Origin: Mesorhizobium xinjiangense
Lineage (GTDB): Bacteria > Pseudomonadota > Alphaproteobacteria > Rhizobiales > Rhizobiaceae
Assembly: GCF_009749525.1 (NCBI RefSeq)
Contig: NZ_WOAC01000015.1
Location: forward strand, 62,001-126,000
Direction: 5' to 3'
Length of the DNA stretch: 64,000 bases
How positions within the stretch are numbered: the stretch's first letter is position 1; each line of letters begins with the position of its first letter. The translations under genes were made by a program, and so were the position numbers. The notes under the pieces are model-generated. The model was not told the DNA's origin. It was given only the letters and a program-made list of their open reading frames with translations, and did no database searches. Below, in pieces: positions 1 through 64,000 of the stretch.

Positions 1-121
1 CGCAGCCGACATGGGTTCCGGTCAGGCCGAGATGCTCGCGCAGGAAATGGACGAGAAGCGTTCGGTCCTCGACCGTGGCCGACACGCTGCGGCCGTTCAC
101 AACCATGGAAATCTCAGACAT
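1..121 (-). CDS. CoxS/xanthine dehydrogenase-type [2Fe-2S] small subunit, N-terminal fragment
   Basis: The complement of the first 121 bases reads as an N-terminus of 40 residues, beginning [20 protein letters not shown] and ending ...GLTGTHVGC at the window edge. This matches the plant-type ferredoxin fold of the small iron-sulfur subunits of molybdenum hydroxylases (CO dehydrogenase/xanthine dehydrogenase family). There the motif THxGC carries the first cysteine ligand of the proximal [2Fe-2S] cluster. A strong ribosome-binding site (GGAGGAGG on the minus strand, 125-133) lies just before the ATG. The rest of the gene, and presumably CoxM/CoxL-like partners, lie left of the window. The substrate cannot be told from this fragment. 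Confidence 0.8.
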
Positions 122-411
122 TCATCCTCCTCCAGAATTCAAGCGTTATGCGGCCGGCCACAAGGCGAACGCATTCGCACTCGGTTCGACAGAAGATTAA
201 CGCAGCAGCAAGAAGAGTCCATCGGCAATAGCTTAAAAATCGGCGGCCGGGCCGAAAGGAATATGTGGCCGTGCCTGGGCGCCTGCATGGCACCGGGACG
301 CCCCGGCCTCGCCATCAGCAAAGACCGAAATTCGTGCCGATCAGCGCTTGAAATCTGCGCGCAATATGGATATCACGCGCTGACTGTCGAGGGCTCCGGC
401 CCTCGATGGCT

Positions 412-487
412 GCCGCTTTAGCTCAGTTGGTAGAGCACATCATTCGTAATGATGGGGTCGCGTGTTCGAGTCACGCAAGCGGCACCA
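412..487 (+). tRNA. tRNA-Thr (anticodon CGT)
   Basis: A full cloverleaf can be folded: acceptor GCCGCTT/AAGCGGC (412-418 with 477-483), D arm GCTC/GAGC, anticodon stem CATCA/TGATG with loop TTCGTAA (anticodon CGT at 445-447), T arm GCGTG/CACGC with TTCGAGT, and an encoded CCA end (485-487). The 3' half is duplicated at 13985-14033, so this gene was the integration site of the adjacent element and was regenerated intact by it. The T-rich run that probably served as its original 3' flank now lies after the right-hand repeat (14034-14040). Confidence 0.97.
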
Positions 488-488
488 A
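440..488 (+). repeat. attL (49-bp core direct repeat, left copy)
   Basis: This stretch is identical to 13985-14033. It begins in the 5' strand of the tRNA-Thr anticodon stem and runs through the anticodon, the T arm, the acceptor 3' strand, CCA and one further base. Integrases that target tRNA genes typically use this segment, so the tRNA is restored on integration. Confidence 0.95.
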
Positions 489-526
489 AAATCTCAATAA
501 AACCAACCATCTAATTCTATCTAGCT

Positions 527-572
527 TGGTGCCACGGACAATCGGATTTCTTGTGGTACCGGAATGGTACCG
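527..572. promoter_or_regulatory. Candidate left arm-type recombination sites (three TGGTRCC motifs)
   Basis: Just inside attL are TGGTGCCA (527), TGGTACCG (554) and TGGTACCG (565), with start-to-start spacings of 27 and 11. The other end of the element carries three matching motifs with spacings of 28 and 11. Repeated near-palindromes with the same spacing at both ends suggest arm-type binding sites for the integrase or an excisionase. That function is inferred. Confidence 0.5.
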
Positions 573-668
573 CGCCAACGCAAGGCTATGCTAGGTTCCG
601 CAAGGCAGTAGGTTGGATTCACGTTACAGACATCTGTAGAATAGAGCTTGGCCGGAGGGAGAGGGGTC

Positions 669-1253
669 ATGGTCGAGAGAAACGCCGTTCTGCGAATTCA
701 TGGTCATGGCGGTGAACCTGTCGATGACACAGTCGTGTTTCTGACGTCTTTGAACCAAGCCTATTCGGGAATTCTTTTGTACGAAATGGAGTTGGAGCGG
801 CTAGCAAGCCGAGCCCGCTACTGGCGGCGATATGAACCGTTCTTGCATAATCCGACTATTGACTTTGCGCCGATCTCATTTGCGTTGCCTGCAGGAGCGC
901 GCCTCTGCCTCAAGGGCGTCGTGCTGCAATCGCCCGGATTTTGGGATTTCCTCGGAAAGTTGAATCCGTTGGAGGTCATCAGAAATGCGATAAACGACGC
1001 CCACGAAAGGCGGAAGGATAGGGCGTACCGAGAATCTGCCGAAGAAAGACGGCTGACCTTGGAGAACAAATTATTGGAGAATCAAGCGATTAAGGAGCGC
1101 ATTGAAATACTCCAAAGTGTGGGCATTACTCCGGACGAACTGGCCCAGGTTCGGACATCTTTAATCCACGACAACGTCGATAGACTCCTGCAATTTCAGA
1201 ATAGCGGTATGATCGAGCATGCCGAATTGGATCCACCCAGGAAGAAGATTTGA
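669..1253 (+). CDS. Unknown protein with C-terminal coiled coil (194 aa)
   Basis: I do not recognise a named family. The ATG at 669 is preferred over a TTG at 648 because the purine-rich GGAGGGAGAGGGG lies directly before it. The N-terminal half is mixed alpha/beta. The middle carries the segment PGFWDFLGKLNPLEVIR followed by HERRKDRAYRE, and from about residue 115 to 165 the protein is charged and helical, probably a coiled coil. No signal peptide or membrane segment is seen. It lies at the left edge of the element, transcribed rightward away from attL and opposite to the phage-like genes, so it is more likely cargo than a structural gene. HicB follows 6 bases downstream. Confidence 0.6.
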   Translation: MVERNAVLRIHGHGGEPVDDTVVFLTSLNQAYSGILLYEMELERLASRARYWRRYEPFLHNPTIDFAPISFALPAGARLCLKGVVLQSPGFWDFLGKLNPLEVIRNAINDAHERRKDRAYRESAEERRLTLENKLLENQAIKERIEILQSVGITPDELAQVRTSLIHDNVDRLLQFQNSGMIEHAELDPPRKKI

Positions 1254-1259
1254 CCGGCA

Positions 1260-1535
1260 ATGCCGCTAGCCGCAGCACTGATCCACGAAGAAAACGGCGC
1301 CTCTGGTATCTCGTTTCCGGACTTCCCCGGTGCCGTCAGCGGCGGCGACTCCCCGGAAGATGCTATTCGCCGTGGCAGCGCCGCGTTGACCTTCCACGTC
1401 GCCGGGATGCTGGAAGACGGCGAAAAGCTGCCCTTCCTGCGCAGTCTCGCCGAACTCAACGGAGATGCAACCTTTCGCGAAGATTCCGAAGGCGCCGTTT
1501 TGGTCATGGTGCCGTTTGAGCTACCAACCCAATAG
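1260..1535 (+). CDS. HicB-family antitoxin-like protein, no HicA partner
   Basis: The 91 residues match the HicB fold: an N-terminal strand (ALIHEENGASGISFPDFPGAV), then SGGDSPEDAIRRGSAALTFH and a loop with LEDGEKLP. HicB proteins are the antitoxin part of HicAB type II systems and usually have a short partially degraded RNase H-like domain with a DNA-binding tail. The expected HicA toxin, a 60-80-residue double-stranded-RNA-binding-like protein normally directly upstream, is absent. The upstream neighbour is the unrelated 194-aa gene, 6 bases away. It could be an orphan regulator, or the upstream gene could be an unrelated toxin partner. The tail lacks an obvious HTH or ribbon-helix-helix DNA-binding domain. 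Confidence 0.75.
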   Translation: MPLAAALIHEENGASGISFPDFPGAVSGGDSPEDAIRRGSAALTFHVAGMLEDGEKLPFLRSLAELNGDATFREDSEGAVLVMVPFELPTQ

Positions 1536-1555
1536 CACCTATCCTGCCGGCGCGG

Positions 1556-1915
1556 CTATCTTGACCGTTCGCCTCGCGTCTTGGTTCGTATGGAACCCTC
1601 AATGAAATCTTCGATATCGCCAACTTTGTAGAGAACCCGTCCGCCTAGTTTGACGTAGGCCGGCCCCGCGCCTTCGGAACGCCAGCGCGCCAGTGTTGGG
1701 ATACTGATGTTCATAGCATCGGCCGCATCTGCAGGGGTCAATAGACCGGCCCTATTGCCTCGCCGAGGCACGCCAGCGGGTACGGCACTCACAGCCCCGC
1801 AAGCCCCGTCCTGCATTGCGTTGGCCCTGTTCTGGGCGTCCTGAATGGCTTCTGACGCCAAGGCGACGGCTCGTTTCGCCGCCGCGATGGCTTCCCGTAG
1901 CGCCTCGGCGTTCAC
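1556..1915 (-). CDS. Excisionase/AlpA-like helix-turn-helix protein (119 aa)
   Basis: The C-terminal 60 residues contain LLTPADAADAMNISIPTLARW..GPAYVKLGGRVLYKVGDIEDFI, the winged HTH of the MerR/excisionase (AlpA, HTH_17) class. Such proteins act as recombination directionality factors or regulators of integrase genes. The N-terminus is Ala-rich and helical. The frame stays open to an ATG at 1984, but I choose the GTG at 1915. It overlaps the stop of the upstream gene as GTGA, and GGAG sits 8 bases before it, which is the pattern of translational coupling. Its place as the last gene of the leftward block near attL fits a role in excision. An operon repressor role is equally possible. Confidence 0.72.
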   Translation of the reverse strand: MNAEALREAIAAAKRAVALASEAIQDAQNRANAMQDGACGAVSAVPAGVPRRGNRAGLLTPADAADAMNISIPTLARWRSEGAGPAYVKLGGRVLYKVGDIEDFIEGSIRTKTRGERSR

Positions 1916-2310
1916 CGTGGCGTCTCCGCCATGCGTCCCGCCAGCGACGCCACGAAATGAGCCCATCGTTCTCGATTCATCCAATTGGCATGAAGGCCGG
2001 CTTCAAGGAGATAGTCAGCCTTGGCACGGGCTTCCCTGAGCGACGTCACCGGCGCGCGGATCAGCGATTCCAGGGCAATGCCGTCCTGTTCAAGCAACAT
2101 GTCCCAATAGGGCAGGCAATTCGGATCGTACGCGTCATCCGTTGGATCCGCCTGACAGCAAATCCGGTCGATTTCGCGAATGACGTGGCGATGATGCCGG
2201 ATCAGTTCGGAAACAGTGCAGTGGAAGGGTCTCGGGTCGGCAGGGGCGACGGGGATATCAATGGTGGTCGACGCGAATTCGTTGTGCGTGGTAGTATGAG
2301 CGTTAGCCAT
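1912..2310 (-). CDS. Unknown phage-type protein (132 aa)
   Basis: This gene has no recognised family. It starts at an ATG at 2310 with a good Shine-Dalgarno sequence (AAAGGACC) and ends in a GTGA overlap with the downstream HTH gene, so the two are probably translated together. The protein is helical, with a His/Arg-rich segment (IRHHRHVIREIDRICC), Trp-containing segments and no membrane or signal sequence. It may be a small partner or regulator of the excisionase-like protein. The function cannot be assigned. Confidence 0.6.
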   Translation of the reverse strand: MANAHTTTHNEFASTTIDIPVAPADPRPFHCTVSELIRHHRHVIREIDRICCQADPTDDAYDPNCLPYWDMLLEQDGIALESLIRAPVTSLREARAKADYLLEAGLHANWMNRERWAHFVASLAGRMAETPR

Positions 2311-2339
2311 TTCGAAGGTCCTTTCTTCGGTTTGGTCAG

Positions 2340-2372
2340 GCCGGGTGTTGAGGTTGCCGCCTCAACCCCGGC
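2340..2372. other. Strong hairpin in the gap upstream of the 132-aa gene
   Basis: Arms 2340-2353 and 2360-2372 pair as 13 base pairs with a single bulged T at 2346 and a 6-base loop. It lies in the 229-base gap between two leftward genes (2540 and 2310). No T-run follows on the minus strand, so it is not a normal intrinsic terminator. An attenuator, processing site or mRNA-stability element is possible. Confidence 0.5.
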
Positions 2373-2539
2373 TCGCTCACCATTGATCAAAACGCCCGCA
2401 CGATCAACAGCATTCGAAGAAAATTCGAAAGATATCAATATGTTGGTTGCAATTTGCAAACGCGGCCCGTGTTCGGCCGATGCGATGTTTTCGAAATGAC
2501 AACGCGGCACCCGTGCATGTCCGTCGCGCAACGGGAATT

Positions 2540-2881
2540 CTAGCGCACGTCCAGCCAATCCAGCGAGCAGATGAGAATCGGTTCCCCGGTATGGGGATGA
2601 ACGAGGCCGGGAATTTCAGGGCGCACGCTTAGCCAGAGTACGCGCTTCAAGATCTTCGCGTCGGTCAACGCACGTTGGAGTTCTGGCACCGACATCGGGA
2701 TTGCGGCGTGGCGCACCCTGTCGTCTTCGTCATCGCCGGCGGTGTAGTCAATCAGGGATATGACGCGATCTCCGAATGCGCGGCCGTTGACGGATAAGGG
2801 CCGGCTCAATATGCGCGGTGCAATAATGACGGAATCGACGTCGCCACCGTCCGAGAAGATGAGAGTTGGAGTGCTGGACAT
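2540..2881 (-). CDS. Unknown protein downstream of the tape measure gene (113 aa)
   Basis: This gene starts 6 bases after the tape measure stop and is clearly cotranscribed with it. The protein is mostly beta with a short helix, and includes SVNGRAFGDRVISLIDYTAGDDEDD and a C-terminal PILICSLDWLDVR. It has no signal peptide or membrane segment. In contractile and siphophage tails, the genes after the tape measure usually encode tail-hub or distal-tail components, so a small tail accessory role is a reasonable guess, but no family signature supports it. It ends 229 bases before the next gene. Confidence 0.6.
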   Translation of the reverse strand: MSSTPTLIFSDGGDVDSVIIAPRILSRPLSVNGRAFGDRVISLIDYTAGDDEDDRVRHAAIPMSVPELQRALTDAKILKRVLWLSVRPEIPGLVHPHTGEPILICSLDWLDVR

Positions 2882-2887
2882 GGGCGA

Positions 2888-4891
2888 TCAATCGTTCAAC
2901 CGGCTCAATATCTGTTGCCGCTGCCGATCCACTTCATTCGCCAGCGTTCTTTTGACCACCGACGCAATCTCATTGGCATCGGACTCGCGCCCATTGATCG
3001 TGAAGTTCACGTTGAATGGGGCATTCACGGTTTGCGGTTGGTGAACCGTTATCGGTTCCGGAAATTCAGCAGATGCGGCGGTGACGTTGGCGGCCTCGAC
3101 CTTGTCGGTCTGGACTTTCTGCGGTGTGGCATCCGGGGCCGTGAACGCAGGCAGTGCCATGGGCGCTATCGGCGGCGCTGTCAGCACCGGGCGCGGCGCA
3201 ACATCGGCGGTCGGGGCCGCCGGGCCTTCCACGTTCGAAACGGCCGAAACATCAAAACCGATCCGCTTCTGCAGCGATTCCGGCAACCAGCCCACGAGCC
3301 CATTGATGGACTCTTTGAACCATCCCACCACGGCTTTCATTTTGGACTTGAGGCCATCCCACAAAGCGCCAATGATGGCAGCGCCCCAACCGTAGAACCG
3401 GGAAAACAGACCTTCCATGAACGCGGCGAACTGGCCGCCGATCTCGGCAAGCCATTCGTAGATCGCGGCGAGGCCGGAACCGATGCCCTCCGCGAATGAT
3501 GCGATGACACCGGCACCCGCGTCCAACAATGAGAACCCGGTGAAATACTTGACCACGGCATCCAAGCCGCGTGCGACATGGACAAGCGGGTTGAACTCAA
3601 GCCATAGCGCCGCCATGCCTTGGAGAAAGCCCTTGTCGAAGGCATCGGTTATCCGCGTCCAGAGATTTGCCCAATAGGCAACGAATTCATCCCATTTCTG
3701 TACAAGCACATAGGCGGCAGCACCGACGAGCGCGAGGCCGCCGAGTATCCAGCCGACCGGCGTGGATAGGATGACGACGCCGAGTTTGATGAAGGACGCC
3801 GAAAGCAGCGCCACGGCTGCGACGAGCGGCCCCGTGATCCACGCCGCCACGGCAACGAATGCCGCCTGCCCCGGCCCGCCAAGGAAGTCGATGACCGGCC
3901 GTATCCGATCAATGAAACCGGAAAATCCATCCGCTAACCGACTGATCTCCATTCGGATCGAGGAAGTCGGGTCCAATAGGGCGCGAAGGACATTCGACAA
4001 TCGCTTCGCCCATCCGGCGATAGTGGACCGGACCAACTTTGCATTGGCGTCAAACCATTCCGTGGCACGAACGACCATTTCGTCCATGACCGGCATAAGG
4101 TGGACGCCGATCATGTTGGCGATGCCTTCAAGCCGCTTTTGCAGGCGGGCGATGTTGTCGCCGAATACTTCGGAGAATTCCGACGCGTTCTGGCTCAGCA
4201 CATGCCCGGTGCGGCGCGCCTCTTCTCTCTGCCGGCGAATGCCATCGGCGCCCTGTTCGAACATGCGCGTCATGTCCTGCCCGGCGCGGCCGAACAGCAC
4301 CATGGAGATACGAGTACGCTCCATCGGGCTTTCGATGCTGGCGATGGCCTCAACCGTCTCGTTAAACAGTTGATCCATACTCTTCATATTGCCGCCGGCA
4401 TCACGAAGAGAGACGCCGAGCGCATCAAATTCGCGCGAATAGGTCTTGGTGCCGCGTGCCGCATCCGCCGCGTTGGCGCCGAACCGCTTCATTCCCTTTT
4501 CCAATGCCTCCGAAGAGACGCCGGACATTTCCGCCGCGTACCGGTATTCCTGCAGCGCCTCGGCGCCGATACCAAGTTGTCGGGCGGTCTTCGCGATTTC
4601 ATCGCCAAGGGCGGCGGTATGCTGTGCCAATTTGAATGCGCCGAACACGGCCCCGGCGCCGCCAATGCCGAGCGCACCAGTCAACATGCTAAGGCGACGC
4701 GTTGCATGGCCAAGTCCGTCGCCGAGAGCGCTTAGATTGCGGCCAAGGTTGCCGGCGGCACGGCCTATCCGGTCTAGGCCGAATGAACGGGAAAGCGATG
4801 CAATCCGCGCCTGTAACCGGCGTATCGGTCCGGTGATCCGGTCGACAAGGCTCAGTTCAACTGTTGCGGCAGCGGCAGTACGGGCAGTCAT
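2888..4891 (-). CDS. Phage tail tape measure protein (667 aa)
   Basis: Tape measure proteins set tail length and help DNA exit. The N-terminus (VELSLVDRITGPIRRLQARI, residues 11-30) has the family's typical opening, followed by long Ala-rich helices. Residues 175-215 carry the TP901-type core motif, ending LFGRAGQDMTRMF. Residues 340-395 form a long hydrophobic stretch (WITGPLVAAVALLSA..., VGWILGGLALVGAAAYVL), the usual membrane-active region. The C-terminal 100 residues are Pro/Ala-rich with a final helix. SD-like AAAGAGAAG precedes the ATG at 4891, inside the end of the preceding 94-aa gene. By the rule of thumb of 0.15 nm per residue, this length would specify a tail near 100 nm. It is the only recognisable virion gene on the element. 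Confidence 0.87.
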   Translation of the reverse strand: MTARTAAAATVELSLVDRITGPIRRLQARIASLSRSFGLDRIGRAAGNLGRNLSALGDGLGHATRRLSMLTGALGIGGAGAVFGAFKLAQHTAALGDEIAKTARQLGIGAEALQEYRYAAEMSGVSSEALEKGMKRFGANAADAARGTKTYSREFDALGVSLRDAGGNMKSMDQLFNETVEAIASIESPMERTRISMVLFGRAGQDMTRMFEQGADGIRRQREEARRTGHVLSQNASEFSEVFGDNIARLQKRLEGIANMIGVHLMPVMDEMVVRATEWFDANAKLVRSTIAGWAKRLSNVLRALLDPTSSIRMEISRLADGFSGFIDRIRPVIDFLGGPGQAAFVAVAAWITGPLVAAVALLSASFIKLGVVILSTPVGWILGGLALVGAAAYVLVQKWDEFVAYWANLWTRITDAFDKGFLQGMAALWLEFNPLVHVARGLDAVVKYFTGFSLLDAGAGVIASFAEGIGSGLAAIYEWLAEIGGQFAAFMEGLFSRFYGWGAAIIGALWDGLKSKMKAVVGWFKESINGLVGWLPESLQKRIGFDVSAVSNVEGPAAPTADVAPRPVLTAPPIAPMALPAFTAPDATPQKVQTDKVEAANVTAASAEFPEPITVHQPQTVNAPFNVNFTINGRESDANEIASVVKRTLANEVDRQRQQILSRLND

Positions 4892-5141
4892 GGCGCTTCT
4901 CTTTCCTTTCGGGAACGGCCGACTCTGATTTTTTGGGACGGAATGCCGTATCCATCAGCTGAGCCCATGGTCGGAAGCCGGCATGATGCAGAGCCTCCAT
5001 TGCTTCACCGACTTTGACGCGGCTGGCAGTGTCCAGCGGCAGGCAGTCGCCATACTCTTTCAGGAATTCGTCGCCGTGGACGCCGAACCGAACTGCGAAC
5101 TGTCGCGGCGTCGGGCTAACGGGACTGGAAGGCGGGAGCAT
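4857..5141 (-). CDS. Small unknown protein overlapping the tape measure start (94 aa)
   Basis: The 94-codon frame overlaps the first 35 bases of the tape measure gene in another register. That arrangement resembles the small genes, often tail assembly chaperones, that precede tape measure genes in many phages. The protein contains RQFAVRFGVHGDEFLKEYG and SRVKVGEAMEALHHAGF and ends in a basic, Cys-containing tail (HDCPYCRCRNS). No sequence match to chaperones is recognisable, and I saw no slippery frameshift site that would fuse it to another frame. It is probably real because of its position; its function is unknown. Confidence 0.5.
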   Translation of the reverse strand: MLPPSSPVSPTPRQFAVRFGVHGDEFLKEYGDCLPLDTASRVKVGEAMEALHHAGFRPWAQLMDTAFRPKKSESAVPERKEKRHDCPYCRCRNS

Positions 5142-5319
5142 TGTAATCCGTTGATTCTATTCAGATTTGGCGGGATTTGATATGCATGGTGAGTAGTGGT
5201 GATACCCACCGCGAAGCCCTGTCGCTAGCGAAATCATGCGCTGCCGCGTTCCCCTCACGACCTCACCCCGGTAGAAGGACCCGTCGGAATTGTTTGCCGA
5301 GTGCTAGACAGCGATGTTG

Positions 5320-5362
5320 AAAAGAGGCGACCGGGCATGATGTTTCGCGGAGCCCGGTCGCC
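5320..5362 (-). terminator. Rho-independent terminator after the repeat-containing gene
   Basis: On the minus strand an 11-bp perfect stem (GGCGACCGGGC, 5352-5362, with its complement at 5326-5336) closes a 15-base loop and is followed by TCTTTT (5325-5320). It lies 38 bases beyond the stop of the leftward gene at 5400. The tape measure block downstream would then need its own promoter in the 5142-5319 gap. Confidence 0.75.
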
Positions 5363-5399
5363 AAGCCGCCGGTGGTTTCAGACGGCGGATTCGAATTCA

Positions 5400-5831
5400 C
5401 TATGCCCGTTTCAGGGCACGTTTCCATGCAGCGGCTCGGTCGATGCCGTCGCTGTGCGCATCTGCTGGAGTGGTCGTGCCAGAAGAAGCGTTTGACGGTT
5501 GCGAGCCACGGGCATCGGCAGAGGCCCGTTTCAGGGCACGTTTCCATGCAGCGGCTCGGTCGATGCCGTCGCTGTGCGCATCTGCTGGAGTGGTCGTGCC
5601 AGAAGAAGCGTTTGACGGTTGCGAGCCACGGGCATCGGCAGAGGCCCGTTTCAGGGCACGTTTCCAAGCAGCGGCTCGGTCGATGCCGTCGCTGTGCGCA
5701 TCTGTCTTCGATGTGGCTGACGGCGCTCCGGCCTGCGCTTCCAACGCACGTAATGCTCGATGGCGTGCAATCTGGGGCGGCGTGCCTTTGGCAACTTCTT
5801 CGGCAACCAGCCTACGGAATTCTTCTGACAT
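5400..5831 (-). CDS. Small unknown protein with 40-residue tandem repeats (143 aa)
   Basis: I start the gene at the ATG at 5831 (MSEEFRRLVAEEVAKG...), because GGAGAAAG lies 4 bases upstream; the frame itself stays open to 5885. Residues 1-42 are helical. From about residue 43 to the stop the protein is two and a half copies of a 40-residue repeat with DAHSDGIDRAAAWKRALKRA as its first half and a Ser/Thr/Pro/Gly-rich linker as its second half. The two full DNA copies are identical, so the expansion is recent, and a 120-bp unit keeps the frame. The basic amphipathic helix in each unit could bind nucleic acid or a partner. No family is recognised. Confidence 0.6.
   Translation of the reverse strand: MSEEFRRLVAEEVAKGTPPQIARHRALRALEAQAGAPSATSKTDAHSDGIDRAAAWKRALKRASADARGSQPSNASSGTTTPADAHSDGIDRAAAWKRALKRASADARGSQPSNASSGTTTPADAHSDGIDRAAAWKRALKRA
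5404..5704. repeat. 120-bp tandem repeat, 2.5 copies
   Basis: Units are at 5404-5523, 5524-5643 (identical to the first) and a partial copy at 5644-5704 with one mismatch. The unit length is a multiple of three, so copy-number change adds or removes 40 residues from the overlapping minus-strand gene without a frameshift. There are no unique spacers, so it is not a CRISPR array. Confidence 0.95.
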
Positions 5832-5845
5832 CGTGCTTTCTCCTA

Positions 5846-6088
5846 TTACTTCCGCCGCAACGCCCGCCGCCACATATCGGCACATGCTGAACGCTGGCGC
5901 TCGGTTTCACGATCTTCAAACATGCCGATCAACGCGGTCGGCACACGGTTCTTGTCCATGTATGGCCGATGGGCATTGGCTTGGAGCGGCGGATACTTCC
6001 GGCGCTCTGCCTGCGCAGGCTGCGGCTTGGTGCTCTGCTGAGCCTTTCGGGCCAAAATGGCAGCTGCCGCCAGAAAATTGAGGTTCAT
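5846..6088 (-). CDS. Small unknown basic protein (80 aa)
   Basis: The ATG at 6088 overlaps the stop of the upstream gene by one base (TGATG), and GGAGG precedes it by 7 bases, so translational coupling is likely. A TTG one codon earlier is less likely. The protein has a short hydrophobic N-terminal helix (LNFLAAAAILAR) and a basic C-terminus (MWRRALRRK). The N-terminus is too short and weak to call a signal peptide. It belongs to the same leftward chain as its neighbours. No family is recognised. Confidence 0.55.
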   Translation of the reverse strand: MNLNFLAAAAILARKAQQSTKPQPAQAERRKYPPLQANAHRPYMDKNRVPTALIGMFEDRETERQRSACADMWRRALRRK

Positions 6089-6642
6089 CAAAGTTCCTCC
6101 GCCAACATGAATTCCATGGGCGCATCAGCGCGTCTGTTCACACTGAACCCCGCTTCTTCCGCGCCTCGGATCATGATTTCTTCATTTCGTTCGGCATCGC
6201 GAATCGCGGCGTCGACGCGGGCCAGTGCATCGCGCCGTTCCTCGGCGGCAAAGGCACGATCTTTGGATTGAATTTGAGACTGAGCGATTTCGGTAAGGGC
6301 TTCGCTGAATTCTTCGCGGAAGCCCAAGAGGCACATCGCACCAAGCGGGGAATGCTTGAATGCCTCTGCGATGCCGGGGTCGGTGCTGAGGCCGGCGCCG
6401 GATGGAGTCACAAGGCACGCGGGACGAAAGTAGCGCTTCGCATCGCGCTCGGCCTCATCGAGCAAGGCACCGATACGGGTCTCGGATTCGGCGGGATCAA
6501 TTGGGGCTCCTTCAATCGACTGGCGCTCTTCGAGCAATGCAAGCCGCTTGGCACGCTCACCCTCGATTGCGTCCATGATCTCCCGCGCGGCGCGGCGCTG
6601 CTTGTCGAAGATGCCCGAGAGCCGGTCACTGATCTTCGCCAT
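6088..6642 (-). CDS. Unknown helical protein (184 aa)
   Basis: The start ATG at 6642 overlaps the previous stop as TGATG, and the 3' end makes the same overlap with the next gene, so this is the middle member of a tightly coupled trio. The first 55 residues (ISDRLSGIFDKQRRAAREIMDAIEGERAKRLALLEERQ) and the segment before the C-terminus are long charged helices, probably coiled coils. The middle contains a short hydrophobic stretch around LGAMCLLGF. No catalytic motif or membrane segment is seen. In phage genomes, coiled-coil proteins of this size include scaffolds and assembly factors, but there is no sequence evidence for either. Confidence 0.6.
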   Translation of the reverse strand: MAKISDRLSGIFDKQRRAAREIMDAIEGERAKRLALLEERQSIEGAPIDPAESETRIGALLDEAERDAKRYFRPACLVTPSGAGLSTDPGIAEAFKHSPLGAMCLLGFREEFSEALTEIAQSQIQSKDRAFAAEERRDALARVDAAIRDAERNEEIMIRGAEEAGFSVNRRADAPMEFMLAEEL

Positions 6643-7010
6643 CAGAATACCCTTTCAAGGTCAGCGGGAAGCCGGATACCGTGTTCGCGGCAATACTCGA
6701 TGGCGCGTCGCTTATGACCACCAACGAGTCCAACGACGCCGGAATGATGGGCCAAGTCTGCCTTTGCCGCTTCAACGGCTTCACGAGCCTCGGCATATTC
6801 CTTCGGCCAATCCTTACGGGGGACGCGATCCCAATCCTCGCCAAAGTAGACGCCACCATCATCGCTGGATCTGCCGAGCTTCGCTTCCACCGCATGGAGG
6901 TTCGCTGTTGCGTTTCGAAGAGCTTCACGCGCTTCACGGGCCGTAGCAAAGGCGGAGTCGCTCTGAGCGCAGAGCCGGCGAAGGCGTTCGATGGAGAGCT
7001 TGAAGGTCAT
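6642..7010 (-). CDS. Unknown helical protein (122 aa)
   Basis: The start is the ATG at 7010 (MTFKLSIERLRRLCAQ), preceded by GGAAAGGAAA; the frame is open 45 bases further upstream. Residues 1-45 and 75-95 are charged helices. A Trp/Asp-rich segment (VYFGEDWDRVPRKDWPKEYAEA) lies between them. The C-terminus contains YCREHGIRLPADLERVF. The gene is coupled through TGATG to the downstream 184-aa gene. No family is recognised. Confidence 0.58.
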   Translation of the reverse strand: MTFKLSIERLRRLCAQSDSAFATAREAREALRNATANLHAVEAKLGRSSDDGGVYFGEDWDRVPRKDWPKEYAEAREAVEAAKADLAHHSGVVGLVGGHKRRAIEYCREHGIRLPADLERVF

Positions 7011-7069
7011 ATGCTGTTTCCTTTCGGAAAGACTATGGCCCGGTGCCCTTGGCAAAATCTCAGGTGGTT

Positions 7070-7567
7070 TCAGGAATTTTTTGCCAACTTGCGCTCTTCA
7101 TCGAAGATCTTCCGAATTTTCCCATGACTCGGAAATTTGCCGTCATTGACCGTAAGGATTCGGTGGATGCTGCGTTGCGGCTCCACGGCTGGGCTACGTT
7201 CAGCATCCACATCGCGACGCCACTGCCCGGACATGTAGCGCCCCGCCGCTTCCAAGATTTTATCGGCGGCACCATTTGAAGAGCGGATGTCTTTGTATAC
7301 GGTTCGCCGAAGATCACAGAGCAGCAAGCTGGTTTCCTTTCTTACGGTTACCGCTTTGGATGGTCCGGACGTGCCGACTAATGGCCGACCTTTCTCGTTG
7401 ACCATCTTTATCAGGGCGCGGCGTACTTCCTCATCCGGGGTGCGCGACAATGCTTCAAGGAGGATCAATTCGGCTTGCCGCCGATAGAACTCAGGATCGG
7501 CGGGCCGCGACGCCGCCCATTCGCTGAGAGGAACAATGACGGTTCGGGCAGTGCGGCGTTCACTCAT
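7070..7567 (-). CDS. Unknown protein, first gene after the putative origin (165 aa)
   Basis: The frame opens at 7624, but I prefer the ATG at 7567 (MSERRTARTVIVPLSEW). The extra N-terminus would run through repeated GGGGAC words that belong to the adjoining origin-like region. The protein is mixed and basic, with RRQAELILLEALSRTPDEEVRRALIKMV, a segment VRKETSLLLCDLRRTVYKDI, and a Lys-rich end (SHGKIRKIFDEERKLAKNS) that could bind DNA. It heads the leftward chain of small genes, so a regulatory or packaging-related role is possible. No family is recognised. Confidence 0.55.
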   Translation of the reverse strand: MSERRTARTVIVPLSEWAASRPADPEFYRRQAELILLEALSRTPDEEVRRALIKMVNEKGRPLVGTSGPSKAVTVRKETSLLLCDLRRTVYKDIRSSNGAADKILEAAGRYMSGQWRRDVDAERSPAVEPQRSIHRILTVNDGKFPSHGKIRKIFDEERKLAKNS

Positions 7568-7585
7568 GGCCGGCGATCCCGACAT

Positions 7586-7881
7586 GGGGACAACGCCAAA
7601 TTCTGTCCCCGGCTTTGTCCCCACTTATGTCCCCATATTATCCTATTGATATAATTATATAATTTAGAATTTGAATTGAATGGGGACGGTGGGGACAGAG
7701 AAAGCATAGGTACATATGCGACTGCTGCCCAATCGTACGTGTCAGGTGTGTATTTACACATAGGGCTATCTATTCCGGGGAAAGTGCGTCCCCATGTCCC
7801 CATTTGCCGATTTCGTATGTGATTCCAATGACTTGCCATGGGGACGAACTTGGGGTCGAATGGGGGACGAAACACGGGGAC
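7586..7881. other. Putative replication origin: 11 GGGGAC iterons around an AT-rich segment
   Basis: Eleven exact GGGGAC/GTCCCC words start at 7586, 7605, 7617, 7629, 7682, 7691, 7788, 7796, 7840, 7863 and 7876, plus a variant GGGGTC at 7852. Less than one is expected by chance in 300 bp. Three are spaced exactly 12 bp apart. Between 7635 and 7680 lies a nearly pure A/T stretch suited to be the unwinding element. The cluster fills the gap next to the P-loop replication ATPase gene. Iterons, an AT-rich segment and an adjacent helicase/primase gene are the architecture of satellite and plasmid origins. Origin function is inferred. Confidence 0.68.
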
Positions 7882-7891
7882 GATGGCCGAT

Positions 7892-9706
7892 TCAGTCACT
7901 TTCGCCATGGCCGGCGGCCTCCAAATCGATGCGCAGGCAACGAACCTTGTCTCTGGAATCGAACCGCACCGTCTTTTCAAATGCGGTAGCGGCCGGATGC
8001 TGCTTTAGCGTTGCCACCTGAAAAGGCATTCCATGGAAGATTGATCTCAGCGATGGATGGGTATTTGAGACGAGGATACCTGCCCCGCCGCCCGGCTCAT
8101 CGGGAACATCAACGCGGATTCCGTAACGCAAAAGTGCCTTGTGATAGGATTCGGCAAAGTCAGGGTCGCGTGCGACTACGGCATCGATCATTTCGCCAAT
8201 TGTGCGCCGGATTCCGCCATCAAGGAGCACAGAGCTTTGCATGAGGTGGGTATACGCGGCGTCGTGGTCCGCTGCGGTCTGCCCGCGCGATATGGCCTCA
8301 CCGAGCCATTTCCAGCTTTGCAACCGGGCCTCTGCAGTCTCCGCGTCGATGCGCTTACTGGTATAGAGGCTTAGCCACCCTGCCAAGGGCGCGCCGAGCG
8401 TGTCACCTAGTCTGCGGTTGCCTGTCCTCTTTGCGATGGCTGTGGCGAAGGTCTCGGCATTCGCATTGATCACATCAACGAGTCCAAGCGTACGCCAGAA
8501 TAGTCGATCCCCGAAATTGTTCGCTAGGAGATCATCAATTTCGCGCTGGAGCCGTGCGAAGCGCTCCGCACGGTCGCGCCGAATTTCGGCAGAGGCATTT
8601 GGATCAGTGCCGCGAAGCTCCAATGTGATGATACGGCTCTCGTCAGCCGGTAGCGTCATGCTCTTGTCGATGCTGGCAAACAGGAAGGTGGAGCGAACAC
8701 GGTAGGTCGCGCTGGCGCCGCCGGCACTTCCCTTCACAATAGGAGCGCCATTTGCCGAAAACGCCTGCCGGGCAAGACCTATTACCTTGGCGACGCGCCG
8801 CCGGTCATCTTCGGTCTTGGCCTCAAATTCATCGAACAAAACCGGCAACAAGTCGCCCTTGAGCACCTGTCGGACGCCGGCCTCGGTTGTGTCTGATTGC
8901 ACGTTGAGAGCGGTATTGCCGAGCAGCCTCCCGGCTATCTCATCCATTACGTAAGATTTTCCGGATCCTCGTTCGCCCGTGATCCACAGATGCGGCCGTG
9001 TTTCGAGTGCGCCGCAGATCGGTGCAATTGTCAGCCAACCGGCGAGAAGTCGCCCCATGTCCGGTGTGGCCCAACTGAGCGATTCAAGGATATGACAAAG
9101 TTGTCTAGCTTCGTCATCCTTGAGGGGTTCCGCCTTCGTGATATTGAGCCGGGTTCGCTTCTGGAAGATCCATTTGGAGCCGGGAAGGCACAAGCTGGCC
9201 TCCCTTCCATCAACGACTAGCCGGTCGCCGAGATGAGCAACGACGCTGCCATCATCTTCGAGAAGGACGCCACGCCCAACTTTGCGCGAAGGGTCAAAGA
9301 CGCCCTGATCTTCGCACTTCCGAAGCATCGCATTCGCGGCTGCATCCCAATCGCACCCCCTGCGACCCGGAAAGTTTACTTCCCAATAGGAAAGCGGCGC
9401 CAAATTCATCAGCGTCTGTTTTGAGTGAGCCGCCCCCCGTATGTCGACAATCTGCTCTTGCCGTTCCGACCAATAGAAAAACGTTCCCTCATCGAAGCCA
9501 AGGGCGCGGATGCCGGTTGGAAGGGCAGCTTCGAATTCTTCCCCGGCCGGCGCAGCATCGGCCGGCGGCGGGTTGATCGCGGCATCGATGGTGGGGCGAA
9601 CACGGTCAAGGTCGAATTTCAGTGCGGCGTTTTCGCGCGCTTTGGTTCGGCCGGGCTTCGCAAAATCGAGATGCGGATCGTCGTCGGGGTCAAACGGGGA
9701 GTCCAC
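7892..9706 (-). CDS. P-loop replication ATPase (helicase/primase-like) of the element (604 aa)
   Basis: The C-terminal two thirds hold a AAA+/superfamily-3-like ATPase core: Walker A GERGSGKS at about residues 248-255, Walker B LLPVLFDEFEA some 45 residues later, and a sensor-type segment (RVRSTFLFASID) followed by ADESRIITLELRG. The N-terminal 200 residues may be a primase or DNA-binding part, but I cannot name a fold. I choose the GTG at 9706: it overlaps the upstream stop as TAGTG, with GGGGAG 7 bases before it. The frame itself stays open to 9829. Coupling with the zinc-motif gene and the neighbouring iteron cluster support a role as the element's replication initiator/helicase, analogous to the alpha protein of P4. 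A bacterial housekeeping ATPase is unlikely here. Confidence 0.7.
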   Translation of the reverse strand: MDSPFDPDDDPHLDFAKPGRTKARENAALKFDLDRVRPTIDAAINPPPADAAPAGEEFEAALPTGIRALGFDEGTFFYWSERQEQIVDIRGAAHSKQTLMNLAPLSYWEVNFPGRRGCDWDAAANAMLRKCEDQGVFDPSRKVGRGVLLEDDGSVVAHLGDRLVVDGREASLCLPGSKWIFQKRTRLNITKAEPLKDDEARQLCHILESLSWATPDMGRLLAGWLTIAPICGALETRPHLWITGERGSGKSYVMDEIAGRLLGNTALNVQSDTTEAGVRQVLKGDLLPVLFDEFEAKTEDDRRRVAKVIGLARQAFSANGAPIVKGSAGGASATYRVRSTFLFASIDKSMTLPADESRIITLELRGTDPNASAEIRRDRAERFARLQREIDDLLANNFGDRLFWRTLGLVDVINANAETFATAIAKRTGNRRLGDTLGAPLAGWLSLYTSKRIDAETAEARLQSWKWLGEAISRGQTAADHDAAYTHLMQSSVLLDGGIRRTIGEMIDAVVARDPDFAESYHKALLRYGIRVDVPDEPGGGAGILVSNTHPSLRSIFHGMPFQVATLKQHPAATAFEKTVRFDSRDKVRCLRIDLEAAGHGESD

Positions 9707-10434
9707 TACGCGACTCCCCTTCCGGCGTCCTTCCAAGCTGCCATCAATGCACGCGCCAGCCTCAACCGCATTCGCCCTGGGCCGCGCGACCTGATGTAGT
9801 GGGACAAGGCGGCTTTCTCGGCGGAGCACTTATCCATACCGCAGTCGAACTGAAGGATGGCGGCGCGCTCATCAAGCACGCCTGATCTAACAATGGCCCG
9901 AAAAGCCACCGCCGAATAATCCCGGTGCCACCGAATGGTTCGGCTCCGGGTCAATCGCCGTGCCTCACGGAACTGTAGTGCAAGGGCGGTGTAGTTGAGC
10001 AAGTCCGCCGTTGGCGCTTCGACCGCGAAAGCGATCTCATCCGGCAGTACGTCAACGACGACCCCAACACGGTAGTATAGCGGCTTCAGCTTGCCCGAAT
10101 GGAACGGCGGCAGGCTATCCGCACAGTGAGGGTACTTCAGCGGATTTGTGGCCAGCGAATGGCGGTGGAACCGTCGGCACAACGGGCATGTTCCGCCGAT
10201 GTTGACGTTTCCATCTTCGATGCTGACGGGCCATACCCGAAACGTGGCAACCTTCGGGTCAATCGTCGCGTGCCACGACTCCGTGATGATCCTCATGTGC
10301 TCGCCGGTTAGGTGAATTCCTGCCGCCGCGAGCCGTTCCATTCCACCGGGCGGCGACAGAGTTTGCAAATCGTCAACGCTATGGTCGCGCTGAATGAATT
10401 GCCCGCTTGGGGCAATTTTGGTACGCATTGTCAT
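9706..10434 (-). CDS. Zinc-motif protein coupled to the replication ATPase (242 aa)
   Basis: Residues around 80-105 contain CPLCRRFHRHS...YPHC, a probable zinc-binding knuckle. In many primases and P4-like replication proteins a zinc ribbon precedes the primase/helicase module. The C-terminal part is helical and basic (SRTIRWHRDY, RSRGPGRMRLRLARAL). The stop codon is shared with the GTG of the ATPase gene (TAGTG), so the two products are probably made together and may form one replication complex. The start is taken at the ATG at 10434; a second ATG two codons downstream is equally possible, since no strong ribosome-binding site is seen. Confidence 0.6.
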   Translation of the reverse strand: MTMRTKIAPSGQFIQRDHSVDDLQTLSPPGGMERLAAAGIHLTGEHMRIITESWHATIDPKVATFRVWPVSIEDGNVNIGGTCPLCRRFHRHSLATNPLKYPHCADSLPPFHSGKLKPLYYRVGVVVDVLPDEIAFAVEAPTADLLNYTALALQFREARRLTRSRTIRWHRDYSAVAFRAIVRSGVLDERAAILQFDCGMDKCSAEKAALSHYIRSRGPGRMRLRLARALMAAWKDAGRGVA

Positions 10435-10499
10435 TGATCTGAGCCTGAATCTGAGAGTGCCTCGCTACAAGCCTGCCGTCCCACCGGCGGGCTTTTGCG

Positions 10500-10796
10500 T
10501 CAGGCGTCAACGCCATTAGTGCGAAGGAACACCCGTAGGCTGCCCGCGCTGTAGACCGCCCGTCGCCCAAGCTTTTGGAACTGCGGGCCATCGCTGCGTG
10601 CGCTTCGCCACCGAACGAGAGTCAGCTCTGCAACCTGATAGCCATGCGCGGCCATGAATCGTACGGCTTCAGGTGTTTGCATTAGAATAGAGTCCGGTAT
10701 CGCCCGTGCTCTTTCTGCCTCTGCTGCCAATTCCTCATACGGAATCGATACAGCGCGGCGACGTTCTGAAATGGCATCATGATTTTCTACAAGCAT
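10500..10796 (-). CDS. Second AlpA/excisionase-like HTH protein (98 aa)
   Basis: The C-terminal half (GYQVAELTLVRWRSARSDGPQFQKLGRRAVYSAGSLRVFLR) is a winged HTH of the AlpA/MerR-excisionase type, with the usual helix-turn-helix, a GP.F.KLGRR wing and a final strand-helix. The N-terminus is a charged helix. It is the first gene of the leftward replication block and lies divergent to the GHKL ATPase gene, a place typical of the master regulator of a satellite (AlpA in P4). It could activate the integrase or control the divergent promoters. Homology to the other HTH protein (1556-1915) is limited to the domain class. Confidence 0.7.
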   Translation of the reverse strand: MLVENHDAISERRRAVSIPYEELAAEAERARAIPDSILMQTPEAVRFMAAHGYQVAELTLVRWRSARSDGPQFQKLGRRAVYSAGSLRVFLRTNGVDA

Positions 10797-11155
10797 ATTT
10801 CGACTCCATCATTGATGGACCTACATATGCATTACCGTCATTTAAGTGCGCAATTCCACAATCCTGCGATTTTCCTTCGAAATGACGTAGATATTCAAAA
10901 TGAATATTGAAGCAACTCGGTCCACCCGAAATCTGTTCGGCGAAGGTCGACGTCTCTGGGAGGAAGCGGGAGGCCGACATAGGGACGAGGACCTGCTTGT
11001 CCTGGAAGCGGACCTTCAACCCCCTTGGGAACAATCTTCATTCTCATACATCGGGTAATGACAATAAGCGTATGGTCTGCCAGCTTTCACTATGTGGTGG
11101 CTTGAAATGCCATGACGGTGTTCATCTTAAGAAGAGTCGGGGGGCATACATCGAA
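10797..11155. promoter_or_regulatory. Divergent control region with a 17-bp palindrome
   Basis: The 359-base gap separates the leftward HTH gene and the rightward GHKL ATPase gene. It is AT-rich in its left third and contains ATATTCA-AAA-TGAATAT (10891-10907), a perfect palindrome suitable as an operator. I see no convincing extra gene in it, although the reading frame of the ATPase gene stays open upstream to 10907. Promoters for both flanking genes should lie here. Confidence 0.45.
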
Positions 11156-12391
11156 ATGTCAATCTTCAGTGTGGGGAATCGCGTGTCGGTACGCGGCGAG
11201 CTCGACGCCGCCGACTGTTCGCGATTGTTGGCGGCAATGCACAATGAAGTGCATGTCAAGAAGTATCAGGATATCGAACTCGATTTCTCGGACTGCACGA
11301 AAGCCTACCCAGCAGAGATGGTTGCTGTCTGCGTGAAGTGCCAACAATTGTGGAAAGAGGGAGTAGACATACACCTCTCTCTTCCAACTGAAAGGAAAAT
11401 GTCCAAACTGTTCTTAAATACCAATTGGGCTCATCTGATTGATATAAGGCAATTCGAGCCCAGTAGGTACAGAGGCTACACGCACGCTCCCGCATTGAGA
11501 TTTTCGAGTGGGAAGGAGCAATATGAGGCCATCAACAAGATTCTAGAAATATTGCTTGCCGCCCTTCTCAAACTTAAAAGAGAAGATTTAAGGATAATAG
11601 AATGGGCCTTAAATGAGATAACAGACAATGTGATAAATCATTCGCAGTCACCAATTGGCGGATTGGTGCAGGTGACCAATCATCGGCAACAGTCGCAAAT
11701 ACAGTTCGTCGTCGCTGACGCGGGAATCGGCATACCCGGATCATTACGGCCGGCACGACCGGATATTCGAAATGATCAGGAGGCCTTAGATGCTGCAATT
11801 AGAGAGGGTGTTACAAGAGACAATGCCGTAGGACAAGGGAATGGTCTCTATGGTACGTGGCAGATTTCCAAGAAAAGCTTTGGACGATTTCGGTTACTTT
11901 CCGGTTATGCGTCATTAGAATCATCTGAAAGAGATGGACTCCGCATTCAAAAGCGCGACATTCCCCTTAGTGGCACTCTCGTGTCCTGCCGGATTGGGTA
12001 TGCGGCTGATTTGGCATTGGAGGATGCGCTTATCTTTTCGGGCAAAAGGCACGTCCCTACCGATTATATTGAAACTCATTTTGAAGCCAGAGAGGATGGT
12101 TCAATTGTATTTGATCTTTCCCAGGAATCTGAAGGATTTGGCTCAAGAGCAGCGGGTGATCCCGTACGAAGAAAACTTCACAATGTCATTAGAATGTCTG
12201 ATGCAGATCGAGTAATTATAGATCTTGATAAGGTTTTGCTTGTGTCGAGCAGCTATGCAGATGAAGTGTTTGGCAAGCTGTTCATTGAGCTGGGGCCGCT
12301 AGAATTTAGCAGGCGCATCGACATTCAGAATGTCGACCCACTCGTGCAGGCGTTGATCGACAAGGCTATCCTTCAAAGGATGCGGCAATAG
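11156..12391 (+). CDS. GHKL-type ATPase with STAS-like domains; candidate defence or signalling cargo (411 aa)
   Basis: A Bergerat-fold (HATPase) domain lies in the middle: N-box NEITDNVINH (residues 153-162, E154/N158/N161), G1 box DAGIGIP (188-194) and G2 box GQGNGLYG (226-233). There is no histidine phosphoacceptor domain. The N-terminal 100 residues resemble a STAS-like alpha/beta module, and the C-terminal 70 residues (VIIDLDKVLLVSSSYADEVFGK) match the STAS-like DUF4325 type often paired with such ATPases. The start ATG at 11156 follows GTCGGGGGG; the upstream open frame looks non-coding. The gene is clearly more AT-rich than its neighbours and sits between the replication block and the integrase, the usual cargo slot of satellites. 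Phage defence is an inference from position. Confidence 0.72.
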   Translation: MSIFSVGNRVSVRGELDAADCSRLLAAMHNEVHVKKYQDIELDFSDCTKAYPAEMVAVCVKCQQLWKEGVDIHLSLPTERKMSKLFLNTNWAHLIDIRQFEPSRYRGYTHAPALRFSSGKEQYEAINKILEILLAALLKLKREDLRIIEWALNEITDNVINHSQSPIGGLVQVTNHRQQSQIQFVVADAGIGIPGSLRPARPDIRNDQEALDAAIREGVTRDNAVGQGNGLYGTWQISKKSFGRFRLLSGYASLESSERDGLRIQKRDIPLSGTLVSCRIGYAADLALEDALIFSGKRHVPTDYIETHFEAREDGSIVFDLSQESEGFGSRAAGDPVRRKLHNVIRMSDADRVIIDLDKVLLVSSSYADEVFGKLFIELGPLEFSRRIDIQNVDPLVQALIDKAILQRMRQ

Positions 12392-12467
12392 CCATACCAA
12401 TTGAAAAGGCATCCCTGCCTTGCGCTCAAGCGGAGAATGTCGGCCGGCCTTGGGCTCAATCGAGCCC

Positions 12468-12500
12468 TTCATTGCGTCCGTTGGCTACGGCCGCAATGAA
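12468..12500. terminator. Hairpin between the convergent ATPase and integrase genes
   Basis: TTCATTGCG (12468-12476) pairs with CGCAATGAA (12492-12500), with an inner CCGT/ACGG pair and a 5-base loop, giving a 13-bp stem with one mismatch. A second short hairpin (GGGCTC/GAGCCC, 12452-12467) lies just upstream. Their position between genes ending at 12391 (+) and 12548 (-) suits a bidirectional terminator, although the T-runs are weak. Confidence 0.5.
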
Positions 12501-12547
12501 GGTGAGCCTGGCCATAGCCAGCGGGTAGCAATAGTCAGATTTGACCA

Positions 12548-13792
12548 CTAGGGGTGTCGAGCAAGTGCTAGTGGAACCACTTTGCCGACCTCTTTGCCAT
12601 CGAGCGCACCTGCAATCCGGGCGGACACTTTGTCGGCGGCGACAAGCAGCGCGGCATCAGGCGTATGCGAATATCGCTGGGTGACACCGGCTGGTCGATG
12701 GCCCAGCAATCCGGCTATGACCAATTCCGAAAATCCTAGCTCAGCAGCGACGCTGGCGAATGTGTGTCGGAACACGTGAGCCGATATCCCATGAATGTCG
12801 GCCCGCGCCGCAAGCCGGGCTAGCACACGCGGCAACCCCACGAAGTGTCCGTCGCCACGTTGTGCAGGAAATGCCCATTGCCTGTCCGATGGCGCATCCT
12901 TGAGCGCCTGTAGAGCGCTCGCACCCATTGGACGCGTCTGTCTACCAGTTTTTGTGTCCCCGAAGCGAATGCACCTAGCCGGGAAGTCGATCCACTCAAT
13001 GGGCAATGCCAACGCTTCCATCCGGCGGCATCCACTCAAAAGAAGGAACCTAACTGCTGCCAGCCCAACTGGTGGTTCCAATTCAGCAGAAGCGTTTCGC
13101 ATGGCCTTTCCAAGGCGCGTGATTTCATCGAGTGAGAGGTGTCGTTCTCGCGCTGAAATTGAGATCTTCTGCACATTTGCGACCGGATTCCGGTCAATGA
13201 TTTCCAACGTCTTGCGAGCAAACTCGAACGCTCCTGAGAGGGTCGCAGTCACACGCGCCGCCGCACCTTCACCACCGAGCGTATGACCTCCACGCCCTTT
13301 GCGTCGCTTCTTTGCTGTTTGGCCGGTTCGGATAGCGGTTTGAAGGTCGGTGACATCTTTCGTTGTGATCGACGTCACCAACCGCTTGCCTATGAGCGGT
13401 TTGATGTGAACCTCGGCGCGTCCCTGATCACCCGTCCATGTCGACGGCTTTATATCTCGCTTCCGATGCGCCTGATATGCTTCGAAAAGCTCAGCAACGG
13501 TCATCCCTTTGCGCGCCTCAGATTTTGCAGCGGCCGGGTCCGCGCCGCCGGCAATCTCTCCGAGATATTTCTTGACTAGTGTACGCGCTTCTTCCGGCGT
13601 CAACGTGCCGACTCGGGCCAGAACCATTTTGCGCTGGCGACCGTCTTTTGTTCGGTACTTCAACAGAAATGACGCGACACCGGAGGGCATCATGCGGACG
13701 CCAAACCCTCGCAACTCGCCATCCCACAGGAAGGCCGGCTTGCCGTTCTCTGGTCGCAACGATTTGATAGAGTCCTTGGTAATCTTAGCCAT
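12548..13792 (-). CDS. int: Tyrosine recombinase integrase of the element (414 aa)
   Basis: The architecture is that of P4-type integrases: an N-terminal arm-binding domain (DUF4102-like, WDGELRGFGVRMMPSG...KYRTKDGRQRKMVLARVG), a SAM-like core-binding domain (about 95-195) and a catalytic domain. The catalytic set is visible: R256 (SGCRRMEAL), K281 (GDTKTG), H339 and R342 (HVFRHTFAS), H365 (LLGH) and Y374 (TQRYSHT). The ATG at 13792 is chosen because GGAGGGGGG lies 5 bases upstream; the frame opens at 13819. It lies 192 bases from attR and is transcribed away from it. Integration and excision at tRNA-Thr is its expected job, and all key residues are intact. Confidence 0.95.
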   Translation of the reverse strand: MAKITKDSIKSLRPENGKPAFLWDGELRGFGVRMMPSGVASFLLKYRTKDGRQRKMVLARVGTLTPEEARTLVKKYLGEIAGGADPAAAKSEARKGMTVAELFEAYQAHRKRDIKPSTWTGDQGRAEVHIKPLIGKRLVTSITTKDVTDLQTAIRTGQTAKKRRKGRGGHTLGGEGAAARVTATLSGAFEFARKTLEIIDRNPVANVQKISISARERHLSLDEITRLGKAMRNASAELEPPVGLAAVRFLLLSGCRRMEALALPIEWIDFPARCIRFGDTKTGRQTRPMGASALQALKDAPSDRQWAFPAQRGDGHFVGLPRVLARLAARADIHGISAHVFRHTFASVAAELGFSELVIAGLLGHRPAGVTQRYSHTPDAALLVAADKVSARIAGALDGKEVGKVVPLALARHP

Positions 13793-13810
13793 GGGCACCC
13801 CCCTCCAAAT

Positions 13811-13857
13811 TGGTACCACAACTGAAGGACGCTTACGCTGGTACCATTATGGCACCA
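13811..13857. promoter_or_regulatory. Candidate right arm-type recombination sites (three TGGTACCA-like motifs)
   Basis: TGGTACCA at 13811 and 13839 and TGGCACCA at 13850 have start-to-start spacings of 28 and 11, nearly the same as the trio inside attL (27 and 11). They lie just upstream of the integrase start, so binding could also regulate int transcription. Confidence 0.5.
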
Positions 13858-13984
13858 CAATAGCGCAAACCGTGGCGCAGTCAATCAATGCCGAAGCAAG
13901 CGGAATCCATTCACAACATATTGTTTTTCATAATAAATCAATGTGAACCAATTTTACGCATAGTTCCGCAATGATCTTCATGCC

Positions 13985-14033
13985 TCATTCGTAATGATGG
14001 GGTCGCGTGTTCGAGTCACGCAAGCGGCACCAA
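13985..14033 (+). repeat. attR (49-bp core direct repeat, right copy)
   Basis: Exact copy of 440-488, the tRNA-Thr 3' half. It is followed by a run of eight Ts starting at 14034, probably the 3' flank of the original tRNA gene. It lacks the 5' half and is not a functional tRNA. Confidence 0.95.
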
Positions 14034-14067
14034 TTTTTTTTGGGCCACAGGCAAGGTCTCCCACAAA

Positions 14068-15237
14068 TCACTGCCCCGCCCCTTCACTCAAAATGTCCAG
14101 ATATGCCCGGTACGCGAACACCCTGCCCCGCTTGCGCCCGGTGACCTCCTCGACAAGCCCCAGCGACTGCAACTGAGCTAGGGCCGCATTGACGGTCGGC
14201 ATGGTGAGGCCGCTTTGCTCAACGGCGGCTGAGGCTGTCAGGAATGGGCGGGTGCGCATGAGGTCGTGCACTTGCAGCACCGAGCCCGTCCGGTCGGCTT
14301 CCGCAACGATGCGTTCCCGGTCCTGGGCCAGCAGCGCGGCAATCCGGTTCGCCGTCTCGAATGCCTGGTCCGCCGTCTCAGCGATGCCGTCGAGAAAAAA
14401 TTCCAGCCAGGCTTCCCAGGCGCCGCGTTCTCGCACCTCCTGTAACAGGCGGTAATAGGTCGCGCGATGGGTTTTGAAATAGAGCGAGAGATAGAGAAGC
14501 GGCTGACGCAATACGCCTTCGGCGCACAGAAACAGGGTGATCAGCAGACGGCCGAGCCTGCCATTGCCATCGAGAAACGGATGGATCGTCTCGAACTGCA
14601 CATGCAGCAATCCCGCCTTGATGAGCGGCGGCATGTCCGGCGTTTCGGTGTGCACGAAGCGCTCCCAATCACCGAGGCATCCCATCACCTCGTTTGGTGG
14701 CGGCGGAACGAACATGGCGTTGCCGGGGCGCGTGCCGCCGATCCAGTTTTGCGAGGCGCGGAATTCGCCGGGGTTCTGCGCCGCGCCCCGGCCACTGTCG
14801 AGCAACCGGCCGTGCATTTCCCGGATGAGGCGAAGCGATATGGGCAGGTCGTCCATGCGCTCCAAGCCGTACATCATCGCATCGACATAATTTGAAACCT
14901 CCCGAATATCATCGAGCGGCTCACCCGCGACAGCCTCGGTTTCGAAGCGGAGAAGGTCGGTAAGAGTCGATTGCGTCCCTTCGATCTGCGAGGACAGAAC
15001 CGCTTCCTTGCGGACATACATATAGAGGAAGAGTTCCTTGTTCGGCAGGAGTACCGAAACCCCGTCCAGCCGTCCGAGTGCCCGCTCGGCCGCGCTGAGC
15101 CGCGTCAGCATATTGGAAAGGTCAATGGGCGGTTTCGGCGGCAAGGGTGGCGGCACAAATGCCTTGACCTTCTCGCCGCCAACTGATGTTTCCACGAACC
15201 GGCCGAGGCGGCTCTTGGCGCTTTGGTCGTCAGGCAT
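14068..15237 (-). CDS. Fic-family protein (class II adenylyltransferase-like) with C-terminal winged helix
   Basis: Fic enzymes transfer AMP or related groups from nucleotides to protein hydroxyls. The catalytic motif HPFLDGNGRLGR is complete. An N-terminal inhibitory helix with the (S/T)xxxE(G/N) pattern is present as SSQIEG, which makes this a self-inhibited class II Fic with no separate antitoxin. The opening residues (about 40-150) are the Fic_N domain, the central residues Fic, and the last 70 (LMRTRPFLTASAAVEQSGLTMPTVNAALAQLQSLGLV) a winged HTH. The start is the ATG at 15237, with GAGGA upstream. The gene begins the DNA right of attR and ends 34 bases from it. The HTH and the repeats upstream suggest autoregulation. 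The target protein is unknown. Confidence 0.88.
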   Translation of the reverse strand: MPDDQSAKSRLGRFVETSVGGEKVKAFVPPPLPPKPPIDLSNMLTRLSAAERALGRLDGVSVLLPNKELFLYMYVRKEAVLSSQIEGTQSTLTDLLRFETEAVAGEPLDDIREVSNYVDAMMYGLERMDDLPISLRLIREMHGRLLDSGRGAAQNPGEFRASQNWIGGTRPGNAMFVPPPPNEVMGCLGDWERFVHTETPDMPPLIKAGLLHVQFETIHPFLDGNGRLGRLLITLFLCAEGVLRQPLLYLSLYFKTHRATYYRLLQEVRERGAWEAWLEFFLDGIAETADQAFETANRIAALLAQDRERIVAEADRTGSVLQVHDLMRTRPFLTASAAVEQSGLTMPTVNAALAQLQSLGLVEEVTGRKRGRVFAYRAYLDILSEGAGQ

Positions 15238-15308
15238 GATCCGGTCCTCACATCCCAAGATTCGGGACCTTTAATAACGGATTCTCTTATTTAAAGAAAT
15301 CGCCTTTT

Positions 15309-15337
15309 CGTTAATTAGCGACGATCGTTAATTAACG
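15309..15337. promoter_or_regulatory. Candidate operator upstream of fic: repeated CGTTAATTA
   Basis: CGTTAATTA occurs at 15309 and again at 15326 as part of the perfect palindrome CGTTAATTAACG (15326-15337), 72-100 bases before the fic start. The region is AT-rich within GC-rich surroundings. Binding by the winged-helix domain of the Fic protein is a plausible but untested idea. Confidence 0.45.
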
Positions 15338-15459
15338 GTCGGAAATTAGCGGTGGGGACTCTTCCCTTCCCGCGAAGCCCATATCGCCCGCGACGACCGA
15401 GACCACCGGGGCCACACACCCGCCCGATCCGTGAGACCCGTCGATGGGGCGGGGTCCCC

Positions 15460-18135
15460 CTATTCGGCCGCCTGCTGGCGATTGGCCTCGATGATCTGCC
15501 TGATCTCGCTGCGGCAGGAGCCGCAATTCGTGCCGGCTTGCAAGGCCTCGCCGATGGCCGCGACGCTGGTGCAGCCGTCGCGGGCGGCGGCGGCGATCTG
15601 GTTGAGGCCGACATTGAAGCAGGAACACACGGTCGCGCCGCGGTCGGGCGCCCCGCGTCCGGGGCGCCCGACGATCACGGCCAGGCGCTCGGCGGGAGGC
15701 AACGTCTCCGCCGCGAGCTGGTCGACGGCCCAGCCGCGCGAGACGGCGACCGGTTCGCCTGCCAGATAGAGCGCGCCAGAAAGCCGGCCGTCCTCGAACA
15801 AGGCGAGGCGGTGCCGCCCGGCCGTTTCATCGTGATAGGCGAGCGTTTCCGCCGCCGCACCGGGCTGAAAAAGGCGGTCGGCCACGGCCTGCCAGTCGGT
15901 CCTGCCGGAGGCAAAGGCCAGTTCGATGCGCCAGCCGCCGGCGCATCGGGCAATCGCCCAATAGTCCGCATCGATCGCTTCCGGCTTGCGGCGCGCCACC
16001 GCAAAGCCGTAGGCCGCGACAGCAAAGCGTTCGATGCCCGCCGCCGCGCTCTTCAGCGCCGGCTGTCCGGAGACCGGGTCGGTCCTGGCCGGCACCAGCG
16101 CATCGACACGGGCGCAGGCAGCAAACTGGTCGTTCCAGTGCATCGGCACGAAGATCGAACCCGGCGCCTGGCGTTCACTGATCAGTGCGCGCACGAGAAC
16201 CGCGCCATGGGCGGTTGCCACGCGCACGATGTCGGCATGGGCAATGCCATGGCGTGCCGCATCAACCGGATGGATCTCGGCGAAAGGCTCGGCCATGTGC
16301 TGCGACAGGCGCTGGCTTTTGGCCGTGCGCGTCATGGTGTGCCAGTGGTCGCGCACGCGGCCGGTGTTGAGCGTGAAGGGGTAGGCCGGATTGCCCGTGC
16401 GGCGCGGTCCCGGCGAGACGGCGACGAAGCGCGCGCGGCGGTCGGGCGTGTAGAAGCCGCCATTGGCAAAGAAGCGGGAAGCACCCCCCTCTGGCCAGAG
16501 GGGGGTATGCCGGTATGCCGGCGCGGGCCATTGAAAGGGTTGCAACCGATCGTAGCCAGCCTCGTCGATCCCCGCATGGGTACCGATGTCGAAGTCGCGC
16601 TGTCCAGCGTTCTTGAAGGCCGACAGTGCCGCGTGTTCGGCGAAGATTTCGGCCGGCGAGCGATAGGCAAAGGCGTCGCCGAACCCCATGCGCGCCGCAA
16701 CCTGGGCGATGATCCACCAGTCCGGCCTGGCCTCGCCCGGCGGCGGCAGAAAGGCACACTGGCGCGATATGCGCCGCTCGGAATTCGTCACCGTGCCGTC
16801 CTTTTCGCCCCAACCCAGGGCCGGCAGGCGCACATGGGCATGGCGCACGGTATCGGTGGTGGCGAGGACATCGGAGACGACGACGAACGGACAGTTTTTG
16901 ATCGCCTGCTCGACGATGTCGGCCTCGGGCATGGAATCGACCGGGTTGGTGGCCATGATCCACAGTGCCTTGATGCGGCCGTCGGCAACGGCACGGAACA
17001 TGTCGACCGCCTTGAGGCCGGGCTTGTCGGCCATGCGCGGTGCGTTCCAGAAGCCCTGGACCAGGGCGCGATGCCCGGCATTCTCGAGGTCCATATGGGC
17101 GGCCAGCATGTTGGCGAGCCCGCCCACCTCGCGCCCGCCCATGGCGTTGGGCTGGCCGGTAACGGAGAACGGCCCCTGGCCTGGCCGGCCGATGCGCCCC
17201 GTCGCCAGATGGCAGTTGATGATGGCGTTGACCTTGTCGGTGCCGCTGGCCGACTGGTTGACGCCCTGGCTGTAGACCGTGACGGCCTTGGAAGTCGACG
17301 CGAAAAGGGAATAGAAATCGGCCAGTTGACCGGCTTCCAGTCCCGTCTTGCGGACGATTTCGACCAGCGGCACCTTCCGCGCGGCGGCAAGCGCCTCCTC
17401 CAGCCCCGCGGTGTGGGCGGCAGCATAGGCATGATCGACGGCGCCGTGATCGGCGAGATAGGCGAGCAGGCCGGCAAACAGCGCCACGTCGCCATCCGGC
17501 GCGATCGCCAGATGCATATCGGCAATGTCGGTGGTCATGGTGCGGCGCGGGTCGATGAGCACCACCTTCATGGACGGCCGCTTTTCCTTCGCCGCCGCCA
17601 GCCGCTGATAGAGCACAGGATGGCACCAGGCGAGGTTGGAGCCCACCAGCACGACGAGATCGGCAAGCTCCAGGTCCTCATAGGTGCCCGGCACCACGTC
17701 GGCGCCAAAGGCGCGGCGATGGCCGGCGACGGAGGAGGCCATGCACAGGCGCGAGTTGGTGTCGATATTGGCCGAGCCGACAAAGCCCTTCATCAGCTTG
17801 TTGGCGACGTAATAGTCCTCGGTCAGAAGCTGGCCGGAAACGTAGAAGGCGACGGAGTCGGGACCATGCTCGGCAGTCGCCGCCGAGAATTTCTGCGCCA
17901 CCAGGTCCAGCGCTTCCTCCCAACCTGCACGTTCGTCCCCGATTTCGGGGTGCAACATCCGACCCTCCAGAGCGAGCGTTTCGCCCAGCGCCGAGCCCTT
18001 GGAGCACAGACGGCCGAAATTGGCGGGATGGTCGGGGTCGCCTGCGATGGAAACGGTCCCGTCCGGTTGCGGTGTTGCCAGCACGCCGCAGCCGACGCCG
18101 CAATAGGCGCAAGTGGTGCGCACGGATTCAGGCAT
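15460..18135 (-). CDS. nasA: Assimilatory nitrate reductase catalytic subunit
   Basis: This cytoplasmic molybdenum enzyme reduces nitrate to nitrite. The N-terminus has the [4Fe-4S] motif CAYCGVGCG...CSKG, followed by the molybdopterin oxidoreductase body (TNSRLCMASS around the Mo-ligand region, GQPNAMGGREVGGLA) and the dinucleotide-binding domain (TGRVRDHWHTMTRT, MHWNDQF). The last 65 residues are a BFD-like [2Fe-2S] domain (CSCFN...CGSC), as in NasA/NarB-type enzymes with an electron-transfer module. The 891-aa length is normal. The start is the ATG at 18135; no strong SD is seen. It is the last gene of the narK-nirB-nirD-nasA operon. A 24-bp palindrome in frame adds residues near HTPLWPEGGAS. 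Confidence 0.93.
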   Translation of the reverse strand: MPESVRTTCAYCGVGCGVLATPQPDGTVSIAGDPDHPANFGRLCSKGSALGETLALEGRMLHPEIGDERAGWEEALDLVAQKFSAATAEHGPDSVAFYVSGQLLTEDYYVANKLMKGFVGSANIDTNSRLCMASSVAGHRRAFGADVVPGTYEDLELADLVVLVGSNLAWCHPVLYQRLAAAKEKRPSMKVVLIDPRRTMTTDIADMHLAIAPDGDVALFAGLLAYLADHGAVDHAYAAAHTAGLEEALAAARKVPLVEIVRKTGLEAGQLADFYSLFASTSKAVTVYSQGVNQSASGTDKVNAIINCHLATGRIGRPGQGPFSVTGQPNAMGGREVGGLANMLAAHMDLENAGHRALVQGFWNAPRMADKPGLKAVDMFRAVADGRIKALWIMATNPVDSMPEADIVEQAIKNCPFVVVSDVLATTDTVRHAHVRLPALGWGEKDGTVTNSERRISRQCAFLPPPGEARPDWWIIAQVAARMGFGDAFAYRSPAEIFAEHAALSAFKNAGQRDFDIGTHAGIDEAGYDRLQPFQWPAPAYRHTPLWPEGGASRFFANGGFYTPDRRARFVAVSPGPRRTGNPAYPFTLNTGRVRDHWHTMTRTAKSQRLSQHMAEPFAEIHPVDAARHGIAHADIVRVATAHGAVLVRALISERQAPGSIFVPMHWNDQFAACARVDALVPARTDPVSGQPALKSAAAGIERFAVAAYGFAVARRKPEAIDADYWAIARCAGGWRIELAFASGRTDWQAVADRLFQPGAAAETLAYHDETAGRHRLALFEDGRLSGALYLAGEPVAVSRGWAVDQLAAETLPPAERLAVIVGRPGRGAPDRGATVCSCFNVGLNQIAAAARDGCTSVAAIGEALQAGTNCGSCRSEIRQIIEANRQQAAE
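16483..16506. repeat. 24-bp perfect palindrome inside nasA
   Basis: ACCCCCCTCTGG followed directly by its reverse complement, in frame in nasA and encoding part of HTPLWPEGGAS. An 8-bp tandem duplication (CGGCATAC on the minus strand) adjoins it. A half copy (ACCCCCCTCTGGC) sits in the nirD-nasA gap near 18163, and the outer ends of the repeat at 61783-61940 have a related CCCCCTCTG start. It looks like a small palindromic repeat that has entered a coding sequence. Confidence 0.6.
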
Positions 18136-18213
18136 TGCACGCAATCACTTGCTTGGTTGAAATACCCCCCTCTGGCAAGAAGGCCGGACAGGCATACGCG
18201 AGCTGCAACTTCA

Positions 18214-18558
18214 TCACGCCGCCTTCTCCGCCGCCGACCTCAGCGACAGGAGAATGCGGCCGTCCTCCACCTTGGCCGGAAAGGTCGCCGTCGAACCTTC
18301 ATCGGCGCCCTGCGCCCTGCCGGTCTCCAGCGATATGACCCAGTTGTGCAGCGGACAGGTCACGCAGCCGTCATGCACGATGCCCTGACTGAGCGGACCT
18401 TTCCTGTGCGGACATTTATCCTCCAGCGCGAACACACGATCGTCGGCGGTGCGGAACACGGCGATCGTTGTGTCACCGTTCTTCACGCAGCGCGCACCGC
18501 GGCGCGGAATGTCTTCGAGCTTACCGATTGCAACCCAACTTTCGCTCATTGCGTTCAT
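18214..18558 (-). CDS. nirD: Nitrite reductase small subunit (Rieske-type)
   Basis: NirD is the small subunit of the cytoplasmic NAD(P)H-dependent, ammonia-forming nitrite reductase. The 114 residues form a Rieske fold with the cluster-binding motifs CPHRKGPLSQG and CPLHNW (C-x-H and C-x2-H), so the iron-sulfur ligands, which many NirD proteins lack, are kept here. The ATG at 18558 is preceded by AAGGGAAGGA; a second ATG lies three codons on. It is separated from nirB by 607 bases holding a toxin-antitoxin pair on the opposite strand, whereas nirB and nirD are normally adjacent. nasA follows after 78 bases. Confidence 0.93.
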   Translation of the reverse strand: MNAMSESWVAIGKLEDIPRRGARCVKNGDTTIAVFRTADDRVFALEDKCPHRKGPLSQGIVHDGCVTCPLHNWVISLETGRAQGADEGSTATFPAKVEDGRILLSLRSAAEKAA

Positions 18559-18638
18559 TCATCCTTCCCTTCAGCCCGGGTTCCGGTTGCGGCCATTGAT
18601 AGCTTGATTCCTCTACGGAATTCCCGTACACACAAAGA

Positions 18639-18905
18639 GTGAGCTCGCGACCTTTCGATCCCCATAAGGATGCCATCAACCGCACGAAGCATGGGCTCTC
18701 CCTGGCATTCGGGGACCGGATTTTCGCTGACCCGGCACATCTGATCCTTCCCTCCATCCGCCCTGAGGAGCGATTCAAGGTGATCGGGATGGTGGAAGAG
18801 AAGCTCTTTACGGCGGTTTTCGTCTGGCGCGGCGGTGAGCCCCGCTTCATTTCTGTAAGGAGAAGCAACAATGGCGAGGAAAGATCGTATCGCTCTTTCC
18901 GCTGA
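18639..18905 (+). CDS. brnT: BrnT-family toxin (DUF497)
   Basis: The 88 residues match the BrnT ribonuclease-like fold (RelE-like): FDPHKDAINRTKHGLSLAFGDRIFADP at the start, the central RPEERFKVIGMVEEKLFTAVFVWR and the end PRFISVRRSNNGEERSY. In BrnTA modules, BrnT is an RNase that stops translation. The start appears to be a GTG at 18639. The last 35 bases overlap the antitoxin gene, a normal type II arrangement. It lies between nirB and nirD, transcribed against the nitrate operon. Confidence 0.85.
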   Translation: MSSRPFDPHKDAINRTKHGLSLAFGDRIFADPAHLILPSIRPEERFKVIGMVEEKLFTAVFVWRGGEPRFISVRRSNNGEERSYRSFR

Positions 18906-19158
18906 TCCGAACGATCCGGAGGATTTCGACGTCACGCAGGAAGGTCTGGAGCGCGGCTTGAAGTGCCGGATCATCCGCATGGCGCGAACCGAGCTGGGCC
19001 TGAGCCAGGAGGAGTTCGCGCATCGGTTTCGCGTACCGGTGGGAACGCTGCGCGACTGGGAGCAGGCGCGCTCGACCCCGCCCGACTTTGCGGTGGCGTA
19101 TGCGCGCGTCATTGCTGCCATGCCCGACAAGGTAGCCGAGATCGTGAACGCTGCGTGA
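18871..19158 (+). CDS. XRE-family antitoxin partner of BrnT
   Basis: The 95-residue product has an acidic N-terminus (DPNDPEDFDVTQEGLERGL) and a C-terminal helix-turn-helix (ARTELGLSQEEFAHRFRVPVGTLRDWEQARSTPP) of the XRE/HigA type, which would bind the module's own promoter. Classical BrnA antitoxins have a ribbon-helix-helix domain instead, so this is a variant pairing. It overlaps brnT by 35 bases, starts with an ATG after AAGGAGAAG, and stops only 8 bases from the end of the convergent nirB. Confidence 0.87.
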   Translation: MARKDRIALSADPNDPEDFDVTQEGLERGLKCRIIRMARTELGLSQEEFAHRFRVPVGTLRDWEQARSTPPDFAVAYARVIAAMPDKVAEIVNAA

Positions 19159-19165
19159 GGCGGCA

Positions 19166-21610
19166 TTACTCAGCAGCCTCCAGGGAAAGCGTCGCCATCG
19201 GCTTGAATTCGTGCTTGTCCTTGCCGGAGACGCGCTCCGACCAGGGGTCGACCTGGGCGAATTTCTGGGAGAAGACGAAGCGCTCGAAATAGGCCTTGCG
19301 CTTTTCGGCGTCGTCCATGATCTGGCGGCGGACCTCGTCGTAGCCGATGCGCTTGGCCCATTTGTAGATACGCTCCAGATAGCGGCCCTGTTCGCGATAC
19401 ATCTGGACGAGCGCCACGATGTGCTCGAGTGCCTCGTCCTCCGACCTGACGAGGCCGAGGACCTCGGTGCCCTTGATGTCGAGGCCGGCCGCGCCGGCGA
19501 AATGGATCTCGAAGCCCGAATCCACGCAGATGACGCCGACATCCTTGCAGGTCGCCTCGGCGCAGTTTCTGGGGCAGCCGGAAACCGCCATCTTGACCTT
19601 GGCCGGGGTCCACGATCCCCACATGAATTTCTCGATGCGGATGCCGAGACCGGTGGAATCCTGCGTGCCGAAACGGCACCAGTCGGAGCCGACGCAGGTC
19701 TTCACCGTTCTGAGCCCCTTGGCGTAGGCCTGGCCTGACACAAACCCCGCCTTGCCCAGATCGGCCCATACGGCGGGCAGATCCTCCTTCTCGATGCCCA
19801 GCATGTCGATGCGCTGGCCGCCGGTGACCTTCACGGTCGGGATGTTGAACTTGTCGACGACATCGGCGATGGCGCGCAACTCTGCGGCAGAGGTCACCCC
19901 GCCCCACATGCGCGGCACGACCGAATAGGTCCCGTCCTTCTGGATGTTGGCGTGCACGCGCTCATTGATGAAGCGCGACTGGTAGTCGTCGGCATATTCG
20001 TCCGGCCAGTCGGCCACGAGATAATAGTTGAGCGCCGGGCGGCATTTTGCGCAGCCGCACGAGGTCTTCCATTCCAGCTCCTGCATGACGGCGGGGATGG
20101 TCTTCAGCTTCCTGGCCTTGATCAGCCGGCGCACATCGTCGTGACCGAGATCGGTGCAGCCGCACATGGGCGTGACGGCGGCCGGGTTGTAGGCGTCACC
20201 GAGCGTCAGCGACAGGAGCTGCTCGACCAGCCCCGTGCAGGTGCCGCAGGAGGCGGACGCCTTGGTGTGGGCGCGCACGCCGTCGAGCGTGGTCAGGCCG
20301 TTTTCATTGATCGTGCCGACGATCTTGCTCTTGCACACGCCGTTGCAGCCGCAGATTTCCGCATCATCCGGCAAGGCTGCAACGGCCGCCATAGGGTCCA
20401 GTTGCCCCCCTCCTTGGTAGGCCTGGCCGAAGATCAGCGTATCGCGCATTTCGGAAACGTCGGTGCCCTTCTTGAGCATGTCGAAGAACCAGCCGCCATC
20501 GGCGGTCTCGCCATAGAGAACGGCGCCCATGATGCGGTTCTCCTTCAGCACGAGGCGCTTGTAGACGCCGGCGCTGGCATCGCGCAGCACGATCTCCTCG
20601 CGGTCCTCGGCCTCGGCGAAATCGCCGGCGGAGTAAAGATTGACGCCCGTCACCTTGAGCTGGGTGGCCGTCTCGACCGGGCGGAACGCCGCGTCCTGCT
20701 TGAGGAGCGTCTTCGCCGCCACCTTGGCCATGTCGTAGAGCGGCGCGACGAGGCCGTAGCAGATGTTTTCATGCTCGACGCATTCGCCGACGGCCAGGAT
20801 ATCGGGATCGGAAGAAACCATCTGGTCGTTGACGACGATGCCGCGCTCCACATGGAGGCCGGCATCGGTGGCGATGCGCGTTTCGGGGCGGATGCCGACC
20901 GCCATGACGACGATGTCGGCGGGATAGACCGTGCCGTCCTCGAGAAGTACGGCCTCGGCCCGTTCCTCGCCCAGAACAGCCTTGGTCTGCGCCTCGGTGT
21001 GGATCGTGATGCCGCGGCCCTCGAGCTCCTTTTTAAGCAGGTAGCCGGCGGCAGGATCGAGCTGGCGTTCCATCAGGTGGCCCATCAGGTGGAGCACCAC
21101 GACCTCCATGCCCCGCCCCCTGAGCGCGGCCGCCGCTTCCAGCCCCAGCAGGCCGCCGCCTATGACGACGGCCTTGGCATTCGGCTTGCCCGCCGTCTCG
21201 ACCATGGCATTGACATCGTCGAGATCGCGGAAGGCCATCACGCCGGGCAGGTCCTTGCCCGCGATGGGGATGATGAAGGGTGCCGAGCCGGTGGCGACTA
21301 CCAGCTTGTCATAGGCCAGTTCCCCACGAGCGGAGGAAACGACCTTGCGCTTGCGATCGACCCTGGTGACCGTCTCGCCGAACCGGCATGTGACATTGTT
21401 CGCCGCATACCAGTCGGCGTCGTGCGTGACGATCTCGTCAAAGGTCTTCTCGCCGGCCAGCACGGGCGAAAGCATGATGCGGTTGTAATTGCCGCGCGGC
21501 TCGGCGCCGAACAGGGTCACGTCGAAGGCATCGGGTGCGGCCTCGAACAGATGTTCGAGCATGCGCCCGGAGGCCATTCCCGCGCCTATGACGACAAGTT
21601 TCTCGGTCAT
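19166..21610 (-). CDS. nirB: NAD(P)H-dependent nitrite reductase large subunit
   Basis: NirB reduces nitrite to ammonium with electrons from NAD(P)H. The 814 residues hold, in order, an FAD/NAD(P)-binding module (VVIGAGMASGRM at the N-terminus, GGGLLGLEAA in the second Rossmann fold), a BFD-like [2Fe-2S] domain (CGCNGVCK...CGTCTGLV, then a second CGC...CGCAKC set) and the siroheme/[4Fe-4S] half-domain. The cluster cysteines of the last are in CVGSDWCRFG...SGCPRNCAEA. The start is the ATG at 21610, 29 bases after narK; the frame upstream only shadows narK. The domain set and length are complete. It should work with NirD, which lies beyond the toxin-antitoxin insertion. Confidence 0.95.
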   Translation of the reverse strand: MTEKLVVIGAGMASGRMLEHLFEAAPDAFDVTLFGAEPRGNYNRIMLSPVLAGEKTFDEIVTHDADWYAANNVTCRFGETVTRVDRKRKVVSSARGELAYDKLVVATGSAPFIIPIAGKDLPGVMAFRDLDDVNAMVETAGKPNAKAVVIGGGLLGLEAAAALRGRGMEVVVLHLMGHLMERQLDPAAGYLLKKELEGRGITIHTEAQTKAVLGEERAEAVLLEDGTVYPADIVVMAVGIRPETRIATDAGLHVERGIVVNDQMVSSDPDILAVGECVEHENICYGLVAPLYDMAKVAAKTLLKQDAAFRPVETATQLKVTGVNLYSAGDFAEAEDREEIVLRDASAGVYKRLVLKENRIMGAVLYGETADGGWFFDMLKKGTDVSEMRDTLIFGQAYQGGGQLDPMAAVAALPDDAEICGCNGVCKSKIVGTINENGLTTLDGVRAHTKASASCGTCTGLVEQLLSLTLGDAYNPAAVTPMCGCTDLGHDDVRRLIKARKLKTIPAVMQELEWKTSCGCAKCRPALNYYLVADWPDEYADDYQSRFINERVHANIQKDGTYSVVPRMWGGVTSAAELRAIADVVDKFNIPTVKVTGGQRIDMLGIEKEDLPAVWADLGKAGFVSGQAYAKGLRTVKTCVGSDWCRFGTQDSTGLGIRIEKFMWGSWTPAKVKMAVSGCPRNCAEATCKDVGVICVDSGFEIHFAGAAGLDIKGTEVLGLVRSEDEALEHIVALVQMYREQGRYLERIYKWAKRIGYDEVRRQIMDDAEKRKAYFERFVFSQKFAQVDPWSERVSGKDKHEFKPMATLSLEAAE

Positions 21611-21639
21611 GATGTTCTTTCCGATTTCCGGGTACGCTT

Positions 21640-22920
21640 TCAGGCCGGCTGCAACTCGACGCTGCGCCGTTCCAGCTTGCGGATGGCGAGGTGCATCCAG
21701 GTGATGGAGGCGGCAACGATGACGAACAGCGCCATGAAGCAGCTCGTCCATAGGCCGGTGACGTCGTTCAAGTAACCGAAGAGCAGCGGCAGGATGAAAC
21801 CGCCGAGGCCGCCGATCATGCCGACCATGCCGCCCACCGCACCGACATTGTCCGGGTAGTAGACGGGGATGTGCTTGTAGACCGCCGCCTTGCCGAGGCT
21901 CATGAAGAAGCCGAGCACGAAGATGACGACGACGAAGGCCCAGGGGCCGACTGCAAAGTGGAAGGTCTTGGGGCCGTCGATCCCCTGCACCACATAGTCG
22001 GCGGCCGGGATCGACAGGATCAGCGTGCAGACGGCCGAGACGGCAAAGGTCCAGTACATCACCGTGCGCGCGCCGGCCTTGTCCGACAGCGCGCCGCCAT
22101 AGGCCCGGAAGATCGAGGCGGGGATGGAGTAGATCGCGCCGATCATTCCGGCGGTCTTGATGTCGAAGCCGTAGACGCCGATGAGGTAGCGCGGCAGCCA
22201 CAGGGCAAGCGCGACGAAGGCGCCGAAGACGAAGAAGTAGTAGAGCGAGAAGCGCCAGACCTGGAGGTTCCTCAGCGGCTCGAATTCCGAGGCGAGGCTG
22301 CGGCGTTGCCTCTGGCCGGCGCGCTGCGCGCGGGTCACCGGGTCGTCACCAGTGGTGAACCAGAAGACCACCGCCATGATGGCAAGGATGCCGGCCCAGA
22401 GCTGCGCGACCGCCTCCCAGCCCAGGGCAACGAGCACGAAGGGGGCGAGAAACTTCGTCACCGCCGCGCCGACATTGCCGACGCCAAAAATGCCGAGCGC
22501 CGTGCCCTGCTTTTCGGCAGGAAAAAGGCGCGAGACATAGGCGACGCCCACTGCAAACGAACCGCCGGCCACGCCCACGCCGAGCGCTGCGAGGAGCATC
22601 ATTTCATAGGTATGGGCATAGGAGAGCAGGAAGGCGCAGACGGCGGCCGCGAGCATGGTGGCGGTGTAGACCAGACGGCCGCCATAGCGGTCCGTCCAGA
22701 TGCCGAGCATCATGCGCACGAGCGATCCCGTCAGGATCGGCGTGCCGACGAGCAGGCCGAACTGGGTCTCGCTCAAACCCAGCTCATCCTTGATGCGCAC
22801 GCCGATGATGGAAAAGATGGTCCACACGGCGAAGCAGACCGTGAAGGCGATGGTGGACATGGTGAGCGCGCGCGCCGGCGTGGTTTCCGGCGTCGGGGCG
22901 GCTGACTGTGATGCTGTCAT
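21640..22920 (-). CDS. narK: Nitrate/nitrite transporter, MFS NarK family
   Basis: A 426-residue inner-membrane permease with twelve predicted hydrophobic segments. The NarK/NasA-type signatures are present: TDRYGGR in the first cytoplasmic loop, glycine-rich helices (GVGVAGGSFAVGVAYVSRLFP and GNVGAAVTKFLAP in the first half, GAVGGMVGMIGGLGGFILPLLFG in the second) and a conserved Arg in the segment SLVRMMLG. It takes up nitrate, and possibly exports nitrite, for the reductases encoded downstream. The start is the ATG at 22920 with GGAACAG before it. It is the first gene of the operon, behind the sigma54 promoter and the antitermination leader. Confidence 0.93.
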   Translation of the reverse strand: MTASQSAAPTPETTPARALTMSTIAFTVCFAVWTIFSIIGVRIKDELGLSETQFGLLVGTPILTGSLVRMMLGIWTDRYGGRLVYTATMLAAAVCAFLLSYAHTYEMMLLAALGVGVAGGSFAVGVAYVSRLFPAEKQGTALGIFGVGNVGAAVTKFLAPFVLVALGWEAVAQLWAGILAIMAVVFWFTTGDDPVTRAQRAGQRQRRSLASEFEPLRNLQVWRFSLYYFFVFGAFVALALWLPRYLIGVYGFDIKTAGMIGAIYSIPASIFRAYGGALSDKAGARTVMYWTFAVSAVCTLILSIPAADYVVQGIDGPKTFHFAVGPWAFVVVIFVLGFFMSLGKAAVYKHIPVYYPDNVGAVGGMVGMIGGLGGFILPLLFGYLNDVTGLWTSCFMALFVIVAASITWMHLAIRKLERRSVELQPA

Positions 22921-22983
22921 CGGCTGTTCCAATCCAACTGCTTGAGCCTCGCGGCGAGGCGTGGTTCGTCGATAGAGAGGCCC

Positions 22984-23084
22984 AAAAGAAAAGGCTGCCC
23001 GACCTGTCCAACACGCGCCCCCGCCATGCGGATGCGTGCAGACCTGTCCGGCAGCCTTGCCTGGAGCGCCCTTCGCTGGACGCT
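22984..23084 (-). promoter_or_regulatory. nas operon leader: NasT (ANTAR) hairpins overlapping an intrinsic terminator
   Basis: Read on the minus strand, hairpin 1 (23084-23065) has a 7-bp stem AGCGTCC/GGGCGCT around the hexaloop AGCGAA. Hairpin 2 (23065-23047) has a stem with one bulged A around the hexaloop AAGGCT. Both loops have A at position 1 and G at position 4, as in known ANTAR target RNAs. The loop and 3' arm of hairpin 2 (AAGGCTGCC, 23058-23050) are also the 5' arm of a terminator. Its 3' arm is at 22999-22991, followed by TTCTTTT (22990-22984). The two folds exclude each other, so NasT binding to the hexaloop pair should prevent termination before narK. Confidence 0.75.
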
Positions 23085-23122
23085 TCTATTGGTGGTATCC
23101 CCTCTGGACCCGCATATTGCTA

Positions 23123-23138
23123 TGCATCATCCGTGCCA
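23123..23138 (-). promoter_or_regulatory. Sigma54 (-24/-12) promoter of the nitrate assimilation operon
   Basis: The minus strand reads TGGCACGGATGATGCA. This matches the sigma54 consensus TGGCACR-N4-TTGCW at all but one position, with the invariant GG and GC correctly spaced. The start point would fall near 23112, about 28 bases before leader hairpin 1 and 190 before narK. It implies activation by an enhancer-binding protein such as NtrC under nitrogen limitation. Confidence 0.75.
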
Positions 23139-23470
23139 GTTTTGAGTGGAGCAAAAATATCTTTGTTTTACAGCATGTTGCTTGAATCGTGCGAATCTGC
23201 GATTTCGCAGCCGCAGCACAATTCTGATCAATTGGGCATCGCCATGCGCGCACAATATGCACGGTTTTCGACTGCCTAAATTTTGACCTGCACATAATGA
23301 ATTCAACACGCGGGCATCATTCCACCTGAACGCCAGCAAGGTCGGAATCTCGTGATCGCTTGCCTGTTGCGAAGCTCAGGCATGGATCCTCGGGTCAAGC
23401 CTGAGAGATCGTGGCGTGGCACAGCGCCTCCAGAATGCCCCGCGTGCTCAGCCTCTATTTGTATCCTGCC
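23139..23470. promoter_or_regulatory. Upstream region of the nas promoter
   Basis: This 332-base stretch lies between the -24 element and the end of nasS. It has no credible gene. It is AT-richer than its surroundings and contains a perfect 14-bp palindrome CTGCGATTTCGCAG (23197-23210) and several GCAC/GTGC words (near 23216, 23253 and 23262) of the kind found in NtrC sites. It is a likely enhancer region; no exact NtrC consensus is complete. Confidence 0.4.
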
Positions 23471-24703
23471 CTATTCGGGATCCGGGCGCTGGCCGACAAT
23501 ATAGATGTCGAGCTCGTCGGGATCGAAGATGGTGCCGTCGAAAAAGCCGTCCGGGCCGAGTTCCAGGCTGGCGCCTGCCGACCCGACAGCGGTGGGCCTG
23601 GCAAGAGCGCCCTCCACCTTGGCATTGGCGCCGGGCAGCGCCGCGCCGAGCGGTTTGAGCGCCGCTCTGTAGATGTCGGGCCGATAGGTGTCGCGCACCA
23701 CGGCCTCGTTGTCGCGCGTCGCGCACACCTGACCCCAGCGTACCATCTGCGTGTAATACCACAGGGCATGGCTCTTCCAGGGAAAGGTCGCGGCCTTGGC
23801 ATGCGGTATGAAGAAGTCCTCGACGAGGCGTTCTTCGCCGCCGCCGATCCGAATGCGCCCGCTGAGCGCCGGCAGCATCCATTCGCGCGGCCTTGCCAGA
23901 TAGGCCGGCGCGGCGAGCATGTCGGCGAGATCGTCGCGATTGGACGCGTCGGCGCACCACAGGGCCGAGCGAAAAAGGGCGCGCAGCAGCGCGGAAAGCG
24001 TGTCGGGGTTGGCCTCGGCCCAGGCGGCCGAAACGCCGAGCACCTTTTCCGGGCTCGATTTCCAGATCGCCGCCTTGACGGTGACGATCCGCCCGGTGCC
24101 GGCCAGCACGGAGGCCATGTTCCACGGCTCGCCGACGCAATAGCCGTCGATGCGGCCGGCCGCCAGCGCGTCGGGCATGAGCGGCGGCGGAACGATGACG
24201 ATCTCGACGTCGCAGTCCGGCATGATGCCGCAGGCGGCAAGCCAGTATCGCAGCTCGTAATTGTGCCCCGAATGCGGATGGACCACGGCAAAGCGCAGCG
24301 GATCGCCACCCTCGGCGGCGCGCCGCGATATGACGGCGTCGAGCGCTCGCCCCGTCATCGTCGGATCGAGATCGGGCCGGGCGCCGAATTCCGCCATTTC
24401 GTCCCACAGATCAATGGCGACGGTGACGGCGTTGCCGCCCAGCCCGAGCGCCATCGGCACGAGCGTGTCGGAGGTGACCGGCGTCAATCCGAGATTGCAC
24501 GCGATCGGCATCGGCGCCAGCATGTGGGCGACGTCGAAATGGCCGACCGCCAGCCGGTCGCGGATATTGGCCCAGGAGGTCTCGCGCACCAGGGTCAGGT
24601 CGATCCCTTCCCTGGCCGCGAAGCCGACCTCCCGGGCGGCGACCAGAAGCGCGCTGTCGAGCAGCGGAATGAAGCCGGCGGTGACGTGGTGTTGGGCGCT
24701 CAT
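23471..24703 (-). CDS. nasS: Nitrate/nitrite sensor protein NasS (NrtA-like, cytoplasmic)
   Basis: The 410 residues belong to the NrtA/CmpA family of nitrate-binding proteins (FIPLLDSALLVAAREVGFAAREGIDLTLVRE, VGHFDVAHMLAPMPIA, GRIDGYCVGEPWN, WYYTQMVRWGQ). It lacks a signal peptide or lipobox, unlike transporter-bound NrtA. A signal-less relative cotranscribed with an ANTAR protein is the defining pattern of NasS. Without nitrate, NasS holds NasT; with nitrate bound, it releases it. The start overlaps the nasT stop as ATGA, so the two are translationally coupled and probably made in equal amounts. Confidence 0.9.
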   Translation of the reverse strand: MSAQHHVTAGFIPLLDSALLVAAREVGFAAREGIDLTLVRETSWANIRDRLAVGHFDVAHMLAPMPIACNLGLTPVTSDTLVPMALGLGGNAVTVAIDLWDEMAEFGARPDLDPTMTGRALDAVISRRAAEGGDPLRFAVVHPHSGHNYELRYWLAACGIMPDCDVEIVIVPPPLMPDALAAGRIDGYCVGEPWNMASVLAGTGRIVTVKAAIWKSSPEKVLGVSAAWAEANPDTLSALLRALFRSALWCADASNRDDLADMLAAPAYLARPREWMLPALSGRIRIGGGEERLVEDFFIPHAKAATFPWKSHALWYYTQMVRWGQVCATRDNEAVVRDTYRPDIYRAALKPLGAALPGANAKVEGALARPTAVGSAGASLELGPDGFFDGTIFDPDELDIYIVGQRPDPE

Positions 24704-25308
24704 TCGTCGTTCTCCCCCGGCGGCGACAGGAGGCCCGCGGCGGTGACCAGGCTCTGCGCGATCTCGGCGATCTTGCGGTTCTGGTTCATCGCCGTCTTGC
24801 GCAAAAGCGCATAGGCAGCGTCCTCAGACAGCCCCTTCGATTGCATCAGGATTCCCTTGGCGCGCTCGATCAGCTTGCGGTTTTCCAGTTCGCCGCGCAC
24901 CTCGTCGAGTTCTCGCGCCAGGCGCGAGAAGGCATTGAAGCGGCTGATCGCCATATCGAGGATCGGCTTGACCCGCTCGCGCTTCAGCCCGTCGACCACA
25001 TAGGCCGACACGCCGGCATCGACCGCCGCCTCGATCGACGCCTGGTCGGAGCGGTCGACGAACATGGCGATCGGCCGCTTCACCGCGCGCGAAAGCTGGA
25101 ACATGTTTTCCAGCATGTCGCGGTTGGGGTTTTCCAGGTCGATGACGATGACGTCGGGATTGATCTCGGCGATCCGCCGCGCAATGCCCGACACGTCGTG
25201 CACCAGGGTCACATCGTCATGGCCGGCCTCGCGCAGCCCCTCTTCGATGATCGAGGCGCGAATGCGGTTTTCGTCGATGACCAGAATGGCGAGGGAGGTC
25301 GTAGCCAT
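24700..25308 (-). CDS. nasT: ANTAR-domain response regulator and transcription antiterminator NasT
   Basis: The 202 residues comprise a receiver-like domain (LAILVIDENRIRASIIEEGLREAGHDDV, ...PDVIVIDLENPNRDMLENMFQLS) and a C-terminal ANTAR three-helix domain after a coiled-coil linker (ELENRKLIERAKGILMQSKGLSEDAAYALLRKTAMNQNRKIAEIAQSLV). ANTAR domains bind paired hexaloop RNA hairpins. The leader of the adjacent nas operon has exactly such a pair. The start is the ATG at 25308 (MATTSLAILV); the longer open frame upstream looks non-coding. It forms an operon with nasS through an ATGA overlap and is divergent from the cyclase gene, with a 170-base gap. Confidence 0.92.
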   Translation of the reverse strand: MATTSLAILVIDENRIRASIIEEGLREAGHDDVTLVHDVSGIARRIAEINPDVIVIDLENPNRDMLENMFQLSRAVKRPIAMFVDRSDQASIEAAVDAGVSAYVVDGLKRERVKPILDMAISRFNAFSRLARELDEVRGELENRKLIERAKGILMQSKGLSEDAAYALLRKTAMNQNRKIAEIAQSLVTAAGLLSPPGENDE

Positions 25309-25478
25309 GCCGACATATTGCCCGGCTCTGCCGATTGTGCAATGCGGCAATAACATCCCGACGACGGGATCGTGCCGATCTGCCGCCCTTCGGCGGACCT
25401 GCCGTCCTGGCCAGCATGGACTTGGCCGTCGTGCACCGGTAGAATCCACGGCACCCTTTTTACAGGCCCGCACGACGC

Positions 25479-27239
25479 ATGACATCTCAACGCATCCAAC
25501 GCCGGCTCGCCGCCATCCTGGCGGCGGATGTCGTCGGCTACAGCCGCCTCATGGCGCAGGACGAGGCAAGCACCCACGCGGCGATGATGGGACGCTGGCG
25601 CGACGTGCTCGAGCCGGTCTTCGGGCGCCATGAAGGTCGCGTCTTCAAGCGCACCGGCGACGGCGCCTTCGTCGAGTTCGCCAGCGCCGTCAACGCCGTC
25701 GAATGCGCCATCGCGTTGCAGGACGCCATGCGCCAGGCCAATGGAGACACGCCGCCGGAGCGTGCCATCACGCTGCGCATCGGGGTCAATCTCGGCGACG
25801 TGATGGTCGATCAGGACGATCTCTACGGCGACGGCGTCAATGTCGCCGCCCGTATCGAAGGACTGGCCGAGCCCGGCGGGATCGCGATCTCGGACGCCGT
25901 GCATGAATATGTGACAGGCCGCATCGCGGTCGGCTTCCGCGACGGCGGGCGCCACACAGTGAAGAATATCGACCGGCCGGTCCATATCTGGACCTGGTCG
26001 CCGAACGGCCAGGCGGAAGGCGATGACGCTACCAGCAGCAATGCGGCGGCGGTGTCGGAAAAGCCCTCGATCGCCGTCCTGCCCTTCGACAACATGTCCC
26101 GCGATCCCGAGCAGGGCTATTTCGCCGACGGCATCACCGAAGACATCATCACCGACCTCTCGAAGGTCTCGGGCCTGTTCGTCATCGCGCGCAACTCCTC
26201 CTTCGCATACAAGGGCACGACACCCGACATCCGCAAGGTGAGCCGCGACCTCGGCGTGCGCTACGTGCTCGAAGGCAGCGTGCGCCGGGCCGCCAACCGG
26301 GTGCGCATCAATGCCCAGATGATCGACGGCACGACCGGGGGCCATGTCTGGGCGGAACGCTACGACCGCGACCTGGAGGACATCTTCGCCGTCCAGGACG
26401 AGGTGACGCGGACCATCGTCGACACGCTCAAGGTCAAGCTGACGGCGGGCGAAAAAGAGCGCCGCGCGAGCCGCGGCAAGGTGGATCCGGAGGCCTACGA
26501 CCTGCTGGTGCGCTCGCGGCAGACGCTCCTGCAGCTCAATCCGGCCGCGGCCAGGGACGCGCGCGCCATGCTCGAGCGCGCAATCGAGATCGACCCGGCG
26601 CTGGCCCCCGCCTATGCCCGCCTCGCCATCATCGCCTTCGCCGATTATGTCAACCAGTGGAACGATGCCACCGAGGACAATCTCGATCAGGCGCTGGAAC
26701 TGGCAGAAAAGGCGATCGAGACGAGCCCGGCGGAGCCGGAGGGCCACAGCGCCCTTTCGCTCGCCCTTTCCTGGCGGCGCCGGTGGGACAAGGCCGAGCA
26801 GGCGGCCGAGCGGGCGGTCGTGCTCGATCCGAATTCCGCCGACGCGCATACCGGCCTCGGCAACATGCTCGAATTCCAGGGGCGCTTCGAGGAGGCCATC
26901 CCGCATTACCAGAAGGCGCAGCTGCTCGACCCGCAATTCGATCTGGCGCTGCATTTCCTCGGCCGGGCGCTCCTGTCGCTCGGACATTACAAGGAGGCGG
27001 AAGCCGCCTTCAAACGCAGGCTGACGCTGTCGCCGCATTCCGACATGTCGCGCTTCTACCTCGCCTGCCTCTGCGGGCTGACCGGACGCACCGAGGAAGC
27101 GAAGCGCTATTGGCAGGAGACGCTTCAGGTCAATCCGGATTTCTCGGTGAAGCGGATGAAGGCCATTTTGCCCTACCGCGATCCCGACCAGTTCGACCGG
27201 GTGGCCGACGGACTGCGCAAGGCCGGCATCGCCGTTTGA
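25479..27239 (+). CDS. Class III adenylate/guanylate cyclase with TolB-like and TPR domains
   Basis: Residues 1-175 are a class III nucleotidyl cyclase (ILAADVVGYSRLM and KRTGDGAFVEF with the two metal-binding Asp positions, LRIGVNLGDVM, YGDGVNVAARIE). Residues 190-325 form a TolB-like domain (KPSIAVLPFDNMSRDPEQGYFADGITEDII, VRYVLEGSVRR). Residues 340-575 contain several TPR units. This three-part architecture is abundant in Rhizobiales. The product would make cAMP in response to an unknown signal sensed through the TPR part. No transmembrane helix is seen, so it should be cytoplasmic. It has no functional link to nasT visible other than the divergent arrangement. Confidence 0.88.
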   Translation: MTSQRIQRRLAAILAADVVGYSRLMAQDEASTHAAMMGRWRDVLEPVFGRHEGRVFKRTGDGAFVEFASAVNAVECAIALQDAMRQANGDTPPERAITLRIGVNLGDVMVDQDDLYGDGVNVAARIEGLAEPGGIAISDAVHEYVTGRIAVGFRDGGRHTVKNIDRPVHIWTWSPNGQAEGDDATSSNAAAVSEKPSIAVLPFDNMSRDPEQGYFADGITEDIITDLSKVSGLFVIARNSSFAYKGTTPDIRKVSRDLGVRYVLEGSVRRAANRVRINAQMIDGTTGGHVWAERYDRDLEDIFAVQDEVTRTIVDTLKVKLTAGEKERRASRGKVDPEAYDLLVRSRQTLLQLNPAAARDARAMLERAIEIDPALAPAYARLAIIAFADYVNQWNDATEDNLDQALELAEKAIETSPAEPEGHSALSLALSWRRRWDKAEQAAERAVVLDPNSADAHTGLGNMLEFQGRFEEAIPHYQKAQLLDPQFDLALHFLGRALLSLGHYKEAEAAFKRRLTLSPHSDMSRFYLACLCGLTGRTEEAKRYWQETLQVNPDFSVKRMKAILPYRDPDQFDRVADGLRKAGIAV

Positions 27240-27338
27240 AGGCCGACGGCTCGCGGGAGCGAGCCGGCCGAAACTTCCATCATCGTCATCCTGGCCCATC
27301 CTGCCTGTTGACTCCCGACGCGGTTTGAGTCCGTAATA

Positions 27339-27353
27339 GAACAAAACACGAAC
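27339..27353 (+). promoter_or_regulatory. LexA (SOS) box upstream of imuA
   Basis: GAAC-AAAACAC-GAAC is the reverse-complement form of the alphaproteobacterial LexA operator GTTC-N7-GTTC, 15 bases before the imuA start. It indicates DNA-damage induction of the imuA-imuB-dnaE2 cassette. Confidence 0.85.
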
Positions 27354-27367
27354 ACATGACTTGAACC

Positions 27368-28156
27368 ATGCACGAAATATTGTCTCGCCTGCGTGCGAGC
27401 CTTGCCGCCCTCGAAAAGGCCGCTCCACACGCGGGCAACGGCCTGTTCGGGCTCGGCCTGCCGGCGGTGGACGCTCATCTCGGCGGCGGGCTTGCCCGCG
27501 GCGGCCTGCACGAAATCCTGGCCCCGGCAACCGCCGATGCCGGCTCCGCCGCCGGCTTTGCCGCCGCCCTTGCCCTGCGCGCCACGGAGCCCGGCCGCAG
27601 CATCGTCTGGGTGCGGCAGGGCTATGGCGAGGCGGAGGCCGGCTCGCTCCATGCCCCAGGACTGGCCGGGCTCGGGCTCGACCCGGATACGCTCATCCTG
27701 GTGCGGGTGCGCGACGCCGTGAGCGCCCTGCGCGCCGGGGCGGAGGCCGTGCGCTGCTCCGCCCTCGGCGCCGTCGTCATCGAGCCATGGGGCGAAGCAA
27801 AGGCGCTCGATTTCACCGCCTCGCGCCGGCTGGCGCTCGCCGCCGGGCGCTCGGGCGTCACCTGCCTTCTCCTGCGCATGGCGACGGCCGCATCATCGGC
27901 CAGTGCGGCGGCGACACGCTGGCAGGTGGTGGCCGGCGCCTCCCCGCCGCTTGCTGCCGGCGCCCCCGGCCATCCGACCTTCGATGTCACATTGTTGCGC
28001 CAGCGCGCCGGCACCGCCGGACAAAGCTGGCGCCTGGAGTGGAACCATGACCGCCGCACCTTCCGCGACGCCGCGCCGCTATCTCGCCCTGTGGTTCCCG
28101 TTCCTGCCGGCCGACCAGCTGGCGCGGATGTCGTCGCGCTCGCACGCACGGGATGA
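27368..28156 (+). CDS. imuA: ImuA, SOS mutagenesis factor (RecA/SulA-like)
   Basis: The 262-residue protein has the ImuA pattern: FGLGLPAVDAHLGGGLARGGLHEIL near the start, AAGFAAALALRATEPGRSIVWVRQ, then GLDPDTLILVRVRDAVSALRAGAEAVRCSALGAVVIEPWGEAKALDFTASRRLALAAGRSG, and a C-terminus rich in Ala/Pro. ImuA is a RecA-related protein without a good Walker A. It works with ImuB and DnaE2 in translesion synthesis. The first gene of the LexA-controlled cassette; imuB begins 110 bases before its end in another frame. Confidence 0.9.
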   Translation: MHEILSRLRASLAALEKAAPHAGNGLFGLGLPAVDAHLGGGLARGGLHEILAPATADAGSAAGFAAALALRATEPGRSIVWVRQGYGEAEAGSLHAPGLAGLGLDPDTLILVRVRDAVSALRAGAEAVRCSALGAVVIEPWGEAKALDFTASRRLALAAGRSGVTCLLLRMATAASSASAAATRWQVVAGASPPLAAGAPGHPTFDVTLLRQRAGTAGQSWRLEWNHDRRTFRDAAPLSRPVVPVPAGRPAGADVVALARTG

Positions 28157-29657
28157 GGCGGCACCAGACCGCGGAAATTCAGCGCGGGATGCAGACGGAG
28201 AACCGGCTCCTGCCCTGGTCTTCGTCGAGAAGGTTAGAAACGCCCTGCGCCTTGCCGCCGTCGGCCGCGCCGCGCGCCGGCTGGGGCTTGTCCCCGGCCT
28301 GACGCTGGCCGATGCACGCGCGCGTATCCCCGGCCTTGTGGTCGCGGAGATGGACCGGGCGGCCGACGCGGCACTCGTGGAGCAGATCGCCGATTTCTGC
28401 GACCGCTACACGCCGCTCGTCGCCCTTGACCCGCCGGACGGGCTCATCCTCGACATCACCGGCTGCGCACATCTCTTCAAGGGCGAGGCGAATTTGCGCG
28501 ACGATCTCGTCGGCCGCTGCGCCAGGGCCGGCGTCGAGGCCCGCACGGCAATCGCCGGCACGCCGCAGACTGCCCGCGCGCTGGCCCGTTTCGGCGCCAC
28601 GGCGATCATCCCGCCCGGCGGCGAAGCGAAAGCCGTGCGCCCCCTGCCCACCGCCGCCCTCGGCATCGACCCCGATACCGCCATCGCGCTCGGCCGGGCG
28701 GGGCTCAAGACCATCGGCGATCTCGAACCGCGGCCCTGGCGGCCGCTGGCCGCCCGCTTCGGCGAGGACCTCGTGGCCGCACTCAGGCGCACGCTGGGCC
28801 GCGAAGATATCCGCATCACGCCGCGCCGGCCGCTTCCCGCCTGCTCGGCCGAGCGCGGTTTTGCCGAACCGCTCCTGGACGCCGAGGCCGCGCTCGGCGT
28901 TCTGGCAAGCCTTGGCGGGCAGGTCATGCAGGCGCTGGAGCGGCGCGGCGAAGGCGGGCGCAGCTTCGAGGCCTGCTTTTTCCGCACCGACGGCAAGCTG
29001 TTCCGCCTGGCGGTCGAGACCGGCCGGCCGATGCGCGACGCCAAAGCCCTCATGCGGCTCTTTACTGAACGGCTCGACGCGCTCGCCGATCCGCTCGATC
29101 CCGGCTTCGGCTTCGACCTGATCCGGCTTTCGGTGATGGCTGGCGAGCCCTTCGCCACGGCCCAGGCCGGGCTCGACGGGCGCGCGGTCGAGGAGGAGGA
29201 AGTGGCCGCGCTCGTCGACCGGTTGGGGGCGCGTTTCGGGGTACAGGCCGTACAGCGCTTCGAGCCCGCCGACACGCATATCCCCGAACGCGCCGTGCGC
29301 ACGGTCGCGGCCGCCGCCCGGACCGGGGCCAACCCCGCCTGGCCGGCGCCCGAAGCGGACATGCCGCCGGCCCGGCCCATCCATCTCTTCGACCCGCCGC
29401 AGCCGATCGAGACGCTGGCCGAGGTGCCCGAGGGCCCGCCGATCCGCTTTCGCTGGCGCCGCGTGTTGCGCGAGGTCGCGCGCGCCGAAGGGCCCGAGCG
29501 CATCGCGCCGGAATGGTGGCGCGGCAGCGGCGAACTGACGCGCGATTATTACCGCGTGGAGGACGTTTCGGGACACCGTTTCTGGGTCTATCGCGAAGGG
29601 CTTTACGAGCGCGAGGCCGAGACCCCGCGCTGGTTCCTGCACGGGATTTTCGCATGA
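28047..29657 (+). CDS. imuB: ImuB, Y-family polymerase-like accessory protein
   Basis: The 536-residue protein starts with RRYLALWFPFLPADQLAR, the ImuB opening in which the catalytic aspartate of active Y-family polymerases is missing. The second acidic site is also altered (DGLILDITGCAHLF), so it should be catalytically dead and act as a clamp-binding hub. Palm/fingers and little-finger regions follow, and the C-terminal 100 residues carry the ImuB tail (GPPIRFRWRRVLREVARAEGPERIAPEWW). The ATG at 28047 lies inside imuA. The stop overlaps the dnaE2 start as ATGA. The operon is complete. Confidence 0.92.
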   Translation: MTAAPSATPRRYLALWFPFLPADQLARMSSRSHARDEAAPDRGNSARDADGEPAPALVFVEKVRNALRLAAVGRAARRLGLVPGLTLADARARIPGLVVAEMDRAADAALVEQIADFCDRYTPLVALDPPDGLILDITGCAHLFKGEANLRDDLVGRCARAGVEARTAIAGTPQTARALARFGATAIIPPGGEAKAVRPLPTAALGIDPDTAIALGRAGLKTIGDLEPRPWRPLAARFGEDLVAALRRTLGREDIRITPRRPLPACSAERGFAEPLLDAEAALGVLASLGGQVMQALERRGEGGRSFEACFFRTDGKLFRLAVETGRPMRDAKALMRLFTERLDALADPLDPGFGFDLIRLSVMAGEPFATAQAGLDGRAVEEEEVAALVDRLGARFGVQAVQRFEPADTHIPERAVRTVAAAARTGANPAWPAPEADMPPARPIHLFDPPQPIETLAEVPEGPPIRFRWRRVLREVARAEGPERIAPEWWRGSGELTRDYYRVEDVSGHRFWVYREGLYEREAETPRWFLHGIFA

Positions 29658-32600
29658 GCCGCTACGCCGAAATCGCCGCCGCCAGCAATTTCTCCTTCCT
29701 GCGCGGCGCCTCGCATGCCAGCGACCTCGTCGCATGCGCGATCGCGCTCGGCCATGCCGGCATCGGGATTGCCGACCGCAACACGGTGGCCGGCGTGGTG
29801 CGCGCCCATATCGCCGTGGAGGAGGCGCGCGCCGCCTTCCGCCAGGAGCACGGGGGCGAACTGCCCTTCAAGCTCGCCGTCGGCGCGCGCCTCGTCTTTT
29901 GCGACGGCACGCCCGATATCCTCGCCTATCCGCAAAACCGCGAGGGCTGGGGGCGGCTTTGCCGGCTTCTGACCATCGGCAAGCGGCAGGCGAAGAAGGG
30001 CGAATGCACGCTTTGCCTCAACGACCTCCTGGCCCGCAGCGGCGATATTCTCCTGGTCGTGATGCCCGAGCGACGGCTGGAAGGGCTCGATACATTGCTG
30101 CCACGGCTCAACGAGGCGGCACCCGGCGCGGTGTGGCTGGGCGCGGCCATGCTCTACCAGGGCGGCGACCGGCGCCGGCTGGCGGCGCTGACGGCGGTGG
30201 CCCATGCCGCGCGCGTGCCGCTTCTGGCCCTCAACGACGTGCTCTACCACGCGCCCGAGCAGCGCGACCTGCAGGACATCGTCACCTGCATCCGCGAGGG
30301 CGTGACCCTCGAGAGCGCCGGCCGGCGGCTGGAGGCGAACGCCGAGCGTCACCTCAAATCGCCCGACGAGATGGCGCGGCTTTTCCGCGACGCGCCGGAA
30401 GCGATCGCCGAGACGACCGATTTCCTCGCGCGCATCGACTTCTCGCTCGATGAGCTCAGATATGAATATCCCGACGAGCCGGTGCCGCCGGGCAAGACGC
30501 CGCAGGGCTGGCTGGAGGAGCTGACCTGGCGACGCGCGGCGCTGCGCTATCCGAACGGCATTCCCGAGAAAGTCGTCCGGCTGCTGAAAGACGAGCTCAC
30601 ACTGATCGGCCAGCTCGACTATGCGCGCTATTTCCTGACCATCCGCGACATCGTGCGCTATGCCGAGGACAAGGGCATTCTCTGCCAGGGCCGCGGCTCG
30701 GCGGCCAATTCAGCCGTGTGCTACGTGCTCGGCATCACCGCCGTCGACCCGTCCGAGAACGAGCTTCTGTTTGCCCGTTTCATCTCCACCGAGCGCCGCG
30801 AGCCCCCCGACATCGACGTCGATTTCGAGCATGAGCGGCGCGAGGAGGTCATCCAGCACATCTACGAGCGCTACGGGCGCGAACGCGCCGGCATCGCCGC
30901 CACCGTCATCACCTACCGCCCGCGCAGCGCCATTCGCGAGGTCGGCAAGGCGCTGGGGCTGACGGAGGACGTGACGGCCAGGCTCGCCGGCACGGTATGG
31001 GGAAGCTGGGGCGACGCCATCACCAACGAACAAGTGCGCCAGTCGGGGCTGGAGCCGGACAATCCATTGTTGCGCCGGGCCGTATCGCTCGCCACGCGGC
31101 TGCTCGGTTTCCCGCGTCACCTGTCGCAGCATGTCGGCGGCTTCGTGCTTTCGCGCGGCCGGCTCGACGAGATGGTGCCGATCGGCAATGCGGCGATGGA
31201 AGACCGCACCTTCATCGAATGGGACAAGGACGACATCGACGCGCTGAGGCTGATGAAGGTCGACGTGCTCGCCCTCGGCATGCTGACCTGCATCCGCAAG
31301 AGCTTCGAGCTTCTGGCTGCGCATCGCGGCCTCCATCTCGATCTGGCAAGCGTGATGAAGGAAGACGAAGCCGTCTACGCGATGCTGCAGAAGGGCGATT
31401 CCATCGGCGTCTTCCAGGTCGAAAGCCGGGCCCAGATCTCCATGCTGCCGCGGCTCAAACCAAAGGAGTTCTACGATCTCGTCATCGAGGTGGCGATCGT
31501 GCGGCCCGGCCCGATCCAGGGCGACATGGTGCACCCCTATCTGCGCCGCAGGAATAAGCAGGAGAAAGAAGACTACCCCGCGCCGGCGCCGGAGCACGGG
31601 CCGCCGGACGAACTCAAGCAGGTGCTCGGGCGCACGCTCGGCGTCCCGCTGTTCCAGGAACAGGCCATGCAGATCGCCATGGTGGCGGCACGGTTCACCG
31701 CCGAGCAGGCCAATGCGCTGCGCCGGGCCATGGCGACCTTCCGCCATACCGGCACCATCCACACATTCGAGGAAAAGATGGTCGAGGGCATGGTGCGGCG
31801 CGGCTATGAGCGCGACTTCGCCGAGCGCTGCTTCGCCCAGATCAAGGGGTTCGGCGAATACGGCTTCCCCGAAAGCCACGCCGCCTCCTTCGCCAAGCTC
31901 GTCTATATCTCGGCCTGGATCAAATGCCACCATCCGGCGGTGTTCGCCTGCGCGCTGCTCAACTCGCAACCGATGGGTTTTTACGCACCGGCCCAGATCG
32001 TGCGCGATGCGCGCGAGCATGACGTGGAGGCGTGCGCTGCCGACGTCAATGCCAGCCATTGGGACAACACGCTGGAAGAAACAGACGGCGATGCGCTGGC
32101 TTTAAGATTGGGCCTGCGCCAGGTCGACGGTTTCAAGAAAGACTGGGCCGAAGCGCTCACCGCATCACGCGGGGCCGGATTTGACAGTATGGAGACGCTG
32201 TGGCGGCGCGCCCGCCTGCCGCACCGGGCTCTCAAGATCCTGGCCGACGCCGACGCCTTCCGCTCGCTCGGGCTCGACCGGCGGGCCGCCCTTTGGGCCG
32301 TGCGCCGCCTGCCCGACGATGCGCCGCTGCCGCTGTTCGCCGCAGCACAAGCGCGCGAACTTGGCCGCGAGCCCGAGGCCGCGCTGCCCGAAATGCCGCT
32401 GGCCGAGCATGTGGTGGCCGACTACCAGACGACGCGGCTGTCCTTGAAGGCGCATCCGATGGCCTTCCTGCGCGACATGTTTCGCCGCGAAGGCGTGATG
32501 AGCTCGGCCGAGATCGCCGCCGCGCCCGACGGAAAGCGCGTGGCGGTGGCCGGTGTCGTCCTGGTGCGCCAGCGCCCGGGCAAGGGCAACGCCATCTTCA

Positions 32601-32914
32601 TGACGGTAGAGGACGAGACCGGCATCACCAATTCGCTGATCTGGGCGCGCCGCTTCAAGCATTTCCGCCGCGAGGTGATGGGCGCCAAGCTCGCTCTCAT
32701 CGAGGGCCGCGTGCAGAAGAGCCCGGAGGGCGTGGTTCACCTGATCGCCGAGCGGGTCAGCGACCGCACGCGCGAGCTCGACCGGCTGTCGGACGACCAC
32801 GCGGCCCGGCTCGCCCTGTCACGCGCCGACGAGGTCACCCATCCCGCCCATCCGCAGGGATCGCATCATCCGCGCAATGTCCGCATCATCCCGCGCTCGC
32901 GCGACTTTCATTGA
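29654..32914 (+). CDS. dnaE2: Error-prone DNA polymerase III alpha subunit DnaE2
   Basis: The 1086-residue C-family polymerase is the catalytic part of the ImuABC mutasome. Visible are an N-terminal PHP domain (EIAAASNFSFLRGASHASDLV), the catalytic palm with PDIDVDFEHERREEVIQHIY and GRGSAANSAVCYVLGIT, the fingers with SQHVGGFVLSRGRLDE, the HhH region (GEYGFPESHAASFAKLVYISAWIKCHHP) and a C-terminal OB-fold (VAGVVLVRQRPGKGNAIFMTVEDETG). The length and the shortened C-terminus, without the tau-binding tail, match DnaE2 and not DnaE1. It overlaps imuB by ATGA and is SOS-controlled through the upstream LexA box. Confidence 0.95.
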   Translation: MSRYAEIAAASNFSFLRGASHASDLVACAIALGHAGIGIADRNTVAGVVRAHIAVEEARAAFRQEHGGELPFKLAVGARLVFCDGTPDILAYPQNREGWGRLCRLLTIGKRQAKKGECTLCLNDLLARSGDILLVVMPERRLEGLDTLLPRLNEAAPGAVWLGAAMLYQGGDRRRLAALTAVAHAARVPLLALNDVLYHAPEQRDLQDIVTCIREGVTLESAGRRLEANAERHLKSPDEMARLFRDAPEAIAETTDFLARIDFSLDELRYEYPDEPVPPGKTPQGWLEELTWRRAALRYPNGIPEKVVRLLKDELTLIGQLDYARYFLTIRDIVRYAEDKGILCQGRGSAANSAVCYVLGITAVDPSENELLFARFISTERREPPDIDVDFEHERREEVIQHIYERYGRERAGIAATVITYRPRSAIREVGKALGLTEDVTARLAGTVWGSWGDAITNEQVRQSGLEPDNPLLRRAVSLATRLLGFPRHLSQHVGGFVLSRGRLDEMVPIGNAAMEDRTFIEWDKDDIDALRLMKVDVLALGMLTCIRKSFELLAAHRGLHLDLASVMKEDEAVYAMLQKGDSIGVFQVESRAQISMLPRLKPKEFYDLVIEVAIVRPGPIQGDMVHPYLRRRNKQEKEDYPAPAPEHGPPDELKQVLGRTLGVPLFQEQAMQIAMVAARFTAEQANALRRAMATFRHTGTIHTFEEKMVEGMVRRGYERDFAERCFAQIKGFGEYGFPESHAASFAKLVYISAWIKCHHPAVFACALLNSQPMGFYAPAQIVRDAREHDVEACAADVNASHWDNTLEETDGDALALRLGLRQVDGFKKDWAEALTASRGAGFDSMETLWRRARLPHRALKILADADAFRSLGLDRRAALWAVRRLPDDAPLPLFAAAQARELGREPEAALPEMPLAEHVVADYQTTRLSLKAHPMAFLRDMFRREGVMSSAEIAAAPDGKRVAVAGVVLVRQRPGKGNAIFMTVEDETGITNSLIWARRFKHFRREVMGAKLALIEGRVQKSPEGVVHLIAERVSDRTRELDRLSDDHAARLALSRADEVTHPAHPQGSHHPRNVRIIPRSRDFH

Positions 32915-32954
32915 GCGGGGATGTATCGACCGTCCCGGCCACCCCCGCCGCACC

Positions 32955-33425
32955 TCACGCAGCGATGTCGACGAGCTTTGCCCCGGCCGCGGCGAGCAAC
33001 GCCCGCGGCTCGGCCGAAAAGACGGCATCATGCGCGCCGGCGGCGGCCCAGACGATGTCGAAACCGGCCAGCGTCTCGTCGGCAAAGGCGCCGATCGGCT
33101 CGAGATGGCCGAGCGGCGCAACGCCGCCGATGGCAAAGCCGGTCACCTCGCGGATATGGCGCGGATCGGCCCGCTCCAATTCTTCGCCGGTAAGAGCCGC
33201 GGCCTTCTTGGCATCGAGCTGATTGGCGCCCGAGACGAGGAAGAGATACAGGTTCTTGCTCTCTTTACCCTGAAAGATCAGCGACTTGACGATCTGCGCC
33301 ACCGTCACGCCGCACTGCTGCGCGGCTTCGGCAGCGGTTCGCGTCGATTCCCCCATGCGCTTGATCTCGATTTCCAGGCCCGCCTCCCCGGCGGCGCGTC
33401 GGACGCGTTCGATGCTCTTGCTCAC
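32955..33425 (-). CDS. YbaK/EbsC-family aminoacyl-tRNA deacylase-like protein
   Basis: The 156-residue protein is a stand-alone editing domain of the YbaK/ProX superfamily. TRTAAEAAQQCGVTVAQIVKSLIF contains the conserved Lys that binds the substrate, followed by LVSGANQLDAKKAAAL, DPRHIREVTGFAIGGVAPLGH with the GGVxPxGH loop, and the final strand. Such enzymes hydrolyse mischarged Cys- or Ala-tRNAs. The exact specificity cannot be read. It converges on dnaE2 with a 40-base gap and lies 18 bases downstream of the MBL hydrolase gene. Confidence 0.88.
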   Translation of the reverse strand: MSKSIERVRRAAGEAGLEIEIKRMGESTRTAAEAAQQCGVTVAQIVKSLIFQGKESKNLYLFLVSGANQLDAKKAAALTGEELERADPRHIREVTGFAIGGVAPLGHLEPIGAFADETLAGFDIVWAAAGAHDAVFSAEPRALLAAAGAKLVDIAA

Positions 33426-33443
33426 GTCGGGTATCCTCCGGTT

Positions 33444-34271
33444 TCAGGCGGCTTCGAGCGAAAGCTCGATCTCCATCCCGTCATAGGCGGGCCATACATG
33501 CGGCGGCGTTTCCCGGCTCACCGTCTCATAGTCGAGCGGTACATGCATGTGGGTCAGCACGCCGCGGCGCACCTTGAGACGGTCGATCCAGTCGAGCGCC
33601 TCGGAAAGAGAGAAATGGGAGGGGTGCGAACGGTATTGCAGCGCGTCGATAATCAGCGTGTGCGTGCCTGCGAGACGCTCGGCCGTCACATCCGGAAAGC
33701 CGCTGACATCGCTGCAATAGGCGATGTCGCCGATGCGGAAGCCGAGCGAGACGATGTCGCCATGCACCATCGGCAGCGGCAGGAAGGTGAGCGGCCCGCC
33801 TTCGCCCTCGATGGTGAAGGATTGATCGTGCGCAATCGCGTGCGGCGCGACGATCGGCGGATAGGAACTGCCGGGCGGAGTCTCGAAGCAATAGCCGAAA
33901 CCCTCCTTCAGCCGTGCCATGGTCGGTGCATCGGCGTAGATGTCGAGGAGCTGGCGCTGGTTGATGACGAAGCTGCGCAGATCGTCGATGCCGTGGATAT
34001 GGTCGGCATGCGGATGGGTATAGACCACGGCATCGATCCGCTTGACGCCGGCCATCAGCATCTGCGAGCGGAAATCAGGCGTCGTGTCGACCACCACGGT
34101 CGTGCGGCGTCCGTCGGGAGCGATGCGCTCGACAAGCGCGCCGGCGCGCATGCGGCGGTTCTTCGGATTGCCCGGGTCGCAATTGCCCCAGTCGCCGGTC
34201 GGCCGCGGCACTCCCGGCGAGGAGCCGCAGCCGAGGATGGTCAGACGGAGCCGGTCGGCTTCGCCGCTCAT
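33444..34271 (-). CDS. MBL-fold hydrolase, PhnP/phosphoribosyl cyclic phosphodiesterase-like
   Basis: The 275 residues form a metallo-beta-lactamase fold with the metal motif THPHADHIHGIDD, an N-terminal LTILGCGSSPGVPRP, the aspartate-bearing segment DIAYCSDVSGFP and a later THMHVPLDY with another metal ligand. The GCGSSPGVPRPTGDWGNCD opening is typical of the PhnP-like group next to tatD in Rhizobiales. The natural substrate there is not settled. A 1,2-cyclic phosphodiesterase or RNase Z-like role is possible. Its start overlaps the tatD stop as ATGA, so the two are coupled. Confidence 0.85.
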   Translation of the reverse strand: MSGEADRLRLTILGCGSSPGVPRPTGDWGNCDPGNPKNRRMRAGALVERIAPDGRRTTVVVDTTPDFRSQMLMAGVKRIDAVVYTHPHADHIHGIDDLRSFVINQRQLLDIYADAPTMARLKEGFGYCFETPPGSSYPPIVAPHAIAHDQSFTIEGEGGPLTFLPLPMVHGDIVSLGFRIGDIAYCSDVSGFPDVTAERLAGTHTLIIDALQYRSHPSHFSLSEALDWIDRLKVRRGVLTHMHVPLDYETVSRETPPHVWPAYDGMEIELSLEAA

Positions 34272-35062
34272 CGAGGCGCACCCGCCTCAGGCGGCACCTT
34301 GGAAAACAGGCGGAAGAAATTCTTCGTCGTGGTCTCGGCGACGGCCTCGCGCGACAGGCCCAGCGTATCGGCGAGCACGCCTGCCGTCTCGACCACAAAG
34401 GCCGGCTCGTTGCGCTTGCCACGATGGGGCGGCGGGGCAAGATAGGGCGCGTCCGTTTCCACCAGCAGCCGCTCATGCGGCAGCGATCCGGCGATCTCAC
34501 GCAGCTCTTCCGATTTCCTGAATGTCAGGATGCCGGAAAAGGAGACATAGCCGCCGAGCTGGATGCCGGTTTCGGCCAGCGCGCGGCCGGAGGAGAAGCA
34601 ATGGAGAATGAAGGGAAACGCCCCTTTCTCCGTCTCGTCTTCGAGAATGGCCGCCATGTCGTCGTCGGCGTCGCGCGAATGGATGACGAGCGGCAGGCCG
34701 GTCCGCCGCGCCGCCTCGATATGACGGCGAAAACCCTCGGCCTGCGCCGCGCGCAGCGCATTGTCGTAGAAATAGTCGAGCCCGGCCTCGCCGATTGCCA
34801 CGACCTTGGGGTGTTCGGCCAGCCGCACCAGCTCGTCGGCCGTTATGTCGAGTTCCTCATGCGCATTGTGCGGGTGGGTGCCGACGGAGCAATAGACGTC
34901 CGGATAGGCCTCGGCGATCGCCAGAATATCGTCGAAGCGCTTCACCCGCGTCGAGATGGTGACCATGAGGCCGACACCGGCGGCGCGGGCGCGCTCGACG
35001 ATGGCGTCGCGTTCCTCGGCGAAATCCGGAAAGTCGAGATGGCAATGGCTGTCGACGAGCAT
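34268..35062 (-). CDS. tatD: TatD-family metal-dependent deoxyribonuclease
   Basis: The 264-residue TIM-barrel hydrolase keeps all TatD metal motifs: DSHCHLDFPDF at the start, VGTHPHNA, GEAGLDYFYD, VIHSRDADDD, LHCFSSG and ETDAPYLAPPPHRGKRNEP. TatD enzymes are 3'-5' exonucleases active in DNA repair and DNA fragmentation. The start is placed at the ATG at 35062 (MLVDSHCH), because a longer frame to 35101 would overlap metG by 29 bases. It lies between metG and the MBL gene in the conserved Rhizobiales block. Confidence 0.92.
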   Translation of the reverse strand: MLVDSHCHLDFPDFAEERDAIVERARAAGVGLMVTISTRVKRFDDILAIAEAYPDVYCSVGTHPHNAHEELDITADELVRLAEHPKVVAIGEAGLDYFYDNALRAAQAEGFRRHIEAARRTGLPLVIHSRDADDDMAAILEDETEKGAFPFILHCFSSGRALAETGIQLGGYVSFSGILTFRKSEELREIAGSLPHERLLVETDAPYLAPPPHRGKRNEPAFVVETAGVLADTLGLSREAVAETTTKNFFRLFSKVPPEAGAPR

Positions 35063-35072
35063 ATTTTCAAAC

Positions 35073-36626
35073 TCAGCTTGCGGCTTCGTCTTTGTCGACA
35101 TAGCGCGGGAAGACCGGCGCCGGCGGGGGCAGCGGGTTTCCCGGCGTCAGCGCATCGCCGTCTCCCAGCCGCGCGAATGCGCGCGCTTCTTCCGGCACCG
35201 CCAGAAGATCGAGCAGTTTCGCCGCCGAACCCGGAATGAAGGGCAGGCACAGGATACCGAGCCGCCGGATGGTCTCCGCGGTGACATGGAGCACGGTCTG
35301 CATGCGCGCCGGATCGGTCTTCTTGAGCGCCCACGGCTCCTGCGCGGCGAAATAGCGGTTCGCTTCCGCAACGACGGCAAAGATCGCCGCCAGTGCCTGG
35401 TGGATCGCCTGGTCGCCCATAGCCTTGCGGGCTTTTTCAAGCGCTCCCTCGGCCATTGCCAGGATGGCGCGGTCGTCCTCCGTCAGGTCGCCCTTCTCAG
35501 GCACCGCGCCGCCGCAATTCTTGGCAATCATCGACAGCGAGCGCTGGGCGAGATTGCCCAGATCGTTGGCCAGATCGGCATTGGTGCGGTTGACGATGGC
35601 ATCGTGGCTGTAGCTGCCATCCTGGCCGAAAGGCACCTCGCGCAGGAAGAAGTAGCGCACCTGGTCGAGCCCGTACTGGTCGATCAGCGCGAAAGGATCG
35701 ACGACATTGCCGACCGATTTCGACATCTTCTCCCCGCGGTTGAACAGGAAGCCGTGTGCATAGACGCGCTTCGGCAACTCGATGCCGGCCGACATCAGGA
35801 AGGCCGGCCAGTAGACGGTGTGAAAGCGCACGATGTCCTTGCCGATGACATGGACATCGGCCGGCCAATAGGACCAGGCATCAGCGTCGGTGTCGGGATA
35901 GCCGGCGGCGGTGATGTAGTTGGTCAGCGCGTCGACCCAGACATACATGACGTGCTTTTCGTCGCCCGGCACCGGCACGCCCCATTTGAAGGTGGAGCGC
36001 GAGATCGACAGGTCCTTCAGCCCCGACTTGACGAAGCTGATGACCTCGTTGCGCCGCTCTGCCGGCCCGATGAATTCGGGGTGGCGTTCAAAGAACGCAA
36101 GCAACCTGTCCTGATAGGCCGACAGGCGGAAGAAGTAGGTCTCCTCCTCGTTCCACTCCACCGGCGAGCCGAGCGGCTCGCGGCGCACGCCATCCTCGCC
36201 GACGACGGTTTCGCTCTCGTCGAAATAGGCTTCCTGGCGCACCGAGTACCAGCCACGGTAGCGGTCGAGAAAGATGTCGCCATTGTCGGCCATGCGCGTC
36301 CAGATGGCCTGGCAGGCGCGCTTGTGGCGCTCCTCGGTCGTGCGGATGAAGCCGTCATTGGAGCCGCCGACGGCCTCGACCATGGTGCGGAAGATGGCCG
36401 AGTTCCGATCGGCCAGTTCCTGCGCCGTGACGCCCTCCTTGTCGGCGGTCTGCTGCATCTTCAGCCCGTGCTCGTCGGTGCCGGTGAGGAAGAAGACGTC
36501 CTTGCCGTCGAGCCGTTGAAAGCGCGCCAGCGCATCGGTCGCGATCACCGTATAGGCATGGCCGATATGCGGCTTGCCATTGGGGTAGAAGATGGGCGTC
36601 GTAATGTAGAACTTGTCGTTGGACAT
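35073..36626 (-). CDS. metG: Methionyl-tRNA synthetase
   Basis: This class I synthetase of 517 residues has the HIGH motif ([14 protein letters not shown]), the KMSKS loop ([14 protein letters not shown]) and the anticodon-binding helices ([15 protein letters not shown]). The zinc-knuckle cysteines of the connective peptide are absent ([15 protein letters not shown]), as in the alphaproteobacterial MetG type, and there is no C-terminal tRNA-binding domain. The ATG at 36626 ([17 protein letters not shown]) is preferred to 36644. It is encoded between holB and tatD in the same direction. Confidence 0.96.
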
Positions 36627-36710
36627 ATAAGGAAAAATCCGCAAGGCAATGCGTTGTCGTGGCGTTCAGATAGCGCATCGCCGTCCCGATTGCCATCCCG
36701 TCGGGCGCGT

Positions 36711-37760
36711 TCAGGCGGCGAGCGCTTCATGCAGGCGGCGCATGAGCCCGAAAACGTGCTGGCGCTTGTCCAGATTGTAGGTTTCGGTCTCCGCTATCGT
36801 GCGCTCGATCTCCTGCCAGAGCGAAGCCAGCGCCTCGGCCTCGGCGAGCCGGCCCTCGCCCGCCACGGCGGTCGCGCGCGCGCCGACCATGTCGAGCGCG
36901 CGCCGGTTGAAGATGGCGAACTGCATGGCCTGGTCGCGGCCCGAAACGGCGTCGGCCAGGCGCCATGCGCCCGCCGTGTCGAACTGTTTCTCGCCTGCCA
37001 GCCGCTCGATCTCGATGGCGATCTCCAGTCCGCCATACTGCGTCAGAAGGATCGCCTCGCGGGCGCTTCCCGACGCACGTTCGATGAGCTGCGGCAGCGT
37101 CTGTGCGGGAACGGGGAGCCCGAGATGCGACAGGGTCTGCGACAGGGCCTCATCGCCCAGCGGCTGAAACCGGACCGTCTGGCAGCGCGACCGGATGGTC
37201 GGCAAAAGGCCGCCCGCGGCATGCGAAATGAGGATGAAGAGTGTGCGGGCCGGCGGCTCCTCGAGGCTCTTCAACAGCGCGTTGGCCGCGCTGGCGTTCA
37301 TGTCGTCGGCCGGGTCGACGATGACGATGCGATATCCCCCGTCATGCGCGGTCATCGACAGGAAGCGGCTGACCTTGCGGATCTCGTCGACCGTCACCGC
37401 CGATTTGAACGCCTTCGTGCGGTCGTTGAGTGGCCGCGTCAGATAGAGGACCGAGGGATGGCCGCCATTGGCGATCATGCGGAAGAGCGAGGAAGCGGGA
37501 TCGGCGTCGCCGATCGCCGGCGGCGCGCCGGCCGGGTCGGGATGGGCGAGGATGTGACGGGCGAAGCGGAAGGCGAGCGTCGCCTTGCCGATGCCCTGCG
37601 GCCCGGAAAAGATCAGACCGTGATGCAGCCTGGCGCTCGCATAGGCGGCGGCCAGGCTGGCCTGCTCGGTCTCATGGCCGAACAGCGCCGGATTCTCCGA
37701 CGGCTCGGGAATGTCGGCCAGCGTGTCGTGCTGCTCGGCCGCCAGGCGCTCGACCATCAT
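36711..37760 (-). CDS. holB: DNA polymerase III delta' subunit
   Basis: The 349-residue clamp-loader subunit has an AAA+ domain with a P-loop [12 protein letters not shown], the DEAD-box-position segment [27 protein letters not shown] typical of delta', and the SRC motif ([10 protein letters not shown]). The zinc-binding cysteines found in the E. coli protein are absent, as is usual in Rhizobiales. It works in the clamp-loader complex. Its start overlaps the tmk stop (ATGA), so both are translated together. Confidence 0.92.
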
Positions 37761-38416
37761 GCCGGCGCCACCAGTTGCTTGTGCGCGGCGATGGTGCGTG
37801 CAGCCGCCGCCGCAACATCTGCCGCCACCGTGTCCTCGTCGCGCGAGGCGTCGATCACGACGCAGCGTTCAGGCTCCGCGCGGGCGATCTCCAGAAAGGC
37901 ATCGCGGCGCTGCCGGTGAACGGCGATGGTTTCCTTCTCGAAACGATCGGCCGTGTCCTCGCCGCGCCTGGCAACCGCCCGGCGCAGCCCTTCCTCGGGG
38001 TCGAGGTCGAGAATGATGGTCAGGTCCGGCATCGTCGCGTTGACCGTCACCTTTTCCAGCGCCCGCATGAAGGCGGGGTCGAGCCCGCCCGTGACACCCT
38101 GATAGACGCGCGAGGAATCCATGAAGCGGTCGCAGAGCACGATCTTCCCGGCCTCGATTGCCGGGCGGATGACCTGTTCGACATGGTCGGAACGCGCCGC
38201 GGCGAAAAGGATCGCCTCCAGCTCCGGGCCGAAGCGTTCGGCGGCGCCCGAAAGCAGGACATGGCGGATCGCCTCGGCGCCGGGCGAACCGCCCGGCTCG
38301 CGCGTCACGAGCGTCTGGCGGCCCTCTTTTGCCAGCAGATCGGCGAGCCGGCGGATCTGGGTCGACTTGCCGGCCCCTTCGCCGCCCTCGAATGTGATGA
38401 ACAGTCCGCGTCCCAA
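37757..38416 (-). CDS. tmk: Thymidylate kinase
   Basis: The 219-residue kinase phosphorylates dTMP to dTDP. The P-loop [11 protein letters not shown], the substrate loop [15 protein letters not shown], the DR motif ([14 protein letters not shown]) and the lid ([13 protein letters not shown]) are all visible. The length is normal. It is the first of the coupled tmk-holB pair, and the D,D-carboxypeptidase gene lies 74 bases upstream in the same direction. Confidence 0.96.
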
Positions 38417-38490
38417 CGACAGCCCTTTCAGGATTGCGCTTCGCGCCCGTCATAATGCGGGCGTGCGGCGAGGTCCATGGCCCGCACGGC

Positions 38491-39660
38491 CTAGGACCGC
38501 AGCCAGCCGGTCAAGAGCTCCTCGATGGCGTCCATGGCGCGCCGGTGAACGGGGCCCGCCGCGACGGATTCGGCGGCATAAAGCGGCGTTTCCTGACTCA
38601 ACGTGTCGCCGATCCAGACCTTCAGCGCGCCGACGCGCTTTCCCTCCTCCACCGGCGCCTCGACCGGGCCGTCATAGACGATACGGGCAATCAGGCGGTC
38701 CCGGTTGGTGATCGGCAGGAAAATCGAAACGCCGCCATGTGTGGTCAGCGCGACATTGCGCTTGGCGCCGCCGTAAAGCCGCGCCTGGCCGACCACCTCG
38801 CCCTCCTCGAAAATGACGCGGCGCTCGAAGGCGCGCATGCCCCAGTCGAGCAGCTTGCGCGCCTCCTCGGCACGCTGTCTTTCGCTGGTCATGCCGGACA
38901 GCGCGGCAAACAGCCGCCGGTCGCCCCGTTCCACGGAACCGACGATCGCATAGCCGGACTCCTCGGTGTAGCCGGTCTTCATGCCGTCGGCACCGATATC
39001 CATCTTGAGCAGCGGATTGCGGTTCGTCTGGCGGATCTTGTTCCAGGTGAATTCGGGCTGCGAATAGTATTTGTAGAACTGCGGATAGGTGCGCCAGATA
39101 TGCTGGGCGAGCATGGTCAACTCGCGCACCGTCACCACCTGGCCCTCGGCGGGCAGGCCGGTGGAATTCTTGAACACCGAATTCTCCAGGCCGATGGCAC
39201 GCGCACGCTCGGTCATCAGTTCGGCGAAATTCTCCTCCGAACCCGCCATGCCCTCGGCGATGACGATGCAGCCGTCATTGGCCGACTGCACGATGACGCC
39301 CTGGATCAGATCCCCCAGGCGGATCGACGAATTGAGCTCGGCGAACATTGTAGAGGTACCGGACGGCGCACCGCCGGTGCGCCAGGCGTTCTCGCTGACG
39401 AAAAAAGTGTCGTCGAGCGACAACCGGCCCGCCTTGACGGCGTTGAAGACGACCTCCATCGTCATCAGCTTGGCGAGCGACGCCGGCGGAATCGGATCGT
39501 CCGCCCCCATGGAAAACAGCACCGTGCCGGTCCCGGCATCGATGAGGAAAGCCTGCTCGGCGCGGGTCTGAAAAAGCTGCGCGCGCGCGCCGACGCTGAC
39601 CATCACAAACGCCGCCAGGAAGGCGAGCACCCCGATCGCGGCATTGAGCTTCGACGTCAT
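38491..39660 (-). CDS. D-alanyl-D-alanine carboxypeptidase (PBP5/6-like, DacC type)
   Basis: A periplasmic low-molecular-weight penicillin-binding protein of 389 residues. It has a signal peptide (LNAAIGVLAFLAAFVMVSVGARAQ) and the three active-site motifs SLAK, SAN (QSANDG) and KTG (GMKTGYTE). The C-terminal domain (IVYDGPVEAPVEEGKRVGALKV) and a final amphipathic helix (RAMDAIEELLTGWLRS) attach it to the inner membrane. It trims pentapeptides in peptidoglycan. The start is the ATG at 39660, which leads directly into the signal peptide. It is transcribed from the region holding one copy of a 101-bp palindromic repeat, downstream of rlpA. Confidence 0.93.
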   Translation of the reverse strand: MTSKLNAAIGVLAFLAAFVMVSVGARAQLFQTRAEQAFLIDAGTGTVLFSMGADDPIPPASLAKLMTMEVVFNAVKAGRLSLDDTFFVSENAWRTGGAPSGTSTMFAELNSSIRLGDLIQGVIVQSANDGCIVIAEGMAGSEENFAELMTERARAIGLENSVFKNSTGLPAEGQVVTVRELTMLAQHIWRTYPQFYKYYSQPEFTWNKIRQTNRNPLLKMDIGADGMKTGYTEESGYAIVGSVERGDRRLFAALSGMTSERQRAEEARKLLDWGMRAFERRVIFEEGEVVGQARLYGGAKRNVALTTHGGVSIFLPITNRDRLIARIVYDGPVEAPVEEGKRVGALKVWIGDTLSQETPLYAAESVAAGPVHRRAMDAIEELLTGWLRS

Positions 39661-39769
39661 CGATGCTGGCCCCGTATCCACATGCTGGCGCCGTTGCGGC
39701 AGGCTGCGCCTTCGCGCCAATGGCGGCGGCACCGGACATGCCCCGAGGCAAGCCTAGCGCGCATTCGCA

Positions 39770-39870
39770 TCAAACGGAACCGTTTGAAGCAAAGATATGC
39801 ACGCCAGATCAATCTGTTGGAGCATGCACCTTTCGCTCAAACGTCACCGTTTGAGCGGGACATGTTCTAT
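39770..39870. repeat. 101-bp palindromic dispersed repeat, copy A
   Basis: 93 of 101 positions match the copy at 53400-53500. Each copy has two short palindromes, TCAAACGGAAC-type (39770-39787) and TCAAACGTCACCGTTTGA near the other end, joined by a conserved 50-base middle. It lies in the gap between rlpA and the carboxypeptidase gene and touches the last codons of rlpA. Confidence 0.9.
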
Positions 39871-41123
39871 CGGCGTACCGGAAGCGCTTCGCTGGCGCCG
39901 GCGTCCCAGGCAGCCAGGAGCAGATCGTCGAGCGGCGTGGCCGCACCGCCATGCAGCGTAACGCTATACCAAGCGCCGCTCGCCGTGGGCTCGACCTGCA
40001 ATCGCGTCTGGCCGATATCGGAGAGCCGGGCGATGATGCGCTCGGCCTCCTGCCGGTCGGCGAAGGAGCCGACGGCGACATAGCCGCCCGCTTCGTCCTC
40101 CAGCCCGTGCCCGCGCTTCCACGAGGCGACGATGCGCGCGGGATCCATCTCCGGGCCGAGCGCCTCGAACGGGCGCGCCGCACGTGCGACACGCTCGTCG
40201 GCATAGGACAGGATGGCCATGGCCACGGCCTGCCGTGGAGCGGCCGCGGCAGGGCGCTCGGGCACGGCGGGGCCCGCTTTCGGCAGATCGAGCTCGAAGG
40301 TGCTGGCAATCGCGCGCTGGCCCGCCGACATCGATGCGCCCCGCACGGAGGAATTGGTGCGCAGTTCACCCGGGAAGGGTGCTGCCGGCGCGCCGCCCGA
40401 CGCGCTCGGCGTCGATCCGTTCATCGCCACCATCACGCCGGGCACGTCGGAACCGGCCGGCTGGTCCTGGCCGTCGCCCGGCCGATAGGACGCCATGAGA
40501 TACTGGTCGTCCTGGCCGTGCAGCGGCGCGCGGCCGAGATATTCCACCTTGACCTTGGCCGTGCCGTTCTGGGTGTAGTCGAGCAGTTGCGCGGCCCGCT
40601 TCGACAAATCGATGATGCGGTTATGGGCGAAGGGACCGCGGTCATTGACGCGCACCACGATCGAACTGCCGTTGGCGGCATTGGTGACCCTGGCGTAGCT
40701 CGGCAGCGGCATGGTCGGATGCGCTGCCGTCAGATGGGTCATGTCGTAGATCTCGCCATTGGCCGTCAGCCGGCCATGGAAGGCTTCGCCATACCACGAG
40801 GCAAGCCCGCTCTTCTCATAGTCGGGGTCTTCCTTGGGGTAGTACCATTTGCCCTTGACCTTGTAGGGCTTGCCGACCTGTTCGCGGCCGCCGCCGCGCT
40901 TGACGCGGCTGCGCTTCGTCGTCACGCGCGGGCTGGCCTTCACGCCATAGGCGGATTCGGCGAAATATTCCTTGGTCTTGCCCGTTTCGTTTTCGGCCGT
41001 CTGCGGCGCGCCGGCGCAGGACGCCAGAAACAAGCCGGCCAGAAAGACAGGGCCAATCGTTGCGACACGTCCCCTGTGTTGCTGCACGGCCTGACGGCCG
41101 TCCCTCGCGTCCCCACTCACCAT
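39867..41123 (-). CDS. rlpA: RlpA-family septal-ring lipoprotein, probable lytic transglycosylase, with SPOR domain
   Basis: A lipoprotein signal with lipobox (FLAGLFLASCAG) precedes a double-psi beta-barrel RlpA domain (GLASWYGEAFHGRLTANGEIYDM...HPTMPLPSYARVTNAANG...VRVNDRGPFAHNRIIDLSKRAAQLL). The catalytic Asp and neighbours of RlpA are in NDRGPF. A long Ala/Pro linker leads to a C-terminal SPOR-like domain (GGYVAVGSFADRQEAERIIARLSDIG), which would bind denuded glycan at division sites. The start is taken as the ATG at 41123. The last bases overlap repeat copy A by four positions. The downstream gene encodes a peptidoglycan carboxypeptidase, which fits a cell-wall pair. Confidence 0.9.
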   Translation of the reverse strand: MVSGDARDGRQAVQQHRGRVATIGPVFLAGLFLASCAGAPQTAENETGKTKEYFAESAYGVKASPRVTTKRSRVKRGGGREQVGKPYKVKGKWYYPKEDPDYEKSGLASWYGEAFHGRLTANGEIYDMTHLTAAHPTMPLPSYARVTNAANGSSIVVRVNDRGPFAHNRIIDLSKRAAQLLDYTQNGTAKVKVEYLGRAPLHGQDDQYLMASYRPGDGQDQPAGSDVPGVMVAMNGSTPSASGGAPAAPFPGELRTNSSVRGASMSAGQRAIASTFELDLPKAGPAVPERPAAAAPRQAVAMAILSYADERVARAARPFEALGPEMDPARIVASWKRGHGLEDEAGGYVAVGSFADRQEAERIIARLSDIGQTRLQVEPTASGAWYSVTLHGGAATPLDDLLLAAWDAGASEALPVRR

Positions 41124-41415
41124 CAAATATCACCGCTCATTCAAATCGATGCGGAAACCAACACGGGCGGTCAATCAATGCAACCCGCAAGCCGAGCGTT
41201 CATTGCCCGACAAATCATTATCACTTTCTTAACCGATTGTGACGCGAACCCGGCGGTTTTGTGGCAAGACGGCAAGGAAATGCGGTCCGGCGCCCGATAT
41301 CCCCGCAATTGCCGGCCTTGTGCGGCGTTCCCGGGGGCCGGAGACCGTTTGGCGCAATCGTATCGCATGCTTGATATTTCGTTCCCATTCGCACATACAC
41401 CGCCTTGTGTTCCGT

Positions 41416-41505
41416 GGAGGGATGGCCGAGTGGTTGAAGGCACCGGTCTTGAAAACCGGCAGGCGGGCAACCGTCTCGTGGGTTCGAATCCCACTCCCTC
41501 CGCCA
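41416..41505 (+). tRNA. tRNA-Ser (anticodon TGA)
   Basis: A class II tRNA with acceptor GGAGGGA/TCCCTCC (41416-41422 with 41495-41501), anticodon loop CTTGAAA (TGA) between ACCGG-type stems, a long variable arm (GCGGGCAACCGT region), T loop TTCGAAT and encoded CCA (41503-41505). It is on the plus strand between rlpA and the EF-hand gene. Confidence 0.96.
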
Positions 41506-41635
41506 CATTTTCCGCGTGTACGACCCGGAGACATAGGTAACAGATCGTCGCTAAGACGTCGGTGACAGTCTCGTGCCGAGCGCACCGGGCGTTGCCTCAA
41601 CACTCTTGGCTCACCCTCGAAGGGAAGCGGACAGC

Positions 41636-41660
41636 CAAAAGGCCGCCAAGGGGGCGGCCT
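41636..41660 (-). terminator. Intrinsic terminator of the EF-hand gene
   Basis: On the minus strand AGGCCGCC pairs with GGCGGCCT around a 5-base loop, followed by TTTT (41639-41636). It lies 42 bases past the stop of the leftward gene at 41702. Confidence 0.75.
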
Positions 41661-41701
41661 CTCCTTAGACTTCGCGTTCCATGAAGTGATTGCGGGGCGG
41701 A

Positions 41702-42055
41702 TCACTTCAGATGCCCGTCGCCGTCGCGGTCGGCTGCAGCGAAATCGCTCATGACCTGCCGCCGGAACTCGTCGCGGCTCACGCGGCCATCCCCGTTCTT
41801 GTCCGTGGTGCGGAACTGCTCCGGCGTCAGCACCTCCGTCACTTCACTCTCAATGAGAACCCCATCCCCGTTCTTGTCGAGCCTGGCAAAGCTTTCCACC
41901 ATGAAAGCCTCGTATTCCTGCTGACTGACGCCCCCATTGTTGTTGGCGTCGAGCCGGTCGAGGTGACCTTCATGCATGGCGGGTGCCTGTTGCGCCGCTG
42001 CCAGGCCGGTTCCAGCCACGAAGGTGATTGCGGCGGCAAGTATGATCTTGTGCAT
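41702..42055 (-). CDS. Secreted EF-hand calcium-binding protein (117 aa)
   Basis: A signal peptide (KIILAAAITFVAGTGLAAAQQ) is followed by four EF-hand loops: DANNNGGVSQQEY, DKNGDGVLIESEV, DKNGDGRVSRDEF and DRDGDGHLK, the last cut short at the C-terminus. The loops keep Asp/Asn at positions 1, 3 and 5 and Glu at 12 in most cases, so calcium binding in the periplasm is expected. The start is the ATG at 42055. It lies 17 bases after a glycine-zipper lipoprotein gene in the same direction and is followed by a clear terminator. Confidence 0.85.
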   Translation of the reverse strand: MHKIILAAAITFVAGTGLAAAQQAPAMHEGHLDRLDANNNGGVSQQEYEAFMVESFARLDKNGDGVLIESEVTEVLTPEQFRTTDKNGDGRVSRDEFRRQVMSDFAAADRDGDGHLK

Positions 42056-42072
42056 CTGATGTCCCCTCACTG

Positions 42073-42318
42073 CTAGCGGCATGCCAGACGGTTGCCAAGG
42101 TAACCGCCGCCGCCGATGCCGACGGCCTCGGCGATCACTGTACCCGATCCGCCGCCGATCGTGCTGCCGATCAGTCCGCCCACGATGGCGCCGCCGACGG
42201 TGCCGGCGATACATCCGAACTCGTGGTTGCGTGCCTGAACCTGGGGGTCGGTGCTGGCCTGACAGCCCGCCAGCAGCATCGCCGTCCCGGCGAAGACGAT
42301 TGCCTTTCGTTTGATCAT
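42073..42318 (-). CDS. Small glycine-zipper lipoprotein (81 aa)
   Basis: The sequence MIKRKAIVFAGTAMLLAGC is a lipoprotein signal peptide with lipobox LAGC. The rest is a glycine-zipper-like segment (GTVGGAIVGGLIGSTIGGGSG...GIGGGGYLG) that may insert into the outer membrane, as in OmpA-associated and Rick_17kDa-like small proteins. The start is the ATG at 42318; a longer open frame upstream lacks a signal sequence. It forms a short leftward unit with the EF-hand gene. Confidence 0.75.
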   Translation of the reverse strand: MIKRKAIVFAGTAMLLAGCQASTDPQVQARNHEFGCIAGTVGGAIVGGLIGSTIGGGSGTVIAEAVGIGGGGYLGNRLACR

Positions 42319-42643
42319 TCCCTCACCTGCCATTTCCTGTACCGCCCGCCGCACACCCCAGGATGAAGCACAGAAACGGCAATCTTTCATCGACCGGCGC
42401 GGGAAAAATGGCGAATACTTGACAGATGATAGAATCTTGACAGCAGGTCAGGAGGACTTTCTGTCCCTTTCCGGCACCACGAGATGTAATAATTTGAAAT
42501 GTTTCTTGAATTTCCTGCCCATCCTGTCGGAATCATAGCGATATCATGATGAGAATGAGATGAGCTTCTTGAATTTTAGGGGACGGTTGTTAAAAACTCG
42601 CTAGTGTCCCGAGTCCGAAATTCATTACGTTGCGAGGGCAATA
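42319..42643. promoter_or_regulatory. Divergent intergenic region
   Basis: The 325-base gap lies between the leftward lipoprotein gene and the rightward AraC regulator gene. Two TTGACA words (42419-42424 and 42437-42442) could be -35 elements, but no matching -10 hexamer at the right distance stands out. The right half is AT-rich. I see no gene in it. Confidence 0.35.
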
Positions 42644-43537
42644 TTGGCCGAAGCCGCCAGCAGTCTTTTGAGCAACGTTCCCGACGAATGGGGCCCCAAG
42701 GTCGAGACGGCCAGCGGAGCGGCCACTCGGACGCTGACGGGTCCCAATTCGATCGGCTTCAACGCACCCTCCCACATGGCGCTGGTCATGCTGACGCCGC
42801 AACCCGGGCGCGAGGTGGCGCTCAATTCGGACAAGCCGTCACAGTTCCTGGCGCCTGTCGGCACGTTGGAGATCGTTCCCTGCAACGCGGATATTTTTGC
42901 CCGCTGGAAGGTGCCGAAGGAAAACTTGCTGTTGGCCCTGGCGCCCGAACAACTCGGCAAGCTGGCGGGCCTGGAATTCGAGCGGAACGATTTCGAGTTC
43001 CGGCCTCCATCGGTCGGGCATGTCGACGAGAAGGCGCTTCTGCTCGCCCATCTGGTGAAGGACGAAATTCAAAAAGGCGAGGCGCTGAACCGTGTCTACA
43101 TGGATTCCCTGCTGACGGTCTTTTCCACCTATCTCCTGCGCAACTATTCGACGTTCCAGGACCGGCCCGCCTCCCGATACCGCGGGGGCTTGTCGCCCAA
43201 GAGATGGCGTGACGTACAGGATTACATCAAGGCCAATATCGGCGAACAATTGCCGGTCGAACGGCTGGCATTGCTTGCCGGTCTCTCACCCAGCCATTTT
43301 CTGCGCGCCTTCAAGAAGACCGCCGGCCAGTCACCGCATCAATACATCCTCACGGCACGCCTCGAACGGGCCGAGCACCTGGTGGTCACGACGGACCTGC
43401 CCCTGTCGAGGATCGCCGGCATGGCGGGCTTTGCCAATCACAGCCATCTCACCGCATCCATGCGGCGGCACAAATTCACCACGCCCAGCGCCCTGCGCCG
43501 CGATCACATCCTGCGCAGGGCCGGCACGCCACGATAG
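42644..43537 (+). CDS. AraC-family transcriptional regulator
   Basis: The C-terminal 100 residues form a double HTH of the AraC/XylS type (LPVERLALLAGLSPSHFLRAFKKTAGQSPHQYILTARLERAEHL...LSRIAGMAGFANHSHLTASMRRHKFTTPSALRR). The N-terminal 190 residues are a ligand or dimerisation domain of unknown specificity (TPQPGREVALNSDKPSQFLAPVGTLEIVPCNADIFARW). The start appears to be a TTG at 42644, with GAGGG at a suitable distance; an ATG further in would remove part of the domain. It lies upstream of a small lipoprotein gene and the BCCT transporter gene, both in the same direction, so it may regulate osmolyte uptake. Confidence 0.85.
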   Translation: MAEAASSLLSNVPDEWGPKVETASGAATRTLTGPNSIGFNAPSHMALVMLTPQPGREVALNSDKPSQFLAPVGTLEIVPCNADIFARWKVPKENLLLALAPEQLGKLAGLEFERNDFEFRPPSVGHVDEKALLLAHLVKDEIQKGEALNRVYMDSLLTVFSTYLLRNYSTFQDRPASRYRGGLSPKRWRDVQDYIKANIGEQLPVERLALLAGLSPSHFLRAFKKTAGQSPHQYILTARLERAEHLVVTTDLPLSRIAGMAGFANHSHLTASMRRHKFTTPSALRRDHILRRAGTPR

Positions 43538-43555
43538 ATCCCCGAGGAGACTTTC

Positions 43556-43849
43556 ATGATGAAATTCGCCGTCCATGCGACCCTCGCCATCGCCGCTCTG
43601 GCTTTCGCCGGCTGCGTGAGCGACGACACCGCGTGGGTCAAGGATGACACGCCTCGTACGGAGACGGAACAGGCTCTGGCCGAATGCAAGTACCAGGCAG
43701 AGGCGGCGACGATCGGGATCGGGGCGAACGATCACCCGAAGACCTGGGGCGAGGCCATCGGCGATGGAATAGGTGATGCCGTGATCCAGGTCATGGATGA
43801 GGACGAACTCGTCAAATCCTGCATGCGCGACAAGGGTTTCCGGCGATAA
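43556..43849 (+). CDS. Small lipoprotein (97 aa)
   Basis: The product begins with a lipoprotein signal (FAVHATLAIAALAFAGC, lipobox FAGC) and continues as a hydrophilic 75-residue domain (ETEQALAECKYQAEAATIGIGAN...DEDELVKSCMRDKGFRR) with two cysteines that could form a disulfide. Similar small proteins occur in many Rhizobiales without a known role. GAGGAG lies 6 bases before the ATG at 43556; a second ATG follows at once. It lies 18 bases after the AraC gene. Confidence 0.7.
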   Translation: MMKFAVHATLAIAALAFAGCVSDDTAWVKDDTPRTETEQALAECKYQAEAATIGIGANDHPKTWGEAIGDGIGDAVIQVMDEDELVKSCMRDKGFRR

Positions 43850-43929
43850 GGCAGCTTCCGCGATGAAGGGATTTAGCCATGTCCCGTCCTGCAATACGGT
43901 GAGGCGGCGCTGGCCAACGAACGAATGGG

Positions 43930-45924
43930 ATGCGATCAATGTTTAAGTCATTTGTCATCAATCCGCCGGTCTTTTACGGCTCGATCCTGATTATCGCTCT
44001 CTTTCTGGCAATCGGCGTTGTCGTACCTGACCAGGCCGGCGAAATCTTCAGCGCACTGCAGTCGGCCATTCTGAACGCCTTTGGCTGGCTCTATCTGCTG
44101 GCCGTCGGCATCTTCCTGGCCACCGTTCTGCTCCTGTGTCTGGGCAATTACGGTCAGCTCAAACTGGGGCCGGACGACTCCACGCCGGATTTCCGGTTCG
44201 TCTCGTGGATCGCGATGCTGTTTGCCGCCGGCATGGGAATCGGCCTGATGTTCTTCGCGGTGGGCGAGCCGATGTCGCATTTCATGCTGCCGCCGACCGC
44301 CGAACCGCGCACGATCGAAGCGACGCGCGAGGCCATGTCGGTGACCTTTTTCCACTGGGGCATTCACGCCTGGGCGATCTATGCCGTGGTGGGGCTCTCG
44401 CTTGCCTATTTCGGCTACCGGTACAATCTGCCGCTGACCATCCGTTCGGGGCTCTATCCGCTGCTGAAGGAACGCATTGACGGTCCGATCGGGCACGCGG
44501 TCGACATCTTCGCCATCGTCGGCACCATGTTTGGCATCGCCACGTCGCTGGGCCTCGGCGTCAGCCAGATCAATGCGGGTCTCAACTACCTGATCGGCCT
44601 GCCGATCGGTCCGCAGGTCCAACTGCCCTTGATCGCGGCGATCACGGCACTGGCGACGATTTCCGTCGTGACCGGCCTGGACAAGGGGATTCGAATCCTC
44701 TCCGAGACCAATCTCATCGTCGCCGTTCTCCTCATGCTCTTTGTGCTGGTGGTGGGGCCGACGGAGAACCTGTTTCGCGACTTCGTCCAGAATGTCGGCC
44801 TTTATCTCGACACGCTGATCCTGCGCACGTTCAACATCTACGCCTACGAACCGACCCCGTGGATCGATAGCTGGACGCTCTTCTATTGGGCCTGGTGGAT
44901 ATCCTGGTCGCCCTTCGTCGGGATGTTCATCGCACGCATATCGCGCGGGCGCACGGTGCGGGAATTCGTCGTCGCGGTGTTGTTCATTCCCGCCGGATTC
45001 ACCTTCTTCTGGATGACCGTCTTCGGCAATACGGCAATCGCCATCGACACGGGCATCGCCGCCGGCGCTCTGGGAACGGCAATCGCCGAAGACGTGTCGG
45101 TGGGACTGTTTCAGTTCTTCCAGTATCTGCCCCTGCCGGCGCTGACGTCGACGCTGGCAATCATTCTGGTCGCGGTCTTTTTCGTCACCTCGTCGGATTC
45201 GGGCTCGCTGGTGGTCGATTCCATCGCCGCCGGCGGGGAGACGGAAACGACAACCGCACAACGCGTCTTCTGGTGCAGCCTTGAAGGGTTTGTCGCGGCG
45301 TGCCTGCTGTTGGCGGGCGGATTGGGTGCGCTGCAATCGGCGACAGTCGCCAGCGCCCTGCCGTTCACCTTCGTCATGCTCGCGCTTGTTTGGGCGTTGA
45401 TTCAAGGCATGCGCGCCGACCTTGCGCAAGAACACGCGGCTGCGGCCGCATCCCATTCGCCTCCCGCCCAACCCGCTGCTGGCCTGACCTGGCAGCGCCG
45501 GCTGGCACTGATGCTCCATGCTCCAATTCAGAAAGAGGTCGAGCGATTCATCACCAAGGAGGTGCGCCCCGCCCTGGATCAAGTCGCCGGGGAGCTCTCC
45601 AATCGCGGCCGCGAAACGGTCGTGCAGGAAGAGGAGAACGGCGCGATTGCACTGCGCTCACACGCCGAGGGCGTTCGCGACTTCGTCTATGGCGTCGTGT
45701 TGAACAAACATCAATTGCCGTCTCTTCGCGCCGGCAAGCCGCAATTCCGATACGAGGCCAAGACCTATTTTTCCAGCGGAGCGCGCGGTTATGACGTCAT
45801 GGGCATGACGCGCGACCAGCTGATCACGGATATTCTGGTTCAATTCGAACGATACCTGAACCTCGTTCAATCACCGGAATCCCAACTCGTGCAGGCCGCG
45901 CCAGAGCATTCGGTCGAAGTCTGA
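43930..45924 (+). CDS. BCCT-family transporter (choline/glycine betaine type)
   Basis: The 664-residue permease has twelve hydrophobic segments and the BCCT signature [28 protein letters not shown] in helix 8, plus NAGLNYLIG and [14 protein letters not shown]. The last 130 residues form a cytoplasmic C-terminal domain ([28 protein letters not shown]...), as in BetT-type transporters where it senses osmolarity. Substrates are trimethylammonium osmolytes such as choline or betaine, taken up with protons or sodium. The start could be the ATG at 43930 or 43939. It lies downstream of the AraC gene. The GMC dehydrogenase gene that follows is on the other strand. Confidence 0.9.
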
Positions 45925-45970
45925 CGACGAGCACGATCAGCGCATTGCGTCCTGGACGCGATGCGCTGGC

Positions 45971-47569
45971 CTACCGCCCGTCCTCGAGCATCATCATAGC
46001 CGCCTTTTCGGCGATCATCAGGGTCGGCGAATTGGTGTTGCCCGACGTAATGGAGGGCATCACCGAGGCATCGGCGATCCGCAGGCCTGAAATTCCGCGC
46101 ATTTTCAAACGCGCATCGACCACCGCCCGGTCGTCCGCGCCCATGCGGCAGGTGCCGACGGGATGGAAGATCGTCGTGCCGATCCGGCCGGCCGCCTCGA
46201 CCAGTTCCTCCTCGGTGCGGTAATCGGGCCCGGGCTTGAATTCCTCCGGCCTATAGCGCTGCAAGGCAGGCTGGTCGACGATGCGGCGCGTCAGGCGGAT
46301 CGCATCGGCCGCCACCTGCCGGTCGCTGTCGGTCGAGAGATAGTTGGGCCGGATCGCCGGCTGCCGGCGGAAATCATCCGAAACGGCATGCACCGAGCCA
46401 CGGCTGTCCGGCCTCAGATTGCACACGCTTGCCGTAAAGGCCGGGAACGGATGGACCGGATCGCCGAACTTTTCCAGCGACAAGGGCTGGACGTGATATT
46501 GCAGGTTGGGCGTCTCCCGCGAGGCATCTGAACGCGTGAACAGGCCAAGCTGGCTCGGCGCCATCGACATGGGCCCGGAGCGGCTTACCAGATATTCGAG
46601 CGCGATTGCCGCCTTGCCGGTCAGACGGCTGGCCTGCTCGTTGAGCGTGCGAATGCCGGACACCTTGTAGGCACAGCGCAATTGCAGATGGTCCTGCAGG
46701 TTCTCGCCCACAAACGGCTGCTCGCAGACCACGGGAATGCCGGCAGCCTGCAGCACGTCGCCGCGGCCGATGCCCGACAATTCCAGAATGTGCGGCGAGC
46801 CGATCGCGCCGGCGGCCAGCACGACCTCGCGGCGGCATTGCGCCTCGCGCGCCGTGCCGTTCTGCTCGAAGGCGAGGCCGGTCACGCGGCCTTCGCTGAT
46901 GATGAGCCGGCGCACATGGGCGCCCGTTTCGACGCTGAGATTCTTCCGGTTGCGCACCGGCTTCAGGAAGGCCTTCGATGCGTTCCAGCGCACGCCGGCG
47001 CGCTGGTTGACCTTGAAATAGGACGAGCCCTCATTGTCGCCGCGGTTGAAATCATCCACCTTGGGAATGCCCACGGCCTGCGCCGCGTCCTGGAAGGCGT
47101 CGAGGATGTCCCAGCGCACCCGCGCTTCCTCCACCCGCCATTCGCCGCCCGCGCCATGCATCTCGTCGGCGCCGCGGTAATAATCCTCCGGCTTTCTGAA
47201 ATAGGGCAAAACGTCGTCCCAGCCCCAGCCGGTGCAGCCCATCTGGCGCCACTGGTCGTAATCGCGCGCCTGGCCGCGCATATAGATCATGCCGTTGATC
47301 GAGGAGCAGCCGCCGAGCACCTTGCCGCGCGGATAGGCGAGCGAGCGGCCGCCAAGCCCCGGCTCGGCATCCGTGGTGAAGCACCAGTCGGTGCGCGGGT
47401 TGGAGATGCAGTAGAGATAGCCGACCGGAATGTGGATCCAGGGGTAGTTGTCGCGACCGCCCGCCTCCAGGAGCAGCACGGAGACGTTCGGGTCCGCCGA
47501 GAGGCGGTTGGCCAGCAGGCAACCGGCCGTGCCCGCGCCGACGACAATATAATCGAACGCGTCCGCCAT
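45971..47569 (-). CDS. GMC-family oxidoreductase (choline dehydrogenase-like)
   Basis: An FAD-dependent alcohol oxidoreductase of 532 residues. It has the dinucleotide motif VVGAGTAGCLLANRL, both GMC signatures (YPRGKVLGGCSSINGMIYMRGQARDYDQW; VVLAAGAIGSPHILELSGIG) and the active-site histidine region (FHPVGTCRMG; SGNTNSPTLMIAEKAA). It belongs to the choline dehydrogenase/AlkJ-like group, and the alcohol substrate is not clear. The start is the ATG at 47569, five bases after livM. It is the last gene of the liv operon, which suggests that the importer brings in a compound that this enzyme oxidises. Confidence 0.9.
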   Translation of the reverse strand: MADAFDYIVVGAGTAGCLLANRLSADPNVSVLLLEAGGRDNYPWIHIPVGYLYCISNPRTDWCFTTDAEPGLGGRSLAYPRGKVLGGCSSINGMIYMRGQARDYDQWRQMGCTGWGWDDVLPYFRKPEDYYRGADEMHGAGGEWRVEEARVRWDILDAFQDAAQAVGIPKVDDFNRGDNEGSSYFKVNQRAGVRWNASKAFLKPVRNRKNLSVETGAHVRRLIISEGRVTGLAFEQNGTAREAQCRREVVLAAGAIGSPHILELSGIGRGDVLQAAGIPVVCEQPFVGENLQDHLQLRCAYKVSGIRTLNEQASRLTGKAAIALEYLVSRSGPMSMAPSQLGLFTRSDASRETPNLQYHVQPLSLEKFGDPVHPFPAFTASVCNLRPDSRGSVHAVSDDFRRQPAIRPNYLSTDSDRQVAADAIRLTRRIVDQPALQRYRPEEFKPGPDYRTEEELVEAAGRIGTTIFHPVGTCRMGADDRAVVDARLKMRGISGLRIADASVMPSITSGNTNSPTLMIAEKAAMMMLEDGR

Positions 47570-47574
47570 GGTCG

Positions 47575-48552
47575 TCAGCGCGCGCCGCCCGCCTCCCCGC
47601 GCGAGAAGCGCGCGAGGAGTTCGCCGACAATGCCGCGCCGGAAAAGCAGGACGCAGATCATGAAGATCGCGCCGGTGATCACCGTCACCGGAAACGCCGA
47701 CGTGGCGAGATAGTTCTGAAAGGCGACCACCAGCCCGGCGCCGACGATCGGGCCGAGCATGGTGCCGATGCCGCCAAGCAGCGTCATCAGGATCACCTCG
47801 CCCGACATCTGCCAGGTGACGTCGGTCAGTGTCGCGAACTGGAAGACCAGCGTCTTCATCGCTCCGGCAAGGCCGGCCAGGGTCGCCGACATGACGAAGG
47901 CGGCAAGCTTGTAGCGTGCCACGCTGTAGCCGAGCGAGATGGCCCTGTTCTCGTTCTCGCGGATCGATTTCAGGATCATCCCGAAAGGCGAATGGACGAT
48001 GCGCCACACGGCGAAGACGCCGATCAGGAAGCCGGCCAGCACGAAGTAATACATGTTCAATGGCACGTTCAGATCGATCAGGCCGAACAGGTGGCCGCGC
48101 GGCACGCCCTGGATGCCGTCCTCGCCCCTGGTGAACGGCGCCTGCAGGCAGAAGAAGTAGAACATCTGCGCCAGCGCCAGGGTGATCATGGCGAAATAGA
48201 TGCCCTGCCGGCGAATGGCGAAGAACCCGACGATCAGGCCAAGAACCGCCGCCCCGGCAACGCCGAGCAACACGCCCAGTTCCGGCGTCCAGCCCCATTC
48301 CTTCACCGCATGGGCGGTGAAATAGGCCGCTCCGCCGAAAAAGGCGGCATGGCCGAAGGAGAGCAGGCCCGTATAGCCGAGAAGCAGGTTGAAGGCCGCG
48401 GCAAACAGCGCAAAGCACAGCATCTTCATCAGGAAGACGGGGTAGAGGAAGAACGGCGCCGCCACGAGCAGGGCAATGCCCGCGCCGACAAGCAGCCACT
48501 CGGCACGCATCCGCGTCTGACGCTCGATCCCGGTTGTGGTCAGATCGGTCAT
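47575..48552 (-). CDS. livM: Branched-chain amino acid-type ABC transporter permease
   Basis: The 325-residue inner-membrane permease has about ten hydrophobic segments and the LivM signatures NLLLGYTGLLSFGHAAFFGGAAY and SIRENENRAISLGYSVARYKLAAFVMSATLAGLAGA, ending in MTLLGGIGTMLGPIVGAG. The start is the ATG at 48552, directly after the livH stop. It pairs with LivH to form the channel and is powered by LivG and LivF. Confidence 0.92.
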   Translation of the reverse strand: MTDLTTTGIERQTRMRAEWLLVGAGIALLVAAPFFLYPVFLMKMLCFALFAAAFNLLLGYTGLLSFGHAAFFGGAAYFTAHAVKEWGWTPELGVLLGVAGAAVLGLIVGFFAIRRQGIYFAMITLALAQMFYFFCLQAPFTRGEDGIQGVPRGHLFGLIDLNVPLNMYYFVLAGFLIGVFAVWRIVHSPFGMILKSIRENENRAISLGYSVARYKLAAFVMSATLAGLAGAMKTLVFQFATLTDVTWQMSGEVILMTLLGGIGTMLGPIVGAGLVVAFQNYLATSAFPVTVITGAIFMICVLLFRRGIVGELLARFSRGEAGGAR

Positions 48553-48553
48553 G

Positions 48554-49441
48554 TCAGGCATCCTTCCCGAACAATCCGGCGGGCCGGACAAGAAGCACGA
48601 TCGCCATGATGACGAAGATGACGATGTTGGAGGCTTCCGGATAAAAGACCTTCGTCAGGCCCTCGGCGAGGCCCAGCATGTAGCCCGTGACGATGGCGCC
48701 GAGGATCGAGCCCATGCCGCCCACCACGACCACGGCAAAGACCACGATGATGAGGTTCGATCCCATCAGCGGACTGACCTGATAGACCGGCGCGGCCATG
48801 ATGCCGGCCAGTCCAGCGAGGGCCGAGCCGATGCCGTAGGTCAGCGTCAACAAGAGCGGCACGTTGACGCCGAAGGCCTGCACCAGCGTCGGGTTCTCCG
48901 TCGCCGCGCGCAGATAGGCGCCGAGCTTGGTCTTCTCGATCAGGAGCCAGGTGCCGAGGCAGATGACGAGAGAGGCAACGACCACCCAGCCGCGGTAGTT
49001 GGGCAGGAACATGAAGCCGAGATTGGTGCCGCCGGAAAGCTGCGGCGGCGGCGTGTAGGACTGGCCGGAAACGCCGAAGAAATACCGAAACGCCCCTTCC
49101 AGGACCAGCGCCAGGCCGAATGTGAAGAGCAATCCGTAGAGCGGGTCGACATCGTAAAGCCGCGACAGCGCCAGTTTCTCGACCACCATGCCGAAAAGCC
49201 CGACGATCAGCGGCGCAAGAATCAGCGCCGGCCAGTAGCCGATGCCCAGATGCGCCAGCAGCAGGTAGCCGACAAAGGCGCCCAGCATATATTGCGCGCC
49301 ATGGGCGAAATTGATCACCCGCAGCAAACCGAAAATGATGGCCAGGCCGAGGCTCAGCATGGCGTAGAAGGAGCCGTTGATGAGCCCGACCAGCAATTGG
49401 CCGAGAAGGGCCTGGATCGGGATTCCGAAGATCATGGTCAT
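48554..49441 (-). CDS. livH: Branched-chain amino acid-type ABC transporter permease
   Basis: The 295-residue permease has eight to nine hydrophobic segments and the LivH signatures GSFYAMLSLGLAIIFGLLRVINFAHG and VVVGGMGSILGAIVTGYMLG. The start is placed at the ATG at 49441 with GGAG 9 bases upstream. Longer starts would overlap the livF stop. The stop lies one base from the livM start. Confidence 0.92.
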   Translation of the reverse strand: MTMIFGIPIQALLGQLLVGLINGSFYAMLSLGLAIIFGLLRVINFAHGAQYMLGAFVGYLLLAHLGIGYWPALILAPLIVGLFGMVVEKLALSRLYDVDPLYGLLFTFGLALVLEGAFRYFFGVSGQSYTPPPQLSGGTNLGFMFLPNYRGWVVVASLVICLGTWLLIEKTKLGAYLRAATENPTLVQAFGVNVPLLLTLTYGIGSALAGLAGIMAAPVYQVSPLMGSNLIIVVFAVVVVGGMGSILGAIVTGYMLGLAEGLTKVFYPEASNIVIFVIMAIVLLVRPAGLFGKDA

Positions 49442-49445
49442 GACA

Positions 49446-50154
<709 letters not shown>

Positions 50155-50162
<8 letters not shown>

Positions 50163-50961
50163 GGGCGGTCCCCATATAGGCGACCTTCACCTGCTCATCC
50201 TGGCTGACCGTCGCATAATCGCCGGCGGCAATGATCTCGCCGCGCTGCAAGACGGTGATCCAGTCGCACAGATCCGCCACCACTTTCAGATTGTGCTCCA
50301 CCATGAGCACTGCACGGTCCTTGGCCACATCGCGGATGATCTCGGCAACGGTGTAGACATCTTCATGCCCCATGCCGGCCATCGGCTCGTCGAGAAGCAG
50401 CACCTTCGGGTCGAGCGCCAGTGTCGTGGCGATTTCGAGAACGCGCTTGCGTCCGTAGGACAGATCGGCGGCCAGCTTGTAGCGCTCGTTCTGCAGCCCC
50501 ACCGTCTCCAGGAGCTGTTCGGCGCGCGGCGTCAGAAGGTCGAGACTGCCGAGCGAGCGCCAGAACTGATAGCCGAGCCCGCCCGGCCTCTGCAGCGCAA
50601 CGCGCACATTGTCGAGCACGCTCAGATGCGGAAAGACCGCCGAAATCTGGAACGAGCGCACGAGGCCGAGCCGCGCCACCCTGGCCGGCGACGTGCTGGT
50701 TATGTCGCGGCCGAGCAGTTCGATGCGCCCCGCCGTCGGGGCGAGGAACTTGGTCAAAAGGTTGAACACGGTCGTCTTGCCGGCCCCGTTGGGGCCGATC
50801 AGCGCATGTATCCTGGCATGCCGCACGTCGAGATCGACATTGTTGACGGCCACGAATCCGGAAAACTCGCGGCGCAGGCCGCGGGCGGAAAGCACCACCC
50901 GCGGCTCGGCCTCATTCACCGCACCGGAACCCGGCGCTTCGCTCACCATGGCCTCCGTCAC
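50155..50961 (-). CDS. livG: Branched-chain amino acid-type ABC transporter ATP-binding protein
   Basis: The 268-residue ATPase has Walker A GPNGAGKTTVFNLLTKF, the signature segment LSYGRKRVLEIATTLALDP and Walker B VLLLDEPMAGMGHED. The LivG-type insert PARVARLGLVRSFQISAVFPHLSVLDNV is present. A 25-residue Ala/Glu-rich N-terminal extension precedes the domain. The start overlaps the livK stop (ATGA) and the end overlaps livF. Confidence 0.93.
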
Positions 50962-52163
50962 TGGGCAGCCAGGGAGCAGCCGCTCTCGGAAGGATCGATA
51001 TAGGCTTCCTCGCCGGGGATGGTCGCCAGGACGTTGTAATAGTCCCAGGGCTCCTTGCTGTCCGCCGGCGCCTTGACCTCCATCAGGTACATGTCGTTGA
51101 GCAGGCGGCCATTGGCGCCGACCTTGGCATCCCGGGCAAACAGGTCGTTGACGGGCATCTCATGCAGCTGTTTGGCAACCGCCTCGGTCTCGTCGGTGCC
51201 GGCCTTGTCGACGGCCTTGAGATACTGCAGGACGGCCGAATAGGTGCCCGCATGGATCATGTTGGGCATGCGCTCGGTGCGCTCGAAGAAGCGGCGACCG
51301 AACTCCCGCGATTGCTCGTCGCGATCCCAGTAGAATCCTTCGGTCAGGGTCAGCCCCTGCGCTGCCTCGAGACCGAGGCCGTGCACTTCGGCCAGCGTGA
51401 ACAGGAGAGCCGCGAGGCGCTGCCCGCCGGCGACGATACCGAACTCGGCGGCCTGCTTGATCGCGTTGGAGGTGTCGAGCCCCGCATTGGCCAGGCCGAT
51501 CACCTTGGCGCCGGACGCCTGCGCCTGCAGCAGGAAGGACGAGAAGTCATTGGTTGCCAGCGGATGGCGCACGGCGCCGACGATCTCACCGCCCTTGGAC
51601 TTGGCGAAGTTGCCGGTCTGCTCTTCGAGCGAATAGCCGAAGGCATAGTCTGCGGTCAGAAAATACCAGCTGTCGCCGCCCTGCTCCACCAGCGCGCCGC
51701 CGGTGCCGACAGCCAGCGCGTGGGTGTCATAGGCCCAATGGAAGCCATAGGGCGAGCATTGCGCGCCGGTGAGTTCAGTGGTCGCCGCGCCCGTCACGAT
51801 GTCGATCTTTTTCTTTTCCTTGGAAATGCCCTGCACGGCAAGCGCCACCGAGGAGGTGGTCAGTTCCATGATCGCATCCACCTGCTCGGTGTCATACCAT
51901 TGGCGGGCGATGTTGGCGGCAATGTCGGGCTTGTTCTGGTGATCGGCGGTGATGACCTCGACCGGTTTGTCGAGCACCGTGCCTCCAAAATCCTCGACAG
52001 CCATCAGCGCGGCTTCGTAGGACCACTTTCCGCCGAAATCGGCATAGACGCCCGACTGATCGTTCAGAATACCGATCTTGACCTTGTCGTCGGACACCTG
52101 GGCCAATGCCGGCATGGCGGTGGCGGCCATCAGGGCCGCGGATGCAAGCGCACGAAGTTTCAT
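50958..52163 (-). CDS. livK: Periplasmic amino-acid-type substrate-binding protein
   Basis: The 401-residue protein starts with a signal peptide (LRALASAALMAATAMPALAQ) and has the type I periplasmic-binding fold of LivJ/LivK (KVKIGILNDQSGVYADFGGKWSYEAALMAVEDFGG; GAATTELTGAQCSPYGFHWAYD; NDFSSFLLQAQASGAKVIGLANAG). In Rhizobiales, relatives bind many compounds besides branched-chain amino acids, including aromatic acids and amides. With a GMC oxidoreductase as the last gene of the operon, an alcohol- or aromatic-type ligand is as likely as leucine. It heads the operon and is divergent from the LysR gene. Confidence 0.9.
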   Translation of the reverse strand: MKLRALASAALMAATAMPALAQVSDDKVKIGILNDQSGVYADFGGKWSYEAALMAVEDFGGTVLDKPVEVITADHQNKPDIAANIARQWYDTEQVDAIMELTTSSVALAVQGISKEKKKIDIVTGAATTELTGAQCSPYGFHWAYDTHALAVGTGGALVEQGGDSWYFLTADYAFGYSLEEQTGNFAKSKGGEIVGAVRHPLATNDFSSFLLQAQASGAKVIGLANAGLDTSNAIKQAAEFGIVAGGQRLAALLFTLAEVHGLGLEAAQGLTLTEGFYWDRDEQSREFGRRFFERTERMPNMIHAGTYSAVLQYLKAVDKAGTDETEAVAKQLHEMPVNDLFARDAKVGANGRLLNDMYLMEVKAPADSKEPWDYYNVLATIPGEEAYIDPSESGCSLAAQ

Positions 52164-52411
52164 TATTGTCCTCCCAAAATCCTTGGATCATGTCAGCGCG
52201 GCGCGCAGACAAACGCTCTGGCGTGCCGCAGGGAGAGCCTGTGCCTCATCAACACTCTCCCGGCGGGAAAATCGGCATGTCAAACGGGTGCTGGAAGCGC
52301 CATGACAAGGGCCTCCCTCCCCCATGCTCGACTAGGTCTAGTCATAGCATTGACCTTTCTGCACACAACTCTCTATTTTCGCACAAATCCGGTGCAAAAA
52401 TGTACAGATAG

Positions 52412-53323
52412 ATGCGACCATTCTCCTGGGACGACCTGCAGTTCTTCCTCGCCGTCGCAAGGACGGGACAGCTCTCTGCGGCCGCCCGCAAGCTCAGGAC
52501 CAATCACGCAACGGTGTCGCGCCGCATCGACCGGCTGGAGAATGCGCTCGCGACCAAGCTGTTCGAACGCAATCCGCGCGGTTATCTCTTGACCTCGGCC
52601 GGCGAAAAGCTGGTCGAGCGCGCCGAAGCGATGGAACGCGAGGCAACAGTCGTGGAAAGCGACGTCGCCGGCGCGGCCACCTCCGTCAGCGGCGTGGTGC
52701 GCATCAGTACGCTGGAAGGGTTCGGCAATTTCTTTCTTGCCGACCGACTGCCCGACCTCGCCCAGTCCCTGCCTGGCCTATCGATCGAGCTTCTCATCAT
52801 CCAGCAGATCGTGTCATTGTCGCGCCGCGAGGCGGACATATCGGTGTCTCTCTCTCCTACCGGCACCGGTTCGCATCACTGCGAGAAAGTCACGCTCTAC
52901 CGGCTCTTCCTGTACGCAACCCGCGACTATCTCGAAAACCACCCGCCCGTGCGGCGCAGATCCGATCTCGCGGCCCATCGCTTCATCGGCTACATCGAGG
53001 ACATGATCTTCACGCCGGGTCTCGACTATCACCGCGAGATCCTGCCGGGCTCGCGCGCCTTCTATCAGAGCTCCAGCATCCACGCCCAGCTAGCCGCGAC
53101 ACGCAAGGGGCTCGGCCTGTGCGTGATGCCGCATTTCATGGCCAGGCATTATCCCGATCTGGTGCCGGTGCTGCCGAAGGAAATTCATCTGGACCGCCAT
53201 TACTGGTGCATCGTGCACCAGGACGTCGCATACACGCCGCGCATCCGGATGCTGACGGATTTCATCAAGACGCAAGCAAGAAAGGCCGAAGACGATTTCC
53301 ACGGCCAGGCACTCTTGACCTGA
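52412..53323 (+). CDS. LysR-family transcriptional regulator
   Basis: The N-terminus (WDDLQFFLAVARTGQLSAAARKLRTNHATVSRRIDRLENALATKLFERNPRGYLLTSAG) is the LysR winged HTH. The remaining 230 residues are the effector-binding domain (VRISTLEGFGNFFLADRLPDLAQSLPGLSIELLII; SRREADISVSL). It is divergent from livK, with a 248-base gap, so it probably controls the liv-GMC operon. The inducer is unknown. Confidence 0.92.
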   Translation: MRPFSWDDLQFFLAVARTGQLSAAARKLRTNHATVSRRIDRLENALATKLFERNPRGYLLTSAGEKLVERAEAMEREATVVESDVAGAATSVSGVVRISTLEGFGNFFLADRLPDLAQSLPGLSIELLIIQQIVSLSRREADISVSLSPTGTGSHHCEKVTLYRLFLYATRDYLENHPPVRRRSDLAAHRFIGYIEDMIFTPGLDYHREILPGSRAFYQSSSIHAQLAATRKGLGLCVMPHFMARHYPDLVPVLPKEIHLDRHYWCIVHQDVAYTPRIRMLTDFIKTQARKAEDDFHGQALLT

Positions 53324-53399
53324 ATCCGATCATCGCCATCGGCGTACGGGATTTGGCGCACCCAACGGACGGCCCGAAAAACGTATGAGCGCCTTTGCT

Positions 53400-53500
53400 T
53401 CAAACGGAAACGTTTGAAGCAAAGATATGCGCGCCAGATCAATATGCTGGAGCATGTGCCTTGCGCTCAAACGTCACCGTTTGAGCGGGACATGCTCTAT
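53400..53500. repeat. 101-bp palindromic dispersed repeat, copy B
   Basis: The second copy of the repeat at 39770-39870 (93 of 101 positions identical), with both TCAAACG...CGTTTGA palindromes conserved. It lies between the convergent LysR and aminotransferase genes, where the hairpins could act as a terminator for both. Confidence 0.9.
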
Positions 53501-53525
53501 TCCTCGGGGCCCAATGGAGCACCGG

Positions 53526-54893
53526 CTACGCGGCTTTGGAATCCAATTCCGCCGCCACGGCGTCGAACGATGCCTGGGCAATGTCGAACATCTCGTCGAC
53601 CTGCTTTTGCGATATGATGAGCGGCGGACAGAAGGCAAGCGCATCGCCCATGTTGCGCGAGATCAGTCCGCGCGCCTGCATTTCCTGATTCAGTCGCGCG
53701 CCGACGGCGCCCGGCGTCTCGGCAAGGCCCGGATGGGCTGCCTCGACTGCGCCGATCAGGCCGATCCCGCGCGCCTCGACGGCCAGCGGGTGCGCGCCCA
53801 GCGCCTTGAGCCGCTCCAGGAAGCGCGGGCTGATGTCCTGGACATGGGACAGCAGATTGCGCTCCTCCATGATCTTGAGGTTCTCCAGAGCCACCGCCGC
53901 GGCCACCGGATGGCCGCTCGCCGTGTAGCCGTGGCCGAAGGTGCCGATCTTGTGCGATTCGTCGGCCACGGGCCCATAGACCTTCTCGTTGACCAGGAGC
54001 GCCGAGATCGGCAGGTAGGACGAGGAAAGTTGCTTCGACAACGTCATGATGTCGGGGTCGAGCCGATATGTGGTGGTGCCGAACATCTCGCCGGTGCGCC
54101 CGAAGCCGCAGATCACCTCGTCGGCCACGAACAGGATGTCGTATTTCTTCAGAACCGGCTGGACGGCCTCCCAATAGCCTTCCGGCGGGACGATCACGCC
54201 GCCCGCCCCCATCACCGGCTCGGCGAAGAAAGCGGCGATGGTCTCCGGCCCTTCCTTCAGGATCAGTTCTTCCAGATCGGCCGCGCAGCGCTTGGCGAAA
54301 TCGCGCTCGCTCTCGCCGTCCTGCTTCATCGTGCGGTAATGCGGGCAGGTCGTGTGCAGCACGCCCTCGATCGGCAGGTCGAACGAACGGTGATTGTTGG
54401 GCAGGCCGGTAAGGCTGGCGGCCGCCACCGTGACGCCGTGATAGCCCTTCACGCGCGAGATGATCTTCTTGCGCTCAGGCTGGCCCAGGGCGTTGGAACG
54501 ATACCAGATGAGCTTGATGGCCGTGTCGTTGGCCTCCGAGCCTGAATTGGTGAAATAGGCCTTCGACATCGGCACCGGCGCCATGGCGACGAGCCTTTCG
54601 GCAAGCTCGATCGAGGGGCCGTGCGACTTGTGCGAGAAGGTATGGTAGTAGGGCAGCTTCTCCATCTGGACGCGTGCTGCCTCCGCCAGGCGTTTCTCGC
54701 CGAAGCCGAGCGCCACGCTCCACAGCCCTGCCATACCCTCGATGTAACGCTTGCCGTTATTGTCGTGGACATAGATGCCTTCGCCCTTGTCGATGACGAG
54801 CGGCCCGTTTTCCTCGTGGCGGCGCGCATCGGTGTAGGAATGCAATTGATAGGCGACATCCCGGGCTTCGATGGAGTTGGGTTTGTCATTCAT
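53526..54893 (-). CDS. Class III (omega) aminotransferase, pyruvate-dependent type
   Basis: The 455-residue PLP enzyme has the class III signature FVADEVICGFGRTGEMFGTTTYRLDPDIMTLSKQLSS with the PLP-binding Lys in LSKQL, an N-terminal GMAGLWSVALGFGEKRLAEAA, the substrate arm YFTNSGSEANDTAIKL, and GHGYTASGHPVAAAVALENL. It resembles omega-amino acid or putrescine/diamine:pyruvate transaminases, so amines or beta-amino acids are likely donors. It is the last gene of the large leftward catabolic cluster, next to an acetylpolyamine amidohydrolase-like gene. Confidence 0.9.
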   Translation of the reverse strand: MNDKPNSIEARDVAYQLHSYTDARRHEENGPLVIDKGEGIYVHDNNGKRYIEGMAGLWSVALGFGEKRLAEAARVQMEKLPYYHTFSHKSHGPSIELAERLVAMAPVPMSKAYFTNSGSEANDTAIKLIWYRSNALGQPERKKIISRVKGYHGVTVAAASLTGLPNNHRSFDLPIEGVLHTTCPHYRTMKQDGESERDFAKRCAADLEELILKEGPETIAAFFAEPVMGAGGVIVPPEGYWEAVQPVLKKYDILFVADEVICGFGRTGEMFGTTTYRLDPDIMTLSKQLSSSYLPISALLVNEKVYGPVADESHKIGTFGHGYTASGHPVAAAVALENLKIMEERNLLSHVQDISPRFLERLKALGAHPLAVEARGIGLIGAVEAAHPGLAETPGAVGARLNQEMQARGLISRNMGDALAFCPPLIISQKQVDEMFDIAQASFDAVAAELDSKAA

Positions 54894-54926
54894 GTCACGC
54901 CTCGACTTTCGGATTTCTGAATTGCT

Positions 54927-55970
54927 TCAGGACACCAGGGTCAGTTTTGCCAGCTCGTCCCGGCTGGCCGTCAGGTAGGTTTCGGCATTGTCGGAAAGCG
55001 ACGGCCCCAGATAGCCGCCTTCCTGGATGAGCGCGGTGGGCAGGCCCAGGCGGACGATCTCGCGCGCCATTGTGTCAAAGCCATCCGCGGTCATCTTCAC
55101 TTCCGACAGAGGATCGTCGGCGGCCATGTCGAAACCGAGCGAGACCACGAGGGCCTCGGCGCCAAAATCGCCGATCGCCTTCAGGCCCTCATGAAAACGC
55201 GCCAAAATCTGCTCCACGCCGTCGCCGGGCTTGAGCGTCAGGTTCACGGTCGCGCCTTCGCCCGCGCCCTCGCCGCGTTCATCCTCATAGCCGAGATAGT
55301 AGGTCGGATATGTGGCCGGGTCGACATGCAGCGAACACACGAAGACGTCGCCGCGCTCGTAGAAGATGTCGAGCGTGCCATTGCCGGTGTGGGTGTCGAT
55401 ATCAAGGATCGCCACCTTGGAAAAACGCGCACGCAGGCTTTGAGCGGCAATCGCCGCATTGTTGAAGGCGCAAAAGCCGTTCGACGCATTGGACAGCGCA
55501 TGGTGGCCGGGCGGGCGGCACAGGCCATAGACCATGCGATCGCCCTGCTTGACGCGCTCGGCCGCTTCAAGCGCCGTCTGGGCCGACCAGTAGATCGCCT
55601 GCCACAGGCCTTCGGTGAGCGGCACCGACGTGTCGGTCGCCCACCAGCCGAGCTGGCCGTAGATGGAAGACGACGGCCGGCCTCGCCGGGGGCCGGGGTG
55701 GCAATTGGGAATGGGCTCGGCATCGCCTGCCTCGGCGCGCCAGCGCTGGTACGCGTCCTTCCAGAAATCGACATAATCGGGATCGTGGATCGCCTTGATC
55801 GGCTCCTCGCCGAAATCGCGCGGCGGCTCGATGGCAAAGTCGTTGCGCTTGAGCATATCGCGGATGAGGACGGCGCGTTCGGCCTGTTCGGGATGGGGCA
55901 TATAGGCGCCGCGGCGGAAATAGCGCTCGGGCGTGTGCAGCAATTGCCGTTCGTCAAAAATAGCTTTCAT
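54927..55970 (-). CDS. Histone deacetylase/acetylpolyamine amidohydrolase-like protein
   Basis: A 347-residue zinc hydrolase of the arginase/deacetylase fold. It has the opening HPEQAERAVLIRDML, the active-site motifs RPPGHHA, NGFCAFNNAAIAAQSL, DIDTHTGNGT and SLHVDPATYPTYYLG, and the C-terminal EGGYLGPSLSDNAETYL. The double His, the zinc Asp and His (D-x-H) and the GGY tyrosine are kept; the second residue after the zinc His, often a His, is Thr. Bacterial relatives deacetylate acetylated polyamines. The start is the ATG at 55970, 15 bases after the dehydrogenase stop. The transaminase gene follows it. Confidence 0.88.
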   Translation of the reverse strand: MKAIFDERQLLHTPERYFRRGAYMPHPEQAERAVLIRDMLKRNDFAIEPPRDFGEEPIKAIHDPDYVDFWKDAYQRWRAEAGDAEPIPNCHPGPRRGRPSSSIYGQLGWWATDTSVPLTEGLWQAIYWSAQTALEAAERVKQGDRMVYGLCRPPGHHALSNASNGFCAFNNAAIAAQSLRARFSKVAILDIDTHTGNGTLDIFYERGDVFVCSLHVDPATYPTYYLGYEDERGEGAGEGATVNLTLKPGDGVEQILARFHEGLKAIGDFGAEALVVSLGFDMAADDPLSEVKMTADGFDTMAREIVRLGLPTALIQEGGYLGPSLSDNAETYLTASRDELAKLTLVS

Positions 55971-55984
55971 TGCGTCTGCCAGCC

Positions 55985-56953
55985 TCAATATCCGTTCAAC
56001 CTGTCAACTGCCGTTACCGGGCGGCGGCCGGCCGCGATTTCACGCACCGCCTCGACCACCTGCCTGGCCATCAGGCGTGGCGAGCTGTCGCTTGCCTGAT
56101 GCGGCGTAACCAGAATGCGCTCGTCGTCCCAGAAGGGATGGCCCGGCGGCAGAGGCTCGCTCGCGAACACGTCGAGCGAGGCGGCTGAAATCTGTCCCTC
56201 GTCGAGTGCCGCCAAGAAATCCGCTTCCACCATGTGCTCGCCACGCCCGAGTTGGATGAGCACGGCACCTTTTGGCATCGCGGAAAAGAGCTTCGCGTTC
56301 AATATGCCACGCGTCTGCGCGGTCAGGGGCAGCACATTGATGAGCATGCTTGCACGGGAGGCGACACGCTCGATGGCCCCTTCGCCGCATTCGAACTCGA
56401 CACCTGCCGGCGGAAGGGAGGCCGGCGCGCCGCGCACCGCCGCGACGACCGGAAAGCCCATGGCCGTGACGGCGCGGGCGATCGCCCTTCCCATCAGGCC
56501 GAATCCGAGAATGCCGACGGGGCAATCGCGCGGGGACGGGAACCCGGCGACGTCCTGACGCGCCCATTCGTGGCGCGCCTGGTGAATGATGTGATGGCGC
56601 ATGTTGCGGTGGTGCCAGATCACGTGCCAGGCGGCGAAGCCGGCCATCAGGTCGCCTTGGCTGTCGTCGCGCACACGCGCCACATGGGCCTGGTCCGGCA
56701 GGCTCGGACATTGGACGATGCTGTCGACGCCGGCGGCGATGGAATGCGCAAGGCACAGGCTGGGATAGGCCGCGAACGCGTCGGTCGCCGGATGCCAGGC
56801 GAGCGCGAAGCGGACGCTGGCCGGGTCGTCCACGGCCTCGGGACGGCGCAGCCGAACCTCGCCCGCATAGGGCTCGAAATAGCGGGCGAACATGTCTTCG
56901 AGATCGAAGACGGTGCTGAGATAGACACCTTCGATCACACCGTTTCCTGTCAT
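55985..56953 (-). CDS. D-isomer-specific 2-hydroxyacid dehydrogenase (GhrA-like)
   Basis: The 322-residue NAD(P)H enzyme has the Rossmann motif VGILGFGLMGRAIARAVTAMGFPV and the GhrA-type catalytic region (INVLPLTAQTRGILNAKLFSAMPKGAVLIQLGRGEHMVEADFLAALD; LPPGHPFWDDERILVTPHQAS with the catalytic His). GhrA reduces glyoxylate and hydroxypyruvate, but relatives act on other 2-oxo acids. Its place between deacylase and deacetylase genes suggests that it handles a keto acid formed by the downstream transaminase. It overlaps nothing and follows the M20 gene by 4 bases. Confidence 0.88.
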   Translation of the reverse strand: MTGNGVIEGVYLSTVFDLEDMFARYFEPYAGEVRLRRPEAVDDPASVRFALAWHPATDAFAAYPSLCLAHSIAAGVDSIVQCPSLPDQAHVARVRDDSQGDLMAGFAAWHVIWHHRNMRHHIIHQARHEWARQDVAGFPSPRDCPVGILGFGLMGRAIARAVTAMGFPVVAAVRGAPASLPPAGVEFECGEGAIERVASRASMLINVLPLTAQTRGILNAKLFSAMPKGAVLIQLGRGEHMVEADFLAALDEGQISAASLDVFASEPLPPGHPFWDDERILVTPHQASDSSPRLMARQVVEAVREIAAGRRPVTAVDRLNGY

Positions 56954-56957
56954 CGCC

Positions 56958-58247
56958 TTATCCCGCTTCGACCGGTTCGAGTCCGCACCAGTCGGCGATG
57001 AAGAGCGCGATCGCGCCGGTCACGCGCTTGATCGAGGACAGGCTGACGCGCTCGTCGAAGCCGTGGATGTTCTCCGTGATCGGGCCATAGACCAGGCACG
57101 GCATGCCGGCATAGATGACGAAGACGCGCGCATCGAGGTAGCCGGGCGTAACGAAGCTTTCGAGCTTACTCGCGGTTGCCGTGCGGTGGGCTTCGGCGAG
57201 CGCGTTTTCCGCGTCGCTCCCCTCCTCCAGCACATAGCCACGGGCGAAGAACCCGTTCCAGGTGATTTTTGGCAGACGGTTGCCCAGAAAGGGATCGTCG
57301 GCGAGTTCGTGCGCCAGATGCGCCTCGATCTGGCCGGCGCGCTCCTTGGGATCGTCGCCCGGATAGATGGCGATGCGGCAGGAGAGCCGGCACCAGGCGG
57401 CGACCGTTGAGGCCCAGTCGCCGCCTTCGATCTTGCCGACATTGAAATTGATGGGGTGCTCGACATCGGAGAAATAGGGATAGTTCGCCTTCTCCGCATT
57501 CCAGTCCGCAGTCATGCGCTTCAGGCTTTCGATGACGCGGAAGCTCGCCTCGATAGCGTTGGCGCCGGAACCGGCCTCGCGCACATGCACCGGGTGGCCG
57601 GCCACATAGACCTCGAACCACAACACGCCGCAATTGGCGCGCACCAGCTTTTCGTCCTCCGGCTCGGGGATGATGGCGGCATCGGCCGTATAGCCCTCGA
57701 CCAGGCAGGCGAGCGCGCCGTTGCCGGTGCATTCCTCCTCGACCACGCTCTGGACATGCACCTTCGCCGCCGGCTGCAGGCCAAGGCGGCGCAGCGCGTC
57801 GAGGGCGAAGATGTTGGCGGCGATGCCCGCCTTCATGTCGCCGCCGCCGCGGCCATAGAGCCAGTCGCCGACGCGCTTGGGCTCATAGGGCGGCGAGACT
57901 TCCCACATATCGGGCGGGCCTTCGGGCACCACGTCCATATGGCCGTTGAGGATAAGCGAGCGGCCGGCAGGTTTTCGCGGCTCGTGGGTGGCAACAACAT
58001 TTACCACGTCGGAATAGTCGATGGCGACGGGCGAGAAGCCGGGATGATCCTTGATCTTGTCCTCGTCGATCCGGAAGGTCTCGACCGCGTAGCCGCGCTT
58101 CTCGAGCGCCTTGTGGACGAACTCCTGGGCCGGCTTTTCCGCCCCGCGCAGGGACGGGAAGCGGATCAGGTCTTCGGTAAAGGCAATCTGTTCTTCAAAG
58201 CCATCCTCGACGGCGGCGAGGATCTTTTGAGCGAGTTGTTCGTCCAA
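56958..58247 (-). CDS. M20-family deacylase (ArgE/DapE-like)
   Basis: The 429-residue metallopeptidase has the M20 metal ligands in LNGHMDVVPEG, GRGGGDMKAG, VVEEECTGNG and PEPEDEK, and the C-terminal YGPITENIHGFDERV. It resembles acetylornithine deacetylase/succinyl-diaminopimelate desuccinylase but is longer than ArgE, so it more likely cleaves an N-acylated amino compound from the imported substrate. It is cotranscribed with the upstream ABC transporter genes (43-base gap). Confidence 0.9.
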   Translation of the reverse strand: MDEQLAQKILAAVEDGFEEQIAFTEDLIRFPSLRGAEKPAQEFVHKALEKRGYAVETFRIDEDKIKDHPGFSPVAIDYSDVVNVVATHEPRKPAGRSLILNGHMDVVPEGPPDMWEVSPPYEPKRVGDWLYGRGGGDMKAGIAANIFALDALRRLGLQPAAKVHVQSVVEEECTGNGALACLVEGYTADAAIIPEPEDEKLVRANCGVLWFEVYVAGHPVHVREAGSGANAIEASFRVIESLKRMTADWNAEKANYPYFSDVEHPINFNVGKIEGGDWASTVAAWCRLSCRIAIYPGDDPKERAGQIEAHLAHELADDPFLGNRLPKITWNGFFARGYVLEEGSDAENALAEAHRTATASKLESFVTPGYLDARVFVIYAGMPCLVYGPITENIHGFDERVSLSSIKRVTGAIALFIADWCGLEPVEAG

Positions 58248-58289
58248 GACTGTGGTTTCCTGTTCTGATGGGCAAGATAGCTTTCGCCA

Positions 58290-59912
58290 CTACCCCGCCG
58301 CCGCCAGTTCCTTTTCGCGGCCCGGTATGGCCTCGATCAGGGTGCGGGTATAGGCGTTTTGCGGATTGTCAAAGATGGCGTGCGCCGGCCCCGTCTCAAC
58401 GATCTCGCCCTTCTGCATCACCGCGATGCGGTCGCAGATCTGGGCCGCCACGCGCAGGTCATGGGTGATGAAGACAAGGGCCAGGTTGAGCCGTTTCTTC
58501 AGGTCGGCCAGGAGATCGAGAACCTGCGCCTGGATCGACACGTCGAGTGCCGACACCGCCTCGTCGGCGATGATGACGCGCGGCTCCAGCGCCAGGGCGC
58601 GCGCGATGCCGATGCGCTGGCGCTGGCCGCCGGAGAATTCATGCGGATAGCGGTCGATGGAAAGCGCGTCGAGATCGACCAGTTCGAGCAGTTCGACCGC
58701 GCGCGCATAGGCCTCCCGCTTCGACACGCCATGCGCCATCGGCCCTTCGGCGATGATGCGTCCGACCTTGGCGCGCGGATTGAGCGAAGCGTAGGGATCC
58801 TGAAAGATCATCTGGATCGACTTGCGCGCCTCGCGCAGCGCACCGCCCGACAGATGCGCCATATCCTGGCCGGCGAGCTTCACCGTGCCGGAATCGGGCT
58901 GCATCAGGCGCACCAGGCAGCGCCCCACGCTCGACTTGCCGGAGCCGGACTCGCCGACAATGCCCAGCGTCTCGCCCTCGGCCAGCGTCAGGCTGACATT
59001 GTTGACGGCGTGCACGACACGCGCCTGGGCGCCGAACATGCCGCCGCCGGTGCGATAGGTCTTGTTGAGGCCCGCCACGTCGAGGATCGGCGTCCCGGGT
59101 TCGGCGACCTCGCTCGCCTCGGCGGCGAGCTTGGGGATCGCGGCAATGAGCTTTTGCGTATAGGCGTGCTGCGGATTGTCGAGCACCTCGTCGGCCGTGC
59201 CCGCCTCGACGATCTTGCCATATTGCATCACCGCCACGCGGTCGGCGATCTCGGCCACTACGCCGAAGTCATGGGTGATGAACATCACCGCCATGCCGCG
59301 TTGTTCCTGCAGGTTGCGGATGAGCTGGAGGATCTGCGCCTGGGTCGTGACGTCGAGCGCAGTGGTCGGCTCGTCGGCAATCAGGATCTGCGGCTCGAGC
59401 GCCAGTGCCATGGCGATCATGACGCGCTGGCGCTGGCCGCCGGAAAGCTGGAACGGATAGGCGCGCATCGCCTTTTCGGGATCGGGGATGCCGACCTCCG
59501 TCAAGAGCGTGACGGCGCGTTCCTTGCGTTCCTTCCGCGTCAGGAGACCATGCGCCTCGAACACCTCGGCGATCTGGTCCTCCACCCGCATCAGGGGATT
59601 GAGCGCCGACATGGGCTCCTGAAAGATCATGGCGATCTTGCGCCCGCGCAGATCCATCATCTCATCTTCGGACAGCGTCAGAAGGTCATTGCCGTCGAAC
59701 AGGATGCGGCCGCCGACGGGCCGGACCAGCTCCGGCAAAAGGCCCATCGCGGCATTGGCCGACATGGATTTGCCAGACCCGCTCTCGCCGACGATGCACA
59801 GGATCTCGCCGGCATGGAGATCGAAGCTCACATCGTTGACGGCGAAATCGCGGTCGGCACCCTCGGGCAGGGCGATCTTCAGATTTTCGACGCGCAGTAC
59901 CTGATCCGTCAT
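58290..59912 (-). CDS. Peptide-type ABC transporter ATP-binding protein (two fused ATPase domains)
   Basis: Two complete ATPase domains lie in one chain: Walker A GESGSGKS at about residues 40 and 310; signatures [19 protein letters not shown] and [19 protein letters not shown]; Walker [13 protein letters not shown] and [12 protein letters not shown]. Fusion of DppD and DppF (GsiA-like) is common in proteobacterial peptide importers, so the pump needs no other ATPase. It is cotranscribed with its permease genes. Confidence 0.94.
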
Positions 59913-59921
59913 CGCGCCCTC

Positions 59922-60764
59922 CTATTTGCCGCGCCGCGCCAGGCGCGGATTGAGGGCATCGTTGAGGCCCTCGCCGATGAGGTTGAGCGCCAGGACCGTC
60001 AGGAGAATGGCGACACCGGGAAAGAAGGACAGCCACCAGGCCTGGCGGATCACCGTGCGTGCGGCGCCGATCATGTAGCCCCAGGACATCATGTTGGGAT
60101 CGCCCAGCCCCATGAAGGAGAGCGCGGACTCCAGCAGGATAGCCGTCGCCACCATCAGGGAAGCCAGCACGATGATCGGCGAAATCGTGTTCGGCAACAC
60201 CTGGCGCAGGATGATCGTCAGATTCGACTGGCCGGACAGGATCGCCGCCTCGACATATTCGCGCGAGCGCAGCGACAGGACCTCGCCGCGCACCAGGCGC
60301 GCCACCGGCGGCCAGCTCACAATGGCGATGGCCGCGATGATGGAGTAGATCGATGGCTGGAAGATCGCCACCAGGACGATCGCCAGCGCAAAGCTCGGCA
60401 CGGTCTGGAAGAACTCGGTAAAGCGCATCAGTGCGTCGTCCACCCAGCCGCCGAAATAGCCAGCGAGCGCGCCCATCGGAATGCCGATCAGGAGAGCGGC
60501 GAGCGTGGAGACGAGGCCCACCAGCAGCGACACCTGAGCGCCATAGGCCAGCCCTGAAAGCACGTCGCGTCCGAGCGCGTCGGTGCCCAGCGGATACTGA
60601 TCCATGGAAAAAGGCGGCAGGAAGGGCCGCTGCACCATGCGCCAGGGCGATTGCGGCAGGAGCAACGGCGCCAGGATCGCCACGACAAGCACGACGACGA
60701 GGATGGCCACCCCGATGACGGCGCCGCGATTGCGGGAAAAGCGTTTCCAGAAATCCGCCATCAC
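59922..60764 (-). CDS. Peptide-type ABC transporter permease (DppC-like)
   Basis: The 280-residue permease has six hydrophobic segments. The family signature is EYVEAAILSGQSNLTIILRQVLPNTISPIIV, and DALGRDVLSGLAYGAQVSLLVGL is present as in DppC/OppC. It has the usual extended N-terminus of the DppC type. Its start overlaps the stop of the partner permease (ATGA). Confidence 0.92.
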   Translation of the reverse strand: MMADFWKRFSRNRGAVIGVAILVVVLVVAILAPLLLPQSPWRMVQRPFLPPFSMDQYPLGTDALGRDVLSGLAYGAQVSLLVGLVSTLAALLIGIPMGALAGYFGGWVDDALMRFTEFFQTVPSFALAIVLVAIFQPSIYSIIAAIAIVSWPPVARLVRGEVLSLRSREYVEAAILSGQSNLTIILRQVLPNTISPIIVLASLMVATAILLESALSFMGLGDPNMMSWGYMIGAARTVIRQAWWLSFFPGVAILLTVLALNLIGEGLNDALNPRLARRGK

Positions 60765-61726
60765 GCCACCCTTATGCGCGGATCGACGACACGGTATAAG
60801 ATGTCGGTGACCAGGTTGAACAGAAGCACCATGGCGGCGGAGACGAAGAACACGCCGAGCAGCAGGTTGTAGTCGCGCTGGGCCAGCGCCTCGAACATCA
60901 GCCGGCCGATGCCGGGCCAGGCAAAGACGGTCTCCGTCAACACCGCGCCGCCGACAAGCTGCCCCGCCTGCAGGCCGGCCAGCGTGACGACCGGCAGCAT
61001 GGCGTTGCGGAAGATGTGGCGGCGCTGAATGATCGACGGCTTCAGACCCTTGGCGCGCGCCGTCTTGACGAAATCGAGCTGGCTCACCTCCAGCATGGAG
61101 GCGCGCGTCATGCGCATGTAGACGGCCATGAAGAACAGGCCGAGCGTGGCGGCCGGCAGGATCAGGTGCTTGCCGATGTCGAGCGCGCGGGCAAAGCCGG
61201 TGTAGTTCGCCCCAACGGTTTCATAACCGAAGCCAGGCAGCCAGTTGAGATAGACTGAAAACAGGAGCACGGCCATGAGCGCCGCCCAGAACAGAGGCGT
61301 CGCATAGAACAACAGCGCCAGCGAAGAGATCAGCGTGTCCGACCACTTGCCGACCCGCGCCGAGGCGAGCACGCCGGCCAGCGTGCCGAGAAACAGCGAA
61401 ATGATGAAGGCACTGACGGTCAAAAGCAGCGTCGCGGGCAGGCGCTGGAAGATGAGATCGGCCACCGGCATCTGCTGGCGATAGGAATAGCCGAGATCAA
61501 GCTGGATCACGCCCTTCAGATAGATCCCGAGCTGGACGAGAAGCGGCTTGTCGAGACCGAACTGCTCGCGCAGCTGCGCGATGAATTTGGCGTCGGCCGC
61601 GCCCGCCTCGCCGGCCATGACGGCCGCGGGGTCGCCGGGCGCGGCGTGGATGAGGAAGAAGTTGAGCGTCAGGATAGCGATCAGGATGATCGCCGCCTTG
61701 CCCAAGCGCATGAGTATGAAACGTAG
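60761..61726 (-). CDS. Peptide-type ABC transporter permease (DppB-like)
   Basis: The 321-residue permease has six hydrophobic segments and the DppB/OppB features LNFFLIHAAPGDPA near the start, YLKGVIQLDLGYSYRQQMPVADLIFQRLPATLLLT, and DFVKTARAKGLKPSIIQRRHIFRNAMLPVVTL. The start is taken as the ATG at 61726. It is separated from the substrate-binding protein gene by a 158-bp palindromic repeat. Confidence 0.92.
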   Translation of the reverse strand, partial: LRFILMRLGKAAIILIAILTLNFFLIHAAPGDPAAVMAGEAGAADAKFIAQLREQFGLDKPLLVQLGIYLKGVIQLDLGYSYRQQMPVADLIFQRLPATLLLTVSAFIISLFLGTLAGVLASARVGKWSDTLISSLALLFYATPLFWAALMAVLLFSVYLNWLPGFGYETVGANYTGFARALDIGKHLILPAATLGLFFMAVYMRMTRASMLEVSQLDFVKTARAKGLKPSIIQRRHIFRNAMLPVVTLAGLQAGQLVGGAVLTETVFAWPGIGRLMFEALAQRDYNLLLGVFFVSAAMVLLFNLVTDILYRVVDPRIRVA

Positions 61727-61782
61727 CATGGGTATCCGGCTCAAGCCTCACTGGTGGCTAACTTCGACGACCAGCGCTTGTC

Positions 61783-61940
61783 ACACCCCCTCTGCCCTGC
61801 CGGGCATCTCCCCTCAAGGGGGGAGATTGGCTGTCGTGTCTGCCTTCGCCAGTCTTCAAATGTCGCAGGACAAGCGCAAACGGCCATGAAGGCTAATCTC
61901 CCCCTTGAGGGGGAGATGTCCGGCAGGACAGAGGGGGTGT
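61783..61940. repeat. 158-bp palindromic repeat (Rhizobiales intergenic element)
   Basis: Two outer arms of about 50 bases (61783-61831 and 61892-61940) are imperfect inverted repeats of each other, both beginning with ACACCCCCTCTG and containing CTCCCCCTTGAGGGGGAG-type inner palindromes. They flank a 60-base middle without a gene. Repeats of this type are common between genes in Phyllobacteriaceae-like genomes. It lies between the substrate-binding protein and permease genes, where such hairpins often reduce downstream expression. Confidence 0.85.
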
Positions 61941-61971
61941 AAAGGCGCAAACTCAAACAGATCCGCCTATC

Positions 61972-63519
61972 TCACTCCTCGATATAGGCGTCCTTGAACC
62001 CGTCATTGACGCCGATGGCGGTGGTGACGAGATCCTTCACGTTGCAGCGGTAGATGGTCGGAAAGCCGAGCTCCAGGAGCCACGCCACCGGCACGTCATC
62101 GACGAGCTTCTGCTGCACTTGCGTGTAGAGCTCCTGGCGCTCCTCGTCCGTCACGGCCACTGCGGCCTTGTCGAACAGTGCGTCCACGTCCGCATTCTCG
62201 TAGCCCTCGACATTGTTCCACTGAGAACCCTTGGCGATGTTGGTCGAGATGTAGCTGCGCGCCACGCCCAGCGCCGGATCGCCATACTGGTAGAGATAGG
62301 TAAACGCCATGTCGTAGTCCCACTCGGCCAGCTTCTGGTTCCAGCCGGCGACATCGGTGGAGACGATCTCGACATTGACGCCCACCTCCTCGAGGTTCTG
62401 CTTCACGGCCTCGGCCCAGCGCTGCCAGGTCTCGCCATAAGGCAGCGGCAGGAGACGCACGGTCTCGCCGTCATAGCCCATCTCGTCGAGCAGGGCCTTC
62501 GCCTTCTCGGGATCGTAGTCGTATTGCGTCACCTCATCGCTGTAGAAGCGCGTCGAGGAAGAGACCGGGCCGGTCGCCACCTTGCCGAGCCCGTTCCACA
62601 GGGCATCGCGGGCAAAGTCGCGGTCCATGGCGTACATGACCGCCTGGCGGAAGCGCGCGTCGGCCGTCGGCCCCTCGCGATTGTTCAGCCACATCCAGGA
62701 GTGCGGGCCGAAATATTCCCAGCCCTTGTCGGTGATGCAGGTGTTTTCCATGTCGGCGACGCGCTGCACATCGAAATTCTCGATGGAGCCGCCGGGAAGG
62801 ATGTCCACCACGCCCGTCTCATAGGCGACGGCGCGCGAGGCGGCATCGGGGATCACGTGCCAGTAGATCTCGTCGAGATAGGGCTTGCCCTCCTCGTAAT
62901 AGTCCTCGTTCCTGGTCAACAGGATATGCGATCCCTTGACCCATTCGGTGAACTTGAAGGGGCCAGTGCCGATCGGCGTGTTGTTGGCCGGATTGTTGTT
63001 GTAATCCGTGCCCTCGTAGATGTGCTTGGGGATTATCGGCATGGTGCCGGCCTCGAAAATGCCGAGGAACGGACCGAAGGGCTGCTTCAGCTTGAAGACG
63101 ACAGTGGTGTCGTCGGGCGCGGTGATCGATTCGACATGTTCGAGCGAGGTGCGCAGGCGCGCATGTGTCTCGCGCAGGAAGACATCCGCCGAGAATACAA
63201 CGTCGGCCGAGGTGAAGGGCTCGCCGTCATGCCATTTGACATTGTCGTGCAAGTGAAAGGTGTAGGTCAGCCCGTCGTCGGAAACCTCCCAGGACTTGGC
63301 GAGCTGCGGCATGGGCTGGAGCTTCTCGTCATAGCGCAGCAAACCCTCGTAGATCTGACCGGCGACCATCTGGGTCGGGCCGTTCTGCACCAGGCCCATC
63401 ATCAGGCTCGGCGGCTCGGGCTGGATGACGACGTTGGCGCGCCCGCCCATGACGGGCTCGGCATGAAGCGCGGTGGAAACCAGAAATGCGGCGGCGAATG
63501 GCACCAGTTTTTTCAGCAT
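61972..63519 (-). CDS. Peptide-type ABC transporter substrate-binding protein
   Basis: The 515-residue protein has a signal peptide (LKKLVPFAAAFLVSTALHAE) and the fold of the DppA/OppA family (PPSLMMGLVQNGPTQMVAGQIYEGLLRYDEKLQPMPQLAKSWEVSDDGLTYTFHLHDNVKWHDGEPFTSADVVFS). This family binds peptides and many other compounds, such as nickel chelates, glycosides and opines, so the ligand cannot be named from sequence. It is the receptor of the importer encoded downstream. Confidence 0.92.
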   Translation of the reverse strand: MLKKLVPFAAAFLVSTALHAEPVMGGRANVVIQPEPPSLMMGLVQNGPTQMVAGQIYEGLLRYDEKLQPMPQLAKSWEVSDDGLTYTFHLHDNVKWHDGEPFTSADVVFSADVFLRETHARLRTSLEHVESITAPDDTTVVFKLKQPFGPFLGIFEAGTMPIIPKHIYEGTDYNNNPANNTPIGTGPFKFTEWVKGSHILLTRNEDYYEEGKPYLDEIYWHVIPDAASRAVAYETGVVDILPGGSIENFDVQRVADMENTCITDKGWEYFGPHSWMWLNNREGPTADARFRQAVMYAMDRDFARDALWNGLGKVATGPVSSSTRFYSDEVTQYDYDPEKAKALLDEMGYDGETVRLLPLPYGETWQRWAEAVKQNLEEVGVNVEIVSTDVAGWNQKLAEWDYDMAFTYLYQYGDPALGVARSYISTNIAKGSQWNNVEGYENADVDALFDKAAVAVTDEERQELYTQVQQKLVDDVPVAWLLELGFPTIYRCNVKDLVTTAIGVNDGFKDAYIEE

Positions 63520-63601
63520 GGCTTGTCGTTCCCCTTGGTGGTTTTGGCAGTCGGGCTTTTCTCCTCTTGGCCTGCCGGGACTTTGGCTACTTATTGCGGA
63601 C

Positions 63602-64000
63602 TCATGTCACGAGATCCGGATAGTGCTTGATGGCCAGGCGCTCGAAGGCGTCCCATTGCGGGTCGGGCTTGTTGCCCGTGTGGTGCTTGTCCCAGCCCTC
63701 GTACTGACGGGCGGTCTTCTCGGCCAGTTCCTCGCCGACCTTCAGCGGCGTGCCGCCCGACGACATGATGGCAAGCTGCGCGCGGCAGGCCCGCTCCAGG
63801 TTGAACATGAGCGCGAATGCCTCGCCCACGGTGCGTCCGCAGGTCATGAGACCGTGATTGCGCAGCACCATGATATTGTGATCGCCGAGATCGGCCACCA
63901 GCCGCTCGCGTTCGCTCAAGTCCAGCGCGATGCCCTCATAGTCGTGGAAGGCAGTGCGGTTATGGAACTGCAGCGACCATTGATTGAGCGGCAGGATGCC
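63602..64000 (-). CDS. Class II aldolase/adducin-family protein, C-terminal part
   Basis: The minus-strand frame runs open to the window edge, with 132 codons visible before the stop at 63602. It contains the second half of a class II aldolase domain (NHGLMTCGRTVGEAFALMFNLERACRAQ) with the metal-ligand histidine in RNHGLM. The N-terminal part with HxH and the rest of the gene lie right of the window. Class II aldolases of this type cleave sugar phosphates or act as decarboxylases; some are only binding proteins. It is 82 bases upstream of the substrate-binding protein gene and could belong to the same operon. Confidence 0.85.
   Translation of the reverse strand, partial: GILPLNQWSLQFHNRTAFHDYEGIALDLSERERLVADLGDHNIMVLRNHGLMTCGRTVGEAFALMFNLERACRAQLAIMSSGGTPLKVGEELAEKTARQYEGWDKHHTGNKPDPQWDAFERLAIKHYPDLVT

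What the first reader, a model, noticed from the sequence alone, without database searches (positions are those of the whole stretch)
440..14033. A complete tRNA-Thr-integrated satellite-like element without capsid or packaging genes
The exact 49-bp att duplication, an intact integrase with all catalytic residues, two AlpA/excisionase-like regulators, an origin-like region, replication proteins and cargo form a coherent mobile unit of 13.6 kb. It lacks recognisable capsid, terminase, portal, lysis and conjugation genes. This is the layout of a phage satellite, but its gene set is not one I recognise from P4, PICI or PLE families. The intact, coupled reading frames suggest that it is not a decaying prophage.
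Basis: partly seen in the sequence, partly recalled or inferred. Interest (0 to 1): 0.85.

Follow-up and report, generated by a model that had tools for sequence, protein, structure and literature searches.

The report
Phage satellite with own tape measure
A 13.6-kb mobile element in a tRNA gene looks like a parasite of bacteriophages that builds no virus shell of its own but carries the ruler protein that sets phage tail length, and it belongs to a group of similar elements spread through related bacteria.

Summary
An exact 49-bp repeat of the tRNA-Thr 3' half (440-488, 13985-14033) bounds an element with integrase, two AlpA-like proteins, primase-helicase, an iteron origin (7586-7882) and no recognised terminase, portal or capsid gene. 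The three other genomes of the genus that are held have the same left flank, one att copy there and no element at that place. A profile of the neighbouring 'hallmark' protein 6088-6642 matched 18 of 397 genomes of the order. Of 21 loci examined, nine are units of 11-15 kb between exact tRNA repeats and 11 carry a tape measure gene downstream of the hallmark on the same strand. Some also carry a small terminase subunit or a head protease. I read this as a new family of phage satellites that take a helper's heads and tails and substitute their own ruler proteins, as shown experimentally for Vibrio PLEs (PMC12987554). Helper dependence, helper identity and tail substitution are inferred, not shown.

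The parts
412..487 (+). tRNA-Thr(CGT), integration site
   Evidence: ARAGORN
440..488 (+). att copy inside the tRNA gene (49 bp)
   Evidence: exact direct repeat
648..1253 (+). accessory gene, unknown (201 aa)
   Evidence: ORF; no Pfam/PHROG/PADLOC hit
1260..1535 (+). HicB-like protein; 60% identical homologue beside the AlpA gene in L091
   Evidence: PF15919 E 5.2e-13
1556..1984 (-). AlpA/excisionase-like HTH regulator 2
   Evidence: PF12728 E 4.4e-10; 49% to L037 over 59 residues
1912..2310 (-). small gene (132 aa); gene in the same slot of L037 is similar only in a gappy pairwise alignment
2540..2881 (-). small gene (113 aa) directly downstream of the tape measure gene; gene in the same slot of L037 similar only in a gappy pairwise alignment
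2888..4891 (-). tail tape measure protein, 667 aa
   Evidence: PHROG_2276 E 2.8e-57, 41 PHROG families; phage match with the largest cover lies in the tape measure slot of a contractile, Mu-like-tailed phage
4857..5141 (-). 94-aa gene just upstream of the tape measure gene (slot where phages keep a tail assembly chaperone; no sequence support)
5400..5885 (-). 161-aa protein with 40-aa repeats (120-bp DNA repeat) ending in WKRAL, a C-terminal motif shared with head protease-scaffold proteins of relatives
5846..6091 (-). 81-aa protein ending in WRRALRRK, same motif
6088..6642 (-). hallmark protein (184 aa), all-helical, marks the family
   Evidence: profile search; AlphaFold2 pLDDT 88.9; no phage match
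6642..7055 (-). small gene (137 aa), counterpart in L037
   Evidence: pairwise alignment
7070..7624 (-). small gene (184 aa); BLAST relative in L088, weaker counterpart in L037
7586..7882 (.). replication origin (inferred): 11 GGGGAC[A/G] iterons in both orientations around an AT-rich stretch
7892..9829 (-). primase-helicase (helicase half), 645 aa
   Evidence: PHROG_35358 E 3.9e-96; 37% to L037
9706..10434 (-). C-x2-C...H-x-H protein, 242 aa, upstream of the helicase gene as in L037 (25% identity); L090 and L091 carry homologues of the L037 protein in that slot
10500..10796 (-). AlpA-like regulator 1
10907..12391 (+). cargo: STAS / HATPase / DUF4325 protein (start uncertain)
   Evidence: PF14213 E 1.2e-11, PF13581; PHROG_3364 E 2.9e-31 (unknown function); PADLOC DrmA-model match over residues 201-491
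12548..13819 (-). tyrosine integrase
   Evidence: PF00589 E 5e-15, PF13356
13985..14033 (+). second att copy (49 bp)

Best explanation
The element is a phage satellite of a so far undescribed family in Hyphomicrobiales. When a helper phage infects or is induced, the AlpA-like proteins and the integrase excise it from tRNA-Thr; the primase-helicase replicates it from the GGGGAC iteron origin; and it is packaged and carried in the helper's heads and tails. It supplies only a few proteins that decide how the helper's parts are put together: its own tape measure protein, most like those of contractile Mu-like tails, replaces the helper's and sets the length and DNA-ejection behaviour of a chimeric tail, and short scaffold-like proteins, perhaps with the all-helical hallmark protein, bias head assembly. 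Shown by sequence: integration, intact genes, repeats of an origin type, tape measure gene, a family of such elements, purifying selection on the tape measure gene in relatives. Inferred: helper dependence, chimeric tail, head remodelling, the helper's identity.
For: Bounded element, occupied tRNA site. Tape measure gene; phage relatives that match it over most of its length sit in contractile, Mu-like tails. Syntenic element in Methylopila sp. Yamaguchi (L037, 14.9 kb, tRNA-Arg, 54-bp att). Hallmark profile: 18 of 397 genomes of the order, 22 places (at most 8 candidates per genome were scored, so a lower bound); 21 of the 22 examined. Nine of 21 have exact tRNA repeats of 23-55 bp 11.2-14.9 kb apart, three more have 15-20 bp repeats. 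Tape measure in 11 of 21, each downstream of the hallmark on its strand (ten by individual PHROG scan; L105 by 94% identity to L096; order), and in one more element, L157, of another order. dN/dS of satellite tape measure genes 0.31 and 0.41 (Methylopila-genus elements), 0.12-0.15 (three copies in G238). BLAST of nine phage or prophage stretches against the called proteins of all 21 loci: matches only to tape measure, protease, one portal, TerS, primase, helicase and integrase, plus a chaperone-like gene in L102. PLEs: satellite tape measure enters virions, PLE11 tails 10 nm shorter, tmp deletion cuts transduction by 96% (PLE1), 99% (PLE4) and 99.9% (PLE11) (PMC12987554, section 8 read).
Against: No transfer, excision or helper data. 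Eight of the 19 loci with a credible hallmark lack a detected tape measure gene (two further loci, L101 and L103, are probably false hallmark matches). One element carries a portal (L091) and one a large-terminase-like gene (L099), and L092 has a weak neck-protein match (PHROG_5 E 0.004), so the family does not follow a strict no-head-genes rule. The window element has no recognised small terminase. The hallmark of L096 and L092 gives weak PHROG rows to tail proteins (tape measure E 8e-4, chaperone E 0.004), probably coiled-coil similarity, so a tail role of the hallmark is as open as a head role. By E-value the window's tape measure also matches Butyrivibrio and Komagataeibacter phages over 34-49% of its length (1e-26 to 3e-26), so the contractile origin is likely rather than certain. 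Satellite tape measures of the Methylopila genus are shorter than some phage relatives (623-636 against 728-826 aa) and longer than others (550-608): shortening is no general rule. No resident phage in the window's genome has a close tape measure: the prophage on contig 12 matches over 187 residues at 31%, and no lambda-type large terminase is found.
Confidence: 0.68

Rival explanations
1. Satellite, but the tape measure protein acts as a decoy that poisons the helper's tail assembly rather than as part of the satellite's own virion.
For: Satellite genes that block phage tail assembly are known (Rta of PLE11, PMC12987554; Tai systems in PICIs and P4-like satellites, PMC11364771 passages). A lone tape measure gene without tube or baseplate could titrate chaperones.
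Against: Long, diverse proteins, under purifying selection in the pairs tested; L102 carries a chaperone-like gene beside it (PF10109 E 6.5e-4, 20.1 bits against a cut-off of 25), which suits assembly. PLE precedent is incorporation.
Confidence: 0.14
2. Remnant of a larger prophage that lost its structural genes, leaving a tape measure gene by chance.
For: Tape measure, primase and protease pieces all have phage relatives.
Against: Exact att repeats, intact genes, same order and size in other genomes and other tRNA genes; dN/dS below 0.42 in relatives; the hallmark has no tblastn match in 50,697 phage records. The same narrow choice of genes would have to survive repeatedly.
Confidence: 0.08
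3. An integrative mobilisable element or defence island that moves by conjugation or general transduction and does not use a specific helper phage.
For: Integrase, own replication and defence-like cargo are also found in mobilisable islands; cargo of relatives matches restriction-modification and candidate defence models.
Against: No relaxase or transfer family in the 18 element ORFs scanned; a tape measure, head protease or TerS gene in at least 14 of the 21 loci (the 11 with tape measure, and L088, L093, L106).
Confidence: 0.1

Closest known systems
PLE satellites of Vibrio cholerae (PLE1, PLE4, PLE11)
   Same: Integrated satellites that encode their own tape measure protein; PLE11 incorporates it into chimeric contractile tails (PMC12987554, section 8)
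   Different: PLEs also carry a tail chaperone, and PLE11 a hub protein; about 18 kb (PMC10803314 passage). Sequences were not compared here, so unrelatedness is assumed from host and gene lists, not tested
cf-PICIs (capsid-forming PICIs)
   Same: Mean size 14 kb (PMC10803314 passage); some carry putative tmp genes (legend of Extended Data Fig. 10, PMC12987554)
   Different: They form capsids from their own genes (by their name); the window element has no recognised capsid, portal or terminase gene
PICMI (minimal satellites of Vibrionaceae)
   Same: int, alpA and primase as the core (PMC10803314 passages)
   Different: PICMIs sit at fis, have six genes in the prototype and no capsid remodelling genes; this one sits in tRNA-Thr with about 17 genes
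P4-like satellites
   Same: Integrase, AlpA-like protein, replication protein, cargo
   Different: Core of alpha, ash, Sid, Delta and Psu (list from PMC12424806 passage): no family of these names in the Pfam/PHROG scans
Contractile, Mu-like-tailed phages (Chromohalobacter phage YPCBV-1, Bordetella phage PY223, Rhizobium phage RR1-B)
   Same: Relatives of the family's tape measure proteins and, for PY223, of the primase-helicase
   Different: Phages with heads, sheaths and baseplates

Membership tests
phage satellite (general) | Site-specific integration between repeats, integrase, regulator and replication genes, 7-20 kb | tested here: met
   wording from the start of the abstract of PMC13376191 in the listing
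phage satellite (general) | Lacks genes for viral structural proteins (same abstract) | tested here: inconclusive
   no head or tail gene but the tape measure gene; taken literally not met, but PLEs, accepted as satellites, carry one too
phage satellite (general) | Transfer depends on a helper phage | not testable with these tools
   needs an infection experiment
P4-like satellite | Core genes alpha, ash, Sid, Delta, Psu besides AlpA and integrase | tested here: not met
   no family of these names in Pfam and PHROG scans of 18 element ORFs; remote homologues cannot be excluded
PICMI | Integration at fis | tested here: not met
   integrated in tRNA-Thr
cf-PICI | Own capsid genes | tested here: not met
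PLE | Own tape measure gene | tested here: met
PLE | Homology of backbone genes to PLE | not tested
   no PLE sequence was compared
PICI | Homology of backbone genes to PICIs | not tested
   no PICI sequence was compared
satellite that builds chimeric tails | Satellite tape measure protein present in particles | not testable with these tools
   needs purified particles
family described here (hallmark family) | Hallmark protein with downstream morphogenesis gene, integrase, AlpA-like gene and replication module between tRNA repeats | tested here: met
   window and L037

The most novel reading that the evidence does not exclude
A widespread alphaproteobacterial satellite family that lives by replacing the measuring proteins of its helpers at up to three points, packaging choice (small terminase), head size (protease-scaffold or scaffold tail, perhaps with the helical hallmark protein) and tail length and ejection (tape measure), and that swaps these cassettes to follow changing helpers while the hallmark and its position stay. 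In favour: satellite and phage tape measure proteins are interleaved in the tree, with at least two changes of state forced by well supported branches, yet the gene keeps one slot; and the window's tape measure is closer to phage proteins than to that of its otherwise nearest relative L037.
Probability: 0.42. Interest if true: 0.82.

Novelty: new variant of a known kind. Interest (0 to 1): 0.7.

Why it matters
According to PMC12987554 (March 2026, section 8) no satellite other than PLEs had been reported to carry a tape measure gene; the same paper points to putative ones in PLE-like elements and cf-PICIs. A further family, in another class of bacteria, in which the gene recurs in one slot with different phage-like forms, would make tail reprogramming a general satellite strategy. 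The set of elements, some with and some without the gene and five in one genome (G238), makes the open question of what a satellite gains from its own tail ruler directly testable.
Full report
What is there. The window holds a sharply bounded element. A tRNA-Thr(CGT) gene lies at 412-487 and its 3' part is repeated exactly, 49 of 49 bases, at 13985-14033. Beside the second copy is a full-length tyrosine integrase (12548-13819). In the three other genomes of the genus that are held, the left flank of the window is conserved up to the tRNA gene, one copy of the att core lies there, and no element sequence follows. So the element entered this lineage at this tRNA gene.

Gene content. From integrase to tRNA the minus strand reads: AlpA-like protein 1, a C-x2-C...H-x-H protein, a primase-helicase, an iteron region, three small genes ending in the 184-aa protein that I call the hallmark, two short proteins, a 94-aa protein, a 667-aa protein, two small genes and AlpA-like protein 2. 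Plus-strand cargo lies at both ends: a STAS/HATPase/DUF4325 protein next to the integrase, a HicB-like and an unknown gene next to the tRNA. In the iteron region 11 of the 20 GGGGAC[A/G] sites of 64 kb fall within 300 bp, on both strands, around an AT-rich stretch; elsewhere no 340 bp has more than two. Near the replication genes of L037, L090, L091 and L096 other 7-mers occur 5 to 7 times (no shuffled control). That this is the origin is inferred.

The missed gene. The 667-aa protein (2888-4891) is a tail tape measure protein: PHROG_2276, E 2.8e-57, residues 6-641, with 41 PHROG families matched. Among 135 phage records the one with the largest cover, Chromohalobacter phage YPCBV-1 (27% identity, 84% of the query), has it as a hypothetical protein between tail assembly and DNA circularisation genes of a contractile Mu-like tail; Butyrivibrio and Komagataeibacter phages match shorter stretches with slightly better E-values. 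In the window's own genome a single-sequence search finds one other, weak match (29%, E 7.5e-26), in a prophage on contig 12 whose gene names I read by eye (HK97-like order, integrase to lysozyme); a four-sequence tape measure profile finds only the element's own gene there. So the element has a tail ruler but no tail.

Relatives. A primase search in 297 genomes of the order led to L037 in Methylopila sp. Yamaguchi (same 94,176-base contig), which also shows that the order is that of Methylopila (Hyphomicrobiales, name recalled). L037 has the same order of genes, AlpA, Cys/His protein, primase-helicase, small genes, hallmark, tape measure, small genes, AlpA, between 54-bp repeats of a tRNA-Arg gene 14.9 kb apart, and adds a small terminase subunit (PHROG_57 E 1.5e-22). 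A two-sequence hallmark profile then matched 18 of 397 genomes of the order, 22 places. I examined 21 of the 22 (the place in G183 was not fetched in full). Two (L101, L103) look like chance matches; 17 hallmarks form one BLAST cluster and L088 and L095 are accepted from the profile. Nine loci have exact tRNA repeats of 23-55 bp that are 11.2-14.9 kb apart, in eight kinds of tRNA gene by anticodon (window Thr, L037 Arg, L092 Met, L094 Ser, L096 Val-GAC, L097 and L105 Val-CAC, L099 Ala, L104 Asn); three more (L091, L098, L106) have 15-20 bp copies of a tRNA-Ser end. For the other nine no repeat was found. An integrase of one BLAST cluster is present in 19 of 21 loci, 18 of them among the 19 with a credible hallmark. 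One genome, G238, holds five elements (L096, L100, L104, L105, L106).

Virion genes in the family. A tape measure gene was found in 11 of 21 loci: window, L096, L091, L092, L094, L095, L102, L037, L090, L100 by individual PHROG scan, L105 by 94% identity to L096. In each it lies downstream of the hallmark on the same strand. It was not detected in L088 (where insertion-sequence-like genes follow, by my reading of the ORFs), L089, L093, L097, L098, L099, L104 and L106; the limits of these absences are given under Tried and rejected. A class-wide search with the hallmark alignment gave 4 of 385 genomes; of the three not the window's own, L157, in another order, again has hallmark and tape measure side by side (PHROG_8462 E 5e-20) between 70-bp repeats of 93% identity, L158 is a 3.4-kb contig, and L159, in the same order, shows no tape measure by BLAST. 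Other morphogenesis genes occur in part: a small terminase subunit in L037, L088, L090 and four of the five G238 elements (L096, L100, L105, L106); an S49-type head maturation protease in L088, L090, L091, L095, L102, in L095 with a C-terminal stretch that matches a head scaffolding protein (PHROG_8399 E 8e-4); a ClpP-type protease in L093; a portal in L091 and a large-terminase-like gene in L099; a neck-protein match at E 0.004 in L092; a chaperone-like gene in L102. In L037 only the C-terminal end of the protease-scaffold remains (211 aa), and in the window two short proteins end in the same W[RK][RKA]A[LM] motif, one of them with it inside 40-aa repeats (the motif was composed after seeing these proteins). 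BLAST of nine phage or prophage stretches against all called proteins of the 21 loci gave tape measure, protease, portal (L091), one TerS, primase, helicase and integrase matches and none to sheath, tube, baseplate, major capsid or large terminase.

Selection and origin. The tape measure genes of the three elements in the genus of Methylopila have dN/dS 0.31 (L037/L091) and 0.41 (L037/L090), those of three G238 copies 0.12-0.15; they are kept as working proteins. In a tree of 11 satellite and 14 phage proteins the satellite label needs 4 changes and well supported branches force at least 2, gains and losses not being told apart. The window's protein is closer to phage proteins (best E 5e-51) than to L037's (E 4e-7), although its primase-helicase and hallmark match L037 best among the elements at hand. 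That is what cassette swapping to match a helper would leave. Several branches are long and the tree should not be pressed further.

How it probably works. AlpA-like proteins and integrase excise it, the primase-helicase copies it, and helper heads and tails carry it. The tape measure protein is most simply read as a replacement for the helper's: Vibrio PLEs do this, with PLE11 tails 10 nm shorter and a 96-99.9% loss of transduction when tmp is deleted in PLE1, PLE4 and PLE11 (PMC12987554 section 8). The hallmark, an elongated helical protein by AlphaFold2, may act in head or tail assembly; its fold gave no significant match. A decoy role of the tape measure protein remains the main rival.

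Known or new. It works like a satellite with chimeric tails but fails the tested defining features of P4-like, PICMI and cf-PICI elements, and was not compared by sequence with PLE or PICI. The same 2026 paper mentions putative tmp genes in PLE-like elements and cf-PICIs (legend only), so the idea is known; I found no description of this family, its range in Hyphomicrobiales or its other morphogenesis genes in my literature searches.

Noticed in passing
L096, L100, L104, L105, L106 (G238): Five related satellites in one genome, three with and two without a detected tape measure gene; L096, L105 and L104 sit in tRNA-Val, tRNA-Val and tRNA-Asn with exact repeats. A natural test set.
   Followed up: partly
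G000:C12:313867-354000 (L062, L058, L061): A prophage next to tRNA-Thr(TGT), read by eye as HK97-like with integrase, terminase, portal, protease, capsid, tail genes and lysozyme; the only resident helper candidate I saw.
   Followed up: partly
window 5404-5763: Three tandem 120-bp repeats (two identical, one 68%) inside the gene 5400-5885; the repeat unit ends in the WKRAL motif.
   Followed up: partly
L090:15614-17712, L091:676-2245, L037:18350-19555: Cargo at the tRNA end of relatives matches type II restriction-modification, the candidate defence pair PDC-M53 and an AbiZ-like model.
   Followed up: no
L099:7100-8644: Large-terminase-like protein (PHROG_2 E 3e-25) in an 11.7-kb element without a detected tape measure gene.
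   Followed up: no
G000:C1:245556-246382 (L059): Broken primase relative with an internal stop in the window's own genome, perhaps the remnant of another mobile element.
   Followed up: no
L110 (12.9-kb IMG/VR contig): Short metagenomic contig with a tube-like gene and a tape measure protein 26% identical to the window's over 570 columns.
   Followed up: partly
L041-L057: Other stretches with a primase-helicase relative share several gene clusters; L041 and L043 look like phages, the rest were not annotated.
   Followed up: no
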